Source of the DNA: Cliona cf. orientalis
Taxonomy: Eukaryota > Porifera > Demospongiae > Clionaida > Clionaidae
NCBI GenBank assembly: GCA_963930775.1
Contig: OZ005690.1
Span: forward strand, 14,162,411 to 14,226,410
DNA: 64,000 bases
Direction: 5' to 3'
Position 1 is the stretch's first letter; each line of letters opens with the position of its first letter. The notes beneath the pieces are model-generated. The model worked only from the letters and a program-made list of their open reading frames with translations. It searched no databases and was not told where the DNA came from. Below are positions 1-64,000 of the stretch, piece by piece. A program made the translations under genes and the position numbers.

Positions 1-57
1 ATGTTTATAGCCTGTTTCCCTATCATATTTTATGCACTATGCTCTCTCTTATTACAG

Positions 58-1220
58 TACCAGTTTTAGTGAAGGCTATTGCCACCCTCAACTACACAGA
101 AACTTCCGGTTGTCCTGGTGACGAGTTGGTTGTCACTTGTCAGGCTTTAAACACAAGCATATTAAGATGGTGCTTTGTGAACATTGAACCGATGCTAACA
201 TTCATAAATAATAATAGAACCGAACTATCTCTACCTATTAATGAGAGTGGAATAAGAACAGTTATTGTTGCTAAAGTGACGAGTAGGATATGCCATCTGA
301 ATGATTCGTGCTCCATGGAATCACTGATTGTGATTCCTCTTAGGCCAGACAGAATGAATTTCACACTGTTGTGTCATTCAGACAAAAGTGATTCAGAGAC
401 AATAAATATCACTACAAAAAGTGGTGAGTACAATGCATATTATGTGCATGTACGCATACGATGCACAATTTTTTCATAATAAAATTATGAAGAAATGTTC
501 ACAATACTAGCTGTAAAGTGATATGAATTTCCAAGGGGCAGAGGAGCTACTTTCACTTATGCATTTTTAGCCCTTCAAGGCATGGTGTGCATGTTCAAGG
601 GTTACAGTAGTCATTCTATGTGTGTCTGTCTGTCTGACAAGCCAGCTGCTACATACATGTACAGGTATACTGGTCTTAACAATGTAGTATACATGTATTA
701 TTATTATTATAATTTTCTAGAAGATGAATGTGTCTGTGGGACTGATATACCAACAGATGGTCCGACCAACCGTACTGTCAACGTTACCACTGAAGGACCA
801 CCAGACCCAGGGACCAGCCATGCTGCTAATAATACCACTGAAGGACCACCAGACCTAGTGACCACCAAGTCAGGTATATAATTATATACATCATGATTTT
901 TTTTTTCAAATTTGTGATGCAAAGATTTGGGGTAAATGCACATGCAAAGAATTACCTACATGTAAGATACACATTAATTGGCCTGGGTAGGTCAAGAAAA
1001 GTTATATGCACAATAGCATGCAAATTCATACAATACATAGGATCTAGATTATTGGATTATCTAATATGGCTCTAAATCCAAAAATGCTTTATTGTTATGA
1101 TATGCAGGAGCTCGAGGCTTAAATCAGACTTCGTTGGGAGTTATCCTTACCGCTGTGCTGGCGCCACTCATCTATATACAATGTCATGATAAGTTGCGAA
1201 ACCTAGCCTCTCTCTTTTGA
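58..1220 (+). CDS. Small Ig-domain, stalk, single-TM protein (5' partial)
   Basis: Three exons are visible: 58-423, 721-873 and 1108-1220 (stop TGA), all joined in phase 1 with GT-AG introns. The signal-peptide exon must lie left of the window, because the first acceptor (AG at 56-57) needs one carried base. Exon one encodes one Ig-like domain with the B-strand Cys (LVVTC), C-strand Trp (ILRW), a C-terminal-half Cys (TLLC) and many N-X-S/T sites. Exon two is a Cys-containing Thr/Pro stalk in which TTEGPPD occurs twice. Exon three gives a short hydrophobic segment (about LGVILTAVLAPLIYI) and a tail of about 14 residues with no tyrosine motif. The gene at 39942-41865 is a clear paralogue, with the same exon phases and similar intron starts. 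It converges on the receptor gene at 1403-4132. Ligand and role are unknown; a cell-surface recognition protein is the likely class. Confidence 0.75.
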
Positions 1221-1402
1221 CTTTATTTTCATACTGCTGGCTATTTTTATTAGTATCATTCATCATTTTTTATTGTTTTTATAGTGCCAATTATTATTAT
1301 TGTAGCGGTAAATTTTTACTTCCAATCCTTTGTGTAGTCATTAATATTATAACTAGAGTCAGCTTTTCTCAATCTCTCTTCTCTTTATCTATTATAGCTA
1401 TT

Positions 1403-4132
1403 CTATATAGCAGTTGGTAGTTGACGTACAGTTCCGTAAGCGACATTATCATTTAGCTTCACATTTTCCTCTTGAACCTCCATGGGAAACACAGTTTCAT
1501 ACACATGTGCATCAGGTAGGTGGGGTTCAGGTAATGACACAGAAGATTTTGACTGACACAGCTTGATTAGCATCACTATTGAAAGCAGAGCAGAAGTAGA
1601 AACCGATATTATGGTAATAGTGATAGTAATGATCATCCAGGTTGACTGTGATGCAGTGGTGTTTGGGTTCAGGGGATCTAGGCTGTCTGACTCTGCAAAT
1701 CAAGTAGAATGTGGTAAAGGTCACCACATGTGTAAGATATAAACCAGACAGACCACCTCCCCATTCCTCTAGCTTGCCTATGTAGTAATCAAATTACTTT
1801 TATATCCAAATCTAAACGTATAATGTACCTGACACATTATTGCAGAAGCCACTAAAGTCTGGTTCCCATTCTCCCCCTGCACTGCATATCATCGTATGCT
1901 GACACTGTGGCTCACTGAGACAGGTGACGTTGACCTCTGCACCCTCTTGTGTGCTGTTGTAGGCACTGACGTAGCCATTTGGGGGAGGGGCAGGAGGACC
2001 ACAGTTAGCTGCACAACAATAATTATGATAATTTATTACTGTTGTGTGTGAACACCTCATTACTGACACTTCATGAACTAGCTGAAATAATAACTAGTTA
2101 GGCAGATATTGTGAGGTAAAAATTGGACCGAGTGACCGAAAAAAAAAGAAAAAAAGCAATCAATTTATTGCATTATAGAATGCACAAAGAGGAAAGAAAA
2201 TAGAAATGGGGCTGGCAGTGATAAGTAGTGATGAAGCAAGTGCAGACTGAAGGACAACCAGATCAAACTGGCAAAAAATTAGGTGGTTATAGACCACAAT
2301 CTAATTAAGACAGACTAATATGACTACGTATCTAGGACCAGGGAATCAAGATAGAATACAAAAACCACTCTACTGTACATAAGCTCCACCCAACTTAGTT
2401 ACATTTTTTCTTCCGTTTGCCCAAAAATTGGAGGGAGCGAATCCATGCAACGACTTATTTAATTGGTCTGGCCTTATAATATTATGACAGCTTCCTGTTA
2501 TCAATAATCTCATCTCCAATAATTATTATAAACTCAATCCTCCTAACCATGATAATATTATTAATCATGCACACACACACCAAAATTTAGTAATTAATTA
2601 ACCCACTGTAAAACAGACTAAGGGTGTCTGATTGATTTTCATAGCCACATAGAACAGCAAAAGTGGTTAGGTTGTACTGAACATTGTAGGGTATAATCAC
2701 TTCACTGCCACTGCCACCAAGAACTACTCTCATTGACTCCTCAAGTGAAGAAGTGAATATGGCACCATAAGTGAGACCATTTATCATAGTTTGCAGTCCC
2801 TCAAGCTCCAGGGATGATCGTACATGTATTGTGATGTTATCTTCTCCAAATGATGGTTCTACAGCTATCATATCAAGACTTGCATTAAGATACCCTGTGT
2901 GTAATAGTATTAAATATTTATGTTGTATGTGCTATATACTATGGATTTAATGAATAGATCTAGAGTAAACTTACAAATGATTTGGATCACTTCTATGATG
3001 CTAATAGTAGTTTCTAAAGTATTTTGAGTGGACGATAAATACTCAGTACATGATATCTGCCAGTCCACTGTAGCATTAATAACGAACAGTGTGATATTAA
3101 ACGGATCTCTTGATTCACGGACAAATTTGAATGTAGTGCGGTTCACACTTAATGAAGGTATGCCCCGTATCTCTAGAGATGAGACGAGTCTTTGGCGAGA
3201 GTAGTTCGGTCCTGTGGTAATGCTCCACTCCAGGTACCTTCCGTTTGTGACACAATTCAGCAATACTTGATCACTTGAACACGTATGAATAACACCAAGT
3301 GGTGATAAATGAAGGCCTGTACATGTATTAAAGACAATACAAGTCTAATTTTAACAATCATCATTATTAAAGTTTGTTGTGTTTCCGTTCATCACAGCAT
3401 GCATAATTTTCGCCAACATTGAATTGCAAACTTATGGATTCGACGACCGTTTCCCACCCACCTAGCGTGTGATTAAACGACCATTTCCAGTTGCCATACG
3501 CCCGCCCCGGATGCACTGATTTGGAGTCACGGAAATTCTGTTCTATTTTTGACATAAAATATATCTCGAATGGCCTGTTTATAAATAATATTATAGGGTA
3601 CCGTGACAGGGGTGTACAAATGCCATAATGTCCGTTGCAGCTATTAAACTACCAACCAACTATGCATAATTATTGCTGTGTACACCGTTCTCCTTTCTCC
3701 TTTGCAATTGACCTGTAGTGGCCATCGATCACTGCAAGCAGCTGTAGCTCTTCAGCTAATAATACACAAGTTTTCTTATGATATAATACTGTACAGACTC
3801 ATTGCTATGTTTATCAATATTATATATTGATCACATGGAGTTTTCATGAGCAGTATACATAGCATGCACACAACAGTTATTGTACAAGACGTTTTGGCTC
3901 GGAAGCCTTTCAATTTATCAGCTGTACAACTCTATAATATATCTAGTAGCTAACTAGAAATCTATTATATCAATAATGTCATGCATGCATAATAACAAAG
4001 TTACATGCATGTATATAATAGTAGTGTTGCAGCAAACCATGCAGTATTACCTACAAAAATATGCATACCTTCTGTAAATTCGCCATTTTTCATGACCAGT
4101 AGTAGAGATAATGCAAGTAGAAAATAATTCAT
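1403..4132 (-). CDS. Ig/CCP (sushi) type I receptor with ITIM-like tail, copy A
   Basis: Five exons on the minus strand: 4132-4069, 3316-2975, 2894-2607, 2008-1829 and 1692-1403, all phase 1, total 387 aa. Residues 1-21 are a signal peptide (MNYFLLALSLLLVM). Exon 2 is an Ig-like domain (LNC...YLEW...ISC). Exon 3 is a second beta-sandwich-like region rich in N-glycosylation sites (Ig or FN3, not resolved). Exon 4 is a complete CCP/sushi domain with four Cys (NCG, VTC, MIC, GFC) and the Trp before the last Cys. Exon 5 holds a TM helix (about residues 310-334) and a tail of about 50 residues with two YxxV motifs, HVYETV and VAYGTV, 21 residues apart. VAYGTV fits the ITIM consensus. The closest relative is the gene at 42428-48221. 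The architecture suggests an inhibitory-type recognition receptor; the signalling role is inference. Confidence 0.82.
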
Positions 4133-5672
4133 CTTCAGCCAATACCAGTTGCTGTATTACTATAAATGAATAGGTCTTGTCTAGTGCAATTGCAATCAGC
4201 AGTACAGACTCAATCTGCATGGAGCTACTGAAACAACATTTATATGCATAACAATCATGTTAAACGTAAATACTTTTATTATGACATTGTACAACCAACA
4301 TGAAAGTTTGCTATAGTCACTATAATAATTATAATAGTATAGCATTGTCATTTAAAGTAATATAATATTATTATTATAGTGACTAGGTGCAGCAAGTACT
4401 TTTAGACTAAGCAGTAACAAATATTTCCCCAAGAATATGATTACAATCGTATCAACTATCATGCATAAACACGACATAAACAAAAAAAGTTGGGATTTTA
4501 CAGTTCCATAGCTGCTGATGATCATGACTAAAATTGTACTAGTGCTTATAATATTATTACAATAACTCTATTGTTAAAGCTGTGGCTTAATACTATGATA
4601 ACAATCTTGATTTTTTACCAGTGTGGCAGGACTAAAAGGTACACATTGTGCATGTACACCAGTGTATAATGATATATGTATGCACTTTAGTGTTTTATAT
4701 GTAGTGTATGAATGTATGCACTTTATCTTTCTAGTGGCACTTTACACTTATTATAATAATAATTATGTACATGCAAGTCTTGTAATTAGTTATCGTACAT
4801 CCCCCTCGAACATGCATTGCATTACTAGCAGTATGACGATACCCATAATAAATCATCTAACCTATGGCTCTAGCTGTATACGTGTCACTCATCACGGCAC
4901 TGCTGAGATACATGCATGCAAATTTTTCCTTTCATATCATGCATGATCATCCATAATTGCCTCACACACAATGCCATAATAATTATAATTATTTCTGAAT
5001 AATTCCATACTCATCAATGTGTGTATGCAAATCATAGGTATAAATATTATTATATAGGATGGGGCCAATTTATCACCACAGGAAGATTGAAGTGAATCTG
5101 ACTCTACAGTTTCTATGAGAATGGAATCATAATGGGCATTCCTATTATGATGAAAGGAGATCAAAGCATGCATGTGTATCAGCCCGGACAGCTCAGATAT
5201 TATTATAATAATAAGCAGGCTGCTACATATATATATATTATTGTGATTACTGATGCTGCATAATAATAGCTAATAATAATTATTATTAAAAGGTTAACTT
5301 GATTCATCATGCATGTGCTAAGAATGTGCCCACAGCATGCACAGCAGGGCTCAGTTTTTGTGGTCTCCGAATAGCTATCATGAATAGTAGTGTGTGCACC
5401 AATGTAATCTATAGCTGCTATTAAGGAGTGGATCTGCAATGAATTGCATAACAAAAAAAGGGGAGGATCAGCCAGTGGTCCAGGATCGATAATAACATAG
5501 TTTATTTTTAACCGAGTCTATAAGATAATGGTAGTTAACTCCCACAGTACAGCCACTGTATAATAATAATTATAATAATCATGTGATTGGTGGTTCAGAT
5601 TGTTGACATAACATCTCAATTGTACTGCTGCATGATTATTAATTTTTGTGAGTGCATCAGCATTCTAATGAG
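4133..5672. other. Divergent intergenic region between receptor A and tyrosinase 1
   Basis: No gene is supported here. The sequence is very AT-rich. Parts match two other places in the window: 4140-5000 resembles 48240-48860 (upstream of receptor C), and 5430-5760 resembles 21085-21500 (upstream of tyrosinase 2), for example the shared words CAGTGGTCCAGGAT and CCTCCAAAGTTGCATTATTA. It therefore belongs to the duplicated block and probably holds the promoters of both flanking genes. Confidence 0.6.
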
Positions 5673-5725
5673 TTTAAAAAGAGAATACCCTCCAAAGTTG
5701 CATTATTACTGGCATTCTGCTGTCT
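5673..5725 (+). promoter_or_regulatory. Conserved core promoter of tyrosinase 1 (putative)
   Basis: A TATA-like TTTAAAAAG at 5673 is followed by CCTCCAAAGTTGCATTATTA and CTGGCATTC. The same order occurs before tyrosinase 2 (TATATAA at 21362). Conservation between paralogues while the surrounding sequence has drifted supports a core promoter and start region. A 5'-UTR intron is likely: GGTGAAG|GTGAGC at about 5770, and an acceptor directly before the ATG at 5847. Confidence 0.45.
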
Positions 5726-5846
5726 AATAGTCATATTATTACTGTATCTACTGATTCAGACTGGTGAAGGTGAGCTATAGTTTCTTTATACCATTAATAG
5801 TAGTAAATATTAAATTTGCTGTATAATAATATTATTATTACTGCAG

Positions 5847-8108
5847 ATGTCGCTGCATTTGGGATTAGTGGCATTTGGTGTAATATTCACCATGATGATG
5901 ATGTTTCAGCCTTCCAATGGCCAATTTCCAACGGCATGCATGGACAATACAAGTCTACAAAATCGAAGATGTTGCCCCAATAACTGTGGTGGCAATCGTG
6001 GAACCTGCACCAATATTAATATTGCAAGACCAACAAGCGAATACAACTCCAAAACAGTGCGTAATCATTGGCCTTACTACTACACAAGCGTGTGCAGATG
6101 CAACGGTAATTACGCAGGATTTGATTGCAGCCGATGCAAGTATGGCTACTATGGAAGCGACTGCAATGAAAAGATGGACTGTCCTCGACGCCCGATTTCC
6201 GAACTCACTTCACAAGAGTGGACTGAATACATCAATACTCTGATAATGTCCAGAACTCATCAATCTGGATATTTCGTTTTTCTTCAGGAGCCTACCGGAC
6301 CAAATCATGATCTTAGGACACTGAACAAGACAGTTGTGACCAGTCTCTATGATCTCTTTATTTGGCAGCACCATTATGCAGCAAAAGATAATGATAACAA
6401 TGTAGATTGTAAGTGAAATTGTTATAAAATTTTTCTGGCCTATAGGAGTCTAATTATAAGATAGTGCTCATACTAAAGGTGGCAATTATTACAGGTAAAA
6501 TATATTTTACAAGTGCTACGTCATGGAAATGGTACAAAGTCTTATTCTAGAGTTCTATAATGCCAAATGTTAGCATGTATATATACAAAATTTGCATTTT
6601 TGAGCCAATCTGTAGAGAAATCAAACATTAGTACCCACAAACTTAAGGTACCTTATCCTAAACTTATTCCATTCAATCCCCTATAATTATTATGCTTATA
6701 TATACATAGATCTACTATTATTGCTATAGATGGTCATGAATCTACTGGATTTCCTACCTGGCATCGCCAATACCTGCTCTGGTTGGAGTGGGAGCTACAG
6801 TACATGCTGAAGGAGACACGGCCAAATACCTACCATACATTCAGACTTCACTACTGGGACTGGCGCAAGGAGCAACAAACCAGTGAAAACTCACCCTTCG
6901 TGAGCGACAGGCTTGGAGTGACTACTGACAATGGTACTGTTCAGCTCATGATTAATAAGCTTAGAGTGACTACAAACAATGGCAGCGTTCGGATAGACTT
7001 AGTGAGCAGTGCTAGTGGCTGGGAAACTAGGTGTTGGAATGTTAAAGGACGGATCTGTAATCCAAATGAACTCACTGGAAGCCTTCGACGCTGTCCTCAC
7101 ACTGATTCTGGGCAAGATCCTTGCCATTTTAACAATTCACATTGGCCAACTATTGAAGATGTCAACAAAGCTGCAGGAATGTCGAGCTATGATGGAAGTA
7201 CATACAATAAGTATTCAACTTCTGGATTTCGAAATTACATGGAAGGGTTTAAGGTACTCACTGATGACCAGACTGGGCGTCAAGATTGTGCTGACGATGA
7301 ATTATGCCAATGTGAGACTGGAGGTCCTGCTTGTTCTTGTGAGATTGGTTCTGATTGTGAAGGATCACAGCCAAGTCAACCCATTGCCAGGCTCATACAC
7401 AATAGTGTAAGTCAGTCCAACATTAATTTTATTTTGAGTGATGGTAGTGATACTAGTATACAAAATAATATTATTATTATGGTGAGCTAGTAGATAGTGC
7501 AGGTATATACTTGAAGGCAGTATAATCCTAGTCAATAAGTACCACAGGAGTATAAAATAATCATTAATATTGTCACTAATTCTTTAACTCTCTTATTATT
7601 ACAGATTCACATTATTCTGGGATTGGGCCACTTAAACAATAATTTGCTTCCTGCACAAAAAGGTGTCATGACTGATGTGGCAGCATCTTCTAGCGACCCC
7701 ATCTTTGTCAGCCATCATGCAATGATTGACTGCATACTGGAGGAGTGGCTTCAAAGGAACACAAATGCCCAGTATCCTGTGAATGAGCAAATTCATCAGG
7801 GTCATAGAGTAGACGACTACATGGTTCCTTTCTTTCCTCTTGTTAAGCACCGTGAAATGTTCATGACTGCTGATAACTTTGGTTACATGTGTAGACTTCC
7901 TCGAGTTGATACATCAAATCAACCGAGCCAACCGAACCAACCGAATCCACCTAATCCACCTAATCAACCTAATCCACCCAATAATCTCCCCAATCCAGGC
8001 AATTCTGCGATTAAGTCTGGTCCTACACTGTGGCTGTTCATACCTGTGGTATTCGGAATGGAATTACTTTTTATTCAATGTACAGTAATCATTGAAGCTT
8101 GGGCTTGA
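5847..8108 (+). CDS. Tyrosinase, vertebrate-TYR-like, membrane-anchored (copy 1)
   Basis: Three exons, 5847-6408, 6730-7406 and 7605-8108, give 580 aa. Tyrosinases are type 3 copper enzymes that hydroxylate monophenols and oxidise o-diphenols to quinones. Order: signal peptide (residues 1 to about 26, ending near SNGQ), Cys-rich EGF-like domain (CCPNNCGG ... CRCNGNYAGFDC), then the copper core. Copper A ligands fit H175 (WQHHY), H190 (GHESTGF) and H199 (PTWHR). Copper B ligands fit H411 and H415 (LIHNSIH) and H450/H451 (DPIFVSHHAMID). YMVPFFPL downstream is also typical of the TYR/TYRP family. A Pro/Asn-rich linker precedes a C-terminal TM helix near residues 555-575, so the enzyme should face the lumen or cell exterior. 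All copper ligands are present, so it is probably active. The paralogue at 21579-25486 lacks the linker. Start chosen at the ATG right after the acceptor AG. Confidence 0.92.
7914..7998 (+). repeat. Pro/Asn/Gln-coding tandem repeat in tyrosinase 1
   Basis: A short in-frame tandem repeat of AAYCAACCNAAYCCACC-type units codes for about 28 residues made almost only of Asn, Pro, Gln and Ser between the catalytic core (CRLPRV) and the membrane anchor (AIKSGPT). Tyrosinase 2 passes directly from CRLPRVN to VAIKSGPT, so this is a lineage-specific linker expansion. Confidence 0.8.
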
Positions 8109-8399
8109 GGTGCAAATATGTATATAGCTTAAATGCGTCATAAATTGTTATAACTTGATTATTGGTATGACTTTGCAATGTATAATTATTATTAAGGACC
8201 AATTATAATAATTATTAGTAGTTATACTTTTCTCACTTGTTGATATCAACTTGATAAGTATATTGAGGCTCTTGATTGAATAATAATGCATAAGATTGTA
8301 CATGTACATTCATGTATTAATGCTAAATAAATGGTAAAGGTCGTCACCCTATAGCTTACCTACACGTGCAAGGTGTTCTCCATCTTTGCAGCTGCAGGT
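8109..8399. other. 3' flank of tyrosinase 1
   Basis: No gene is seen. It contains AATAAA-type signals near 8328 and the recurring word GGTAAAGGTCGTCAC at 8333. Part of this flank (about 8165-8265) reappears at about 53240-53335. Confidence 0.5.
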
Positions 8400-8739
8400 C
8401 AATGCAAATTACACTGTGTAAAACATTCCCACTGCAGAGAGAAAATTCCCTCTGAATGGAATGTAGAGACAAAGCACAGGAATGCAGGCAGTATCACGGT
8501 TGATGAGACCAGGCACAGGCTACTCACTGAGTTCGACCGGTGGTACAAGGAGTCTTTCATCGGAGACTTGGACATTGGATCACTACCTGGAAGCAAAAAG
8601 GTACAACTATTACACTGTAGGGGCCTAAAACATTTGTGTACATGTACGTGTAAAAAAATCTTTTTTTTTTGCCATCATGTGCCTCCCCTATTTTTTGACA
8701 CTATAGGCACCTCTGAATTTTTCAGTGGGATAGTGCCTC

Positions 8740-8746
8740 CCCCCCC

Positions 8747-8783
<37 letters not shown>
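8740..8783 (+). repeat. Poly-C tract
   Basis: About 40 nearly uninterrupted C residues with one A. In one frame it makes a meaningless polyproline ORF. Confidence 0.9.
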
Positions 8784-8785
<2 letters not shown>

Positions 8786-8872
8786 AAGCTAAAATAATGT
8801 TTCTAAAGCTTTATACCGGTGGTAAAATTTGGCTGTTCAGTATGGTGTATAATTAATCAAGAAACCGTGATA

Positions 8873-8920
8873 TTTGTCTGATTAATTAACAATCATTAGT
8901 CCAGGGGGTTGGTTTCTGGC
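8873..8920 (-). pseudogene. Inverted copy of KIF9 last-exon end
   Basis: The reverse complement matches the end of the KIF9-like coding sequence (CCAACCCCCTGGACTAA followed by GTTAATTAATC at 20611-20640). It sits in antisense inside the intron of the KIF9 fragment, so it is at least the third copy of this exon in the window. Confidence 0.7.
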
Positions 8921-10215
8921 ACCAGATGTCACACCTAGGTGGGTGTACATGTGGCAGTATTTCCAATCCCCTAAAAACAAAATTCTGAATGTTATCCACC
9001 CGAGTTAAAATATGACATGGCCAGCCTTTTGCACGTAGTGAAAAGTCGAATGCATCACTCGGTTCGGTCTCTACGTGGTTTACACAGCCTCATGCAGGCC
9101 TCCGGCCCTCGGTGTGTATATAAATCCCATAGAGACCTCCACCTCGTGATGTAACCTACTATACTGTAATACAATGGCATTTATTGTATCATTGTTGTTT
9201 TTGCTGACAAACCACTACGTAGATCAATAATACAGAGATGAATAATATTATAATATTATGGGGGGTGGGGTGGGGAGAAATAAAGGGAAAATTATGACAT
9301 TGTGATACTGAACTACGTAATAATTACATAGAAAGACAAAAATAGCTACATATCAATGATGTCAATCACTCATGTGGTGCATTGTCAGAGCATCAGAAGC
9401 TCGGACATGCATGCACGCACAGGAATGACATCACAGTTTGTGAGGAGAGAAAATCGTGCAGCAATTATTATATTAGTACTGGATATCCATGGAGCATAAA
9501 AAACTTGGGATGAATGGAATCACATGGAGGGGGGGGGTGGTGGCGAACAAGTTAATATCCAATGTCACATGCAGTGATGCATGTGTAGAGCAAGAATAGA
9601 ATTATTCATGTAAATTTCAAAGCCAACATTAATAATAATTACTATTATCGATCAAGGACAAGAAACTATCAAAGTACATAGCATAATAATATCACAATAT
9701 GTACAACTACATGACTGTATTGTGTATATACTGTGGAAAATTTTAATTTTGCGGTTACAAAGTACCTTAATCCCATCGATCTATCTATCGATCTTTCACG
9801 TTAGAATTCCATGGAGTATGAGCACGAGAGGTTTAATCGCCTCCAGGCCAGTCTACTGAATCAAGACCCAGCAACAACAGCCTTCTACAACGCTAAGCTC
9901 AGGACAGAGAGAAGGGTAAGTATAAAAAAATGAATAATAGAAACATGTGTCTATAGCTGCACATGTAGACAACTTAGTTAATTTATGGTGCTCTAGTAGA
10001 GTTCGGCTACTACAAGACAGATGACATGAGCATGAATGCTAAGCCCCCCCACCCCACACCTCCTGCATGTAACCATGATAATGTTGCATGTACCAGAGTA
10101 CAATATCATGACCATTAAATTTTAAAATTTTTTCTCAGGCCTATGAACAGCCCATGAAGAAGCTCCCCCTGGGTAGTTTTGGAGCTAAACTGTTCATTGG
10201 CTCCTTAATAATTAT

Positions 10216-10736
10216 TAATTCTATAGGCGTGCGATTTTATATTATAAGCGAAAATTATTATTAATTAAATTTTAATATTATTAATTTTTAATAATAATAT
10301 TATTATTGATTTGATAAGACACACCACAATAGGTGCAACAGGATATAACATTAGGATGTAATAATATTATTGTGGGGGCTCAGAGGGTTTATAGATTTAG
10401 CTACTTCAAGTTCGATAGGCAACTGGAAGCCAGAACTGTTCATTAACATCGACAGTCTGAAAAACTAAAGCCAGGAGAATCATTCTTGCATGTACTCATA
10501 TATAATCAGTATACAATCATAGAGTCGGTAGACTCTATAAGTAGGGATGGCACGGATACTCCATATATGTAATACATTACAAAAATCCAAATATCTCAAA
10601 ACAGGTAACCTTGTGAAATTTCTAAGTGTCAAAATCAGAATCTACAGCAAATTATCTATCTAATAAGACCAAGATCATCCATCAACTCAATTGTATATGC
10701 CAGAACCAGATGTTCAAAAATATAGCCATTTGTCAT

Positions 10737-10780
<44 letters not shown>

Positions 10781-13340
10781 TTTCATTATCAGGGCTAACT
10801 CATGACTGTCTGGACCTCTCACCTTAGTTTTCATATAAATCCACTCTATTTTGTAGCGCGCAGTGCAGTGGCAAGTTAGTTTGGCGTTATCTCGACAGTT
10901 ACGTAATAGTGGGTGTGTGCGGCGCATTAACGATTAACGATTGGGTGTGTCTGATACGCCATTTTATGATATAATGCGCATGCTTGGAATGTGTTGCCAT
11001 GGTGAAGTCATGTGACAGCGCCTGGCCCACCACCCTACGTAAGGGTCTGGCTCCGCGAGCCTAGGCCAAGCCAAGGTAGCCAGCTACTCGCTAGCGCTAG
11101 CGCGTGCAACGGCGCGCTGGATCGATCATGGATATGAATATGAAGGTACAAAGCTGGAGGAACGGTAAGGCGCTAGGCTTAGGCAGGCTACTCGCTAGCG
11201 CGTATAGCGCTAGTGCTCCGCAGAATCGATCATAGACCATCATACGACTCGAGGAGCGGTAACGTACAGATCATAAAACTATGCCTGGTAGATAGCTGCT
11301 ACCAACAATAAAACTTAGAACTTGGTTTTCTCCCTAAGCGGAAGAGTCTCATCGCGACTTGGGTCACCTAAAGTAGCCTTCTTTGCGGCCTGCTTCATCG
11401 TAATACAAGGCATAGGAATGCAAGTTAATGAGGGGCGTGGCTACGAATTTTGCAAACTTCGGCACCTCCCATCTTATACACAGGACAGAAATTGTGAGCG
11501 AACCATGCAAGATGGCATTGACAAATTACACTAAGTGCATTAAAAAAGAACAGAAACAAGTATAAAAACAATTGAATAAAATTGAAGAATGAAGTAGGGA
11601 TGGCAGGATCAAAAAGTACACAAACAAGAGATATTAAATCGCATCTACTATACATCCCTACGCTTGCTTTTTGAGGGGTGTAAAAATAACCAATAATAAT
11701 GAATCAAAATTGATGAACCCAAACCATTGTGACAACGTAACTAGTGAACAACCTGAGCTGAATGTCTCCCATATCATCGTGACCACACTCAACAAACACG
11801 GCAACATTAACTGTATGAATTGCTATTGCCGCCACTTTGCGATATCGAGCTGAAAAATCGGGCGTCTGGAATCGCTACTAAAATTAACATTAATTTTAGT
11901 TGTATACTAGTACTACCCCATATGTGCATACTTAGCTACACAAACTCACTCATAATTAATGCAATTGCAAACTCGTATACAGACACGCACAAGGGTTGTC
12001 CCGAAGACATCCACATAGCTACACACGTGTCCATTTACACACGCACACATACACAAACTAACTTCAAGTTAGTGGAGTTGGAAAGAGTTGATTCCTCCAC
12101 CTCTGGTGATGGGTCGACTGCTTCTGAACTCAAAGGACCGGCGTCGCTCGCCATCTCCCGCAGCCAAGATCTTAACTGTCAGGATTTACTCAAACCAGCT
12201 TCTACAAAACTCCTTCCATCACCGTCTTCTTGGTTCTGTACTGACATCCATTTTGAGACAAACTTTAATAGTCCAATATGTACCACCTATGAGTCAGTAG
12301 CAATTTAATAAAATTAACGCTGTGTCTACAGTGCCGGTACCGGCACCGCAATTTAAGCGTTATAGTGCCGGTAAGTCCATATAAAATACTGTACTCTTAC
12401 GTAGCCCTAGTCCCCGCCCCCTCCTGCATATGGCAATATAAATTTGTACATAAATTTCCCGGCACTCTAGACACTGCGTAAAACGCTAATGATCAACACC
12501 TTTGACAAATTGTAGTTCAGCAAACACGAACTGTATGCACATTAAAATGATCCAAAGCCCAGCAGTCTCTATGGCCATCGACGTTCTTACTGGGACCACC
12601 AAGCCGAACAAAGAAAGTGATCACCAATAATAGCTACTTATGGAGGCATCTTCACCAGAATAGTATTCTCGGTTGGTGCTTGGGTATATTTTGGCTTAAC
12701 TGTTCGGTAAAACTTATCGACATTTCAACTAGATGCTCTAGTCATCCTCAGGGCAAATCTTCGTATATAGGGGGGCATCCCTCGCAATTATAATTATATA
12801 AATCTGTATGTCCTTCCATGATGCTCTTTTGGGGGAGATAGGTGTCTGAAAAAAGTTGGAATTATGCTAAAAACTAAAGGTATCAGGCTCACTGCACCTG
12901 AAATTCCTTGCTGGTGTGCAAATAGCATCATTCAACGTCGTCTCTACGGTAATGGTCGTTTTATTGAAAGTAAATAATGGTCGATAATGGTCGTTTTATC
13001 ACAAGTACACTACGAGCAAGGTTTTGCTCAAAGCCCTCCTCGACACGTGAATCACGACCAGCCAGAATATGTGGCTAACTTCTATTCAGTAGCTAAGATG
13101 GCGAGCGGTGAGTGTTCTCTATCGTTTTATAGCCTCATCCCCGACTATTAAAAAGCAGGGAGGGCCTGGAAACGAGGCTGCATATAAATTTTTGTAGATC
13201 ATAATAATACTGCTCCTCCTTTTATAGAATCAAATTTGCATATGATATCTCCCCAGGCAGTATGTTTCTGTATTTTAGTTGAGGAGAAGCACATAATAAA
13301 AACCTACATGTAGGGGCTGATCGACCCTGAGCCATGGATT
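10216..13340. other. Gene-poor repeat region before KIF9
   Basis: No coding exon is supported. It holds an AT-rich stretch (10220-10300), a (TTTC)n microsatellite, a GC-richer part with repeated GCTCGCTAGCGC words (11080-11210), and a short element with GTGCCGG/CCGGCAC ends at about 12325-12475. At 12690-12765 there is a copy of one arm of the palindrome found at 44228-44345. An ATG followed by a donor (ATGGCGAGCG|GTGAGT, 13098) could be a first exon but cannot be tied to anything. Confidence 0.45.
10736..10783 (+). repeat. (TTTC)n microsatellite
   Basis: About 11-12 perfect TTTC units followed by a T run. Confidence 0.95.
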
Positions 13341-16300
13341 TATGTAATAATTTCTGCAAATCTCCCTACCTTGAAATCTACAATGAGGTGATCTTTGACC
13401 TCCTCCATGCTCCCCAGTGAAGCCACGCCCACATCGGCCACACCCACCTGTCCCCACGCTGGTGCTGGCGGTAGTGGACTGTGTGTGAGTGAGGATGACA
13501 GGGGTGTGGTCTCCGTCAAGGGACTTTCCCTACGACTGGCGACTAGTGAAGAAGATGCCCTCAATATGCTTTTCGAGGTAAAATTTATCTTCTTTTTTGG
13601 TATCTTGATGTTTATGCAGAGTCAAATTCATACTTGATTTAGAAGGGCTCAGAAGCAAAGTGGGCTAACCCTGTACTAAATGTGTGGAATTGTCTAAAAA
13701 GCTCAAAAATGGACTAAAAACCATATATTATTGTACTCTACCAATTTTCAAAAAATTGAATTACCTAGCTATAGCTCATGAAACCCATGTTTTCAAGTTT
13801 CGTAAGCTAAGTCAACGTTTGTGGGTTAGCCCACTTTGCTTCTGAGCCCTATTATTATTTTCTCCTCTCTCTCTCTCTTTCTCTCTCAAACATGCACACA
13901 CATATTTCCCATTTAGGGTGAGGCTAATCGTATGACTGGGGAGCACTCCCTCAATCAGCACTCGTCCCGTTCTCACTGCATCTTCACGGTGCACGTTGAG
14001 TCGAGGTCGCGAACCCTCTCCTCTCCCAACTACACTCTCTCCAAGCTCAACCTTGTTGACCTGGCCGGATCAGAGAGACTCAGCAAAACTAACGTGAGTC
14101 ACACGGGCATGTGCATGTACAAAAGACTTTCTGTTTTAGAATATTTTTATGGTCTTGTCCCCAGCAAAACTAACATAAGTCATATGAATACCGGCCGTAC
14201 TTAATCTATACAATGCATAGAAAAAAATAATTTCAATTTTAAATGCACGCCTTCCTGGTAAAGGTCGTCAATCACTCCAAGTATAACCGTTATAAGAATT
14301 CGTAAAAATTAATGCTAATTTCCTGTATTTAATTGGCTCATGCATTGTATTCGATTAACTACGCTATATACATGTACATCTTTACAAGGTTATTAAATTT
14401 TAATAACACATCTCTATCCTCATGCAGTCCACAGGCAATGTTCAGCGTGAAGCTCTCTACATCAACAAATCTCTCTCCTTCCTCGAGCAGGTGATACGAG
14501 CCCTCGCCGACAAGGGGCGTGGCCACGTCCCCTATCGACAGTCCAAGCTGACCCACGTCCTCAAGGACTCTCTCGGGGGGAACTGTAGCACAATGCTCAT
14601 CGCGAATATCTGGGCAGAGAGGGGACAGATTCTAGAAATGGTATAAATGTGGTTGGCATTTCAGGCAATACCTTAAGGATATAATATTACCGTATAGCCA
14701 GGAAAATTAGACGGAGAATTAAATTTGGCAGTTTGGCGGTCTATATTACAACTGCCAAATTAAAATCCGCCAAAATTTCCTACTGACATAATATATATAC
14801 GTATGGCGATTCCGTACCGAACCGCCAAATTTAAATCTGCTAATATTCTTGGAATTTGCGATTTTGGGCTCAACCGCCAAATTTAATTCCCGCCAATATT
14901 TCCAGCTATACGGTATACTTTTGTTGGCAGATACTAAATTTTAGTGAAATTAGCGATTAATTTTGTCCAATTTCGCTAAAATTTGTACCCACAAATTTAA
15001 TAATCGTAGCCCTGATGCAAGTACTTGTAACAACTATAATATTAAGGTATTGTATGGTATTGTAAAGTATTGAATCTGATTGGTCAATTGGAGGTTCACT
15101 ATAATATTGTATTTTTGCTCGGGATGCTACAGCCTCGGACCTCTGAGTGACCTATCAGATCACAGTATTTGTTACAACTATTGTTTAATGGAGGTATTAT
15201 AGGTATTGTAGGTATTGTAAGTATTGTAAGGTATTGTAGGTCAGGAATCTGATTGGTCAGTTGGAGGTCCACTATTTCACTTCGCTTTGCTTGGAATGCT
15301 ACAGCCTCGAACCTCTGGGTGACCAATCAGATCACAGTATTTGTATTTTAATGGAGGTATTGTAAGATATTGTATATAGGTATTATAGGTATTGTAAGGT
15401 ATTGTAGGTCAGGAATCTGATTGGGTTTGGAATGCTACAGTCTCGGGCCTCTGAGTGACCAATCAGATCACAGTATTTGTTGTAACTATTTTCTAATGGA
15501 GGTACATGTACATTGTCCATTGTAGGATCTAGGAGCTTGTAAGTTTTTGATGTATGATGCTATTAGCTGTTTTGTAGGTCTATAATATTATTATGTGTTA
15601 AAATTGACTTTTTAATTGTTTTGATTTCAGATCTCAACTCTTCGTTTTGCTACTAGAATGATGAATGTCTCCAGTGACCCTGTCCAGAACATTCACCACG
15701 ACTCTGCCGTGAGTTAAAATCCACATATATGTACATGTACATGTGCATGTGCAATGTTTCAGAGGTAGTTTTAATTATTTTGCAGCCAATTGGGAGTGTC
15801 CTAATTGCATGGGATCCAGCCCTCCTTGGGTAGTGATCAAATTCAAATGATTATGTAGATGTATATACAGTGGAACCCCTCTACTCCAGACACCCTTGAT
15901 CATTTCAGGAGTAGTCTTGTATGCTTCTCTGTGCAGCTGGGACTAAATAGTATGCACTGACTAAAAATGCTTTATTCCGTCACATTCCAGCAACTAGTGT
16001 GTCAGTATGAGGAACAGATCAAGGCACTGAAGCTAGAGCTATCGATGCACGACACAGTTGCCCAGCGAGGGACCGTCAGCTACGATCCCCTCGGAGATGA
16101 GGAGAAGGAGGAGATTGCCAAACAGGTCAACATGTTCATAGATGGAGTCATACCCGACATACAGGTGATAATAATTATTGACATGAATTTTCTTAATTAG
16201 AGTACCATATAGCCGGAAAATTTGGTGGTTTGGTGGTCTATATTACAACCGCCAAATTTAAATCCACCAATATTCTTCCAATAGAGATTTTGGGCTCAAC

Positions 16301-19300
16301 CGCCAAATTTAATTCCCACCAACATTTCTGGCTATACGGTATTACATTTTTTGCAAATTTTACTTCAGTTGACATTCATGGGGCTAGTTAAGATTTTAAT
16401 GTCACGGTATAAAATACGCCATCAAAATTAATAATTATTATCTTCTATATTATTAATTTTGTTGTGATCCATAGTCTTCTTTATTTTCAGGTTGTCAACA
16501 TGCGTCAGATTAAGCAAATACTAGAGCAGTTTAAAACTATCGTGAAGTAAGTTTTTTATGCAGCATGAAATCTCATTATTACATGTATACTTATAATAGA
16601 CAGTTGAGAGAAACTACGCAGCAAACAAGTGGGGGCGTTCCCTCCGAGATTCCGCCCACCACCCAGCCCCAGGAGACCGTGGGGAAGAGTGGACACCCCT
16701 CACCCGCCGCCAAGGGAAGGGGCAAAGTTCAAAGTGGAAAGGTGAGGCAATAATTGCATTTTAGCAGGAAAACAATCATCAGAATGTAAAATTTGTTGTA
16801 ATTAATAATAATAATATTCTGCAGTCTGCCTTGGCCCCGCCCCCAGTGGTCCAGGCCCCTCCCACTGCTGAGTCAGCAGTTGAGCCAGAGCTGGTTGGAG
16901 ATCATGATGGAGTTGGACTAGCAGTTGGAATTGTGAGTAATTGCATGCATATAATAATGTACATGTACATGTACACCTGAACACTGCCATGGCCTAATGG
17001 AGATAGACATATATAGCCTCGTCCCCAGGCCCTCCCAGTTTTTAATGTTGCACGCAAAAAACGGGAGGGCCTGGTACGCGAAGTCACGTGCACGTGTCAT
17101 GATGATCGATCGTGACGTGGAATGACGCGAACGAAAAGTAGGTCGATCGAGGTCAACAAAACCGGGCCGTTTCTATGCTATCCATGCCTTCTATCAACTA
17201 CAAACATATAGATTGAGCCGACGAAGGATCACCTTTTACTCGTATGACAGCGATATCTCTATGTCTCTTATCATTTGCTAGCTGTAGCGCTCATAAGTCC
17301 AGTGACCTTCGACCCGCGAGGTGTTATGGACCTTCTCTCACCTTCTCTCTCCATCACGTGACTTCGCGTACCAGGCCCTCCCCCTTTTCTGCGTGTAACA
17401 TTGAAAACGTGGGAGTAGCCTGGGGACGAGGCTAAGACATATATGCATACATGTGCAAAAAAATGAAAAATAGTCATACATGTACACATATAACTTTGGT
17501 TTAGTGCATGAACAATATTATGTCATGGACCTGAATACTGACCTATAGTTAATGGAGATAGATGTACATGTACAAAATTATGTAGTAGCTAGTAACAATA
17601 CTGACTGGATATTCTGTTAATTTCCCTGAATGAGTAATTATGGTCATATATGCATGCTGCCCGTGTCCATGAGCCACTTAGGTGGGTAGGGAGAGTTTCC
17701 ATGGAACAAAAGAGCTTTTCAACCTACCACCCCTAGTTCTCAAGGCTAGGCACCTATGTGGCTCTGCCTTTTGCTTAAATTAGGTTTGCCTGAGCAGGCA
17801 GTGAGATGGTTTCCCTTTAGGTTTGGATTGGTAGTAGAAGATAAACCTACTGAATTTTCATGGATATTAAATATTTAGTAGGTTTGTTCTACCACCTAAG
17901 GCTGGGGCAACCATCCCATTGCCTGCTCAGGCAAACCTTATCCTAGCAAATTTAAGGCAGAGCCACTTCTGTGTATTACACTAACTTCAGCACATTTATA
18001 CAACTTTCTTAATTAATCCTATCGTACAAAAGCTTGAGTATTGAAACACTAACTACTGTACTTACAAACTTCATTTTTTTATTCAATTTTGGGTCAATTT
18101 TCTTAATAATTGCAGGCTCCCTCCTCACTGAAGCACCAGGCCTCTCCAGTAGCAGCGACTAAGAAGACCAAGACCGTCATGAGGCAGAGAGAGAGCAAAA
18201 TCAAACCCAGCGATGTCCCGACAAGCGACGAGAGAGAGGGAGGAGAGAGGGGAGAGGGAGAGGAGGGAGATGGAGATGGTAGTGGTGGGAGGGGCGGGCC
18301 ACGCCCATCGACCCCGCCCCCTAAGGAGGAGGCTTTTGAGCAGTTCAAGAAGGAGAGGGGAAGCGAAATTAATAAAATTTTACTCAGCAATAAAGGTCAG
18401 TGGGTACAAATCTATACATGGTTACCTGATATTGGGGTGCATGAGATGCATGGTCGAATGCACCCCAATTACTGTCAGATAACTATTTTGTTGGTAGTTG
18501 ACCTCTGTTCATCGTTGGCCTACTTTATGATGATCCAACCCCTTCCCATAGCCAGTGCACCCCAATTACTGTCAGATAACTATTTTGTTGGTAGTTGACC
18601 TCTGTTCATCGTTGGCCTACTTTATGATGATCCAACCCCTTCCCATAGCCAGTAAATTGCCTATAAAAAAACTTTGGTTGCTAGACAACTACCAACAATT
18701 GTACATGTACATGTACCTGACCTAAGAAATTGATTTGCTATTCATTATACGATCTTATAGTCTTGCATACATCATGGTTTCATAAGCGGCTTGTCTAATG
18801 ATCATACCATTGGCATTATCTATCCATCTCTATATAGAAATATTGCATAAGAAAAAGAGAGAAGCTATTCAGTTATCATCCTCAATCAATGACATCAAGA
18901 AGAAAATCGATGAGGTACTTTGTGAATATGTGCATACATGAAAATATTACGTTGATTATTGACTACCATACACTGTAGATTCGTGGCTACCTTGAGTCAC
19001 GTCGTGGCCAGCATAACGAGCAGGGGGGTCCCCTCCCCACCACTGAGGGAGGAGAGCTCATCATGGAGGAGAGGGAATATCAGGCTATCACTCAACTGAA
19101 GCAGGTAGAGGGCACCATAACTCTCTTTCTCTCTCTCTCTCTCTGTTTCTCTCTTTCTCTCTCCTATCTAATAATGAGAACTATGCTACACTTGTGATCA
19201 ATTTTAGTATCCTAGCCTATATACCCTCCCTATGAATCAGAATTACCGTACAGCTGGAAATATTGGTGGGAATTAAATTTGGCAGTTGAGCCCAAAATCG

Positions 19301-20637
19301 CTATTACAAGAATATTGGCAGTTCGGTACGGGATCAACATACATATGCGAGTAGGAATTTTGGCGGATTTAATTTGGCAGTTGTAATACAGACCTCCAAA
19401 CCGTCAAATTTTCTGGCTACATGTATACGGTGCTACACTAGCTATAATCATTTCTCATTAATAACAACCCTCCCTCCCTCCCCCCTCTGCTACATGTATC
19501 TAATGATGAAGCTATGATTATGCTACCCTTGTGATCAATTTTTTATTCCTCTTAGCTGAAGACCCAGTACCGCAGCCTGTACTCCAGCCTTCAGTCGAGC
19601 CAGTCTGAGGTTCAGTACTGCAGACAGTATGTTGATGAGACCAGACACAGGCTACTCACTGAGTTTGACCGATGGTACAAGGACTCTTTCATTGGAGACT
19701 TGGACATTGGATCACTACCGGGAAGCAAAAAGGTACAACTAGTAGGCACCTAGAAATTTCATGTACATGTACATGTACATGTATGTGTAAAATTACTATT
19801 TTTTTACCAGCCTGTGAATGTGTTTATATAGCCTATACTACTCAGTACCTGCCCCTATTTCTCAGGCACTGTTCACATGTAGGCGTGCATTTTCCATGTT
19901 TTGTGTTATGAAATCAGCCTGAGCAGGCAGTGGGATATATAGCCTCCCCCCACCACATCCCCAGATTTGATAGTTAACTAAGAAACCTCTCTCAGTTTCA
20001 TATCGGTGGTAAAATTTGGCTATTCAGTACAGTGTATAATCATTGGCAAATTTAAATTTTGCAGTTATAAAGTACCCTATCTATCCTTCTTTCACATTAG
20101 AACTCCATAGAGTATGAGCATGAGAGGTTTGATCGCCTCCAGGCCAGTCTACTGAATCAAGACCCAGCAACAACAGCCTTCTACAACGCAAAGCTCAGGA
20201 CAGAGAGAAGGGTATGTACATGTACATGTGTACTAATAGGAGCTTGAGTCTATGCATGCACATGACAGTCACCTTGGTCCCAATTGTATCACCGTAATTA
20301 TAGAATAGATAAGGCCAGCCCTCAATAATAATGGCAATCCCAAAATTTAATAGCTGCTATAGAGGGGTACCACTATTAGGACATCTATAGTGCTCAAGTA
20401 GAGTTCAGCTGCTATAATTATGGCAGACAGTTAAAGACCCCCAAAAACAAAAATAGGTTAAGCCATAGTGTACATGACATTGTATAATAATATTATGTAT
20501 GCAAGTGTGTTTGTGTTTGTGTGTAGTTGTGATAACTATTGTTGTATGTATTTCAGGCCTATGAACAGCCCATGAAGAAGATACCAGGTCATGCCAGTGT
20601 CAGAAACCAACCCCCTGGACTAACGACTGTTAATTAA
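13341..20637 (+). CDS. KIF9: KIF9-like kinesin, 5'-truncated motor and one frameshift
   Basis: KIF9 is a microtubule motor linked to motile cilia. Exons: about 13341-13577, 13917-14093, 14428-14640, 15631-15708, 15991-16164, 16491-16546, 16600-16741, 16825-16932, 18116-18395, 18838-18914, 18979-19104, 19556-19732, 20101-20211 and 20557-20637. From exon 2 on all phases fit. Motor motifs: [24 protein letters not shown] (switch I region), [10 protein letters not shown] (switch II region), [28 protein letters not shown] and STLRFATRM. The C-terminal part ([18 protein letters not shown]) is typical of KIF9. Two problems: no exon with the P-loop or earlier motor strands lies upstream, and in exon 1 the frame of DLL must shift by one base at about 13404 to enter SMLPSEATP; otherwise a stop follows at once. 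There is also no AG acceptor right before the YLEIYNE block. The copy is therefore a pseudogene with intact 3' exons, a gene with unseen upstream exons and an assembly error, or an allele. Introns hold several MITEs. Confidence 0.8.
13862..13889 (+). repeat. (TC)n tract in KIF9 intron
   Basis: A CT-rich run just before the acceptor of the second KIF9 exon; it probably serves as the polypyrimidine tract. Confidence 0.7.
14221..14375. mobile_element. Decayed MITE related to 26013-26182
   Basis: AAAAAAATAATT, TTTTAAAT and CTGGTAAAGGTCGTCA occur in the same order and spacing as in the element at 26013-26182. The termini have eroded. It lies in a KIF9 intron. Confidence 0.5.
14690..14913. mobile_element. 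MITE, CCGTATAGCC family, copy 1
   Basis: 224 bp, nearly palindromic. It begins CCGTATAGCCAGGAAAAT, ends with the inverse GCTATACGG, and has TA on both sides. The interior is made of GGCGGTT / AACCGCC and AAATTTGGC / GCCAAATTT words. Four relatives lie in the window (16205, 19246, 57403, 63167). A TA target plus terminal inverted repeats points to a Tc1/mariner-type non-autonomous element. Confidence 0.85.
15015..15500 (+). repeat. Degenerate tandem repeats in KIF9 intron
   Basis: Three to four imperfect copies of a module: AATCTGATTGG, GGAATGCTACAGCCTCG, CCTCTGAGTGACC, AATCAGATCACAGTATTTG, then a string of GGTATTGTA units. Related words occur at 40987-41060 and 43885-43935. Confidence 0.7.
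16205..16339. mobile_element. MITE, CCGTATAGCC family, copy 2 (internally deleted)
   Basis: 135 bp; starts CCATATAGCCGGAAAATT, ends GGCTATACGG, with TA flanks. The middle of the 200-bp family is missing. In a KIF9 intron. Confidence 0.8.
17016..17432. mobile_element. Terminal-inverted-repeat element, AGCCTCGTCCCC family
   Basis: Left end AGCCTCGTCCCCAGGCCCTC; right end GTAGCCTGGGGACGAGGCT. Subterminal GGGAGGGCCTGGTACGCGAAG and CTTCGCGTACCAGGCCCTCC are inverse to one another. Shorter related pieces occur at 13133-13182 and 31226-31290. In a KIF9 intron. Confidence 0.75.
17695..17965. repeat. Inverted repeat in KIF9 intron
   Basis: GTTTGCCTGAGCAGGCAGTGAGATGG at about 17785 is inverse to CCATCCCATTGCCTGCTCAGGCAAAC at about 17910, and AGGCAGAGCCAC is inverse to GTGGCTCTGCCT. 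The AAGGTTTGCCTGAGCAGG core also occurs at 19915 (CCTGAGCAGGCAGTGGG). A foldback-like element. Confidence 0.65.
18434..18660. repeat. Hairpin plus direct tandem duplication
   Basis: The hairpin ATTGGGGTGCATGAGATGC ... GAATGCACCCCAAT is followed by about 96 bp (from CACCCCAATTACTGTCAGAT to CCTTCCCATAGCCAGT) present twice in direct orientation (about 18461-18556 and 18557-18652). A related hairpin and tail lie at 38878-39040. Confidence 0.8.
19246..19430. mobile_element. MITE, CCGTATAGCC family, copy 3
   Basis: 185 bp; starts CCGTACAGCTGGAAATAT, ends TTTTCTGGCTACATGTATACGG. Left TA is present; right flank is TG. In a KIF9 intron. Confidence 0.75.
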
Positions 20638-20928
20638 TCAAGACAAAGTTTCAATAGTAGCTGTTAAAGATGATAACATTGCCTTCATTTCTTTTGCTCA
20701 GTTCCTACCATTATACCTTAGATTGGGAAAGTTTCATCGTTGAAAGATTTTTGTCAATCTTTCCCGATTATAATAGTGTATGCTTATAAAAATGAAGGTA
20801 GGTAGATCCCACCACTTTGTCTCCCACGGCACACCAAATAAACGATTGGTGTGATAGGGGAGATAAAAATGATGGACACTACCCACCTAAGCTTTTACAG
20901 TGATATAGTAATTATTAAAGCTGTGGCT

Positions 20929-20959
<31 letters not shown>

Positions 20960-21361
20960 GTGTACCTGACTTGAGCTCGGTATAATATCTGCATGCTAGC
21001 CTGGCCTGTTGTGATAACTATCATAAACCTCAGTTTGAAGAACAGAATTCTAGGCAAAGATTCATAGGGCTGAGGTAACGTATCTGCAGAGAAATGCACG
21101 CATAACAAAAATTAAGGCGTGGGTCAGCCAGAATGGAATAGAATCAGTGGTCCAGGATATAGCTTACATAGCTATAGTTTATTATTTTAACTCTAAGATA
21201 ATTATGGTATCTCCCCCAGTACAGCCATTATAAATATAAAAATATTATTATACCGTGTCATGTGATGGGTAATATAATGTATTTAATAATAATAATTATT
21301 ATTATGCTGATGTAACAACCCGATCATACCACTGCATATTTGTGGGTGCATCTGTTAAATT
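20638..21361. other. KIF9-tyrosinase 2 intergenic region
   Basis: The KIF9 3' flank (20640-20720) is duplicated at 27450-27550. From about 20960 the sequence resembles the flanks of tyrosinase 1 (5430-5600) and of receptor C (48880-48965), for example GGGCTGAGGTA and CCTGTTGTGATA. No gene is seen. Confidence 0.6.
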
Positions 21362-21420
21362 TATATAAACGGAGAAAACCCTCCAAAGTTGCATTATTAG
21401 CTACTGGCATTCTTACGCAC
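21362..21420 (+). promoter_or_regulatory. Conserved core promoter of tyrosinase 2 (putative)
   Basis: TATATAA at 21362, then CCCTCCAAAGTTGCATTATTA and CTGGCATTC, the same series as before tyrosinase 1. A 5' exon ending GTGATGAAG|GTGAGT at about 21484 and an acceptor before the ATG indicate a 5'-UTR intron. Confidence 0.5.
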
Positions 21421-21578
21421 AGCTATACATTCCTAGCTACGTACCAATTCAGCAATAATTGTTACAGTACGTGAAGTGATGAAGGTGAGTTAGTTTTTTT
21501 TTGTTTTTTTTTTTTTGCATCACTAATAGTTACTGTAATAAATTTAATATCACTGTATTATTAATAATATCACTGCAG

Positions 21579-24500
21579 ATGTCGTTGCATTTAGAGTTAG
21601 TGGCATTTGGTGTAATATTCACCATCATGATGATGATGTTTCAGCCTTCCAATGGCCAATTTCCAACGGCATGCATGGATGACTCAAGTCTACAAAATCG
21701 AAGATGTTGCCCCAATAACTGTGGCGGTCATCGTGGTAACTGCACCAATATTAACATTGCAATGCCAACAGGCCAATACAACTCCACAACAGTGCGTAAT
21801 AATTGGCCTTACTACTACACAAATGTGTGCAAATGCAACGATAACTACGCAGGATTTGATTGCAGCCGATGCAAGTATGGCTACTATGGAAGCAACTGCA
21901 ACGAAAAGATAGTCCGTCCTCGACGCCCAATTTCTGAACTCACTTCACAAGAGTGGACTGAATACATCAATACTCTGATAATGTCCAAAAGCCATCAATC
22001 TGGATATTTTGTTTTTCTTGAGGAACCTACTGGACCAAGTGATGATCTCAGGACACTGAGAAAGACAACTGTGACCAGTCTCTATGATCTCTTTATTTGG
22101 CAGCACCATTATGCAGCAAAAGATAATGATAACAATGTAGATTGTAAGTGAAACTAGTATAAATTTTTTCTGACCTAGGAGTCTTATTTTAAGATAGTGC
22201 TCATACCAATACATTGCTATATATACCTTTTAATAAGGTGATAGATAGCAATTATTACCCCGCGCGCATGCGCAAGGGGTAAAGCAATCGGTTTGTATGC
22301 CTGTTGTTGTTGTTGTCGTTGTCGTCGGCACGAAAATCGCCAGATCTCGAGTTCTAGGTGTCTGTGCGTGTTGTAAGCACAACATATCGGTAGATATCGG
22401 TGAAAAACTGGTTAGACCTATTCTCTTTCCAGGGGCACATTTATTTTACTGTGGCAAAATTCCATTCCAAAGTAGATCTACAGATTGTGCAATGTACAGA
22501 TCGAGCTCTAGTTGAGATCAGTGATGGTCTTTAATTTCCACATACATGTAATTGGTGGTCTTTGGTTGGGTTCTAGAGGTGGTCTTTGACCAGAGGGTTG
22601 TTTGTATGTTGAGTGGTTTTGTGCATGCAATTATTGGTTCTTAATAAGAGGTGGTCTCTCATTAGAGGGGTCTCTCAAAGGAGGGACCACTGTATTGCAG
22701 AGCGCGCGGGGTATGTGCTCTACAGAGCTCTAGTTACAGATAAATTACGTCTTGCGAGTGCAAAATTTTGCCGAATTTGTACATTATGGGGGAAATGGTA
22801 TACAAAGTCTCATTCTAGAGTTCTAGAGTTCTATAGTGAATGTTAGCGCAGGTACAAATTTGCATTTCTGACCTTGACCAATCTGTAGCATTCACCGTAT
22901 TTCCCACAAACTTAAGTCTGATCTTGATAATTATTATTTCATTCAACCCCCTATGATTATGCCTAGAATTTTACCTCCACTTTCGTATAATCTGATTGGT
23001 CAATAGGAGATAACTAAGTAGCTTAGTTACTTGTAGGTTTTCACTTAACTTATAAATTTTGGCCAATAATACGGTGAATGCTACAGATTGGTCAAGGTCA
23101 GAAATGCAAATTAGTATTTAGCATCCCAATGGCCCCAAGCTGTGACACCTGAGAGTAACAAGGGAACGGTTACTAAGGGGACAGAGGAATACTAAATACT
23201 GTGGATCCCATTGGCTGAAGTGAGCTAAGTTACTTAGAGTTGTATAGCTATTTGCCTTGGAGCTCTCGCTCATAACTATAATAATGTACCGATTTTTTTT
23301 AGTAAGACGCTTACCAAGTCTATCCCTGCATGGCATAGGCTAATAATAATATTAAATTTGTACAAACGTTTATTCCATAATTAAACGCATACCAGTCACG
23401 CCCTTCACTTAAACCACATTATCTATGCTTAAACCCCATGACCCACCCCGTTTGTCTTGTGCAAATGTGGTGGGGTGCATGTGACGTGGGCAGGTGTCAG
23501 TTTAGCTGCACTGCAAAGGCAGCTGTGATCATCATCTGATCATTGTTGATATTGTGCTGTAAATCCTATCCCATTCGTCTTGCATGGCATGTGCAAAACG
23601 TGGTGTAGTGTCAGGCCAGCTAGCTGCAAATGCAGCTGTAATCAGATCATTGTTGATATTGTGCTGTCATTGATTATAGCCATTCATTAGAGCTAGCCAG
23701 GAGTACGCAACACACGTAGTAGTAGTACAAAATTATCTCTTTACAGATTTGACAATGCATCATAACCACCCTTGTACATGATCACAAAAAAAAGTTGCAA
23801 CCGTGACATTTTGTATAGCTGCAGCTGCAGCTAGTTACTATCAAAACCCTGATAGGGCGGTGATGACACAACATTCATGGCTTCATGGCTTTAGTGGTTG
23901 CGTGTTAATGATTGATATTCTGTGACGTCAAATTTAGAAAGAGGTAGTTGTACTGCTACTAGCTATGTGTGTTGCATACTCTACTCCTGTTACAACCAGG
24001 CAATATTGATTTACCGTATAGCGGGAAATTTTCGAGTGAGAAAAATTTCGTGGGTTGATAGGAAAGGAGCATTTCGCGGAGAAAACTTTCGTGGAATGGT
24101 CGCATAATGGGTGTGGCATACCTAGAATTTCGTGGAAAAACTTTCGCGGATGGCTGAAAAATCGCGAAATTTGTGAAAGTTTTCTCCCTCGAAAATTTCC
24201 CCGCTATACGGTATGTAGTCATATTAGTGCATTTTGCTTTTGAGCTTCCATGCTCCGCGTGGAAGGAGAGACATCCTCCTCCAGCTGGGACTATAATTAT
24301 GTCCTACCAATCAGCTTACACAAAAATAATACTTTGAATGGCTGCACCACTTAAAAAGTGCTGGCTCCGGCTCTGTAGATAGACCTATACTATTATTATG
24401 GTAATGCTATAGATGCTCATGAATCTACTGGATTTCCTACCTGGCATCGCCAATACCTGCTCTGGTTGGAGTGGGAGCTACAGTACATGCTGAAGGAGAC

Positions 24501-25486
24501 ACAGCCAGACACCTACCACATGTTTAGACTTCACTACTGGGACTGGCGCAAGGAGTTGCAAACTGATGCAAACTCACCATTTAAGTATAATAGGCTTGGA
24601 TCGATGGAATCTGGCATGGAAAATGGAGCTCCACCTGTTAATGGTACCTTGGTGAACAATGGTTGGACCACTAGATGCTGGATGCTTACACCAGGAATGA
24701 TCTGTGATCCAAACAGTAACATTGGACGGCTTCAACGTTGTCCTCGAATTCAAGGAGTAAATGCCTGCCGCATTGACAATCCTGATTGGCCTGGTATTGA
24801 TGATGTCAACAATGCTGTTGGAATGTCGAACTATGATGGTGGCAGCTACGACAGATTTTCAGCCTCAGGATTTCGAAATTTCATGGAAGGGTTCAATTTA
24901 CTTTCGAATGATGATGCTGGCCGTCGAAGTTGTTCCACAAATAATTTATGTATATGTGTAGATGGACGCCCCCAGTGTAATGGATCTGAACCAAGCCAAC
25001 CCATTGCAAGGCTTTTACATAATAGTGTAAGAAAATTTAATTATGTGGTTAAAAATTATTAGCTAGTAATTTTCTCGAAATTTAATTTTTCAGATTCACA
25101 TTATATTGGGCATTGGTTTTTTCGGTAACGGATTAGAAGCTGATCAAACAGGTGTCATGGCTGATGTGGCAGCAGCTTCTAGCGACCCGATCTTCATCAA
25201 CCATCATGCAATGATCGACTGCATACTGGAGGAGTGGCTTCAAAGGAACACAAATACCCAGTATCCTGTGAATGAGCAAATTCGTCAGGGTCATGGAGCA
25301 GACGACTACATGGTTCCTTTCTTCCCTCTTGTTAAGCACAGTGAAATGTTCATGACTGCTGAAAACTTTGGTTACACATGTAGACTTCCTCGAGTTAATG
25401 TGGCGATCAAGTCTGGTCCTACAGTGTGGCTGTTCATACCTGTGGTACTCGGAATGGGCTTTCTGTTTAATATTCAACAGTACTAG
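21579..25486 (+). CDS. Tyrosinase, vertebrate-TYR-like, membrane-anchored (copy 2)
   Basis: Three exons, 21579-22143, 24413-25026 and 25094-25486, give 523 aa. Signal peptide (residues 1 to about 27), EGF-like Cys-rich domain (CCPNNCGGHRGNC ... CKCNDNYAGFDC) and tyrosinase core. Copper A: H176 (WQHHY), H191 (AHESTGF), H200 (PTWHR). Copper B: H391 and H395 (LLHNSIH), H430/H431 (DPIFINHHAMID). YMVPFFPLVKH follows, then CRLPRVN and a C-terminal TM helix (VWLFIPVVLGMGFLF). It differs from copy 1 mainly in the region between the copper sites (residues about 225-300) and lacks the Pro/Asn linker. The first intron has grown to 2.27 kb by insertions, against 0.32 kb in copy 1, but its ends still match. 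All ligands are kept, so it is likely functional. Confidence 0.92.
22259..22855. mobile_element. Repeat inserted in tyrosinase 2 intron 1
   Basis: GC-richer sequence beginning CCCCGCGCGCATGCGCAAGG, absent from the matching intron of tyrosinase 1. The piece CGAAAATCGCCAGATCTCGAG is related to 31447-31505. From about 22795 the intron again matches copy 1. No ends or coding capacity were identified. Confidence 0.5.
22858..23113. repeat. Inverted repeat with about 45-bp arms
   Basis: TTTGCATTTCTGACCTTGAC through CATTCACCGTA at 22860-22900 is the exact inverse of TACGGTGAATGC through AGAAATGCAAA at about 23071-23111. One arm overlaps sequence shared with tyrosinase 1 intron 1, so the second arm is a local inverted duplication. 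Confidence 0.8.
23441..23675 (+). repeat. Tandem duplication in tyrosinase 2 intron
   Basis: Two imperfect copies of about 115 bp share GATCATTGTTGATATTGTGCTGT, TCCCATTCGTCTTG-type words and TGCAAATGCAGCTGT. Confidence 0.6.
24014..24211. mobile_element. MITE, CCGTATAGCGGG family
   Basis: 198 bp. Ends CCGTATAGCGGGAAATTTTC and GAAAATTTCCCCGCTATACGG are inverted repeats flanked by TA. Interior has TTTCGCGGA / TCGCGAAA words. In tyrosinase 2 intron 1. Confidence 0.85.
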
Positions 25487-25629
25487 TAATCGTTGAAGCT
25501 CGACCAGAGATGCAAATAGTTATAGCTATGCATAGTATGTATATTATATTTAGACAGATCTATGAAAGGACCTAGATAGCTACTATAGTGTTACGAAGTA
25601 TATTAATTTTGATATCATGCAATTATTAC

Positions 25630-25912
25630 TATAGAGCGACTGCGCGTGACGTCATCACACGTCATTACCCATATAAACCAATGTAAATTTTCATGTAAAT
25701 TCACTTCCGCATGGCAAGCTAGACTCGCGTACAAATGTGTGCCGTACTCGAGCCACAGTTACAGTTCTTCTGAAATTGCCGCGGATGCCTTTCCACTTGG
25801 TTTATATTACTGCTATGCTAGTTTGTGAAAAAATTCGAAGATAGCCCTACAAAGTGAGCGATTCAGTTTGAATTTGCCATGCGGAAGTGAATGTCATTGC
25901 AGTCGCTCTATA
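25630..25912. mobile_element. TIR element, TAGAGCGACTGC family
   Basis: Ends TATAGAGCGACTGC and GCAGTCGCTCTATA are perfect inverted repeats. Subterminal CACTTCCGCATGGCAAG and TGCCATGCGGAAGTG are also inverse. About 280 bp, just 3' of tyrosinase 2. No transposase. Confidence 0.85.
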
Positions 25913-26012
25913 ATCATGTACATGTCATATTAATAATGGACCACGAAGGTTTAGATCCATACAGTTGCTAATTATGGATACTCAAAGCAATCATCACACA
26001 AAATACATATTA

Positions 26013-26182
26013 TCGTGTTTATGCAAATAGAACGCAAGCTAAAAAAATAATTACGATTTTAAATTTCGCGCGATTTTCTGGTAAAGGTCGTCACGCGCTC
26101 CATTACGATACACCATGAAAAATCAAGGAACGCGAATTTTCTTCCTTTAATTAAATCATGCGTTTTATTAGCATAAACACGG
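26013..26182. mobile_element. MITE, TCGTGTTTATGC family
   Basis: Ends TCGTGTTTATGCAAATAGAACG and GCGTTTTATTAGCATAAACACGG are inverted repeats next to TA. It carries GGTAAAGGTCGTCACGCG in the middle. A decayed relative lies at about 14221-14375. Confidence 0.75.
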
Positions 26183-27400
26183 TAATGTATCTTGCAGCTG
26201 TACTTGTGGCATGTTTATTTATTATTCTACAAGCTGCATCATGTGATTATTTATACTATGACGATGATGGTGTACTAAAAATTTAATAATTAATGCTAAG
26301 TGAGGATATGTAGCAAAAATAATCAGTATGAGGAGTCTATTAATTTTACCCTTATTCTCATTGGCCAATTGCAATATTATATTGCATACGTTCAAGGCGC
26401 ATAATATTTTAACCACGCCACATAGCCACATATAGCTCAAACAACCACTCTAGGCCATGCTACATAGGCTTGCATTCTTATGCTGTCAATTCTAGTTTCC
26501 ATGCATGGATACAATTGGCCGTGGTATATTATGGCACTTATAATAATTATCTTACAACTATTAAATTTCCGGATCTCCTTTATAATTCTTATAACCTATG
26601 TGTCCCACTCTGGGAGCTTACACTATTATGTGATCTGTATAGCTATCATGCATCCATCATTAATTCTACTGTTAATAATAATATGCAGGCAATAATATTA
26701 TAATATTATTACTACTGGAGCTAAATAAAATTCATTTTTTATGACATTGTAAATTTTTGTGTGTAGCCAGTCTCCCCCCAAATAATAATATTATACCGGT
26801 AATTATTACAACTGTGCCGGGCTATTAGAATGATAAGATAGCTATAGAGACTCACGTTCACCTATACATGACATTGTATAATATCAACAAAATTTAATGT
26901 ATAAAAAGTAATCATGGCACTATAACTCCAAAATTGTTACTGAATAGCATGCACGGCGCCCTCTCTGTGAAGATATCCCTCACCTTCAGGCTGCATGAAA
27001 TCACCCTCAAAGCCATCAAACCTCTGCACAATGAATTTGTTCTGTCATACATGCTCTCAAGAACCGGTACGGTATATACTTTAAGTTACCTGGTATGTAT
27101 GAAATTTATTGATGGTACGATAGCCAAGTACTTTGATATGACATTGAGTTTTCATTTATGGGGGTACAGGAAAAAATCTGAAAATAAAATTTACCCCACT
27201 TGTTTTGAAAATATGTTCTTTAGAAAGAACTTATTGAGAGGATTACAATGGTATATTTCCCCCTATGGTATTGGAAAAAAAAACCGTCTGCAAATCTTCC
27301 TGACGGGGAGACCCCCTTAAGCTGTAGTTACAGAGTGTTGCGAGTATGTGTATGCAAGTGTGGATGTGTTTTTGTGTGTATAATCGTGATACTATTGCTG
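26183..27400. other. Non-coding stretch, tyrosinase 2 to receptor B
   Basis: AT-rich. At 26948-27058 an open stretch (SVKISLTFRLHEITLKAIK) ending at a GTACGG donor looks faintly exon-like but cannot be linked to a gene. Nothing else is supported. Confidence 0.35.
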
Positions 27401-27412
27401 TAATATTACGTA

Positions 27413-27560
27413 CTGCATCAGAAACCAACCCCCTGGACTAATGACTGTTAATTAATCAAGACAAAGCAATAGTACAATGTCATATAGTTGTTAAAGATGA
27501 TAACATTAATGTTAATATTGCCTTCATTTCTTTGCTCAGTTCCTCCCATTATTATGGTAA
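27413..27560 (+). pseudogene. KIF9 last-exon and 3'-flank fragment
   Basis: CAGAAACCAACCCCCTGGACTAA then GACTGTTAATTAATCAAGAC and the following 100 bp match 20600-20720 behind the KIF9-like gene. The preceding 80 bp (TGTGTGTATAATCGTGATACTATTG) resemble its last intron. No other exon is present. Confidence 0.75.
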
Positions 27561-27571
27561 TAATATGACTA

Positions 27572-27765
27572 CCGTATAAAAATTCGACCCTTCTGATTAT
27601 TCGGCACCCTTTACCGAATGATAGTCTCTATTAAATTTTCGGCAAAGGTCGTCACGTGTATATGCTATAAACGTGCACGCAGACAGAACGTTAAATATTA
27701 ACCTCTAAAAAATTCGGCGAAGCCAATAATATTATTTTCATGCCGATTTTTTAGAAGAAATACGG
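27572..27765. mobile_element. MITE, CCGTATAAAAATTCG family
   Basis: 194 bp flanked by TA. The left end (CCGTATAAAAATTCG, then ATTATTCGGC) and right end (GCCGATTTTTTAGAAGAAATACGG) are imperfect inverted repeats. It contains CGGCAAAGGTCGTCACGTG. Confidence 0.6.
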
Positions 27766-27815
27766 TATAACTGTCATAACAATAGTCGTCATTAATTTTC
27801 ATCGAAGCTGAACGC

Positions 27816-27840
27816 GGGGGGGGGGGGGGGGGGGGGGGGG
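27816..27840 (+). repeat. Poly-G tract
   Basis: 25 consecutive G residues. Confidence 0.95.
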
Positions 27841-27959
27841 ACATTGAAGGTGCACACCTTCGACTCATTCCCACTAGTCTTTCTTTCGGCCTATTATACA
27901 TACACGCACACAAGTACTAGTTGCCATGATTATTATTATTGAATTGACGATGACTCGAC

Positions 27960-28130
27960 ATTGTGAAAAATTTAACGATGAATCACTGAGTGATAAAATA
28001 AATAATCAGCCATGATATGCATGGATTGTGATTGGTATAATCATAAAATTTTTAATGATGAATCACTGAATAATGATAAAATTAATAATCAGCCATGATA
28101 TGCATGGATTGTGATTGGTATAATCATTTT
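27960..28130 (+). repeat. Tandem repeat of about 87 bp
   Basis: Two copies of ATGAATCACTGA ... AATAATCAGCCATGATATGC ... GATTGTGATTGGTATAATCAT, with a few indels, just 3' of receptor B. Confidence 0.9.
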
Positions 28131-28163
28131 GAAGGTTGAAATAATAATTATTAAATTTTATTA

Positions 28164-29870
28164 TTATATTATGGTGGTATAAGAATGGGCAGGTTCTTCT
28201 AACTTTTCCTGTTCCATTGTATACGCATTAATTGGTATTATATCCTCACCAGTATGCCGAGTTGATTTCCGATAATAACAATAACAGTATAGTATTGGTA
28301 TTATTGTGAAAATAATAATAATTATTATTAATATACAGGAGACAGTTGCAACCAGAAGTAATGCCTTGGAAAGACCACTTTCTACTGCAACAAAATAATG
28401 CAATAAATCATACCTAACTTTAACAACAATTACCTGAATCTTGGTTGCAGATATCAACTGGATTTGGTTCCCATCTGCCATCGTGACTACAAATTATCAG
28501 CAACGTATAATTTTCCTGCTGTTGTGGGTCTCTGCAGGTGATAATGACCTCTGAACCGTCTCGTGTGCTGTTTGCAGCATTGATATAGCCGTTTATGGGA
28601 GGAGCAGGAGAACCACAGTTAGCTGCATAAAATTATGAAAAATTTTAATTTTGGAAAAGGTCGTCACTCCAAAATGCTAGATAAGATAGAATGTCGACCC
28701 TATCTGTTCAATACCAGGGTGTAGCTAGCCCATGAACAATGCTATGGCTGAAGTGTATAGAAAAGGGGGGAGATTTTGGCCAAGATTTAGTATTGCTCAA
28801 AATAATAAATCTTGTGGAGATTGGTATGGCGAGGGCCACACTGTACCACGCCCTGGCTACACCTGTGTCAATACCATGTAAGCCTGTACTGAAGATACAC
28901 AATTTCTTGTGTCCACAAACATGACTTCTGATTGTTATTCCCAAATTTGCTTTGCTGGGAATGGGCGGCAGTGGCTAGTGGCAAAGTGTTGTGTGAATAA
29001 CTAAGGTGTTAGATATTGCAATATTATACCCCATGCTAAGAGTCATTATTATAATGAATATAATATAGCTCACCATAGGAGAAGTTCACACTAGAGGTGT
29101 ATCCACAGAGGCTTCCAAACACAGTCAGATTGTACAGCACGTTATAGGACAGTGTCACCATCATATCCTCGTCTGTTACAATCACAGTTGCTTTAGGTTC
29201 AACCACCATTTCAAAGGAGATATTTTTATGATACACGCTGTATGGTAGATCTTCCCCAAGTATCGCAATGGTTATATTCTTTTCTCCAGATGCAATCTCA
29301 GTCATGATCTGCTGAAAATGCTCAAGATACTCTGTTGAGGTTGAACAGCATAAAAGTAATGCATGGTTATGGCACAAGATCAGATTCTATGATTAGTGCA
29401 AGAAACTGTATTGGTAGAGTATGACAACCTTTACCAGAAAATCATGCAAAAGTCCCGAATAAACATGTTAGGTATACATTGCTGATCATTAGTAATTTTT
29501 TTAGAGACATACTTACGCACAACATCAGATTCGGAGATCACATCAACTGGTGTTGCCAAGGTGTGATTATTTGATGAATGTAAACCATAATATTCGATGC
29601 AAAATATTTTCATGTCGATTGTAGCATTGGTGATCGTCAATGTGATGTCTAGTGGCACTTTTGATTCACGAAGAAAACTGAAAGATGTGTAATTCACTGT
29701 TAGTGATGGGATATCTCTTTCTTCTGACGATGAGATGAGTCTTAAGCGATAATAGTTTCGATTAGGAATTGTGATGTTCCATTCCAGGAACTGTCCATCT
29801 GTAACACAGGTAAGCATTAGCTGTCGGCCTAGACACACATAGACATCTTTAGAGGGGGATAGTGTGAGAC
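28164..29870 (-). CDS. Ig/CCP type I receptor, divergent copy B (signal exon not found)
   Basis: Four exons on the minus strand, 29870-29517, 29331-29074, 28622-28434 and 28384-28164, joined in phase 1, match exons 2-5 of receptors A and C in order. They encode an Ig-like domain (LTC...FLEWNIT...IFC), the second beta-rich region (NITIAILGE...SLCGYTS), a CCP/sushi domain (NCGSPAPPINGY...ITC...IIC...DIC) and a TM helix (about 25 hydrophobic residues) followed by a tail of about 35 residues. The tail differs from A and C: it has AYTME and ends with SYTTII, a C-terminal YxxI, and no strict ITIM. The first Ig exon needs one carried base, so a signal exon must lie right of 29880, but I did not find a convincing one. 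No small Ig gene faces its 3' end. Confidence 0.75.
28671..29035. other. Intron of receptor B with two partly inverse segments
   Basis: CTGTTCAATACCAGGGTGTAGCTAGCC near 28706 is roughly inverse to GCCCTGGCTACACCTGTGTCAATACC near 28851: a short degenerate foldback. GGAAAAGGTCGTCACTCC lies at 28653. Confidence 0.5.
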
Positions 29871-31689
29871 CTGCAGTGTGGTAACACATCTATTTCTCTA
29901 CTCCTTAAGCAACCACACTAAACATACAATACACATGAGTGCACACTTAGTAGCCACATTGGAGTAGTAGAATCTGATAATCTTGAATACAAGTAGGTTG
30001 GCTGCTGTGGCTCATTTACAAGACCTATCTCTACAAGTGTGTAATGGAATCCACCTTGAGGCTGGCTGGATAGATAGAGGTATCTCAGGTAGCTAGACTG
30101 AGGTAGCCAGGTGCCAAAAATTAATCATGAATAATAATGCTGTGACACCATGGGCAGGATAATAGCTAATCATAGCTTTACTCCTAGGGCATTGTTAGTC
30201 GACTCCCACCTGCCCCCACTAGCCAAAGCATTATGCATAATAAGCATCGCCTCACTATAACATTAATAACTATTATCATAATGTATGGCATAGGAATTAT
30301 AGTAAAACCAAGGGCTTATCGAGCTACCGTAGGTAAAACGAAGTGGCCAGGGTAGGTTGATGATTATCAGTATAGTAGTATACCAGTAGTTTGCATAATA
30401 ATAATATTATTATGATTATTCTGCACCATTCCACTATAATATTCAACTATAACTAGAATCATGCACATGCTTAAGCTAATTGCATGCAGAATGTGGGTGA
30501 GCCTCTTTTGAAGCTTTAATAAATCCGTGTGCACTATAGCCAGTATTCATCGGATATCACTCTATGACTCACCGTCTATAAAATAGCAATACCTCAAACT
30601 GAGTAGAATACATGTACACAGCCATGATTTATTGCAGACCCTGCAGCAGTCTGTGAGTGTACCACAGACACATTATCGTTTCATACTCTATACATGTCAT
30701 AAGCTTATTTTAACATACATGGTATAGATTTGCTGTAGACATTCCCAAGTTCATCTATAATCAGCATCGTGCGCAACGCCGTCACCTAGCCTGCCTCGTC
30801 CCACGCGAAGGACGTGTAACGACGCCAATGCAATTCCGCGATGGCTGGACGCGACGGTAGGCCCGCATGGGAGGTCCATGCTCATCTAAACTGCGCATGC
30901 GTGTTGACGCTAGTACATCACGTGCACTGATTTCAAAAAGGCGGGCATCATAGCTAGCTAGAGCCGGCCGGCCTGGGCGAAACTGTTGTCGATGAGCCAA
31001 CCATGAATACTTCGCGGAAGAAACTAAATAAAGTTCTCCTCTCAAACCAATACATTATGAGGAAAGGTACTAATGTTTACCTACTACTGGTATACAGCAT
31101 ACTATATGATAAGCTCTGTTACAACCAGACCACCCCTTTTTAATTCTGCAGCCGCGCTGACGACTTATCATTGAAAGCCACCAGTATAGAGTAGCTACAG
31201 CATATATCAGGAGTGGTCTTGTTTAGCCTCATCCCCAGCCTCCAGGTCCCTCCCCACAGCATGCAGGGAGGAATATGATTCGGTCAAAAAAGTTAGTCTC
31301 ATTCCCAAGCCATCCTAGCCTTTCTACAATCATCAAAATATTATTTAAAATTATAAACATAGCCAAATAGATGTGCACACTGAATTATTTCATTATGAAT
31401 AAAATAGAATTCCAGGAGTTAGTTTCATATTATGATACATTGTCATGAGCACAAAAATCACCACATCTCGAGATCTAAGCACCTGAATGACCCGTAAGCA
31501 CAACGAATCTATCAAATTTTGGCGAAAGAGTGGCTTGAGGATACGATCAAGGCCAAAGTATAATGGCTATGCTTACACCCCCGACCCCTTACCTAAATTC
31601 TTGCCACGCCCCCTGCTAATCCACTGCGCATGCGCATAACATACGAAAGCGCGGACCACTAGATTTATATTATGTCTATGATATGATCT
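29871..31689. other. Region upstream of receptor B
   Basis: 29900-30760 is AT-rich without exons. 30760-31070 is GC-richer with several CpG and a possible first coding exon on the plus strand (ACCATGAATACTTCGCGG to ATGAGGAAAG|GTACTA, 30999-31065). No second exon could be matched. 31226-31290 is a fragment of the AGCCTCGTCCCC element; 31447-31505 resembles 22325-22385. Confidence 0.4.
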
Positions 31690-31945
31690 AGCTGGCCTGG
31701 GAGGTCGAGAGAGGGGACGAGGCTGCGACACAGGTAGAAGGCCAGGGAGTGTCTCCGACGGAGTTGGCTGAAGGTGTGGATTCGTGTGTCTTCTAGGTGG
31801 ACTCGGTCTGCTCTGCGTGCTACTGGCTCTATTTGACAACATCGCGAGCTCTCAGTCTTGTTGTCGAAGTTGATCTCATTGAACTGTTTATAGCGCTCGA
31901 GAAAGGATCGAGAGGAACCTGTTAGAAGAGGAGACGATACGTGAG
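31690..31945 (+). repeat. Segmental repeat, copy 1 (second copy 53620-53895)
   Basis: Shared words in the same order: GGTCGAGAGAGG, GCTGAAGGTGTGGATTCG, TTTGACAACATCG, TCGAAGTTGATCTCATTGAA and GAAGAGGAGACGATA. The sequence looks like a promoter/5'-UTR region (GC-richer, a donor GTAAG|GTATGT at about 31995), but no ORF is shared by both copies. Confidence 0.65.
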
Positions 31946-34217
31946 GAGAGCCCCTAGCTACATTATTCCGTCTTGCTGGTGCGAGTTTGTAAGGTATGTA
32001 CACTTGCTCTGTATGTACAAGTACGTAGCTGGGATCAAAGTACATGTATCAAAAACTGTAGCTGATGGTGTCGTAGTATGTGCCTTAGTACATTGTATGT
32101 GTCTGCCATTGCAGCTGACAAAGTGCTGTGTCACCAGGTAATCCTGCGAAATAATAGTATGTTGAATAGTTATACTATATACAACGAAAAATATTTTTCA
32201 GATGATCATTTTTCTTATAATATTATAGTCCGTGTCATTACATGAGGGCATGGATACGTGTCTTGGATGCGCCCGGTTGCTATGAACGTGCGGCGCGGAG
32301 AGAAAGTCCGTACAACAAGGCTCTGGATTGGTCAGAACTGTAGGGCTGTGTGCACAAAGAAGAGTGGCCTTAATGCCTTGGGTCATAGCTACAGCTAGAG
32401 ACGCATTGTTGAATGATCGGCGCGAAAGCGCTGCGCTTTTGGAGAGGCCTGCTAAGCTGCTAGTCACCAAGCCTCGAGTGAAGTGAGAGGCGAGGGCTGT
32501 TCTTTGTCATACCTATCAGTAGTCCGGTAGTAACGTTCGAGCAGAGCGAGAACATTGCCATTGCACACGTAGTTGGTGTTGTTGCTTAAGGTGTGTGGCC
32601 TCTGCAACCCCTTCAGTCTGGGCATGTGCACGGTACTAATGGGCAATCTTGCCGAGGCAGGATATACTGTTTGTACATGAACTACGTCTCTATGTTTTGT
32701 GAGCATGTACTGTTAATAGATGATCATGCATGCTAGCCACATTATCCCATCATTGTGACATTAAACATACTTGTTCCAGGCAACTATTATTGTTGGCCAC
32801 TGATTTTTTTGACTTCGAGTAGCTAAAGACAGGAAGATAAAAAAACAGTGCTCTCCTTATACAAACAGCCATAGTCAGCTACATAGGTGGTAAACCAAGA
32901 TGTCTGTATAATATGAGGGAGATACGTATACCTTAGATGGTTTCCACCGGCTCTAACTACGCCTGTGCAGTTAGAGCCGGTGGAAACCCTCTAAGGTACT
33001 TGCTATTGCTACTATGGTATACTGGTGCTCCACCATACAGGCACTGTACACTGATTTAATTACAGTGGGCTAGGGTAGCTCTGTTTGTTAGTTTTTGAAC
33101 ATGACTTGACTATGGATGCTCTACCTCCAATGGTCTTAGTGACATTAGATGTTGTTATACTATTTTATACAACGAAAAATATTTTCAGAAAGTGTCGTTT
33201 TGTGTCATGTCTGATCATAATCTTGTGTATGCAGACTTAGGACCAGCACCAATAAAGAAAAAGAAAAAGCATCTTGTTACCATAATAACATACACGTATA
33301 CCAAATGTACTTGGAGATTTCCTACTGTATGACATGGGTCTATACATGTGCCCAGCTGGCTACATGACTGCAGGCCACCCACCTTCACAGTAAGATCTAT
33401 CAGAATGTTTGGGTAATTGGGACAAGCCCCACATGAAATGGTACAGCATTGCGCGAATGGTATACATGTAATGTAAGTAGGGATGGTCCCAGTGTGCCGA
33501 AAATGTAAAAAAAAAAAGATTTTAACTTCCATATTCATGATCTATACCAGAATACCAAGAGTACATAAGGTAACGGGATAGTATTCAACGCGCTATTTAT
33601 AAATGATTGCACACGGACACAATTCACGTATGTATTAATGTGGTTTTGTCAGAAACGCGAACGAGTGTCGACCATTTCCAGAAGTAAACAAACGTCCAAA
33701 TTTCTGCGTCAAGTTTTGAAGACTAGATACTCGAACGAACAGACTTCGCTGTGGTTCACGCTAGTCCATCGATCGGAGCAGTGCCAAGTATAGCGCTTTT
33801 TCGAAAACTCTAAGATGGTGAGTCGTCAGACAAGGTTTTGTCCTGGAGGGTCGCCATTAAGCGAGTCACATGGCAGCTGAGCAGTAAGTTTTTATGTTCG
33901 CTTTCTGTTCGTGTAACTCGACAGAGTTCAAACGCTATACTTGCGTAAGCTATCGTTTCGCTCGTATGTCAATACATAGAGGCTGTTTACTTTGGTAAAA
34001 ATTGACGCAGAAAATTGCAATACTTACCCGAGCTTGCAGACAGACAGTGGCAGGTTTGCTCTTCGTTTTTGTGGACCATGGGGCAGGCATCAGGAGAGCT
34101 ACTTACCTGTGCCTTGACTGTGCAAAGAACGTGGACAAAAGCTGGAATATAACTGTCTCATTTATTATTCATGTGAACTTTGACCATGCGTGGGCGGAAC
34201 ACTATCCCGTAACCATA
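31946..34217. other. Gene-poor region
   Basis: No gene is supported. 32720-32770 (AGCCACATTATCCCAT, ATTGTGACATTAAACATAC) is repeated at 54070 and 57620. A promoter-like stretch ends with AAGATGGTGAGTCG at 33812, which could be an ATG split by an intron. Confidence 0.35.
32929..32998. repeat. Strong hairpin
   Basis: ACCTTAGATGGTTTCCACCG through CTCTAACT is inverse to AGTTAGAGCCGG through CTCTAAGGT; arms of about 29 bp around a loop of about 11 bp. Confidence 0.9.
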
Positions 34218-34446
34218 AGAGGAGGGAGAGAAAGTGTCCTACTCAGTATTGCTGTGTGCAAACACCCTTTGCCAAGTACAGACACACACAAACATATAGT
34301 GAGCAATGAGGGTGGTCATGCACCTGTACTGGTTTGTGGCAGTGCTGACCACATTGAACCACATTGAACCACATTGACTCTGTACTTGGCAAAGGGTGTT
34401 TGCACACAGCAATGTTGAGTAGGATACTCTCTCTCCCTCCTCATAT
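34218..34446. repeat. Inverted repeat with about 65-bp arms around a 14-mer array
   Basis: TATTGCTGTGTGCAAACACC through TTGCCAAGTACA at 34240-34281 is inverse to TGTACTTGGCAA through CACAGCAAT at 34380-34415, and the similarity continues outward (GGAGGGAGAGA / TCTCTCCCTCC). The loop ends in three copies of ACCACATTGA at about 34349-34377. Confidence 0.85.
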
Positions 34447-35212
34447 ACTATTGAGAATACCTACATGTATCTATCAAGTCTCTGACACATCCATGAAAAC
34501 AGCCAGGTAACATGTATGACCTCTCACCTTAATTTGAGTATACATGTAAATCCACTTCATTTCCAGGGTTTCATTTAGGATTTTTGTCAAGGAGGGGCAA
34601 ACGCGACAATTCCAAAGTTAAGGGGGGGGGGGCAAAGACTATAGTATGTTTTTCCATCTGTGAAGAATGACGTTGTGCTTATTAACTTCATTACATTAGG
34701 GGGGTCTGGGGGTATGCTCCCCCAGGTATTTTTTGATGTTTCAACCTCTGAAACTGTTTCTGGTGGCTTCTGAGCACTTGGATAGGGAAAGTCTGTCAGT
34801 AATATCCACTGGTTCCCCTCTATTTCAAGTCAAATGTTGCAAGGATGTGGGATATGTCTTGTACCACACGTAGTGCAAAGCTTTTAGCCAGTTTATGGCT
34901 TAAAAATGAGCAAAACTCCGCTTTGAACACTTTCACCGTTTAAATCTTTTACTTGTGCATGTATTGCATGTATGGATGGTGGCTACTCTCAAGGGAGGGT
35001 GCGAGTGATCCCTCCCGCCCCCCCCCCCTCCTAAATGAAACCCTGATTTCACAGTGCACACGTCTGTGGCACACTAGTTTTGTGTTATCTCTAAATTGTG
35101 GATTTGTACAGCGCGAAGTTTGTGCACCCTTGTGCAAAAAAATTGTAGACACACCCCTTGTGTGTGTGGCTGACAATTAGAAGGTAAAGCAGCAATGAGA
35201 AACTTTAACATA

Positions 35213-35412
35213 CCGTAGGACGGGTTTTAATTGCGTAGTTTAATAATTGCGTTCTAGTCCAGTCAGGCCAAATTGCGAATCCAATAATTGCGATGGACGA
35301 CCCCGTACCGTACTGTAGTATACGTGCACGTTTATGTTTGCGAATCTATTAATTGCGAAACGTAGAAAAACTCGCAATTCGCAATTAATAGATACTCGCA
35401 ATTAAAACCCGC
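35213..35412. mobile_element. MITE, CCGTAGGACGGG family, copy 1 (right end worn)
   Basis: Begins TACCGTAGGACGGGTTTTAA and runs collinear with 41509-41698 (AATTGCGATGGACGACCCC, CGAATCTATTAATTGCG). It ends at AATTAAAACCCGC without the final ACCTACGG. Confidence 0.8.
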
Positions 35413-35446
35413 AGCAGCTACTACATGTGTATTTATAACTGAAACC

Positions 35447-35655
35447 TGTCACTGAAAAGCCATAGATTGTGAAGACCATGGACACAGATCCAAGCAGCCC
35501 ACCTGCACCACTACACATGCGTCGATGGCATGGAGATGGACATGTTCCGAGAGAGCTCAGAGTCTCTGAGGTCTCTCATTACTGAGTATGAGACTCTGCA
35601 GGCCACTATGGGCCAGTCACAGAGAGACACACCTAGGCTAAATATTTGCTAATGG
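35447..35655 (+). pseudogene. Coding-like fragment, unrecognised
   Basis: One frame encodes about 47 residues with exon-like composition (MEMDMFRESSESLRSLITEY, then ETLQATMGQSQR) ending at TAA. Its second half is repeated in decayed form at 35668-35735 (GAGGTCTCTCATTATGAGAC, CTGCAGGCCAGGGTGGGCCA). It may be a relic exon of a coiled-coil protein; I do not recognise the family. Confidence 0.3.
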
Positions 35656-36107
35656 CTGTACCTGTGTAATCTGAGGTCTCTCATTATGAGACTCTGCAGG
35701 CCAGGGTGGGCCAAGTCACAGAGAGGCTAAATATTTGCTAATGGCTGTATACATGTACCTATGTAACATGATCAAGGTGTGTCTATTCTATGTCATGTAT
35801 GCCAACAGCTAATAGGTGTCCTCTTTGCTAAATATTGAGCCAAGTAGAAACGTAAGGCTACAATTGAACCAAGTATAAACCAGAGAAAAGTAAGGCTGCA
35901 AAGGAGAACAGCTATTAGCTGTTGGCATACATGGCATGGAATAGACACATGTTAATCAGATTAAATTTGAACGGCGTACATGTTGTATATATGGCCCATA
36001 GCTCAGGCATGAGCATGCGCAATAGAATATATTGTGTTACGTTTATAGAGCCATGCTGGGGATATAATTTCACATGATACTAAAATAATATATAGTACAT
36101 AATTCGC

Positions 36108-36850
36108 ACACAGCTGTACCATTTATGTGGGCTCGCTCATGCTCGCCCCAATAAAGTATTCACTTACTGTGAATAGTGGTGTGGTACAGAGTGGAGTATA
36201 ATGAAATGCACTGTGTGTTTAGCTCTAGTTCCTTAGTTGTTCACCACCTGATCATGAAAATCACCTGATCATGAAATTGATAATGTAATAACAAATAAGA
36301 GACGAACATGTGCATTTTATTGTATAGCATGCATAGTCTATTCAATAGATGAATATAATGGTATTATGCTTATTGATCCTTTCTTGAAAGTGGTATGTGT
36401 ATCTGTATGCCCAGTTGCGGTTGGCTATCCTGGCCAGATCAGGAGTTACCTTACCCCGTTACTGTACATATTGAGCTGTACCATTTATGTGGGCTCGCTC
36501 ATGCTCGCCCCAATCAAGTATTCACGTACTGTGAATAGTGGTGTGGTACAGAGTGGAGTATAGTGAAATGCACTGTGTTTAGCTCCCTTTACCTCTGATC
36601 CCTTTAGTTTCCTTTCAGGTGCTGATCAGCACCTGATCATGAAAATCACCTGATCATGAAATTGAGAAACATACAGTGTACATGTGCATTTTATTGTATA
36701 ACATGCATAGTCTATTCAATAGATGAATGTATGAGTATTGTGCTCATTAATCCTTTCTTGAAAGTGGTACGTGTAGCTGTATGCCCAGCTGCAGTCGGTT
36801 ATCCTGGCCAGATCAGGAGTAACCTTACCCCGTTACTGTACATATTGAGC
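36108..36850 (+). repeat. Tandem duplication of about 365 bp
   Basis: Two direct copies, from GCTGTACCATTTATGTGGGC to CCGTTACTGTACATATTGAG, at about 36111-36475 and 36475-36848. They share CTCATGCTCGCCCCAAT, GTGTGGTACAGAGTGGAG, CACCTGATCATGAAATTGA and GGCTATCCTGGCCAGATCAG-type words. No conserved ORF. Confidence 0.9.
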
Positions 36851-37080
36851 CTTTGGCTAAACAGGACTCAAGACTTAATTCCCAAGTGTTATAGTTTATC
36901 TTCACATTGTGGGACAGGGTAAATTTCTTGCATAATACATGCTGGCATGTGTACAAAACAACCACACTCAACTCACCATAAAACCTGTAACTCTTATCTA
37001 GTGGGTAACTGTGACCATAGTGGGTCAGATTCCACTTTGATTGTTGGCACAGGTGCATTTGTAATTTATGGGGGTACATA

Positions 37081-37517
37081 CCGTATTACCTCTAATTTAA
37101 TGGACACCAGAAAAATAATTATTTTGGCCAATGTCCGCTATAATTAGAGCACACGAAAATAGCCGGCGTTCGAAGTGTCCGATAAATTAGAACACGCTTT
37201 CACGCATGCGCATTCGGTCAAATGGACATGCGATCGAGCAGCTGCAGAGATTGAGAAAATGAGACGGTACCTGGAGCTCCCTGTTCATGGTGGGAAAGAG
37301 AACAGCTCGCCTCCTTCATTACCACCAAAGAAGCAGCTGTCCATTGCAAATTTTGCTTGATCAGTACCACGCTAACGCGAGCTGTCCAACGATGTCCGGA
37401 TAATTAGAACAACAAAAACTCAAACTTCATTGACTGTCCGGTGTAATTAGAGGTAAAAAATAATTTGAAATGGTGTCCGGATAATTAGAGATGTCCGTTA
37501 AATTAGAGACAATACGG
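37081..37517. mobile_element. MITE, CCGTATTACCTC family, with TA target duplication
   Basis: 437 bp. Ends CCGTATTACCTCTAATTTAA and GTTAAATTAGAGACAATACGG are inverted repeats; TA lies on both sides. The paralogous block at 55610-55745 reads GTACATA then GCTTTAAAGG with no element, so it is an empty site showing that TA was duplicated. The interior holds an ORF-like stretch (KKQLSIANFA) without a known domain. Confidence 0.88.
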
Positions 37518-39941
37518 TAGCTTTAAAGGATACTCATATTATGTGTATGTATGTGTCTCAAGGATTTCAAGGGAGTGGTGTGGGGGGTAACTACATGTAT
37601 TTAATTGACATCAACTATGCCCCTGGGACACATACATGTATATGTACGTTACTGTTGTATGAAATGCCGTAAATTGAGAATAATATTAATTTTAGTGTCC
37701 AAAATATTTCGTGTATTAATTTTTCACGTTAACTAATTGACCCACGTGTAAGTAGGGATGACCCGGATATGCCATAGTATAATATTATACAAAGCAACAT
37801 AATATTGTCTCTATAACTTTGTATATACATGTGTGTGTATACTTGTAACCATCTCATAAAGATTTTCTAATCTCAAAAAACAGATTACATATACAGTGTA
37901 CATTATACACATGTAGAAATGATGGGCATGGTGTGGTAGTCATTGTGTAGCTTTGTTTGTCAACTACAGAGTTTCTGTATGTGGTTGAGATGTCAAATGA
38001 TTAGCTTTGTGCAATTGGAGACATATTCTATATCCAATATTTGACTATTAAACAGGGAGGCCTGGATACCACTGACAGACTTCTCCTCAACCAGGTGCTC
38101 AGAAGCCACCAGAAACGGTCTCAGAGGTCGAAATGTTAAAAAAATTTTCTGAGCTCCCTAATATAATCTAGCTAATGAGCACTTGGTTATTCTTTATGGC
38201 TTAATGTCATCGGATAAGAATTGTCATTATTTATACAAGAGTTCTCCATTTATAGTGATAATTACATGCACTAAAGAAGCCATAGCCAGCTGAACAAAAA
38301 ACCTTAGTCATTATTCAAAGACTTTTTATTGAATAGGCGTCATTGTTCAGGTAGATGTATGTGTATCTATATGTCACATTGTGTATAGGTTTCATAATAA
38401 TAGTTGTGATTCTAAATCACGTAGCTACATGTACACGTGTCTCAAGTTTTTATGGACAAATTATCGTCTAATGGTAGCCTAATGATGAAGGGAGTCGTGG
38501 ACAAACAAATCAGTCACATGACATTAGTTGGGGTGACCATGCACCCCAACTATGTGTGTGTGTGTGTGTGTGTGTGAATATTAGCTGTCCTAGTGAGGAA
38601 CTATGAATATTTGTTTGTGTGGCACCTGTGGTGTATCTAAGTGGTGTAATTAGGGTAATCACATTATTTGGTTCCCTGCCATCAATTAGTCGTACAAAGG
38701 TAACGCCCGTTTAGTGTTTCCATGTGTATGTTGGAATTTGTGTTTTCATTCCATGGAGTGTGTTAAAATAACATTGAAATGCCTGGGGTATATATATATA
38801 CCAAGCTTGAAAAGTTGTTGTGGCAACATGTTGTAGGTAAATCTAGACCAGCATGTTATAGTTACAAGACCTTAATTGGGGTGCATGAGATGCATGGTCG
38901 AATGCACCCCAATTAAGGTCTTGTAACTGTCTTATTGGCCCATGACCCCCTCTCATCATTGGCCTACCCTATGATCACCCACACCCCTGTGGGGGCCGGC
39001 AATTTGCCTATAAAAACTTTAGTTGCTAGGTGATGGCCAATAAATTTGTATACGAGAAAATCACTGTACTTGTATATGTATGTTTGTATGTATGTAGGCT
39101 CTTTTCTCTTCAAAGGGCCTGGGTATTGAGGGAGTGGTAATGTACATACATGTATATACCCTGATAAGAATGAGTACTGAAGCCAACAAGATGCTGAATG
39201 TGCTTTGTAAACTGACACTTGATCTATGAGGGATTCAAGGTGTGCACACTTGCTTTCAGTGGGAGCTGCCTACTCACTACGAATATTTTGCTCTGTGGCA
39301 CCTGTGGTATACCATAGTGGTGTAATTAGGATAATCTCATTATTTGATTCCCATGCCATCAATTAGTGGTATAAAGGTAGTGTGGTGCCAGTTTATATCA
39401 AAACTTGTGTTTTTGTTTAACAGAATGTGTTAAGAAATGCCTGGGGTATGCCATATTTGAAATTGTTATGGCAACATGGGATATGACCATAACACTTGCC
39501 CTATATTTAGATAAATCTGGACCTGAGCTTGCCCATGCATGAAAGGTCATTCAGAGTTGACTAACCTCTTCTGTGGTGCATCTAAAGTTAGGCAGTGCCT
39601 GTAAACCACGTGTGAATTAAGTGCATGACCAGACCACTGATGTAGATTCCTTATCACAACTAGAATGTTGCTCAAGAACTGGACCTCTTCTCTCTGTCTG
39701 CAACAGATACTAGATAATCATCCACAGTGTGTCATGTGCTGCCTTAGTAGGGTTTTGAATGTCGGACAGCAATACACTCACTCAATACCTTTACTTGTGT
39801 TGTATTATATACTCCTTCCTTTCCCTCTCTTTTTTCTTTTTCTCTCTCTCCCTCTCCCTCTCTCTGTTTCTCTCCCTCTCTCTCTCTCTCTCTTTCTCTC
39901 TCCCCCTTTCTCTCTCTCTCTTCTTTCCCAACAGATAAAAT
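37518..39941. other. Gene-poor region before small Ig gene E
   Basis: 37520-38300 is paralogous to 55690-57200. 38553-38575 is a (TG)n run. 38640-38830 and 39290-39480 are two diverged copies of one another (GTGGTGTAATTAGG, TTGATTCCCATGCCATCAATTAGT, GAAATGCCTGGGGTAT). 39830-39930 is a CT-rich tract before the signal exon of the next gene. No gene is seen. Confidence 0.5.
38878..38917. repeat. Hairpin, GGGGTGCATGAGATGCAT family
   Basis: The stem AATTGGGGTGCAT ... ATGCACCCCAATT is the same 40-bp hairpin as at 18434. The following 110 bp are also related (CATTGGCCTACCCTATGATC, AATTTGCCTATAAAAACTTT). A shorter form lies at 38527-38550. Confidence 0.85.
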
Positions 39942-41865
39942 ATGGGAGTGTGCAAAGGCAAAGATACACGATATCATGCATGTATCATTGCTGTTGGGAT
40001 ACTAGTCACAGGTAATTATTTTGTATTTTAGCCTGTTTCCCTATCAGTGGTGTGTCATGTTTTATGCACTGTGCTCTCTCTTATTGCAGCAGCTTTCTCA
40101 CCACCTTTGGTTTGGGGTAGTGCCACCCTGAACTATACTACAACTACAGGGTGCCCTGGTGAGCACGTGATTGTCACTTGTTTGACATTGAGCACGGATT
40201 TACTAAAATGGATCATAATGGATCAAGGAGAAATCGGATTCAGATCCAGCAATGTTGTATCTTATCAACGACCACTGAGTGGGACTCCCATTGTGGCCAC
40301 TTTAACAATGAAAAGCTGTTCAAATAATACTACTTTATGTTCATTGGAATCACTGATTGATGTTCCTATCTGGTCAGAGATGGGGAATTTTACACTGGCA
40401 TGTCAGTCCAGCAAAAATGAGTCGGAAAGGATTGCAATTACTACAAGTGGTGAGTACAATGCATAATATATTATGTACATGTATGTATACGATGTACAAT
40501 CTATTAACAACACAAGTATACATATATAAAGAATTTTTATTGTTCACAGTACTTTAAAGTAGTATCTCCTACATGTATACGAGTTTCAAGGGGTAGAGGA
40601 GCTACTTTCATGCGTATGGATTTATAACCCTCAGTGTGCATGTTCATGGGTTGCAGTAGTCGTTCTATGTGTGTCTCAAGCTAGCTAAGCTATATACATG
40701 TACTACATATTTACATGTACAGACCAGTGCAATGAGACTGATATCTTGGAAGATCCGACGATTAACTCTACTACTATCGCTGAAGTATCAGCTGTTACCT
40801 ACACACCAGAACCATTGCCAGGAAACAACAGCTCAGGTATACATCATGATTTTTTAAACTTTTTGATAGTGTTTTATATACAAAGATTTGGGGATCTATA
40901 CATACTTGGTAGCAGTTACCATAGCAACATAATCTTCAACCTCAAATTGTGGGATAGTTAGAGGTGATAGAGGGTCATGGATCTTGTAACAAATACTGTA
41001 ATCTCATTGGTCCAAACTAGGATTCTAAATAAACTCATAGAATCCTTGTAAAAATTGCATGCATGTCTCAAGGCCATAGCTACATAGCAATAAATTTCTA
41101 ACTGTCATGGCAGCCTTGCTCAGGTAAGATATAGAATAGAAACTAAACTACGTATACAGAGGCTTATTACATAGAGCTACACACTGCTTGCCTTGTCCAG
41201 TGGCAGCTGGCACAATAAACGTGATTCTATTAAAAGCACACTTGATGATCAATAGGAGTGGCTATCTGAGCTCAAAAGTTCAATAGCTGCCATGACACTT
41301 GTACCAGTGTTGACAAGACCTCGAAGATGACAGTATTTTGCTCGATTTATGACTTGTCGCATAGTATTACAAAAAGTTTTCAGCTTGTTGCTAGGATCTA
41401 AATATATTAGACCATGGTTAATTACTAGCTAGGTTTCCACGTGGATATGATGCAAATACATAATTAGGTAGGGTCTGTAATACATGTAAATAATAGATTA
41501 TTGGGTTACCGTAGGACGGGTTTTAATTGCGTAGTTTAATAATTGCGTTCTAGTCAAGTCAGGCCAAATTGTGAATCCAATAATTGCGATGGACGACCCC
41601 GTACCATACTGTAGTATACGTGCACGTTTGTATTGGCGAATCTATTAATTGCGAAACGTAGAAAAACTCACAATTCGCAATTAAAACCCGACCTACGGTA
41701 TCTAATATTATGGCTCTGAATTCAAAAACACTTTATTATTTGATTACAGGAGCCTTCATTCAGGCTTCGTTAGGAGTTCTCCTTACCCCTGTGCTCGTGA
41801 CAGTCATCTACAATGTCATGTGGGCAAACCTCTCTCCTAATTTTCTATTTTTCTATTTAGTGTGA
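39942..41865 (+). CDS. Small Ig-domain, stalk, single-TM protein E
   Basis: Four exons, 39942-40011, 40090-40449, 40723-40836 and 41750-41865, all phase 1, give 219 aa. Exon 1 is a signal peptide (CIIAVGILVTA). Exon 2 is one Ig-like domain (VIVTC, LLKW, TLAC) with several N-glycosylation sites. Exon 3 is a Thr/Pro-rich stalk with one Cys (DQCNE). Exon 4 is a hydrophobic segment (ASLGVLLTPVLVTVIY) plus a short hydrophobic end without tyrosine motifs or charged TM residues. It is collinear with the gene at 58-1220, and the similarity includes intron starts (GTGAGTACAATGCATA), so the two are recent duplicates. It converges on receptor C, as the first does on receptor A. No ligand can be inferred. 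With so short a tail it would need a partner to signal, or acts as ligand or decoy. Confidence 0.82.
41509..41698. mobile_element. MITE, CCGTAGGACGGG family, copy 2
   Basis: 190 bp flanked by TA. Ends CCGTAGGACGGGTTTTAATT and AATTAAAACCCGACCTACGG form an inverted repeat. In the last intron of small Ig gene E. Confidence 0.88.
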
Positions 41866-42427
41866 AATGACTTCATTGTTATATATACTGCCAGCCTTTA
41901 CATTATAGCAAGCTCCTGTGAGATACATACTTGTGTCTAGCTAGGTTGGATTACTGAAATCATCAATCACACAGGTTTAATTTAAATCTCCATTTCGTTT
42001 TAAATGATTTTGTTGCCTTTCCTGACAGCTATGAGATTTATTCTGTACACTATATATATTTTCATTATATGATGATGATACTTATGTTTTCAAAATCGAT
42101 TAGATTTGCATTGTCCTTTATAATCAATTTCAAAAACCCTTCCCCCACCATATCATTCGTGTAAAGCTAGCTATTGTGAAATTATAGATGTCATATTATT
42201 ATTATCTAGATCTCCCCTCTCTCTCTCTCCTTATTTGAATGGCTGGTGCTCCTAATTTTTCTATTGTCCTCAGTACCTTGTGCACCTCATCATGCAAATT
42301 TTGTATCAGATTCTATTTTTATGCGGCCATCATTTGTTATTATTATACAGCTAATTATTACTTTCTTTGTGTGTACCCTTTTCTCAATCTCTCTTCTCTT
42401 GACTCATCTACAACAACAATTTCTATT
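41866..42427. other. Convergent 3' intergenic region
   Basis: AT-rich, no exon. It corresponds to the much shorter 1221-1402 between the first gene pair and includes TTCTCAATCTCTCTTCTCTT, also found at 1365-1386. Confidence 0.5.
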
Positions 42428-45400
42428 CTATAATATAACAGCTGGTAGTTGACGTACAGTTCCGTAAGCAATGTTATCATTTAGCTGCACATTTTCCTCT
42501 TGAAATTCCATTGGAAACACAGCTTCATATACAGGGATCACTTGTGCGTCAGGTAGGTGGCCATGGGGATCAGGAAATGACTCCGATGACACAGAAGATT
42601 TCGACTGACACAGCTTGATTAGTACAAGTCCACATACTACCGAAAGTAGAGCAAAAGTAGAAACGGATGTTACGGTAACAGTGATAGTAATGATCATCCA
42701 GGCTGATTGGGATGTAGTAGTGGTGTTTCTGCTTGGGCTCAATGGATCTGGCTCTGCAAAATTTAATAATGCAAGTCGACTTAAAACTCCCCACATGTGT
42801 AAGTATGATAGGCAGGGAGTACTGCATATAATGAGCTTTTTCTTCTGACGACCTTTACCCACACCAAATGGAGTGGGTAAAGGTCGTCAGAAGAAAAATG
42901 TTCTAGACCATACACGACATGAGACGAATAAAATACTCGCCGCTACTACATGTACCTAGTACTAGTGACATCAAGTTCAGAAAATTAAGTTTACTACGGG
43001 AGTTCAATTCAACACTTCTAATCTTTATCTACTCCTGCTGATGTAATATTATTATATACCTGACACATTTTTGCAGAAGCCGCTGAAGTCAGGCTCCCAT
43101 TGTCCTCCCGCACTGCATATCATCGTATGCTGATGTTGTGGCTCACTGAGACAGGTGACGTTAACCTTTGCACCCTCTTGTGTGCTGTTGTAGGCTGTGA
43201 CATAGCCATTTGGGGGAGGGGCAGGAGGACCACAGTTAGCTACATAACAATAATTATTATTAATTATTTTGTGTGTAAGCATCTCATTACATGATAATAT
43301 TATATAAGCCTACGTACATGTACTGTCATGCTAGCTAGCTAACTTCCTGCTGTCAGTAACCTCATCTCCAATAATAACTATTTTTATCTCAGTCGTCCCT
43401 AACTATAATAATAATATTATAGGTCCCGGGCATGAAGTTTCCTGGTATTTATAATCACGCACACACCAAATTTAATAATTAACTCACTGTAAAACAGACT
43501 GAGGGTGTCTGATTGATTTTCATAGCCACATACTACGGCAAAAGTGGTTAGTTTGTACTGAACATTGTAAGGTATAGTCACTTCAACATTGGCACCATCA
43601 CTGCCTATTCTTATTGTCTCCTCAAGTGAAGAATTCGAAGTGAATATGGCACCATAAGTGAGACCATTTATTCCCTCGAGCTCTAGGGACAATCTTACAT
43701 GTAGTGTGATGTTATCTTCTCCAAATGATGGTTCTACAGCTATCATATCAAGACTTGCATTAAGATACCCTATGTGTAATATATAGTATTATGGATATTA
43801 TGTTACATTATTATGACATTGTGCTACTACTATCATAATAATATTATTATTATACGTGATCTAAATAAACTTAGATCCTACTTGTAACAAATACTGTAAT
43901 CTGATTGGTTAAACTGAAGTATCTATCCTTCATAGAAAATCATGTAAGCTCTGTAGAAAATCATGTAAAGCTCTGTAGAAAATCATGTAAATTTTCTTGC
44001 CTATGGCTAGGGTTGTTGCTAGGCAGCAGTTTATGTGTCTAGCTTTTGGGCATTGTTGCTAGGATCTAAACATGTTAGACACTGTTTAGTCAGTTTCTAT
44101 GTGATTTAGAAGACCTCAGGGCTCAGTAGAACCCTCGCTTCGCTCGGGATTCTACACAGAGCCCTTTGGTCTTCTAAATCACATAGAAACCTCCTAAACA
44201 GTGTCTAACTATTATAAAGATTCTTTTTGGACAATTTAACTGTTCGGTAAAACTTGCCGATGTTTCGACTAGATGCTCTAGTCATCCTCAGGGCAAAAGG
44301 AGGAGGATGAGTCGAAACGTCAGCAAGTTTTACTGAACAGTTAAGTTGTCCGAAAAGAATCTTTGCAGAGCAACTAAGAACGATGTCACATTATACGTGA
44401 TCTAACAAAGAGATTAAACTTACTATTGATGTGGACCACTTCTATGATGCTAATGGTGGTTTCTAAAGTATTTTGAGTAGAATCTGATGATGAATATTCA
44501 ATACACGATATCTGCCAGTCCACTGTAGCATTAATAACGAACAGTGTGATATTAAGCGGAACTCTTGATTCACGGACAAATATGAACATAGTGCGGTTCA
44601 CACTTAATGAAGGTATGTCCCGTATCTCTGAAGATGAGATGAGTCTTTGGCGAGAATAGTTCGGGCCTGTGGTAATATTCCACTCCAGGAACATTCCATT
44701 TGTGACACAATTCAAAGATACTTGGTCACTTGAACACGTATGAATAATACCAAGTGGTGATAAATAAAAGCCTGTAAGTTTAATACAGATAATTAAGAAT
44801 TATCATCACTATTAAAAATTTCAGGTTGTGTTTCCGTCCATCACAGGAGGTCGATTTGAGCCATCCTAAATCAATGATTTCTCAGTACAGGCAAACTTAT
44901 GGGTTCTTTTTTTTTTTTTTTTTTTTGTCTATAATATTTCTGATGCCAATTATAGCAACAAGGTTAACATGAATAGCTAAAAAGCTAATACAAAACATGT
45001 AACCTACTAAACTAATGACAATTATATTATCGTTACATTACAACAGTGGTAAAATATTTGAAAGTGGCAAGAGATGACAAAGACTCGTTATTTATTACAA
45101 GACTATTCCATAGTGATATTGAATGGGGATAAAATGAAAACTGGTATTGTGATGATTGTGCAAATAAAGTTTGTATCTGCGCTTGATTACTCCTTCGACA
45201 ACTATATTGTAGAGCTCTGTGAGCGACTGGAGCATTCTCACAGTCCACTAGTCGATATATGACTTTGTACAGGTGACACAGTTTGGCTGTCCTGCGACGG
45301 CTTGAGAGAGAAGATAACTGGCAGCGGTCCAGCAAATCACAATATGGTGCAGACCAGTCTTTGCAGCACACTCGTAGGGCAAACTTTTGTGTTTTTTCAA

Positions 45401-48221
45401 GGAGATCAATATCTTTGACCAAGTGAGGGTCCCAGACCTGTGGGGCATACTCAAGATGTGGACGGATGAACGATTTATAAAGTGTTAGCAACAACTCTGG
45501 GCTACAGTGGTGGAATCGTCTGTAGAAAAGGCCAATAAGACGACCGTTTCCAGCCGCCCGCCCACGGATATATACCGGATGAGGAACTGATTTTCCATTG
45601 GAATCACAGAATTCTGTTCTATATAATATTTTTGACATAAATATACCCCTGCATGGTATCTCGAATAGCGAGATGACGCGGCGGAGCGAACGAATTTCAT
45701 GGCCTGTATTTAATGTACATACAAATGTATGGACATACTGAATGCCATAACTACGGTGGCCCTGGAGGTCACGCGTCATTCCAGTTTGGCTCCTCCTACC
45801 TCCGTGCGTCGTCATGCCAGTTCCTGTCCTCCCACCTCCGTCACTCCAGTTCTGCATTGGTCGTCATGCCAGTTGCTGTCCTCCGTCACGCCAGTTCCTG
45901 TCTTCGCACCTCCGTCACTTCAGTCGCTGTGTTCGAATCTCCATCATTCCAGTATTTCTCAGTCCTCACTCCAGTGACCTACCCTCGTCAGTTGTCACGC
46001 CAGTTGCTGTCCTCCATCATTCCAGTGAGGGGCTGTCCTCGACTTGAACTCGTGCCTTTGCACCCTGAACCCCTAATTTTACACCGCTCATAACACTAAT
46101 GAAGATGAAAATCTTGTTGTTCTAATACTTTTACTGATGACCAGTGTCTGGTCTAGCTACACAGGGATGTCGGATGATCCTGAGGTTGATAGCTGTGAGT
46201 CAACTACTCTATGGCAAGTGTATGAATGTTGCTAGTGACTCCCCGAATTGCAACTCACTGGTGCCAGTGTATAGGCTTGGCAGTCTAGTGCACTATTTGA
46301 ACCTGACTATCATGAGTATGCTGGGATCATATCCCTTGGGGCTGTTGGGGCACTGCTTCAGACTAAGCCCAATCACGGTATAGGGAACGACTACACGCTA
46401 GGTCTGAATCCTGTATGAACCCCTGGCAAACTAATGTCATATTCCAGGGTATGACAAATTATTCCTTTCTTATAGGGCCTTTCTCCTGGTCCTATGTGTG
46501 ATGATCGTATGTAGCTAGTGAGTCGAGGGTGCTACTAGAGGACAAACTAATTAAGTCATTGCAATGTGATCATGACAGCTATTGCACACTGTAAGTAAGC
46601 TAATAATATTGTAACAGAATACTGATTCCAGTGTCATACCCTGGAATACGACATTAGTTTTGCCAGGGGTTTGTACATGATTCAGACCTCTCCTCAACTC
46701 CGACACAATTAATCATGACTTTCCATCCCACTATCTGTACCCTTTCTCATCTTCCTTCTTTTTCTGTAAGCGTCGTTCCCATCTGAAACTGTTTACACCC
46801 TGATGTTGTATCATCCTCTCCTCCTATTTTTAAGCATTTGTTGAAATTATTGCCTGTAATTTAAGTTTTATTCTTTCACCACTTGCTTGTATATTCTCAC
46901 TGCTTATGTTTTTGGGCAGCCTTAATATTAGCCTTTTTGGCTAGGTGGCTTGTCCTGATGTATACTGTATGCTTGTACATTGAACTTGTGTAAAGAAAAA
47001 AGCCCAATCAGGATATAGTGAACGCCGGGCTGCTAGCTATAGGGGTGAGGGGTGAAAAATGATGGCTGAATGATGGACAAGTTGTTCTTGATACGATAAC
47101 ACAAAGCTGTCTTCTGTTTTTCTCTTTGTGGAGAGAGTTGACCGGTTTAGATGAGCAGGTGGTCATAACTGTCACTCCAGTTCTCGGTAACCAAACCGTT
47201 GGATAGCTTCCAGCTTTTGGGAGTGGATTGCAAAGTGAGGGTCCCACAAAGGAGCGCAGTAGTCCAGTGTAGGCAACACCAGAAATTTGTAGAGCTGGGT
47301 TAAGACTTAGTCTGAAGCAGGGCCCCAACAGTCCCGAGTTGATGACCCAGGCATACTCATGATAGTCTTGAAATAGTGCACTTGACTGCCAAGCCAGTGG
47401 GTTGCAATTCGGGGAGTCACTAGCAACATTCATACACTTGCCATAGAGTAGTCTAGCTGACTCACTATCAACCTCAGGAACATCCCTGTGTAGCTAGACC
47501 AGACACTGGTCATCAGTAAAAGTACAAGAAGATTTTCATCTTCATTAGTGTTATGAGGGGTTCAGGGTGCAAAGGCACGAGGTTCAAGTCGGACAGCCCC
47601 TCACTGGAATGATGGAGGACAGCAACTGGCGTGACGACTGACGAGGGTAGGTCACTGGAGTGAGGACTGAGAAGTACTGGAATGATGGAGATTCGAACAC
47701 AGCGACTGGAGTGACGGAGGTGCGAAGACAGGAACTGGCGTGACGGAGGACAGCAACTGGCATGACGACCAATGCAGAACTGGAGTGACGGAGGTGGGAG
47801 GACAGGAACTGGCATGACGACGCACGGAGGTAGGAGGAGCCAAACTGGAATGACGCGTGACCTCCAGGGCCACCGTACATAACATCTAACTCCTCCGGCC
47901 CATTGCAGCTATTATTAAATAAGTAGCCACCAACCAATCATGCGTAATTATTGCTGTATACACTTCTCCTTTGTAATTGCCCTGTAGTGGCTATCACTGC
48001 AAGCAGTTGTACTATACGTTTTCTATATTAGAAATCTATTGTAATAATAATTATCAACATGCATAATAATTATTATTTTTATTATGTATCATTTATAATG
48101 TGTGCATGTATATTAAATATCAGTGTTGCAGCAAACCAGTTCCTATGAAATTATACATACCTTCTGTAAGTTTGGCAATTTTCATGACCAGTAGTAGATA
48201 TAATGCACGTAGAAAATTCAT
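42428..48221 (-). CDS. Ig/CCP type I receptor with ITIM-like tail, copy C
   Basis: Five exons on the minus strand, 48221-48161, 44771-44424, 43769-43488, 43239-43060 and 42753-42428, phase 1 throughout, give 398 aa. Signal peptide (MNFLRALYLLLVM), Ig-like domain (LNC...FLEWNIT...ISC), a second N-glycosylated beta-rich region (DNITLHVRLSLELEG...VVCGYEN), a CCP/sushi domain (NCGPPAPPPNGY...VTC...MIC...GFC), a TM helix (about residues 309-334) and a cytoplasmic tail. The tail keeps two tyrosines 21 residues apart as in copy A: PVYEAV and IAYGTV, the latter fitting the ITIM consensus. The first intron is 3.4 kb against 0.75 kb in copy A because of a LINE fragment and a foldback element. The probable role is an inhibitory-type surface receptor; ligand unknown. 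Confidence 0.82.
42843..42891. repeat. Perfect hairpin containing the AAAGGTCGTCA word
   Basis: CTTCTGACGACCTTTACCCAC is the exact inverse of GTGGGTAAAGGTCGTCAGAAG (one mismatch in the stem next to the loop). It lies in the last intron of receptor C. Confidence 0.85.
43885..44210. repeat. Palindromic element in receptor C intron
   Basis: TTAGACACTGTTTAG, TTCTATGTGATTTAGAAGACC and the inverse GGTCTTCTAAATCACATAG, CTAAACAGTGTCTAA form a long hairpin at 44083-44207. The same hairpin recurs at 58521-58664. Its left flank (ACAAATACTGTAATCTGATTGG, GTTGCTAGG) matches the far side of that second copy. Confidence 0.85.
44228..44345. repeat. Second palindromic element in receptor C intron
   Basis: GGACAATTTAACTGTTCGG, AAACTTGCCGATGTTTCGAC and the inverse GTCGAAACGTCAGCAAG, CTGAACAGTTAAGTTGTCC form a hairpin with loop GATGCTCTAGTCATCCTCAG. 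One arm and loop occur alone at 12690-12765. Confidence 0.8.
44908..45600 (-). mobile_element. 5'-truncated LINE (reverse transcriptase C-terminal end)
   Basis: On the minus strand an ORF ending at 45033 encodes the thumb and post-RT region of a non-LTR retrotransposon: LLLTLYKSFIRPHLEYAPQV, WDPH, LEKTQKFALRVC, LSSLSSRRRTAKL. Past the stop, a run of about 20 T on the plus strand (44908-44928) is the poly(A) tail of the insert. The RT catalytic core is absent, so it is a dead-on-arrival copy. It lies in intron 1 of receptor C and is absent from receptor A. Confidence 0.82.
45752..47877. mobile_element. Foldback transposon, long inverted arms, 6-bp target duplication
   Basis: 2.1 kb. The outer ends TACGGTGGCCCTGGAGGTCA and TGACCTCCAGGGCCACCGTA are perfect inverses, and the arms (about 45752-46380 and 47305-47877) stay alignable for about 570-620 bp. 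CATAAC lies directly outside both ends, a 6-bp target duplication. Each arm contains degenerate subterminal tandem repeats around CTCCGTCACTCCAGTTCCTGTC. The loop holds a nested inverted repeat (46403-46453 / 46633-46685) and a LINE remnant. No transposase ORF is seen. Receptor A intron 1 reads through the same flanking sequence without it. Confidence 0.85.
47170..47300 (-). mobile_element. LINE reverse-transcriptase remnant inside the foldback element
   Basis: On the minus strand one frame reads LYKFLVLPTLDYCAPLWDPH then KLEAIQRFGYRELE and a stop, the same family-typical region as the LINE at 44908-45600 but a different sequence. Only about 40 codons remain. Confidence 0.7.
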
Positions 48222-49703
48222 CTTCACTGAACCAATACCAGTTGCTGTATTACTGTAATAGTCTTGTCTACTGTAATCAGCTATATAATATACAGACTGG
48301 GATTTCTATAGCTATAACATTTGCAGAACAATGTTAAACATAAATTTAATAGCTACTTTTAACTTATATTATACAGTCAACATGAAAGTTTGATAGTAGC
48401 TGTTATATACTCAATACTATTATTTTAGTGACTAGGTGCACAAGCACTAAGCCGAATAATGAATATTTCCCCAACAATATTATCATATCAACTATCATGC
48501 ATGAACATGACATAAACAAAAAACATTGGGATTTTACAGGCCCTCAAGCTCCATAGCTGATGTTCATAACTGCTGCAGACTTAATGGTAATTGTTGTACT
48601 AGTGCTTAATAATAAGATTTTATACCAGTGTAGCAAGACTAAGGTACACTGCACATAGTGACAGTGTATATGCATGTAGGTATGCACTTTAATTTTCTAT
48701 AGTGGCACTTTACAATTATTATAATATAATTATGTACATGCAATAAGCCTTGTAATTAGCTAGTTGCCATACATTCCCCTTGAACATGTAGCAGTATGAT
48801 GATGGTTAGCTACCCATAATAAATCATCTATAACCTATAGCTGTATAAGTGCCATTCGTCATGTGCCTGACTCTTGGCTAGCCTGTTGTGATACCTATCA
48901 TCATAAACCTCAATTTAAAGAACAGCATTCCAGACAAGATTTGTAGGGCTGAGGTATAGTGAGATTACCGAGACAATTTACAGACTTGGTGGAAAGCAAC
49001 CTATCTATACTGAGCTATCAATATTATACCATTATATATATTCTAGATAGTATCACTATAGATAATAATATTATTATTATAATATTATTATCCAATGTAG
49101 CTTGCTTACAATAAACAATAATTGTAAGGTGTGACTAGAAAGATTATATTATTATAAAGTAGCCGACTCATGCACATTATTGTAGCATACATTTAAATCA
49201 AAAGATTGCCTTCTGACCAACCTCCCACCCTGGATTTCACCATAATAATATAGCCTTCATGCACCTCCCATAAAGATTCTGAAATTAATAGCAAATTCAC
49301 CATACTATTATTATAATAGTTATTGTACATTTTTATTCCTTTATGCCAGGTTCTAGCCACACCTACTAGATGCATTGATCGGACCTCCTCCCCTCCTCCC
49401 TCCCTCTATATAGCACAGGCTACAATCATGAGCTGTGATCAAAAATTCCGGGATTGCTTTCTCTTCATCTAATAAAATTAATAGACCATTGAAGTGGAAC
49501 AATAATTCTAGTCTGGATGTACTATTAAATTATGTAGATTTCAGAGTAGCTAGTGAATACTGAATTATCACAGTCAATGCTCAGTTATTAGATGGAAAGA
49601 AAACAATCTCGAGCAGACAATCAGAGCTCGTGATTGTACATGTATCCCGCAGCTGGGGCCTATAGGGCTGGAGGAAGGAGGAGTCTAGATCTGCATGCCA
49701 GTG
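48222..49703. other. Upstream region of receptor C, paralogous to A-tyrosinase intergenic
   Basis: 48240-48860 matches 4140-4870 (for example AAAGTTTG, GTGACTAGGTGCA, CAACTATCATGCATGAACATG), and 48880-48965 matches the tyrosinase 2 upstream (20990-21080). The match stops at about 48965, before where a tyrosinase promoter would be. 48970-49700 is non-coding AT-rich sequence. Confidence 0.6.
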
Positions 49704-50056
49704 CAGGGGCGTACCTTAGTTGTTTCCTCGTTGCCCGGAAACCCCCCTTGGCAGTCAGATTCAGCATTATCTTAGTATGACTTAGCTGCTACAGGAAACC
49801 CCCTTGGTTTCCAGATTCCATCTGCAGGCACTAAAATCTCTTAAAACTTAGCTTAGAACTCTCCTCTAGTGTTTTACCTTGTGTTTCTTTGCTAAAATCT
49901 TCGAGAAACTGGCAAACTGTTACTAAAACATGCTAAACAGCGATCGTTAATTAGAGGGCGTGGCCCCAAAAGTGGGCGTGGTCGATAACTTTTTCGCGCG
50001 CGCTTCGCGCGCAACTGCTTAGAAACCCCCTGTATTAAATCCTGGGTACGCCCCTG
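49704..50056. mobile_element. TIR element, CAGGGGCGTA family, 5-bp TSD CAGTG
   Basis: 353 bp. Ends CAGGGGCGTACC and GGTACGCCCCTG are inverse; CAGTG lies on both sides. Interior words GGGCGTGG, TTCGCGCGCGCTTCGCGCGC and GTTTCCTCGTTGCCCGGAAACC are shared in opposite orientation with 56168-56497. It ends 7 bp before the TATA box of the NIDO gene. Confidence 0.85.
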
Positions 50057-50063
50057 CAGTGTG

Positions 50064-50069
50064 TATAAA
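50064..50069 (+). promoter_or_regulatory. TATA box of the NIDO gene (putative)
   Basis: TATAAA (in GTGTATAAAAGTGAG) lies 172 bp before the chosen ATG at 50236 and starts directly behind a transposon end. An upstream ORF beginning at 50088 overlaps the 5' UTR, out of frame with the gene. Confidence 0.45.
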
Positions 50070-50235
50070 AGTGAGTCAGTGGGCAGATGAAAGTCATGGT
50101 CTTTGGCTGGCTTAAGGCCTCAGCAACTGGACTTGCAAGATCTAGAAGATTCTCCCTGAATCCCAAGCTGCATCTCTCTTGGTTGCGGATCTGTTCTCTT
50201 CACCGAAATCAATCCTGAGCTATCAAGTTTCAACG

Positions 50236-52696
50236 ATGTGTTGCTTCAATCTTCTATTGAGCATTGCCACACTGTGTGTGGGTTTGATATCGCTGTGGTC
50301 TCCTCAGATGGTCGATGCCATTCCTCGGGGCCGGTTCTACCCATTTGGTAGGGATGAGGGAGATAGTGTGCTACCAAGGTCTGATAATGGAGCTTCTGAA
50401 GCCATTCCTGTCATCGATGGCTTCATATACTTTGGCAGCTCTTACACTAACCTCTATGTAAGCTTGGCTGACCTTATACTGTATGTATCTATGCATTATA
50501 CTGTGCGTACCTATATCTATAGCATTATACTGTATGCATGTAGCTATTGTAAGTTGCGGCAATAATATAGTCCAGCTTTAAATTTTGGGATGGTTAAGCT
50601 TCAGTGTCTGATCCCATTAAATTCGCTGGTGCTGTGACAGTGAGTATTTTTTTCCCCTTGTAGGTCAACAACGATGGCCCAATCTCTTTCAATGGAGCTA
50701 TGACGAGAATTAGACCCATGCCACTCCCAGTGAGGAGAAGCCCACCATTTATCACCGCCTACTGGGCCGACGTGGACACCACACCTCGCAATGGAGGTGC
50801 CGTCTTCTACAGATCAACGACCAACCAAACTCTACTCGACAGAGCTAGTGATCACATCACGGAACTGTTCACCCAGCCCAGGCGAACCTTCGAAGCAACG
50901 GAGCTCTTTATAGCCACCTGGTCGAGAGTGGGGTACTCGGAAATACCTACGGACTTGGTAAAAAAATTATGTGCGTTAATAATTATTGGTTCAAGCATCG
51001 TAAGAGTAGCTTAGAGACTTGTTGCTACCTTTTTAGATACTTCAATGACCTTAAATTAGAGATTAGAGTACTCTGAAGAACATACGGACTTGGTAATGCA
51101 TGTTAATTTGTTCAAGCATCATAAGGGTAGCTAGAACCTCATTTGCTATACCTTTTTAGATACTTCAATGATCTTTTAATTATAAACATAGATTGTCCTG
51201 AAACTTTTACATAGTATATTTGGTCCTTGGACTTTCTTCAAGCAGCTATTGATGGCTATAATATTATGTACAGGCACCACAAATTGCATCTGACTTTTTT
51301 TCTATGCAGAGGAACACCTTTCAGGTTGTATTGATCACAGATGGCAACTGCTCCTTCGTCACCTGCCTCTATGCCGACAGACGTATTCAGTGGAGCACTG
51401 CAGACCCCTCGGGTGGGGGTACACATGCTCTAGCTGGCTTCGATGCTGGTGACGAGACGAGGTTCTTCTCCATCCCTGGCTCTGGGACGCCTGCTATCGT
51501 CGACATCGAGCTCGAGTCAAATATTGACGTACCTGGACAGTGGACCTTCAGAGTAGATCTGGAAATCATTGTTGAGCCACGTACGTTGAGCATAACTTGC
51601 TACAATATGTAACTAAGGAAAGAATATAGAATTTTACTGCCACTTTCCTGTAATCTTTAGTAATAGTATGCAACTAAGTAGCTTGGAATCCATGGTAGCT
51701 ATTATGAAAGCTCCAAGGCAAATAGCTTTATAACTATAGCAACATTAGTAACTTGGCTCACCTCGGCCAATGGGATCCCTTTGTCCTCCGTGTCTCTATT
51801 TTATTCGTTTGCTATTTTTTGTTCCACACAGATGAGCATTTGTTTATGTACATGTGTGGTTCTGATCCACACTTTGCCATCCGGTTGTCGGAAGGAGAAC
51901 TGCTCTGCTACACCTTCCAGGGTCGCCACAACACCATCTTCAACCTTCTTGGAAACGATCATCTTCAGATGAATGCTCTCTTCATACCTGATGTGACCGA
52001 TTACGATAACACGTGGCTAGGTGCCATCGGAGTGACTGCTCTCCATGATGGAGGAAAGAAGGCTACCACTCTACGATTCACAGCTGCTGATCAACTGGTC
52101 AGGATTGGAGAGCAAGTCCAGTTCGATGCTAAGACCATCCAGAAGCTGACCTTCAACAAGCGGGGCGAGCTGTCTGTTCTTAAGGCTCCATCCAACAAGA
52201 CCAAGCTGTACCCTCGTGTTCAGGTGGACTTCGTCGATTCCAAGCTCTCCTTTACCGTGGGATTCACCAAGAACAGCCATCTTGATCTCTATTGGCACAG
52301 CACTGGAATACCATCAAAAATATCTTCAGGAGTTATTGGTAAAACTGTTGGAAAAACGTGCTTTGTCCAACCTAGCAAATATATATGAAGGGCTCTAGTC
52401 CATTTTTGGGCTTCTTAGACAATTGCCCACGATTTGGGGTTATGATTCCTATTCCCTCCGCAGGTCAGTTCTTCCGTGATGGAGTAGAGATTGACATAGA
52501 TGCCCAGCTTCTTCATGTGCCTGGCCACTCTCCAGTGCCAGTTGAGGAACGCGACTTGTGGAAATTCATGTCCAAGAGCCTTATCGGTGATCGCCAGTGC
52601 TGGACGTCGGCTTACCCCAGCAGCCAAGGAGCTGGCATTGTGGCAGGAACCTACCAGGATTACATTGTGGATGATCTTCTAGCTATTGGACAGTGA
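50236..52696 (+). CDS. Secreted NIDO + ITI heavy-chain C-terminal domain protein
   Basis: Five exons, 50236-50457, 50664-50957, 51310-51580, 51832-52338 and 52464-52696, with consistent phases, give 508 aa. Residues 1-29 are a signal peptide (LLSIATLCVGLISLW). Residues about 45-260 form a NIDO domain: VNNDGPISFNG, ITAYWADVDTT, GAVFYR, NTFQVVLITDGN, FVTCLYADRRIQWS, HALAGFDAGDETRFFSIPGS, then the EP linker. Residues about 265-508 match an ITI_HC_C (inter-alpha-trypsin inhibitor heavy chain C-terminal) domain: DPHFAIRL, ELLCYTFQG, SGVIGQFF, RQCW. There is no vWA, EGF or TM segment. NIDO proteins are extracellular matrix or surface proteins, so this is probably a secreted matrix-associated protein. 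It sits where the paralogous block has a tyrosinase. Start chosen at the ATG that opens the signal peptide. Confidence 0.85.
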
Positions 52697-53012
52697 GCTG
52701 AGCTCCCAAGGAACAGCCTGGACTGTCAAAAGCTTTTAATTTTGTGATCTACTTTTAAATTGCCTTAATTTTATGGTTATTATTCACGTTCTTTTATTGC
52801 CAAGAGATGAAAAAAATTTATTCCAAGCTATCTGTGTGCAGTACAGTACATGCTTACCTAGATGATTGGCTGTAGCTATTAAATTTATAATTGCAAAGTA
52901 TCTGGATCATGAATCATTATTGCATAACACTAACTTAGTATAACACACGACTGCTACTGTATAAGGAATAAAAATAAATTAATTATGAATGGCATCACAC
53001 ACAGAAAAATTG
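52697..53012. other. 3' flank of the NIDO gene
   Basis: AT-rich; AATAAA-type signal at about 52967. Two genes end here facing each other. Confidence 0.5.
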
Positions 53013-53138
53013 TCATTTCTTCTTCGTTTCTTCATTTGGAGTTGCTTCTTTCATTCCAGGATCTTCATAATCAGAGAAATCAATTCCCCTTGCATTGAGC
53101 ATGCCCGGGGGTGACCCTGCATCTGGCGCACGCTTGTC
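53013..53138 (-). pseudogene. C-terminal coding exon, truncated, unrecognised protein
   Basis: The minus strand encodes about 41 residues, RDKRAPDAGSPPGMLNARGI then DFSDYEDPGMKEATPNEETK and KK, ending TGA. Composition (acidic and Lys-rich C-terminus, GC above background) is exon-like. Immediately upstream (53139 onward) the sequence becomes tyrosinase 3' flank, and no acceptor is clear, so the rest of the gene is lost or displaced. I do not recognise the protein. Confidence 0.45.
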
Positions 53139-53345
53139 TCGATATTTAGATAGATCTATGAAAGGACCTAGGTAGCTAGCGCTATTATAATGTTATGAAG
53201 TATTAATTTTGCTTAAATGCAGCACACATTATTATTTAATTTATTGGTATGTGTGGTTATTAAGGACCAATTATAATCAGTATTTAAATTATAGTACCGG
53301 TAGTTAATCTTTCCTCACTTGTTGATACCAACTTTGTTGCACGAT
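53139..53345 (+). pseudogene. Relic of tyrosinase 3' flank
   Basis: TATTTAGATAGATCTATGAAAGG through TATGAAGTATTAATTTTG matches 25547-25612 behind tyrosinase 2, and AAGGACCAATTATAAT with CTCACTTGTTGATA matches 8195-8250 behind tyrosinase 1. No tyrosinase coding sequence remains. Confidence 0.75.
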
Positions 53346-54267
53346 GTTGGATAGCTATGTTCTATTGTGTCAAGAAGTAAGATATGGCCCTGTGGAGAAC
53401 GAATTGGCCGAGGCATTTGGTGTCATCAGCAAAAAGTAATGTTTTGGAGTGGTTTATTGAACATGATAAATATAGAATAGGAAGGGCGCGGACACTACAG
53501 ACATCAAAGAGAGCAAACTACAATAACTAGACACAGAAAGCAAACCACAGAACTTTGCTTATCATTTTGAAGCCATAGTGGGCTGTGATAACTGACTGTA
53601 TTAAAACACTGGTAGCTCTATAGCTGGGAGATCGAGAGAGGCTGAGGAAAGTGAGCGAAGCGTCAGAGTTAGCTGAAGGTGTGGATTCGCGGCGTGATTG
53701 AAGGTACGTACAATGTCATATAATTATGGTGGCCAGGCGCCTTCTAGAGCTAGCTCTCCCCGCGCGCGCAATACCAAACTCCACATTTGGCCGCTGCGCT
53801 GATTGCTTATTTGATAACATCGTGAGCTCTTCTTGTCGAAGTTGATCTCATTGAACTGTTAGCGCACGAGAAAGACCTGAAGAGGAGACGATAATATCAT
53901 TGTCATTACTATGGTATTAATTACTAAAGAAACCACAGCCTGCTGGTTTCATCTGCGCATTCGCACTGTACTAACTGGCAATTGATTGTAGGTGTACTGA
54001 GCATGCTGTTATAATAATATTATTGTCAAGAGTATTAATTTTACTCTTGTTATTATTACAGCTCATGCATATTAGCCACATTATCCCATGATTGTGACAT
54101 CAAACATACTTGTTATATACAATCATGTGCATGTATGTTTTACGAAAGGGGGAGAGGGCATGTAGTAACTGGCACCTGGCAAAATTCAAATCCATAGGCT
54201 AAAAATAGTAAAATCCACATTATCAGTCCATAGCACTAATGTGATCCAGACAGTAGCTGTTACTATA
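53346..54267. other. Gene-poor region with segmental repeat copy 2
   Basis: 53620-53895 is the second copy of the block at 31690-31945. 53930-54180 matches 57310-57400 plus 57620-57690 (CTGTACTAACTGGCAATTGA, GACATCAAACATACTTGTTA). No gene is seen. Confidence 0.55.
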
Positions 54268-54717
54268 CCGTATTTTCTCGTTATTAGGCGCCTCTCGCTT
54301 ATAAGCGCATATTCGTTATTAAGCGCATGCCATTTTCCTGACCTAAGTACTCGTTGTTAGGCGCATTTTGCGAATAAGCGCATATTATGTGACCCTTGAC
54401 CTCGATATCTGCATGCTTTCTTGCTAGCCCAAGGTTCCAGCCGTTTCAAGTTACTCGAAATCACGATGGCTACTATCGATTCTCAGGTTCTTCGAGCTAT
54501 GAGCGCCATTTCAGGCTGGATGGAATGCAGCAACACGAATGATTGTGTGATCGATCGATTGGCCACGCCCCTAAATGATACCGTGAACGTGCATGCGTTC
54601 TTGGATGCAGCTATTCTTTATTAGGCGCATCTCGTTATTAGACACTCTTTGCTATTAAGCGCAGGTTTTCTTCCTGTGGAGATATAAGCGCATGCGCTTA
54701 ATAGCGGGAAAATATGG
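54268..54717. mobile_element. MITE, AAGCGCAT family, copy 1
   Basis: 450 bp flanked by TA. Ends CCGTATTTTCTCGTTATTAG and CTTAATAGCGGGAAAATATGG are imperfect inverted repeats. TTATTAAGCGCAT / ATGCGCTTAA words repeat through both ends. Related to 59270-59715. Confidence 0.8.
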
Positions 54718-56167
54718 TAACTAGGGACACACATGAGTACAGGAATTTCCTTGCTCAGCGCATGCGCACAAGCCAATTACGGTCAAGCACTGGGTGGGGC
54801 TAGCCTCGTGCTTGAAGGGTAAAGTAGGGATGGGATTATTATTATTATTATTTTCAAATGGGGTACATACACTTAGGCAAGACGAAGCATTGCATGGCTT
54901 TGTACACTTGGCAGCAGGTTAGCAATCTGATCAACAGTTGACAAACTGCAAAGGCTGGCCTGTGTTGCTCTGGAGGCCGAAAGCGATATTTAGGAAACCT
55001 CGTAAGTGCAACCAGGACCCGCGTGGGAACCTCGCTTGGCTCGGAATTATGTCAATGTTTGTCAATGCTATTATGTCAATATTTGTCACATGATTAAGAC
55101 CACACAGTTACCCACTAGATACATGTAACTGTGATTATTACCGTAAATCAAGAAATTTGTGTTGCATTAAAGTCATGCGGTTCAGTATCACTTTGATCAA
55201 ATTAAAAATTAATGTCATCAAAATCATGCGAATTTCAACCTTGGGATACTACAGAAGCAATACAGTATTGGATATTGCTTCTGTAGTATCAGTTTGCTGC
55301 AGCAATACTGCTGATACTACTTGTTAGCCTCCTCTAGATCTGTTTCTCTCTATCTGATTCCAGTCTGCTAATGTGTAGGCAGAGCTTCCATTTTAAAAAT
55401 ACTTTAGCAAACTCATAATCAGTAGTGTAGCTACACACAGCATGCATTGGTGTGTGACCATGTGGTTAACCACTGGCAGCATGGGTGTGGGTAATAATTG
55501 CGTTGATTAAAAACAATGTAATTATATTCATGCACCTAGGCTGTACTGCGCACGAATACGCATGAATAAGATGCACGCATAAATTTCATGATATAGGGTA
55601 TGTTACATGTATGTGATGGGTCAGATTTGATTGTTGGCACATGGGTCTGAGTGTGAGCAACAGTGCACTTTTAATTTTATGGCGTACATAGCTTTAAAGG
55701 ATACTCGTATGTATTATGTGTTTCTCAAGGATTTCAAGGGAGTGGGGTGGCATGTTTTTAATTGAATCAATGCTGTGCGGTAGCTTAAGACAGTCCTATT
55801 AAAAATCTGAGTCAGTATAATAATATGCCTGTAGTAAACTCAGCTATTTGATGCTTTAAATTTTACAGTCGGTCGCATTAGTTCAAACAAATTCTGGGTG
55901 GCATTAACTAATTGACACACATGTAAGTAGAAATGGCCCGGATATGCCATAGTATATATATTAATTGTCTCTGCAACTTTGTATATTATACATGTGTGAA
56001 GATGCTGCTACAGCCATTTCATCTGGGCACTTAGCGATTATAATTAGATAGGGCGTGTATTTATGGCACCTAAGAGCTGTGTGAACTTGTTTCCTGGAAT
56101 CCACTGCACTCCAGCCACAGTGCTCACTGTCTAAACACCCAAAACATATTCAGGCAACCACAGAACA
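54718..56167. other. Gene-poor region
   Basis: Non-coding. It includes a short hairpin at 55250-55285 (GAAGCAATACAG / inverse) and a block from about 55610 collinear with 37010-37080 plus 37518-37800, without the MITE found there. Confidence 0.45.
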
Positions 56168-56497
56168 CAGGGGCGTAGCCAGGATTTTCTGAGGGGGTTT
56201 CCTAGCAGTTGCGCGCGAAGCGCGCGCGAAAAATTTGAAGGCCACGCCCACTTTCGGCCACGCCCTCTAATTAACGATCGCCATTTTTAGCAAGATTTTG
56301 CTAGATTCTCGAGATTTTGGCAGAGAAAAGCACAAAAGGAGGAGATCTAGGCTAAGTTTTAGGAGATTTTAGTGCCTGCACATTGAATCTGGAAACCAAG
56401 GGGGTTTCCTGATAGCTAAATCATACTAAGATAATACTGAATCTGACTGCCAGGGGGGGTTTCCGGGCAACAAGGAAACAACTAAGCTACGCCCCTG
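56168..56497. mobile_element. TIR element, CAGGGGCGTA family, 5-bp TSD GAACA
   Basis: 330 bp. Ends CAGGGGCGTAGCC and GCTACGCCCCTG are inverse; GAACA lies directly on both sides. The interior is inverse to that of 49704-50056 (GCGCGCGAAGCGCGCGC, CGGGCAACAAGGAAACAACT). CAGGGG-type ends with a short target duplication suggest a hAT-like element; the superfamily is inference. Confidence 0.85.
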
Positions 56498-56778
56498 GAA
56501 CACTTGTAAATCATTATGGTTACTGCTGTGCAGCTGCCACACACTTAGTCTAGTGATACTGCACAGCCCACATCAGAGGGATCAAAGACTTGATTAATCT
56601 GTACTTGCGTGTGAGAGAGTTCTGAGAAGCGCTTCTTGATTGCACTCAGAGGTCAGTAAAGATAGCAGTAACAGATGATCTATAGCACAAAGTTTGAAGT
56701 GGTACTATTTTTTTCCCTGGACTTATAGTCATACAATAATACAATAATACAATAAAATTAATAATCATAACACACAGA

Positions 56779-56985
56779 ATGGAATATCACACAGAGCAAT
56801 TAGCCAAGCATTGCAGAGTCTGTGGCAAGAGCTTGAGCAAGGCCAAAGGGATTAAGTCTACAGTGTACAACTGTTGTGAGTACACTGACCAGCTGCAGGC
56901 CAGTTTTGGAGTAGATGTAGGCAAGGACAAGGAAGGCATACATCCAAAGAACTTGTAATCCCTGTTATTTGGTAACAAGGCGTTT
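56779..56985 (+). pseudogene. RAG1 N-terminal zinc-binding-like ORF, frameshifted
   Basis: A 59-codon ORF (56779-56958) reads MEYHTEQLAKHCRVCGKSLS ... YNCCEYTDQLQASFGVDVGK ... IHPKNL and stops. CRVCG with a following IHP motif about 40 residues on is the pattern of the N-terminal zinc-binding region of RAG1 and of related domains in invertebrate RAG1-like proteins and transposons (CxxC ... IHPxxFCxxC). After IHPKN the next frame continues CNPCYLVTR, so the missing half of the motif is present but out of frame by a 2-base loss. The downstream parts of RAG1, including the catalytic core, are absent. This is an isolated, decayed domain relic. Confidence 0.6.
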
Positions 56986-57402
56986 TGCTATCCAATCCAA
57001 CATTTGACTATTAAAAAGGAGGAGAACCAGTGGCTGAAATGTTAAAAAAATTTCTGAGCTCCTTAATATAAGCTAGTTAATGAGCACTTTATTATTCTTT
57101 GTGGCTTAATGTCATTGGATAAGAATTGTCATTACTTGCACCATTTGTGGTGATAATTACACTAAAGAAGCCATAGCCTGCTAAACAAAACCTTATGAAG
57201 TTCAAAGACTATATAGAATACAGGGTGTGCCTATGATATAAATTGTGGTACAGCTGCTCTTGGCCTGTAAAGACACCCCTCGTTTACACCATACCACAAT
57301 AGCATAGCTAGCTTTCACCTGCGCATTCGTACTGTACTAACTGGCAATTGATTGTAAGTGTATAAGCTGTTAGTATAATATTATTATTATAGCTCATGCA
57401 TA

Positions 57403-57618
57403 CTGTATAGCCAGAAATATTGGCGGGAATTAAATTTGGCGGTTGAGCCCAAAATCGCTATTGCAAGAATATTAGCAGATTTAAATTTGGTGGTTCGGTA
57501 CGGGATCGCCATACGTATACATAGGAAATTTTGGCAGATTTTAATTTGGCAGTTGTAATACAGACCGCCAAACTGCCAAATTTAATTCCCCGCCAAATTT
57601 TCTGGATATAATATACGG
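57403..57618. mobile_element. MITE, CCGTATAGCC family, copy 4, with empty site
   Basis: 216 bp flanked by TA. Starts CTGTATAGCCAGAAATATTG; ends TCTGGATATAATATACGG. The paralogous sequence at 54061-54080 reads CTCATGCATA then TTAGCCACATT without it, giving a precise empty site and a TA duplication. Confidence 0.9.
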
Positions 57619-58082
57619 TATTAGCCACATTATCCCATGATTGTGACATCAAACATACTTGTTATATACAATCATGAACTTGTATGTTTTACGAGAGAAG
57701 AAGAGATTTGACATTTATTTTACTTGCGTAGGGTGCATGGCTAGATGCCTACTTACATGCCCCCTCCCCCTTTGGGGTCTATAAGTCCTTGATATTATCA
57801 GGGCCATAGGAAGCAAATTTTGAGTGGTCACTGGTAAACAGACTGTATAGTACCAATGACCTTTACCGAAAGATCGATCAGAAAAGTGGTCATGCAGGTC
57901 TGACCAGCATGACCGGCTCCTACGGCCCTGATATTATGGAATAGCACATTCACACATCTGGTATATACTAGCTCTTGGGTATCGATGAAGCCATGGATAT
58001 GCACGGAACTATTTCAGGGAGTAGGTGAATAGGTAGCTACTGTCTCTGAAGCTGCATGTGCCTCATCCATAATGGACTTATA

Positions 58083-58190
58083 CCGTAAATCGCGAATATT
58101 TCGTGTCTAAAATATTTTATGCGACAAAAATTCGCGTTAAATAATTTTCAGACAAACGACCCTTAATAACGAAGCATTCGCGATTTACGG
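58083..58190. mobile_element. Short MITE, CCGTAAATCGCG family
   Basis: 108 bp flanked by TA. CCGTAAATCGCGAAT and ATTCGCGATTTACGG are perfect inverted ends. Confidence 0.9.
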
Positions 58191-58387
58191 TATATACACA
58201 AGCTCACTTGGGTTGTGATAGTAACTGCAACAGCTATACCATCGCAGTGCCTCATTAATGGGATAATTGATATAAAGTATGCTAATTACAATCTCATGTA
58301 GATGTTTAGTCTATTATAATAACCAAAACATGGAGTGGCTGATTTAATATGTATGTGTTTCTAGATTTGCACTATTAATAGCCCACA

Positions 58388-58440
58388 TGTGTGTGTGTGT
58401 GTGTGCGCGTGTGTGTGCGCGTGTGTGTGGGGGGGGGGGG
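58388..58440 (+). repeat. (TG)n / (CG)-containing microsatellite plus poly-G
   Basis: GTGTGTGTGTGTGCGCGTG repeats followed by about 12 G. Confidence 0.95.
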
Positions 58441-58520
58441 CATCAAAGGCACTGCCAGTTGTATAAACCAAGCATAATAGTCTAAGAGCATATGGATGAG
58501 GTGACTATAATTATAATAGT

Positions 58521-58664
58521 TAGACACTGTTTAGGAGCTAGGTTTCTACGTGATTTAGAAGACAGAAGGGCTCTTTGTAGAATCCGGAGCAAGCAATTTT
58601 AAGGGTTCTACTGAGCCCTGAGGTCTTCTAAATCACGTAGAAACTGACTAAACAGTGTCTAACT
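58521..58664. repeat. Palindromic element, second copy
   Basis: GTTAGACACTGTTTAGGAG, TACGTGATTTAGAAGAC and the inverse GTCTTCTAAATCACGTAG, CTAAACAGTGTCTAAC. Same element as 44083-44207; the flank to 58850 (GTTGCTAGG-type, CCAATCAGATCACTGTATTT) matches 43885-44080 in inverse. Confidence 0.85.
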
Positions 58665-59269
58665 ACTTTAGATCCTAGCAACAATGCCCAAAGGCTTTGT
58701 AAATAAACAATTGCCTAGCAACAAACTAGCCATAGGCAAACAATTTTACCAGGTTTTTTTATGGAGCTTACAAGGTATTTTATGAAGGGTAGATGCTACA
58801 GTTTAACCAATCAGATCACTGTATTTGTTACAAGTAGCTACTATCTAAAAGTAATTAGTGACCCCCAGACATGCTATATAAAAGTAGCCTGCTATAATAA
58901 TAGTCACAACATGTAAGCATTTTGGCAGCAGTCCCTGTACTGACTTTGGGCAGTATCTCTGTGGCAGTCTCTCACCTCTATCTCTGTGGGAACTTATGAC
59001 CAACTCAGACATACATGTAGGGTCTCCACTGACCACACAACATGTGGTAATGAATAGATAGCAAAGTTCAAGTAGTTCAGAGCTGCCACAGCCTACCCAC
59101 ATTATAAGCATTGGCTGTGCCTTTGATCTTTCTTTTGTACAGTACCTGGTATTGTGCAAGTAGCCTCTCCCAGGGCTATTTCATCAGTTATACTACTGCC
59201 CATGGCCACTAGTGGGATAAGCTACTACACCACTAATTAAAATTGCTTATCTCACTCATGCTTGTACTA

Positions 59270-59715
59270 CCATAAACTCTGGTTATTAAGCGCACCTCGG
59301 CTATTAAGCGCATATTATTTATTAAGCGCATGCCCTCTTCTTGTCATAAGCTATTGTTTATTAAGTGCATGCGCTTAATAGGCGTGGCGTTCTATGAACC
59401 TGACCTTGACCGGCTGGAAAGTAGCTATTTGGAGTCCAGCTATCTTTGGAGAAATGATGGCCACGAATAACGTTATCATGCAAGAAGATCGACAAATCAC
59501 CAGTACTCGTCATCTTGAGCGGCAACTGTAAACGTTAAAGTGCTCGATCGATCGATCGAGCGCTAGGCGCTAGTGCTAGCAGCCTCGCATCCATCACGTG
59601 CCCAAACGTTTGTGGGTGTGGTTATGTGCCATAGAAGCGCATATCCTATATTAAGCGCATACTGTCATTCCGTTTACCGCTATAAGCGCATGCGCTTATT
59701 AACCAAAGTCTACGG
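59270..59715. mobile_element. MITE, AAGCGCAT family, copy 2
   Basis: 446 bp flanked by TA. Ends CCATAAACTCTGGTTATTAAG and CTTATTAACCAAAGTCTACGG are inverted repeats. Many AAGCGCATGCGCTTA words. Confidence 0.8.
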
Positions 59716-60217
59716 TATAACCTAATGGCTTACAAAGAAGTGTTGCTTTAAAAATAGCTATGTAGCTAGCTATAGCTAGGTGGTGATATGAGGATGGCTG
59801 ATTTTCCTGATGATCTAATGTCGATTTGCACTCAAAGTTTGATGGCTGTTGAAGATAATTGGAGCTGTGACGACGAAATTGATAAGCTACTGTCAAAAAG
59901 CTTTTTACCCTATAAAACTGATCAATAATCTCGATATCACCCTACTAAACTAATAGTAATTCCTCCATACCCTGACCAGCTACTCCATCAATACTAATTA
60001 TTCACTGCTATATGCCCCCTCATACTTCATTACTATCCACAATGGTGCCTATAATACGGTATACCTCATTAAAATCCATAAAATGCCCTCAATACTTCAT
60101 TAAATCACCTTAAATCTTGACCCTACAGTACTAATCAACCTTCCTCCATATATAGGGGTGTATCCTCATTATCTGGAATAGCCCAATGTAATGTCTTATC
60201 CCATTTGTGCTTGTAGT

Positions 60218-60460
60218 ATAACAAGGATGCTCCTATCATTTTTGGTAATTAATTGTTTCTATGATTTTTAGTATTGGAGTTAGAAATATAGTTACCTCGC
60301 TCGAGCTCATCTAGTGCTGCACTCTGTGTGTGATCTAATATAATATCTGATGTACAGTTCTGTGTGCATGTGTGTATCGCTGCATGTACATATGTAGAGA
60401 CAATACATTCTTGGCAACCTGCCAACTGAATGTATTATCTACAGCCTGTTAGTGTTAAGG

Positions 60461-60491
<31 letters not shown>

Positions 60492-60890
60492 AGGGAGGGA
60501 GGGAGGGAGGGAGGGAGAGAGGGAGATCGAGGGAGAGAGAAAGAGAAGTACTTCTCCCATGCAACTCGTTATTATTAATTACAATGCTACAACAAGGATG
60601 CTCCTATCATTCATGGTAATTAATTATTTCTATGATTTTTAGTGTTGGAGTTGGAAATATAGTTACCTCGCTCAAACTCATCTAGCACTGCACTCTGTAA
60701 TATAATATCTGATATACAGGTCCGTGTGCATGTGTGTATCGCTGCATGTACATGTGTAGACAGTACATTCTTGGCAACCTGCCAAGAATGTACTGTCTAC
60801 AGCCTGTTAGTGTTAAGAGAGTGAGAGAGAGAGAGGGGGGGGGGGGAAGGGAGAGGGAGAGAGAAAGAGAAGTACATGTATGAGTATTAG
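60218..60890 (+). repeat. Tandem duplication ending in (GA)n tracts
   Basis: Two copies (about 60218-60545 and 60592-60880) from ACAAGGATGCTCCTATCAT through TTGGAGTT, GTTACCTCGCTC, TGTATCGCTGCATGTACAT, CAACCTGCCAA to CAGCCTGTTAGTGTTAAG, each followed by a GA/GGGA microsatellite. Confidence 0.92.
60755..60801. repeat. Perfect hairpin within the tandem duplication
   Basis: TGTAGACAGTACATTCTTGG and CCAAGAATGTACTGTCTACA are exact inverses around a loop of a few bases. The first copy of the duplication (60392-60440) has the same hairpin with several unpaired changes. Confidence 0.92.
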
Positions 60891-61552
60891 GATGTGGAGT
60901 AAATTTAAAGCACCTTCTGTTTGTCTTTCGTAATGAGAAAGTTTATTTTCTATTTATCTCTCCCAGTGATGGTAACTGTAGCTAGTTCACATAGCTATAG
61001 TGCAGGAGTGTGTGTCTGTCTGTACACATGTTCCAACAACTCGTATTTCACATACGTAGTTATAATAACGAAATAGTGTATACGCCTCTTTTCACATGGC
61101 ACATGCTTGCACTTGACTTGGTCACTAGCTCAACGGTGCCGGTCAACATAATCCGAATACACAAGAAACCGGAAGCGGTGTATATAATATAATATAGTAA
61201 CTTTCAATCTTATTCATCTTGAGTTGTATAGCCATGGCAGGGCAGTCATTCACGGTTGGCACTGTTTTCAGTTGTTTCTACTGTAGCTACAGGTAGAGCT
61301 GTACCTTTCTCAAGCTTTAATACCATACATACTCAAGGATGTCAAGAATCATACCATGGCCAAACTGAGAGCCTGGCTGCCCCAGTTTGGTCATTTTTTA
61401 TAGCCTGTCCAGTTAATTAGTGACTCAAAACCAAGATATTTTAATAACACTTTGATTACCCTTTACAAATAAAAATCCTGGAGTACAGCTGATGCGACGA
61501 GTGAAGGCTCGCCCCGCCTGATGATATCATCTTCCTAGTTTTCAAAATTTCC

Positions 61553-61573
61553 TGGGGGGGGGGGGGGGGGGGG
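61553..61573 (+). repeat. Poly-G tract
   Basis: About 21 G residues. Confidence 0.95.
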
Positions 61574-61745
61574 CATGCCTTCAGACCCCCCTAAGTTACA
61601 GAAAAATCCTAGAATCACCCTAGCTTCTACAGCATTGTGGGACGAGCCTGAGCAAGTGGCAGTAATAGAACCTATATGTATTAAATCATAGCGCCATAAG
61701 TGCACATGTATAGCCACATTGTCATTTAATAATTCCTGCAGAAAC

Positions 61746-63558
61746 ATGAAGTCTATGTGGATAATGAGCGGTCTCTTCCTCGTGCTTCTATTAGGTATGT
61801 ACATTATTATACTACAGTTATATTTGTTTGTGCATGTGTGCATCCCATATGAGTGGGAGGTGACCGGAAGTTATTCGACCCGAGCTAAAAACTTCCCTTT
61901 CTTGGCGTCCCTGGACTAGGGACGATACAACAGACAGCCCACTGACACGGCTGGCTATGACAGACCCCAGCAGTGACTAAAGTGAGCTGATGACGGGATA
62001 GAATTAGATTAAAGTGTATACTCACATAATTATGATGGCCTGGTCAACACAAAAGAGCTACATTCAGCTAGGAGTTGATGTAGTCTATAAGCATTTTCCA
62101 AAAGTAGGCGATTCTATTCTCTATATAGCTAAGCGTCTTCTCTCGGGAGCCTTCTGAGCAAAGCTGCAAGACAACTAACGAATTTCTTTAGCTAGCTGAC
62201 TGACAAAGTCACATGATCAGGCAGGATGTGCATGTGTGCTAGCTTGCATGCACACCAAATGTAGGTTAAGATTGTCGACTGCACATGCATAATATTATCA
62301 TTATGTAGCACAGACCTCGGAAAGGAGTGACTCACTCACTCACTCCTTGTAATTATTACATCCCTAGCAGCAATTTACTTTTCTGAAATGAGCAATATTT
62401 GCGCAGTAAGGATGTCAAATTGTGAAATTCACAGATATGGAGAGAGAGAGAGAGATCCAGCTACAATGTATACGACTGTGTAGACAAGTGGTTATGTTTG
62501 TAACATCACTAGTGTGGGTGTTAAGTGAAGAGCTTGGGTGTGCACTGCAGTATTTTTATGTAAGGCGCAATCTAGAGTCTTTTTACCAGACGACCATTAC
62601 CTATGAGCTATACTCCTCCCACTTTCACCAATTTGGCGATTGATGTAACTTGGTGATCGCCAGCAGCCATTGGTCAATCGCAAGTGGCAATTTTGGCGAC
62701 CATGTGTGGAACCACTGATGTACCCACTTCTAGTTACTCATGCTTTCAAGGTTAAAATTTCGTCTTTGTAGGTACATGTACCACCTCAACTGATCCTGTC
62801 ATCATATCACCTGATGGAAGTATTATCAGTGCATGCGTGGGAGACAACCTAAATTTCATATGCACAACCAAGAACAAGAGATTTACGATTGGGTACTGGA
62901 CGAGCAGGGAATACATTGGAAGTACTGGTCAACAACTTGAATTTGGGAGCCGGCAACAGTTAAATCAGACCAAGAACAGTACCATTGATGACAGCACCTT
63001 TGCTACTTTAGTTGCTGCTTATGAGGAAAATGGACTTACAGTGCTTAAAATTAAGTTACAGTTTACAGTATCGGTAGCAGCAGAGTTTATCTGCGGAATT
63101 GAAGGCCATGAAAAGAACATTACTCTCATTCTAGGTAAATCAGTCAAGATATCATTATGCATTATACTGTATAGCCGGAAAATTTGGCGGTTTGGCGGTC
63201 TATATTATAACCACCAAATTAAAATCCGCCAACATTTCCTACTCGCATATATACATATGGCAATCCCGTACCGAACCGCCAAATTTAAATCTGCCAATAT
63301 TCTTCCAATAGCAATTTTGGGCTCAACCGCCAAATTTAATTCCCGCCAATGTTTCCGGCTATACGGTACCTCATGCCTATACCTACATGTACCTACCTAC
63401 ACCTCGGTATATAACACACTCATGTACATGTACCTTACATCATAATATTATTATTATTGTAGGGTCAAATTGTGCAGCAACAGCTGACATGCCTGAAAGT
63501 CCTTGTATTAGCAACCAACAAGAGGATGTCTCCACCCTTACAACTACAAGTAGTAGAG
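61746..63558 (+). CDS. Small Ig-domain protein F (3' partial)
   Basis: Exons 61746-61794 (signal peptide MKSMWIMSGLFLVLLL), 62772-63134 and 63463-63558, all phase 1, followed by a GTAATC donor. The rest lies beyond the right edge. Exon 2 encodes one Ig-like domain (LNFIC, IGYW, EFIC) with N-glycosylation sites. Exon 3 is a stalk with two Cys and a Thr/Ser run (LTTTSS). The exon order and phases equal those of the small Ig genes at 58-1220 and 39942-41865, but the sequence is much more diverged. If the pattern holds, a TM exon and a convergent Ig/CCP receptor should follow outside the window. An intron carries a MITE (63167-63366). Confidence 0.75.
63167..63366. mobile_element. MITE, CCGTATAGCC family, copy 5
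   Basis: 200 bp flanked by TA. Starts CTGTATAGCCGGAAAATTTG; ends TTTCCGGCTATACGG. The best-preserved copy of the family, with GGCGGTTTGGCGGTC and ACCGAACCGCCAAATTT inside. Confidence 0.9.
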
Positions 63559-63620
63559 GTAATCACAGAATCTGACAATAACAACTTGCATACACAATAA
63601 TAATGTCATACAGAGTTACA

Positions 63621-63874
63621 CAGTGGCGTAGCCAGGGGTGGGCCTAGTAGGGCCAGGCCCGACCAACTTTGTTCTGGTAATGCTTACTACTTAACCGTTG
63701 ATCGTATCAGCCCTTCAATTCTATGAGAATAGTAAGAGCAGAAATTGTGGGCTACAGATTGAGATTCAGCAGTATTAATTTGGAGTGTGGTCAAACTTAG
63801 CACTACAAGTGACCATTTACCATATAATATAATATTTGTGCCCTACCAGACTCCTAGCTCTAGTTACGCCACTG
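63621..63874. mobile_element. TIR element, CAGTGGCGTA family
   Basis: 254 bp. Ends CAGTGGCGTAGCCAGG and CTAGTTACGCCACTG are inverted repeats. ACAGAGT-type words flank both sides, but the exact target duplication is not clear. Related in its ends to the CAGGGGCGTA elements, different inside. Confidence 0.75.
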
Positions 63875-64000
63875 ACAGAGTAACTGTTTGCAGTATTAGC
63901 AAGCAACAGTAGCCACTATCCTCATTTAACATGTGAATGCTTGTCAGCTTCCCCCTCCCATACCTGCCTTTATTTTGTATCTAACGATGGGTGGGGTCTA

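What the first reader, a model, noticed from the sequence alone, without database searches (positions are those of the whole stretch)
1..48221. Duplicated convergent pairs of Ig receptors: candidate immune or allorecognition-type cluster
Twice (58-4132 and 39942-48221) a small signal-Ig-stalk-TM gene without a signalling tail converges on an Ig + second beta-domain + CCP + TM receptor with tyrosine motifs. A third Ig/CCP receptor (28164-29870) and a third small Ig gene (61746 to the end) are present. All share phase-1 exons, which favour domain shuffling, and the copies have diverged mostly in the ectodomains. Tail-less and tail-bearing Ig receptors in linked pairs are a known feature of recognition complexes in other animals; that this cluster does the same is inference.
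Basis: partly seen in the sequence, partly recalled or inferred. Interest (0 to 1): 0.88.

Follow-up and report, generated by a model that had tools for sequence, protein, structure and literature searches.

The report
Giant sponge Ig-receptor gene cluster
The two linked receptor pairs in this piece of sponge DNA are real and lie at one end of a several-megabase cluster of antibody-like receptor genes that standard domain searches miss, which is a candidate for the unknown genes that let sponges recognise self or microbes.

Summary
Two S genes (signal, Ig, stalk, hydrophobic C-end, no signalling tail) converge on two R genes (signal, Ig, second beta domain, CCP, TM, tyrosine tail), with GT-AG, phase-1 introns. 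A third S-R arrangement straddles the window's right edge.

Genome searches give the wider picture. The S and R Ig domains, almost invisible to Pfam, are branches of one family. At least 108 S-type and 59 R-type exons (about 135 loci) lie in 3.7 Mb of C2; the best Pfam V-set and Ig_2 matches lie elsewhere. AlphaFold2 gives S3's domain a V-set-like Ig fold (pLDDT 89.6; nearest solved folds mostly T-cell receptor V domains). Seven of eight R tails carry an ITIM-like motif.

S and R are not paired across the cluster; convergent pairs are a local segmental duplication. R1/R2 diverged least in the ectodomain. dN/dS is below 1 wherever computable in domain exons. Polymorphism and function are untested.

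The genome is very probably the sponge Cliona cf. orientalis. Best reading: a germline-diversified recognition-receptor complex, immune or allorecognition, resembling the Hydractinia ARC in layout; membership is not shown.

The parts
58..423 (+). S1 exon 2: Ig domain (signal exon 1 lies outside the window at -53 to -11)
   Evidence: GT-AG, phase 1; cluster Ig HMM E=5e-5; hhalign of the S1+S2 profile 94.6%
721..873 (+). S1 exon 3: Thr/Pro-rich stalk
1108..1220 (+). S1 exon 4: hydrophobic C-end, no tyrosine motif
1403..1692 (-). R1 exon 5: TM and tail with VAYGTV (ITIM-like)
1829..2008 (-). R1 exon 4: CCP/Sushi
   Evidence: Pfam Sushi 20.9 bits, cut-off 20.7
2607..2894 (-). R1 exon 3: second beta domain, probably FN3-like
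   Evidence: paralogue L062 hits Pfam fn3 E=2.2e-4, below cut-off
2975..3316 (-). R1 exon 2: Ig domain
   Evidence: hhalign of the R profile against the cluster Ig profile 92.8%
4069..4132 (-). R1 exon 1: signal peptide
28164..28384 (-). R3 last exon: TM and tail
   Evidence: no ITIM pattern
28434..28622 (-). R3 CCP exon
   Evidence: Sushi 16.6 bits, below cut-off
29074..29331 (-). R3 second beta domain
29517..29870 (-). R3 Ig exon; no convincing signal exon upstream
39942..40011 (+). S2 exon 1: signal peptide
40090..40449 (+). S2 exon 2: Ig domain
   Evidence: cluster Ig HMM E=5e-7; hhalign with S1 94.6%
40723..40836 (+). S2 exon 3: stalk
41750..41865 (+). S2 exon 4: hydrophobic C-end (TM or GPI signal)
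42428..42753 (-). R2 exon 5: TM and tail with IAYGTV (ITIM-like)
43060..43239 (-). R2 exon 4: CCP/Sushi
   Evidence: Pfam Sushi 25.9 bits
43488..43769 (-). R2 exon 3: second beta domain
44424..44771 (-). R2 exon 2: Ig domain
   Evidence: low-confidence AF2 beta sandwich
48161..48221 (-). R2 exon 1: signal peptide
61746..61794 (+). S3 exon 1: signal peptide
62772..63134 (+). S3 exon 2: Ig domain, V-set-like fold
   Evidence: AF2 pLDDT 89.6; nearest solved folds mostly TCR V domains; 49 of 50 genome matches in the C2 stretch
63463..63558 (+). S3 exon 3: start of stalk; rest of the gene not found

Best explanation
The window is the distal end of a megabase-scale complex of germline-encoded immunoglobulin receptors on chromosome 2 of a demosponge. 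R genes encode single-pass receptors: a V-set-like Ig domain at the tip, an FN3-like domain, one or two CCP domains, a TM helix, and a short tail that mostly ends in a conserved ITIM-like tyrosine box. The likely mechanism is that the Ig domain binds a cell-surface or microbial ligand, a Src-family kinase phosphorylates the tail tyrosine, and an SH2 protein (a phosphatase or Grb2-like adaptor) sets or dampens the cell's response. S genes encode Ig proteins of the same family; S1 and S2 are held at the surface without a tail and could be ligands, decoys or co-receptors. New specificities arise by tandem and segmental duplication followed by divergence. Shown: gene structure, homology, predicted fold of the S3 domain, clustering, tail motif. 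Inferred: surface location, phosphorylation, ligand type, and a role in non-self (immune or allogeneic) recognition.
For: Gene models. S-type and R-type Ig belong to one family: hhalign 94.6% (S1+S2) and 92.8% (six R rows; 95.6% with ten) against a profile of 32 other family exons from which S3 and one R-type row had been removed; best of 30 column-shuffled controls 2.0%, 5.1% and 0.7%; R second domain 0.14%. Clustering: 108 of 154 distinct S-type exons and 59 of 61 R-type Ig matches lie in C2:10.55-14.24 Mb, 1.7% of the genome. Controls on the same genome: none of 91 V-set matches and none of the 150 Ig_2 matches scored (of 1087 candidates) lies there. Fold; Cys-Trp-Cys invariant in 54 sequences. 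Tails: ITIM pattern in 7 of 8 (summed shuffle expectation 1.3), with the C-terminal N[VI][AC]Y box in 6 of 8 across about 2 Mb (paralogues, so not independent). Same layout in three R genes sampled elsewhere in the cluster. Database relatives: 92 for the S type and 533 for the R type, this genome's own included.
Against: dN/dS is below 1 in every domain exon where it could be computed (two comparisons saturated). In nine other cluster pairs, drawn from 11 loci, exons are more conserved than flanking DNA, so general diversifying selection is not seen. A database relative of L064 (P0100), possibly an allele, differs little (94% over 155 residues). S and R are not paired cluster-wide. R0 has an in-frame stop and R4 a frame shift, so some members are probably pseudogenes. 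The R2 Ig model itself is low confidence. No expression, polymorphism or binding data.
Confidence: 0.6

Rival explanations
1. Specific form of the best explanation: this is the sponge allorecognition locus, comparable in role to the Hydractinia ARC. Allele matching at some of these Ig proteins decides fusion or rejection of tissue.
For: One linked complex of diverse Ig receptors that Pfam misses, with tyrosine tails in the R type; linked, low-identity Ig receptors are the layout reported for the Hydractinia ARC (PMC11067881 section 17, passages). S1/S2 have a patch in the middle of the Ig exon at 45.5% identity (shuffled mean for the exon 44%) between introns of 90% and 79%. In the six single-Ig pairs the middle third is the least conserved third each time, though only slightly in some.
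Against: No allele data. Exons of other pairs are conserved; in the two-Ig genes the middle third is lowest in only 2 of 6 exon comparisons. Sponge allorecognition work has centred on aggregation factors (recalled). The possible allele P0100 is close to its counterpart.
Confidence: 0.2
2. The genes are ordinary cell-adhesion or developmental Ig receptors that happen to have expanded in tandem, with no role in non-self recognition.
For: Purifying selection on the exons compared; a review gives sponge Ig proteins mainly adhesion and recognition roles (PMC11999971, abstract and passages).
Against: The number (about 135 loci), low identity between members, pseudogene-like members and concentration on one chromosome would be unusual for developmental adhesion genes (the judgement is mine).
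Confidence: 0.25
3. In this window each S gene is the dedicated ligand or co-receptor of its convergent R partner, and the pair is a functional unit.
For: S and R were duplicated together as one block; S3-R4 at the window edge repeats the arrangement.
Against: The arrangement is local: S/R order across the cluster is random. S1/S2 Ig identity is 47% while R1/R2 is 83%, so partners have not diverged in step. R3 has no S partner beside it in the window.
Confidence: 0.15
4. Part of the cluster is an assembly artefact from uncollapsed haplotypes.
For: Curation of the probable assembly removed 81 haplotypic duplications (PMC12639293, passages).
Against: Most matches share only 25-50% identity with the queries, far below likely haplotype divergence.
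Confidence: 0.05

Closest known systems
Hydractinia allorecognition complex (ARC), Alr1/Alr2 family
   Same: One linked region with dozens of Ig-superfamily receptors of low sequence identity, where structure prediction supported the Ig assignment, plus pseudogenes (PMC11067881 section 17, passages; PMC13119343 passages, for a relative with 22 genes in its complex).
   Different: Sponge, not cnidarian. About 135 loci against at least 41. R-type ectodomain adds FN3-like and CCP domains. No polymorphism or allorecognition phenotype shown here. No sequence homology to Alr tested.
Vertebrate leukocyte Ig-receptor clusters (paired ITIM/short-tail receptors such as LILR/KIR; fish NITR)
   Same: Linked families of Ig receptors, some with ITIM tails and some tail-less (general knowledge, recalled; LILRB ITIMs also in PMC11999971 passages).
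   Different: CCP and FN3-like domains; no charged residue seen in the S1/S2 hydrophobic segments; no pairing across the cluster.
Botryllus fester / uncle fester and fuhc region
   Same: CCP-bearing TM receptors proposed for allorecognition (recalled; search listing only).
   Different: No Ig V domain recalled for fester; tunicate; no homology tested.
Sponge aggregation factors
   Same: Extracellular complexes long studied in sponge cell recognition (recalled; PMC11999971 passages).
   Different: Secreted proteoglycans, not Ig receptors.

Membership tests
Immunoglobulin superfamily | Ig fold | tested here: met
Immunoglobulin superfamily | Conserved B-strand Cys, C-strand Trp, E-strand Leu, F-strand Cys | tested here: met
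   C30, W42, C107 invariant and L95 at least 90% in 54 sequences; C21, W30, L76, C89 invariant in 9 R-type sequences. Strand labels are mine, recalled.
Immunoglobulin superfamily | Match to a curated Ig sequence model | tested here: not met
   0 of 6 window proteins over cut-off; 1 of 54 family members with any Pfam Ig match at E 0.01. This reflects the sensitivity of the models, not the definition of the superfamily.
Sushi/CCP domain proteins | Sushi domain over Pfam cut-off | tested here: met
   R1 and R2 over cut-off, R3 below; 2 of 4 CCP exons tested from L062-L064 over cut-off.
ITIM receptors | [SILV]xYxx[ILV] in the cytoplasmic tail | tested here: met
   7 of 8 R tails; R3 lacks it. Pattern recalled.
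ITIM receptors | Phosphorylation and SHP/SHIP recruitment | not testable with these tools
   needs biochemistry
Hydractinia ARC-type allorecognition system | Linked cluster of diverse Ig receptors | tested here: met
Hydractinia ARC-type allorecognition system | High allelic polymorphism of the ectodomain | not testable with these tools
   one haplotype held; no reads or second individual
Hydractinia ARC-type allorecognition system | Genetic control of fusion/rejection | not testable with these tools
   needs crosses or grafts
Hydractinia ARC-type allorecognition system | Homology of the Ig domains to Alr domains | not tested
   no Alr sequence was compared; the PNAS paper was not held
Paired activating/inhibitory receptors | Pairing of tail-less and ITIM members as a rule of the cluster | tested here: not met
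   S/R order random, 65 switches against 65.2 +/- 5.6

The most novel reading that the evidence does not exclude
Sponges have an MHC/ARC-like complex: over a hundred T-cell-receptor-V-like Ig receptors, many with inhibitory-type tails, in one chromosomal interval that governs tissue compatibility. That would push linked, germline-diversified Ig recognition back to the sponge lineage and supply the missing sponge allorecognition locus.
Probability: 0.2. Interest if true: 0.95.

Novelty: new variant of a known kind. Interest (0 to 1): 0.82.

Why it matters
The genes behind sponge self/non-self discrimination are, to my knowledge, not settled. Surveys of sponge genomes count Ig domains by Pfam or InterPro models (for example PMC12465263, passages), and Pfam misses this family almost completely (0 of 6 over cut-off, 1 of 54 at E 0.01). 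A 3.7-Mb interval with gene models, a predicted fold and a tail motif makes the question directly testable, if the genome is Cliona cf. orientalis as I infer, in a species with long reads, RNA-seq and a deposited alternate haplotype (PMC12639293, passages). If the role is confirmed, large linked complexes of V-like Ig receptors with tyrosine tails would be either much older than thought or repeatedly invented.

Tried and rejected
Pfam for the Ig claim: found no Ig over cut-off, so structure and profile comparison were used instead. Full-length R2 against 5.8 billion proteins: no hit at E 0.001, perhaps because database proteins there are exon-sized; exon profiles gave 92 and 533 hits. AF2 of R2 Ig with three sequences: pLDDT 57, and its fold search gave generic beta sandwiches, none at E 1e-3; not used as proof. 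First hhalign test (R 96.9%, S 94.9%): on checking, its cluster profile held one R-type row (L042, minus strand) and the window's S3, so I repeated it without them (R 92.8%, S 94.6%; one search was a failed script). The second domain did not match the S-type genes' extra beta exon at first (0.3%) nor convincingly with more members (15%, shuffled max 0.5%); FN3 rests mainly on L062 (fn3 E 2.2e-4, below cut-off), with L064 weak (0.044) and L063 none. The extra beta exon of S-type genes has no Pfam fn3 match at all (3 tested), so 'FN3-like' there is my reading of motifs. General S-R pairing was rejected. A receptor-kinase cluster: no listed kinase match lies in the stretch, but only 119 of 2511 candidates were scored and the list was cut, so this is not excluded. 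Sushi as a control was dropped: the 150 best of 700 candidates show none on C2, yet R-type CCPs are Sushi domains too weak to reach that list (29 CCP-type matches in the stretch). General hypervariability was rejected on nine pairs. PDB sequence search with profile A7: 60 rows, by name nearly all Ig-domain proteins, none significant (best E 0.029); with R profile A8: five rows, none significant. Papers: ten searches; those aimed at sponge Ig or allorecognition genes listed no title or abstract reporting a sponge chromosomal Ig-receptor cluster. I saw listings, and passages of seven papers; only open-access papers are held.

In one search, two of the six rows (stalk and C-end exons of S2 itself) were left out before counting. 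The exon counts rest on five protein queries with capped candidates, so they are lower bounds.
Full report
What was checked. All intron borders are GT-AG and all introns are phase 1. S1 (225 codons with stop) starts 53 bp before the window; R1, S2 and R2 are complete with signal exons; R3 has no convincing signal exon within 3.5 kb and S3 no convincing TM exon before 67.8 kb. S1-R1 and S2-R2 converge. A profile scan of 144 kb found R0 at about -37 to -35 kb, an Ig-only fragment at -18.5 kb and R4 at 70.3-67.8 kb. tblastn also picked up an R3-like tail at -6.8 kb (only a weak 7.5-bit hit). All R genes in this stretch are on the minus strand and all S genes on the plus strand, so S3-R4 is a third convergent arrangement at the window edge. 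R0 has an in-frame stop in its second-domain exon and R4 a frame shift in its CCP exon, so these may be pseudogenes or assembly errors.

The pair as a duplicated block. DNA from -1.1 to 4.9 kb matches 38.7 to 48.9 kb collinearly, with gaps (66-88% identity), so S and R were copied together. Within S1/S2 the two introns beside the Ig exon are 90% (67 aligned bases) and 79% (240 aligned, 90 gap columns) identical, the outer thirds of the Ig exon 68%, and the middle third 45.5%; shuffled sequence over the whole exon gives a mean of 44%. Other parts of the block are also weak: S intron 3 is 54%, mostly gaps, the 5' flank 40%, the stalk exon 58%. The patch follows the C-strand Trp (my assignment) and suggests replaced or fast-evolving sequence in one part of the S domain. 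In R1/R2 the picture is reversed: exons 85-91% in DNA, the two introns measured 52-56% with large gaps. Nine other pairs, drawn from 11 loci of this family, all show exons more conserved than flanks; in the six single-Ig pairs the middle third is the least conserved third each time (the pairs share members). dN/dS is 0.15-0.43 for R1/R2 domain and tail exons and 0.34 for the S1/S2 Ig exon; the only value above 1 (1.82) is the 14-codon S signal exon, and two R3 comparisons are saturated.

How big is it? Three Ig queries gave 49 of 50, 97 of 138 and 102 of 117 matches in C2:10.5-14.23 Mb (counted). Merged with four rows they give 154 distinct exons, 108 of them in that stretch. The R2 query gave 102 matches, 94 in the same stretch; of its 61 Ig-type matches 59 lie there, and none overlap the S-type exons. 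That makes at least 167 Ig exons in about 135 loci in 3.7 Mb, 1.7% of the genome. None of 91 Pfam V-set matches, and none of the 150 Ig_2 matches scored of 1087 candidates, lies there. Small satellites occur at C10:5.93-6.00 Mb and C1:2.7-3.0 Mb.

Architecture elsewhere in the cluster. S-type genes sampled have one Ig plus a further beta exon that I read as FN3-like without Pfam support, or two Ig exons; a TM exon follows in several where the fetched stretch reaches it. R-type genes at 13.90, 13.30 and 12.16 Mb repeat Ig, second domain, one or two CCP, TM, tail. Of eight R tails, seven contain [SILV]xYxx[ILV] (summed shuffle expectation 1.3), and six end in N[VI][AC]Y[GE]x[ILV]. The tails are paralogues, so not independent; the three distant tails are read from single open frames, not from spliced transcripts, and two of the eight (R0, R4) come from genes that may be broken.

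Pairing. Across 135 loci, S and R alternate as expected at random (65 switches against 65.2 +/- 5.6). Convergent S-R neighbours number 17 of 65, about 15 expected from strand frequencies (my arithmetic).

Whose genome? C2 is 14,801,553 bases and the total 216.8 Mb; Cliona cf. orientalis has chromosome 2 of 14.8 Mb, 217.17 Mb in all and 19 chromosomes (PMC12639293, passages). This is inference from sizes. Database relatives: 92 for the S type and 533 for the R type, of which 120 were listed; none of the 212 listed has a precomputed Pfam domain. Of these 212, six are at least 99% identical to sequence held here (this genome, one of them the window itself) and 17 are 80-99%.

Comparison. The nearest known system by layout is the Hydractinia ARC: linked, diverse Ig receptors supported by AlphaFold, and pseudogenes (passages). 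Shared: clustering, low identity, an Ig fold that sequence models miss. Not shown here: polymorphism, phenotype, homology. I therefore say it may work like such a complex, not that it is one.

Noticed in passing
window 5814-8108 and 21489-25486: Two tyrosinase-domain genes on the + strand, apparently duplicated (Pfam Tyrosinase E 2.5e-12 and 6e-11), lying between the Ig genes.
   Followed up: partly
window 50146-52696; also near -23 kb and 73.6 kb: NIDO-domain gene (Pfam E 2.2e-20); frames like its 52.5-kb exon recur at -23 kb and 73.6 kb. The R0 and R4 regions with their surroundings are a segmental duplication, mostly 74-95% identical.
   Followed up: partly
window 13917-14201: Kinesin motor exon (Pfam E 5.3e-19) inside the Ig region.
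   Followed up: no
window 45.7-46.4 kb and 47.0-47.9 kb: The same open frames appear on opposite strands inside R2's first intron, which looks like a large inverted repeat.
   Followed up: no
L037 1691-3305 (C2:11.347 Mb): Tandem repeats of about 90-315 bp after the TM exon of a two-Ig gene, many holding a short LEETKDKE-like frame: possibly repeated mini-exons of a tail.
   Followed up: partly
C10:5.93-6.00 Mb and C1:2.7-3.0 Mb: Satellite loci of the same Ig families outside chromosome 2.
   Followed up: no
C18:0.71-0.73 Mb and C14:7.39-7.45 Mb: Dense arrays of Sushi exons, unrelated to the C2 cluster by position.
   Followed up: no
P0027 (database protein): A member of this Ig family is filed as a Proteobacteria MAG protein (MJE68_04145), probably host contamination of a bacterial bin.
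   Followed up: no
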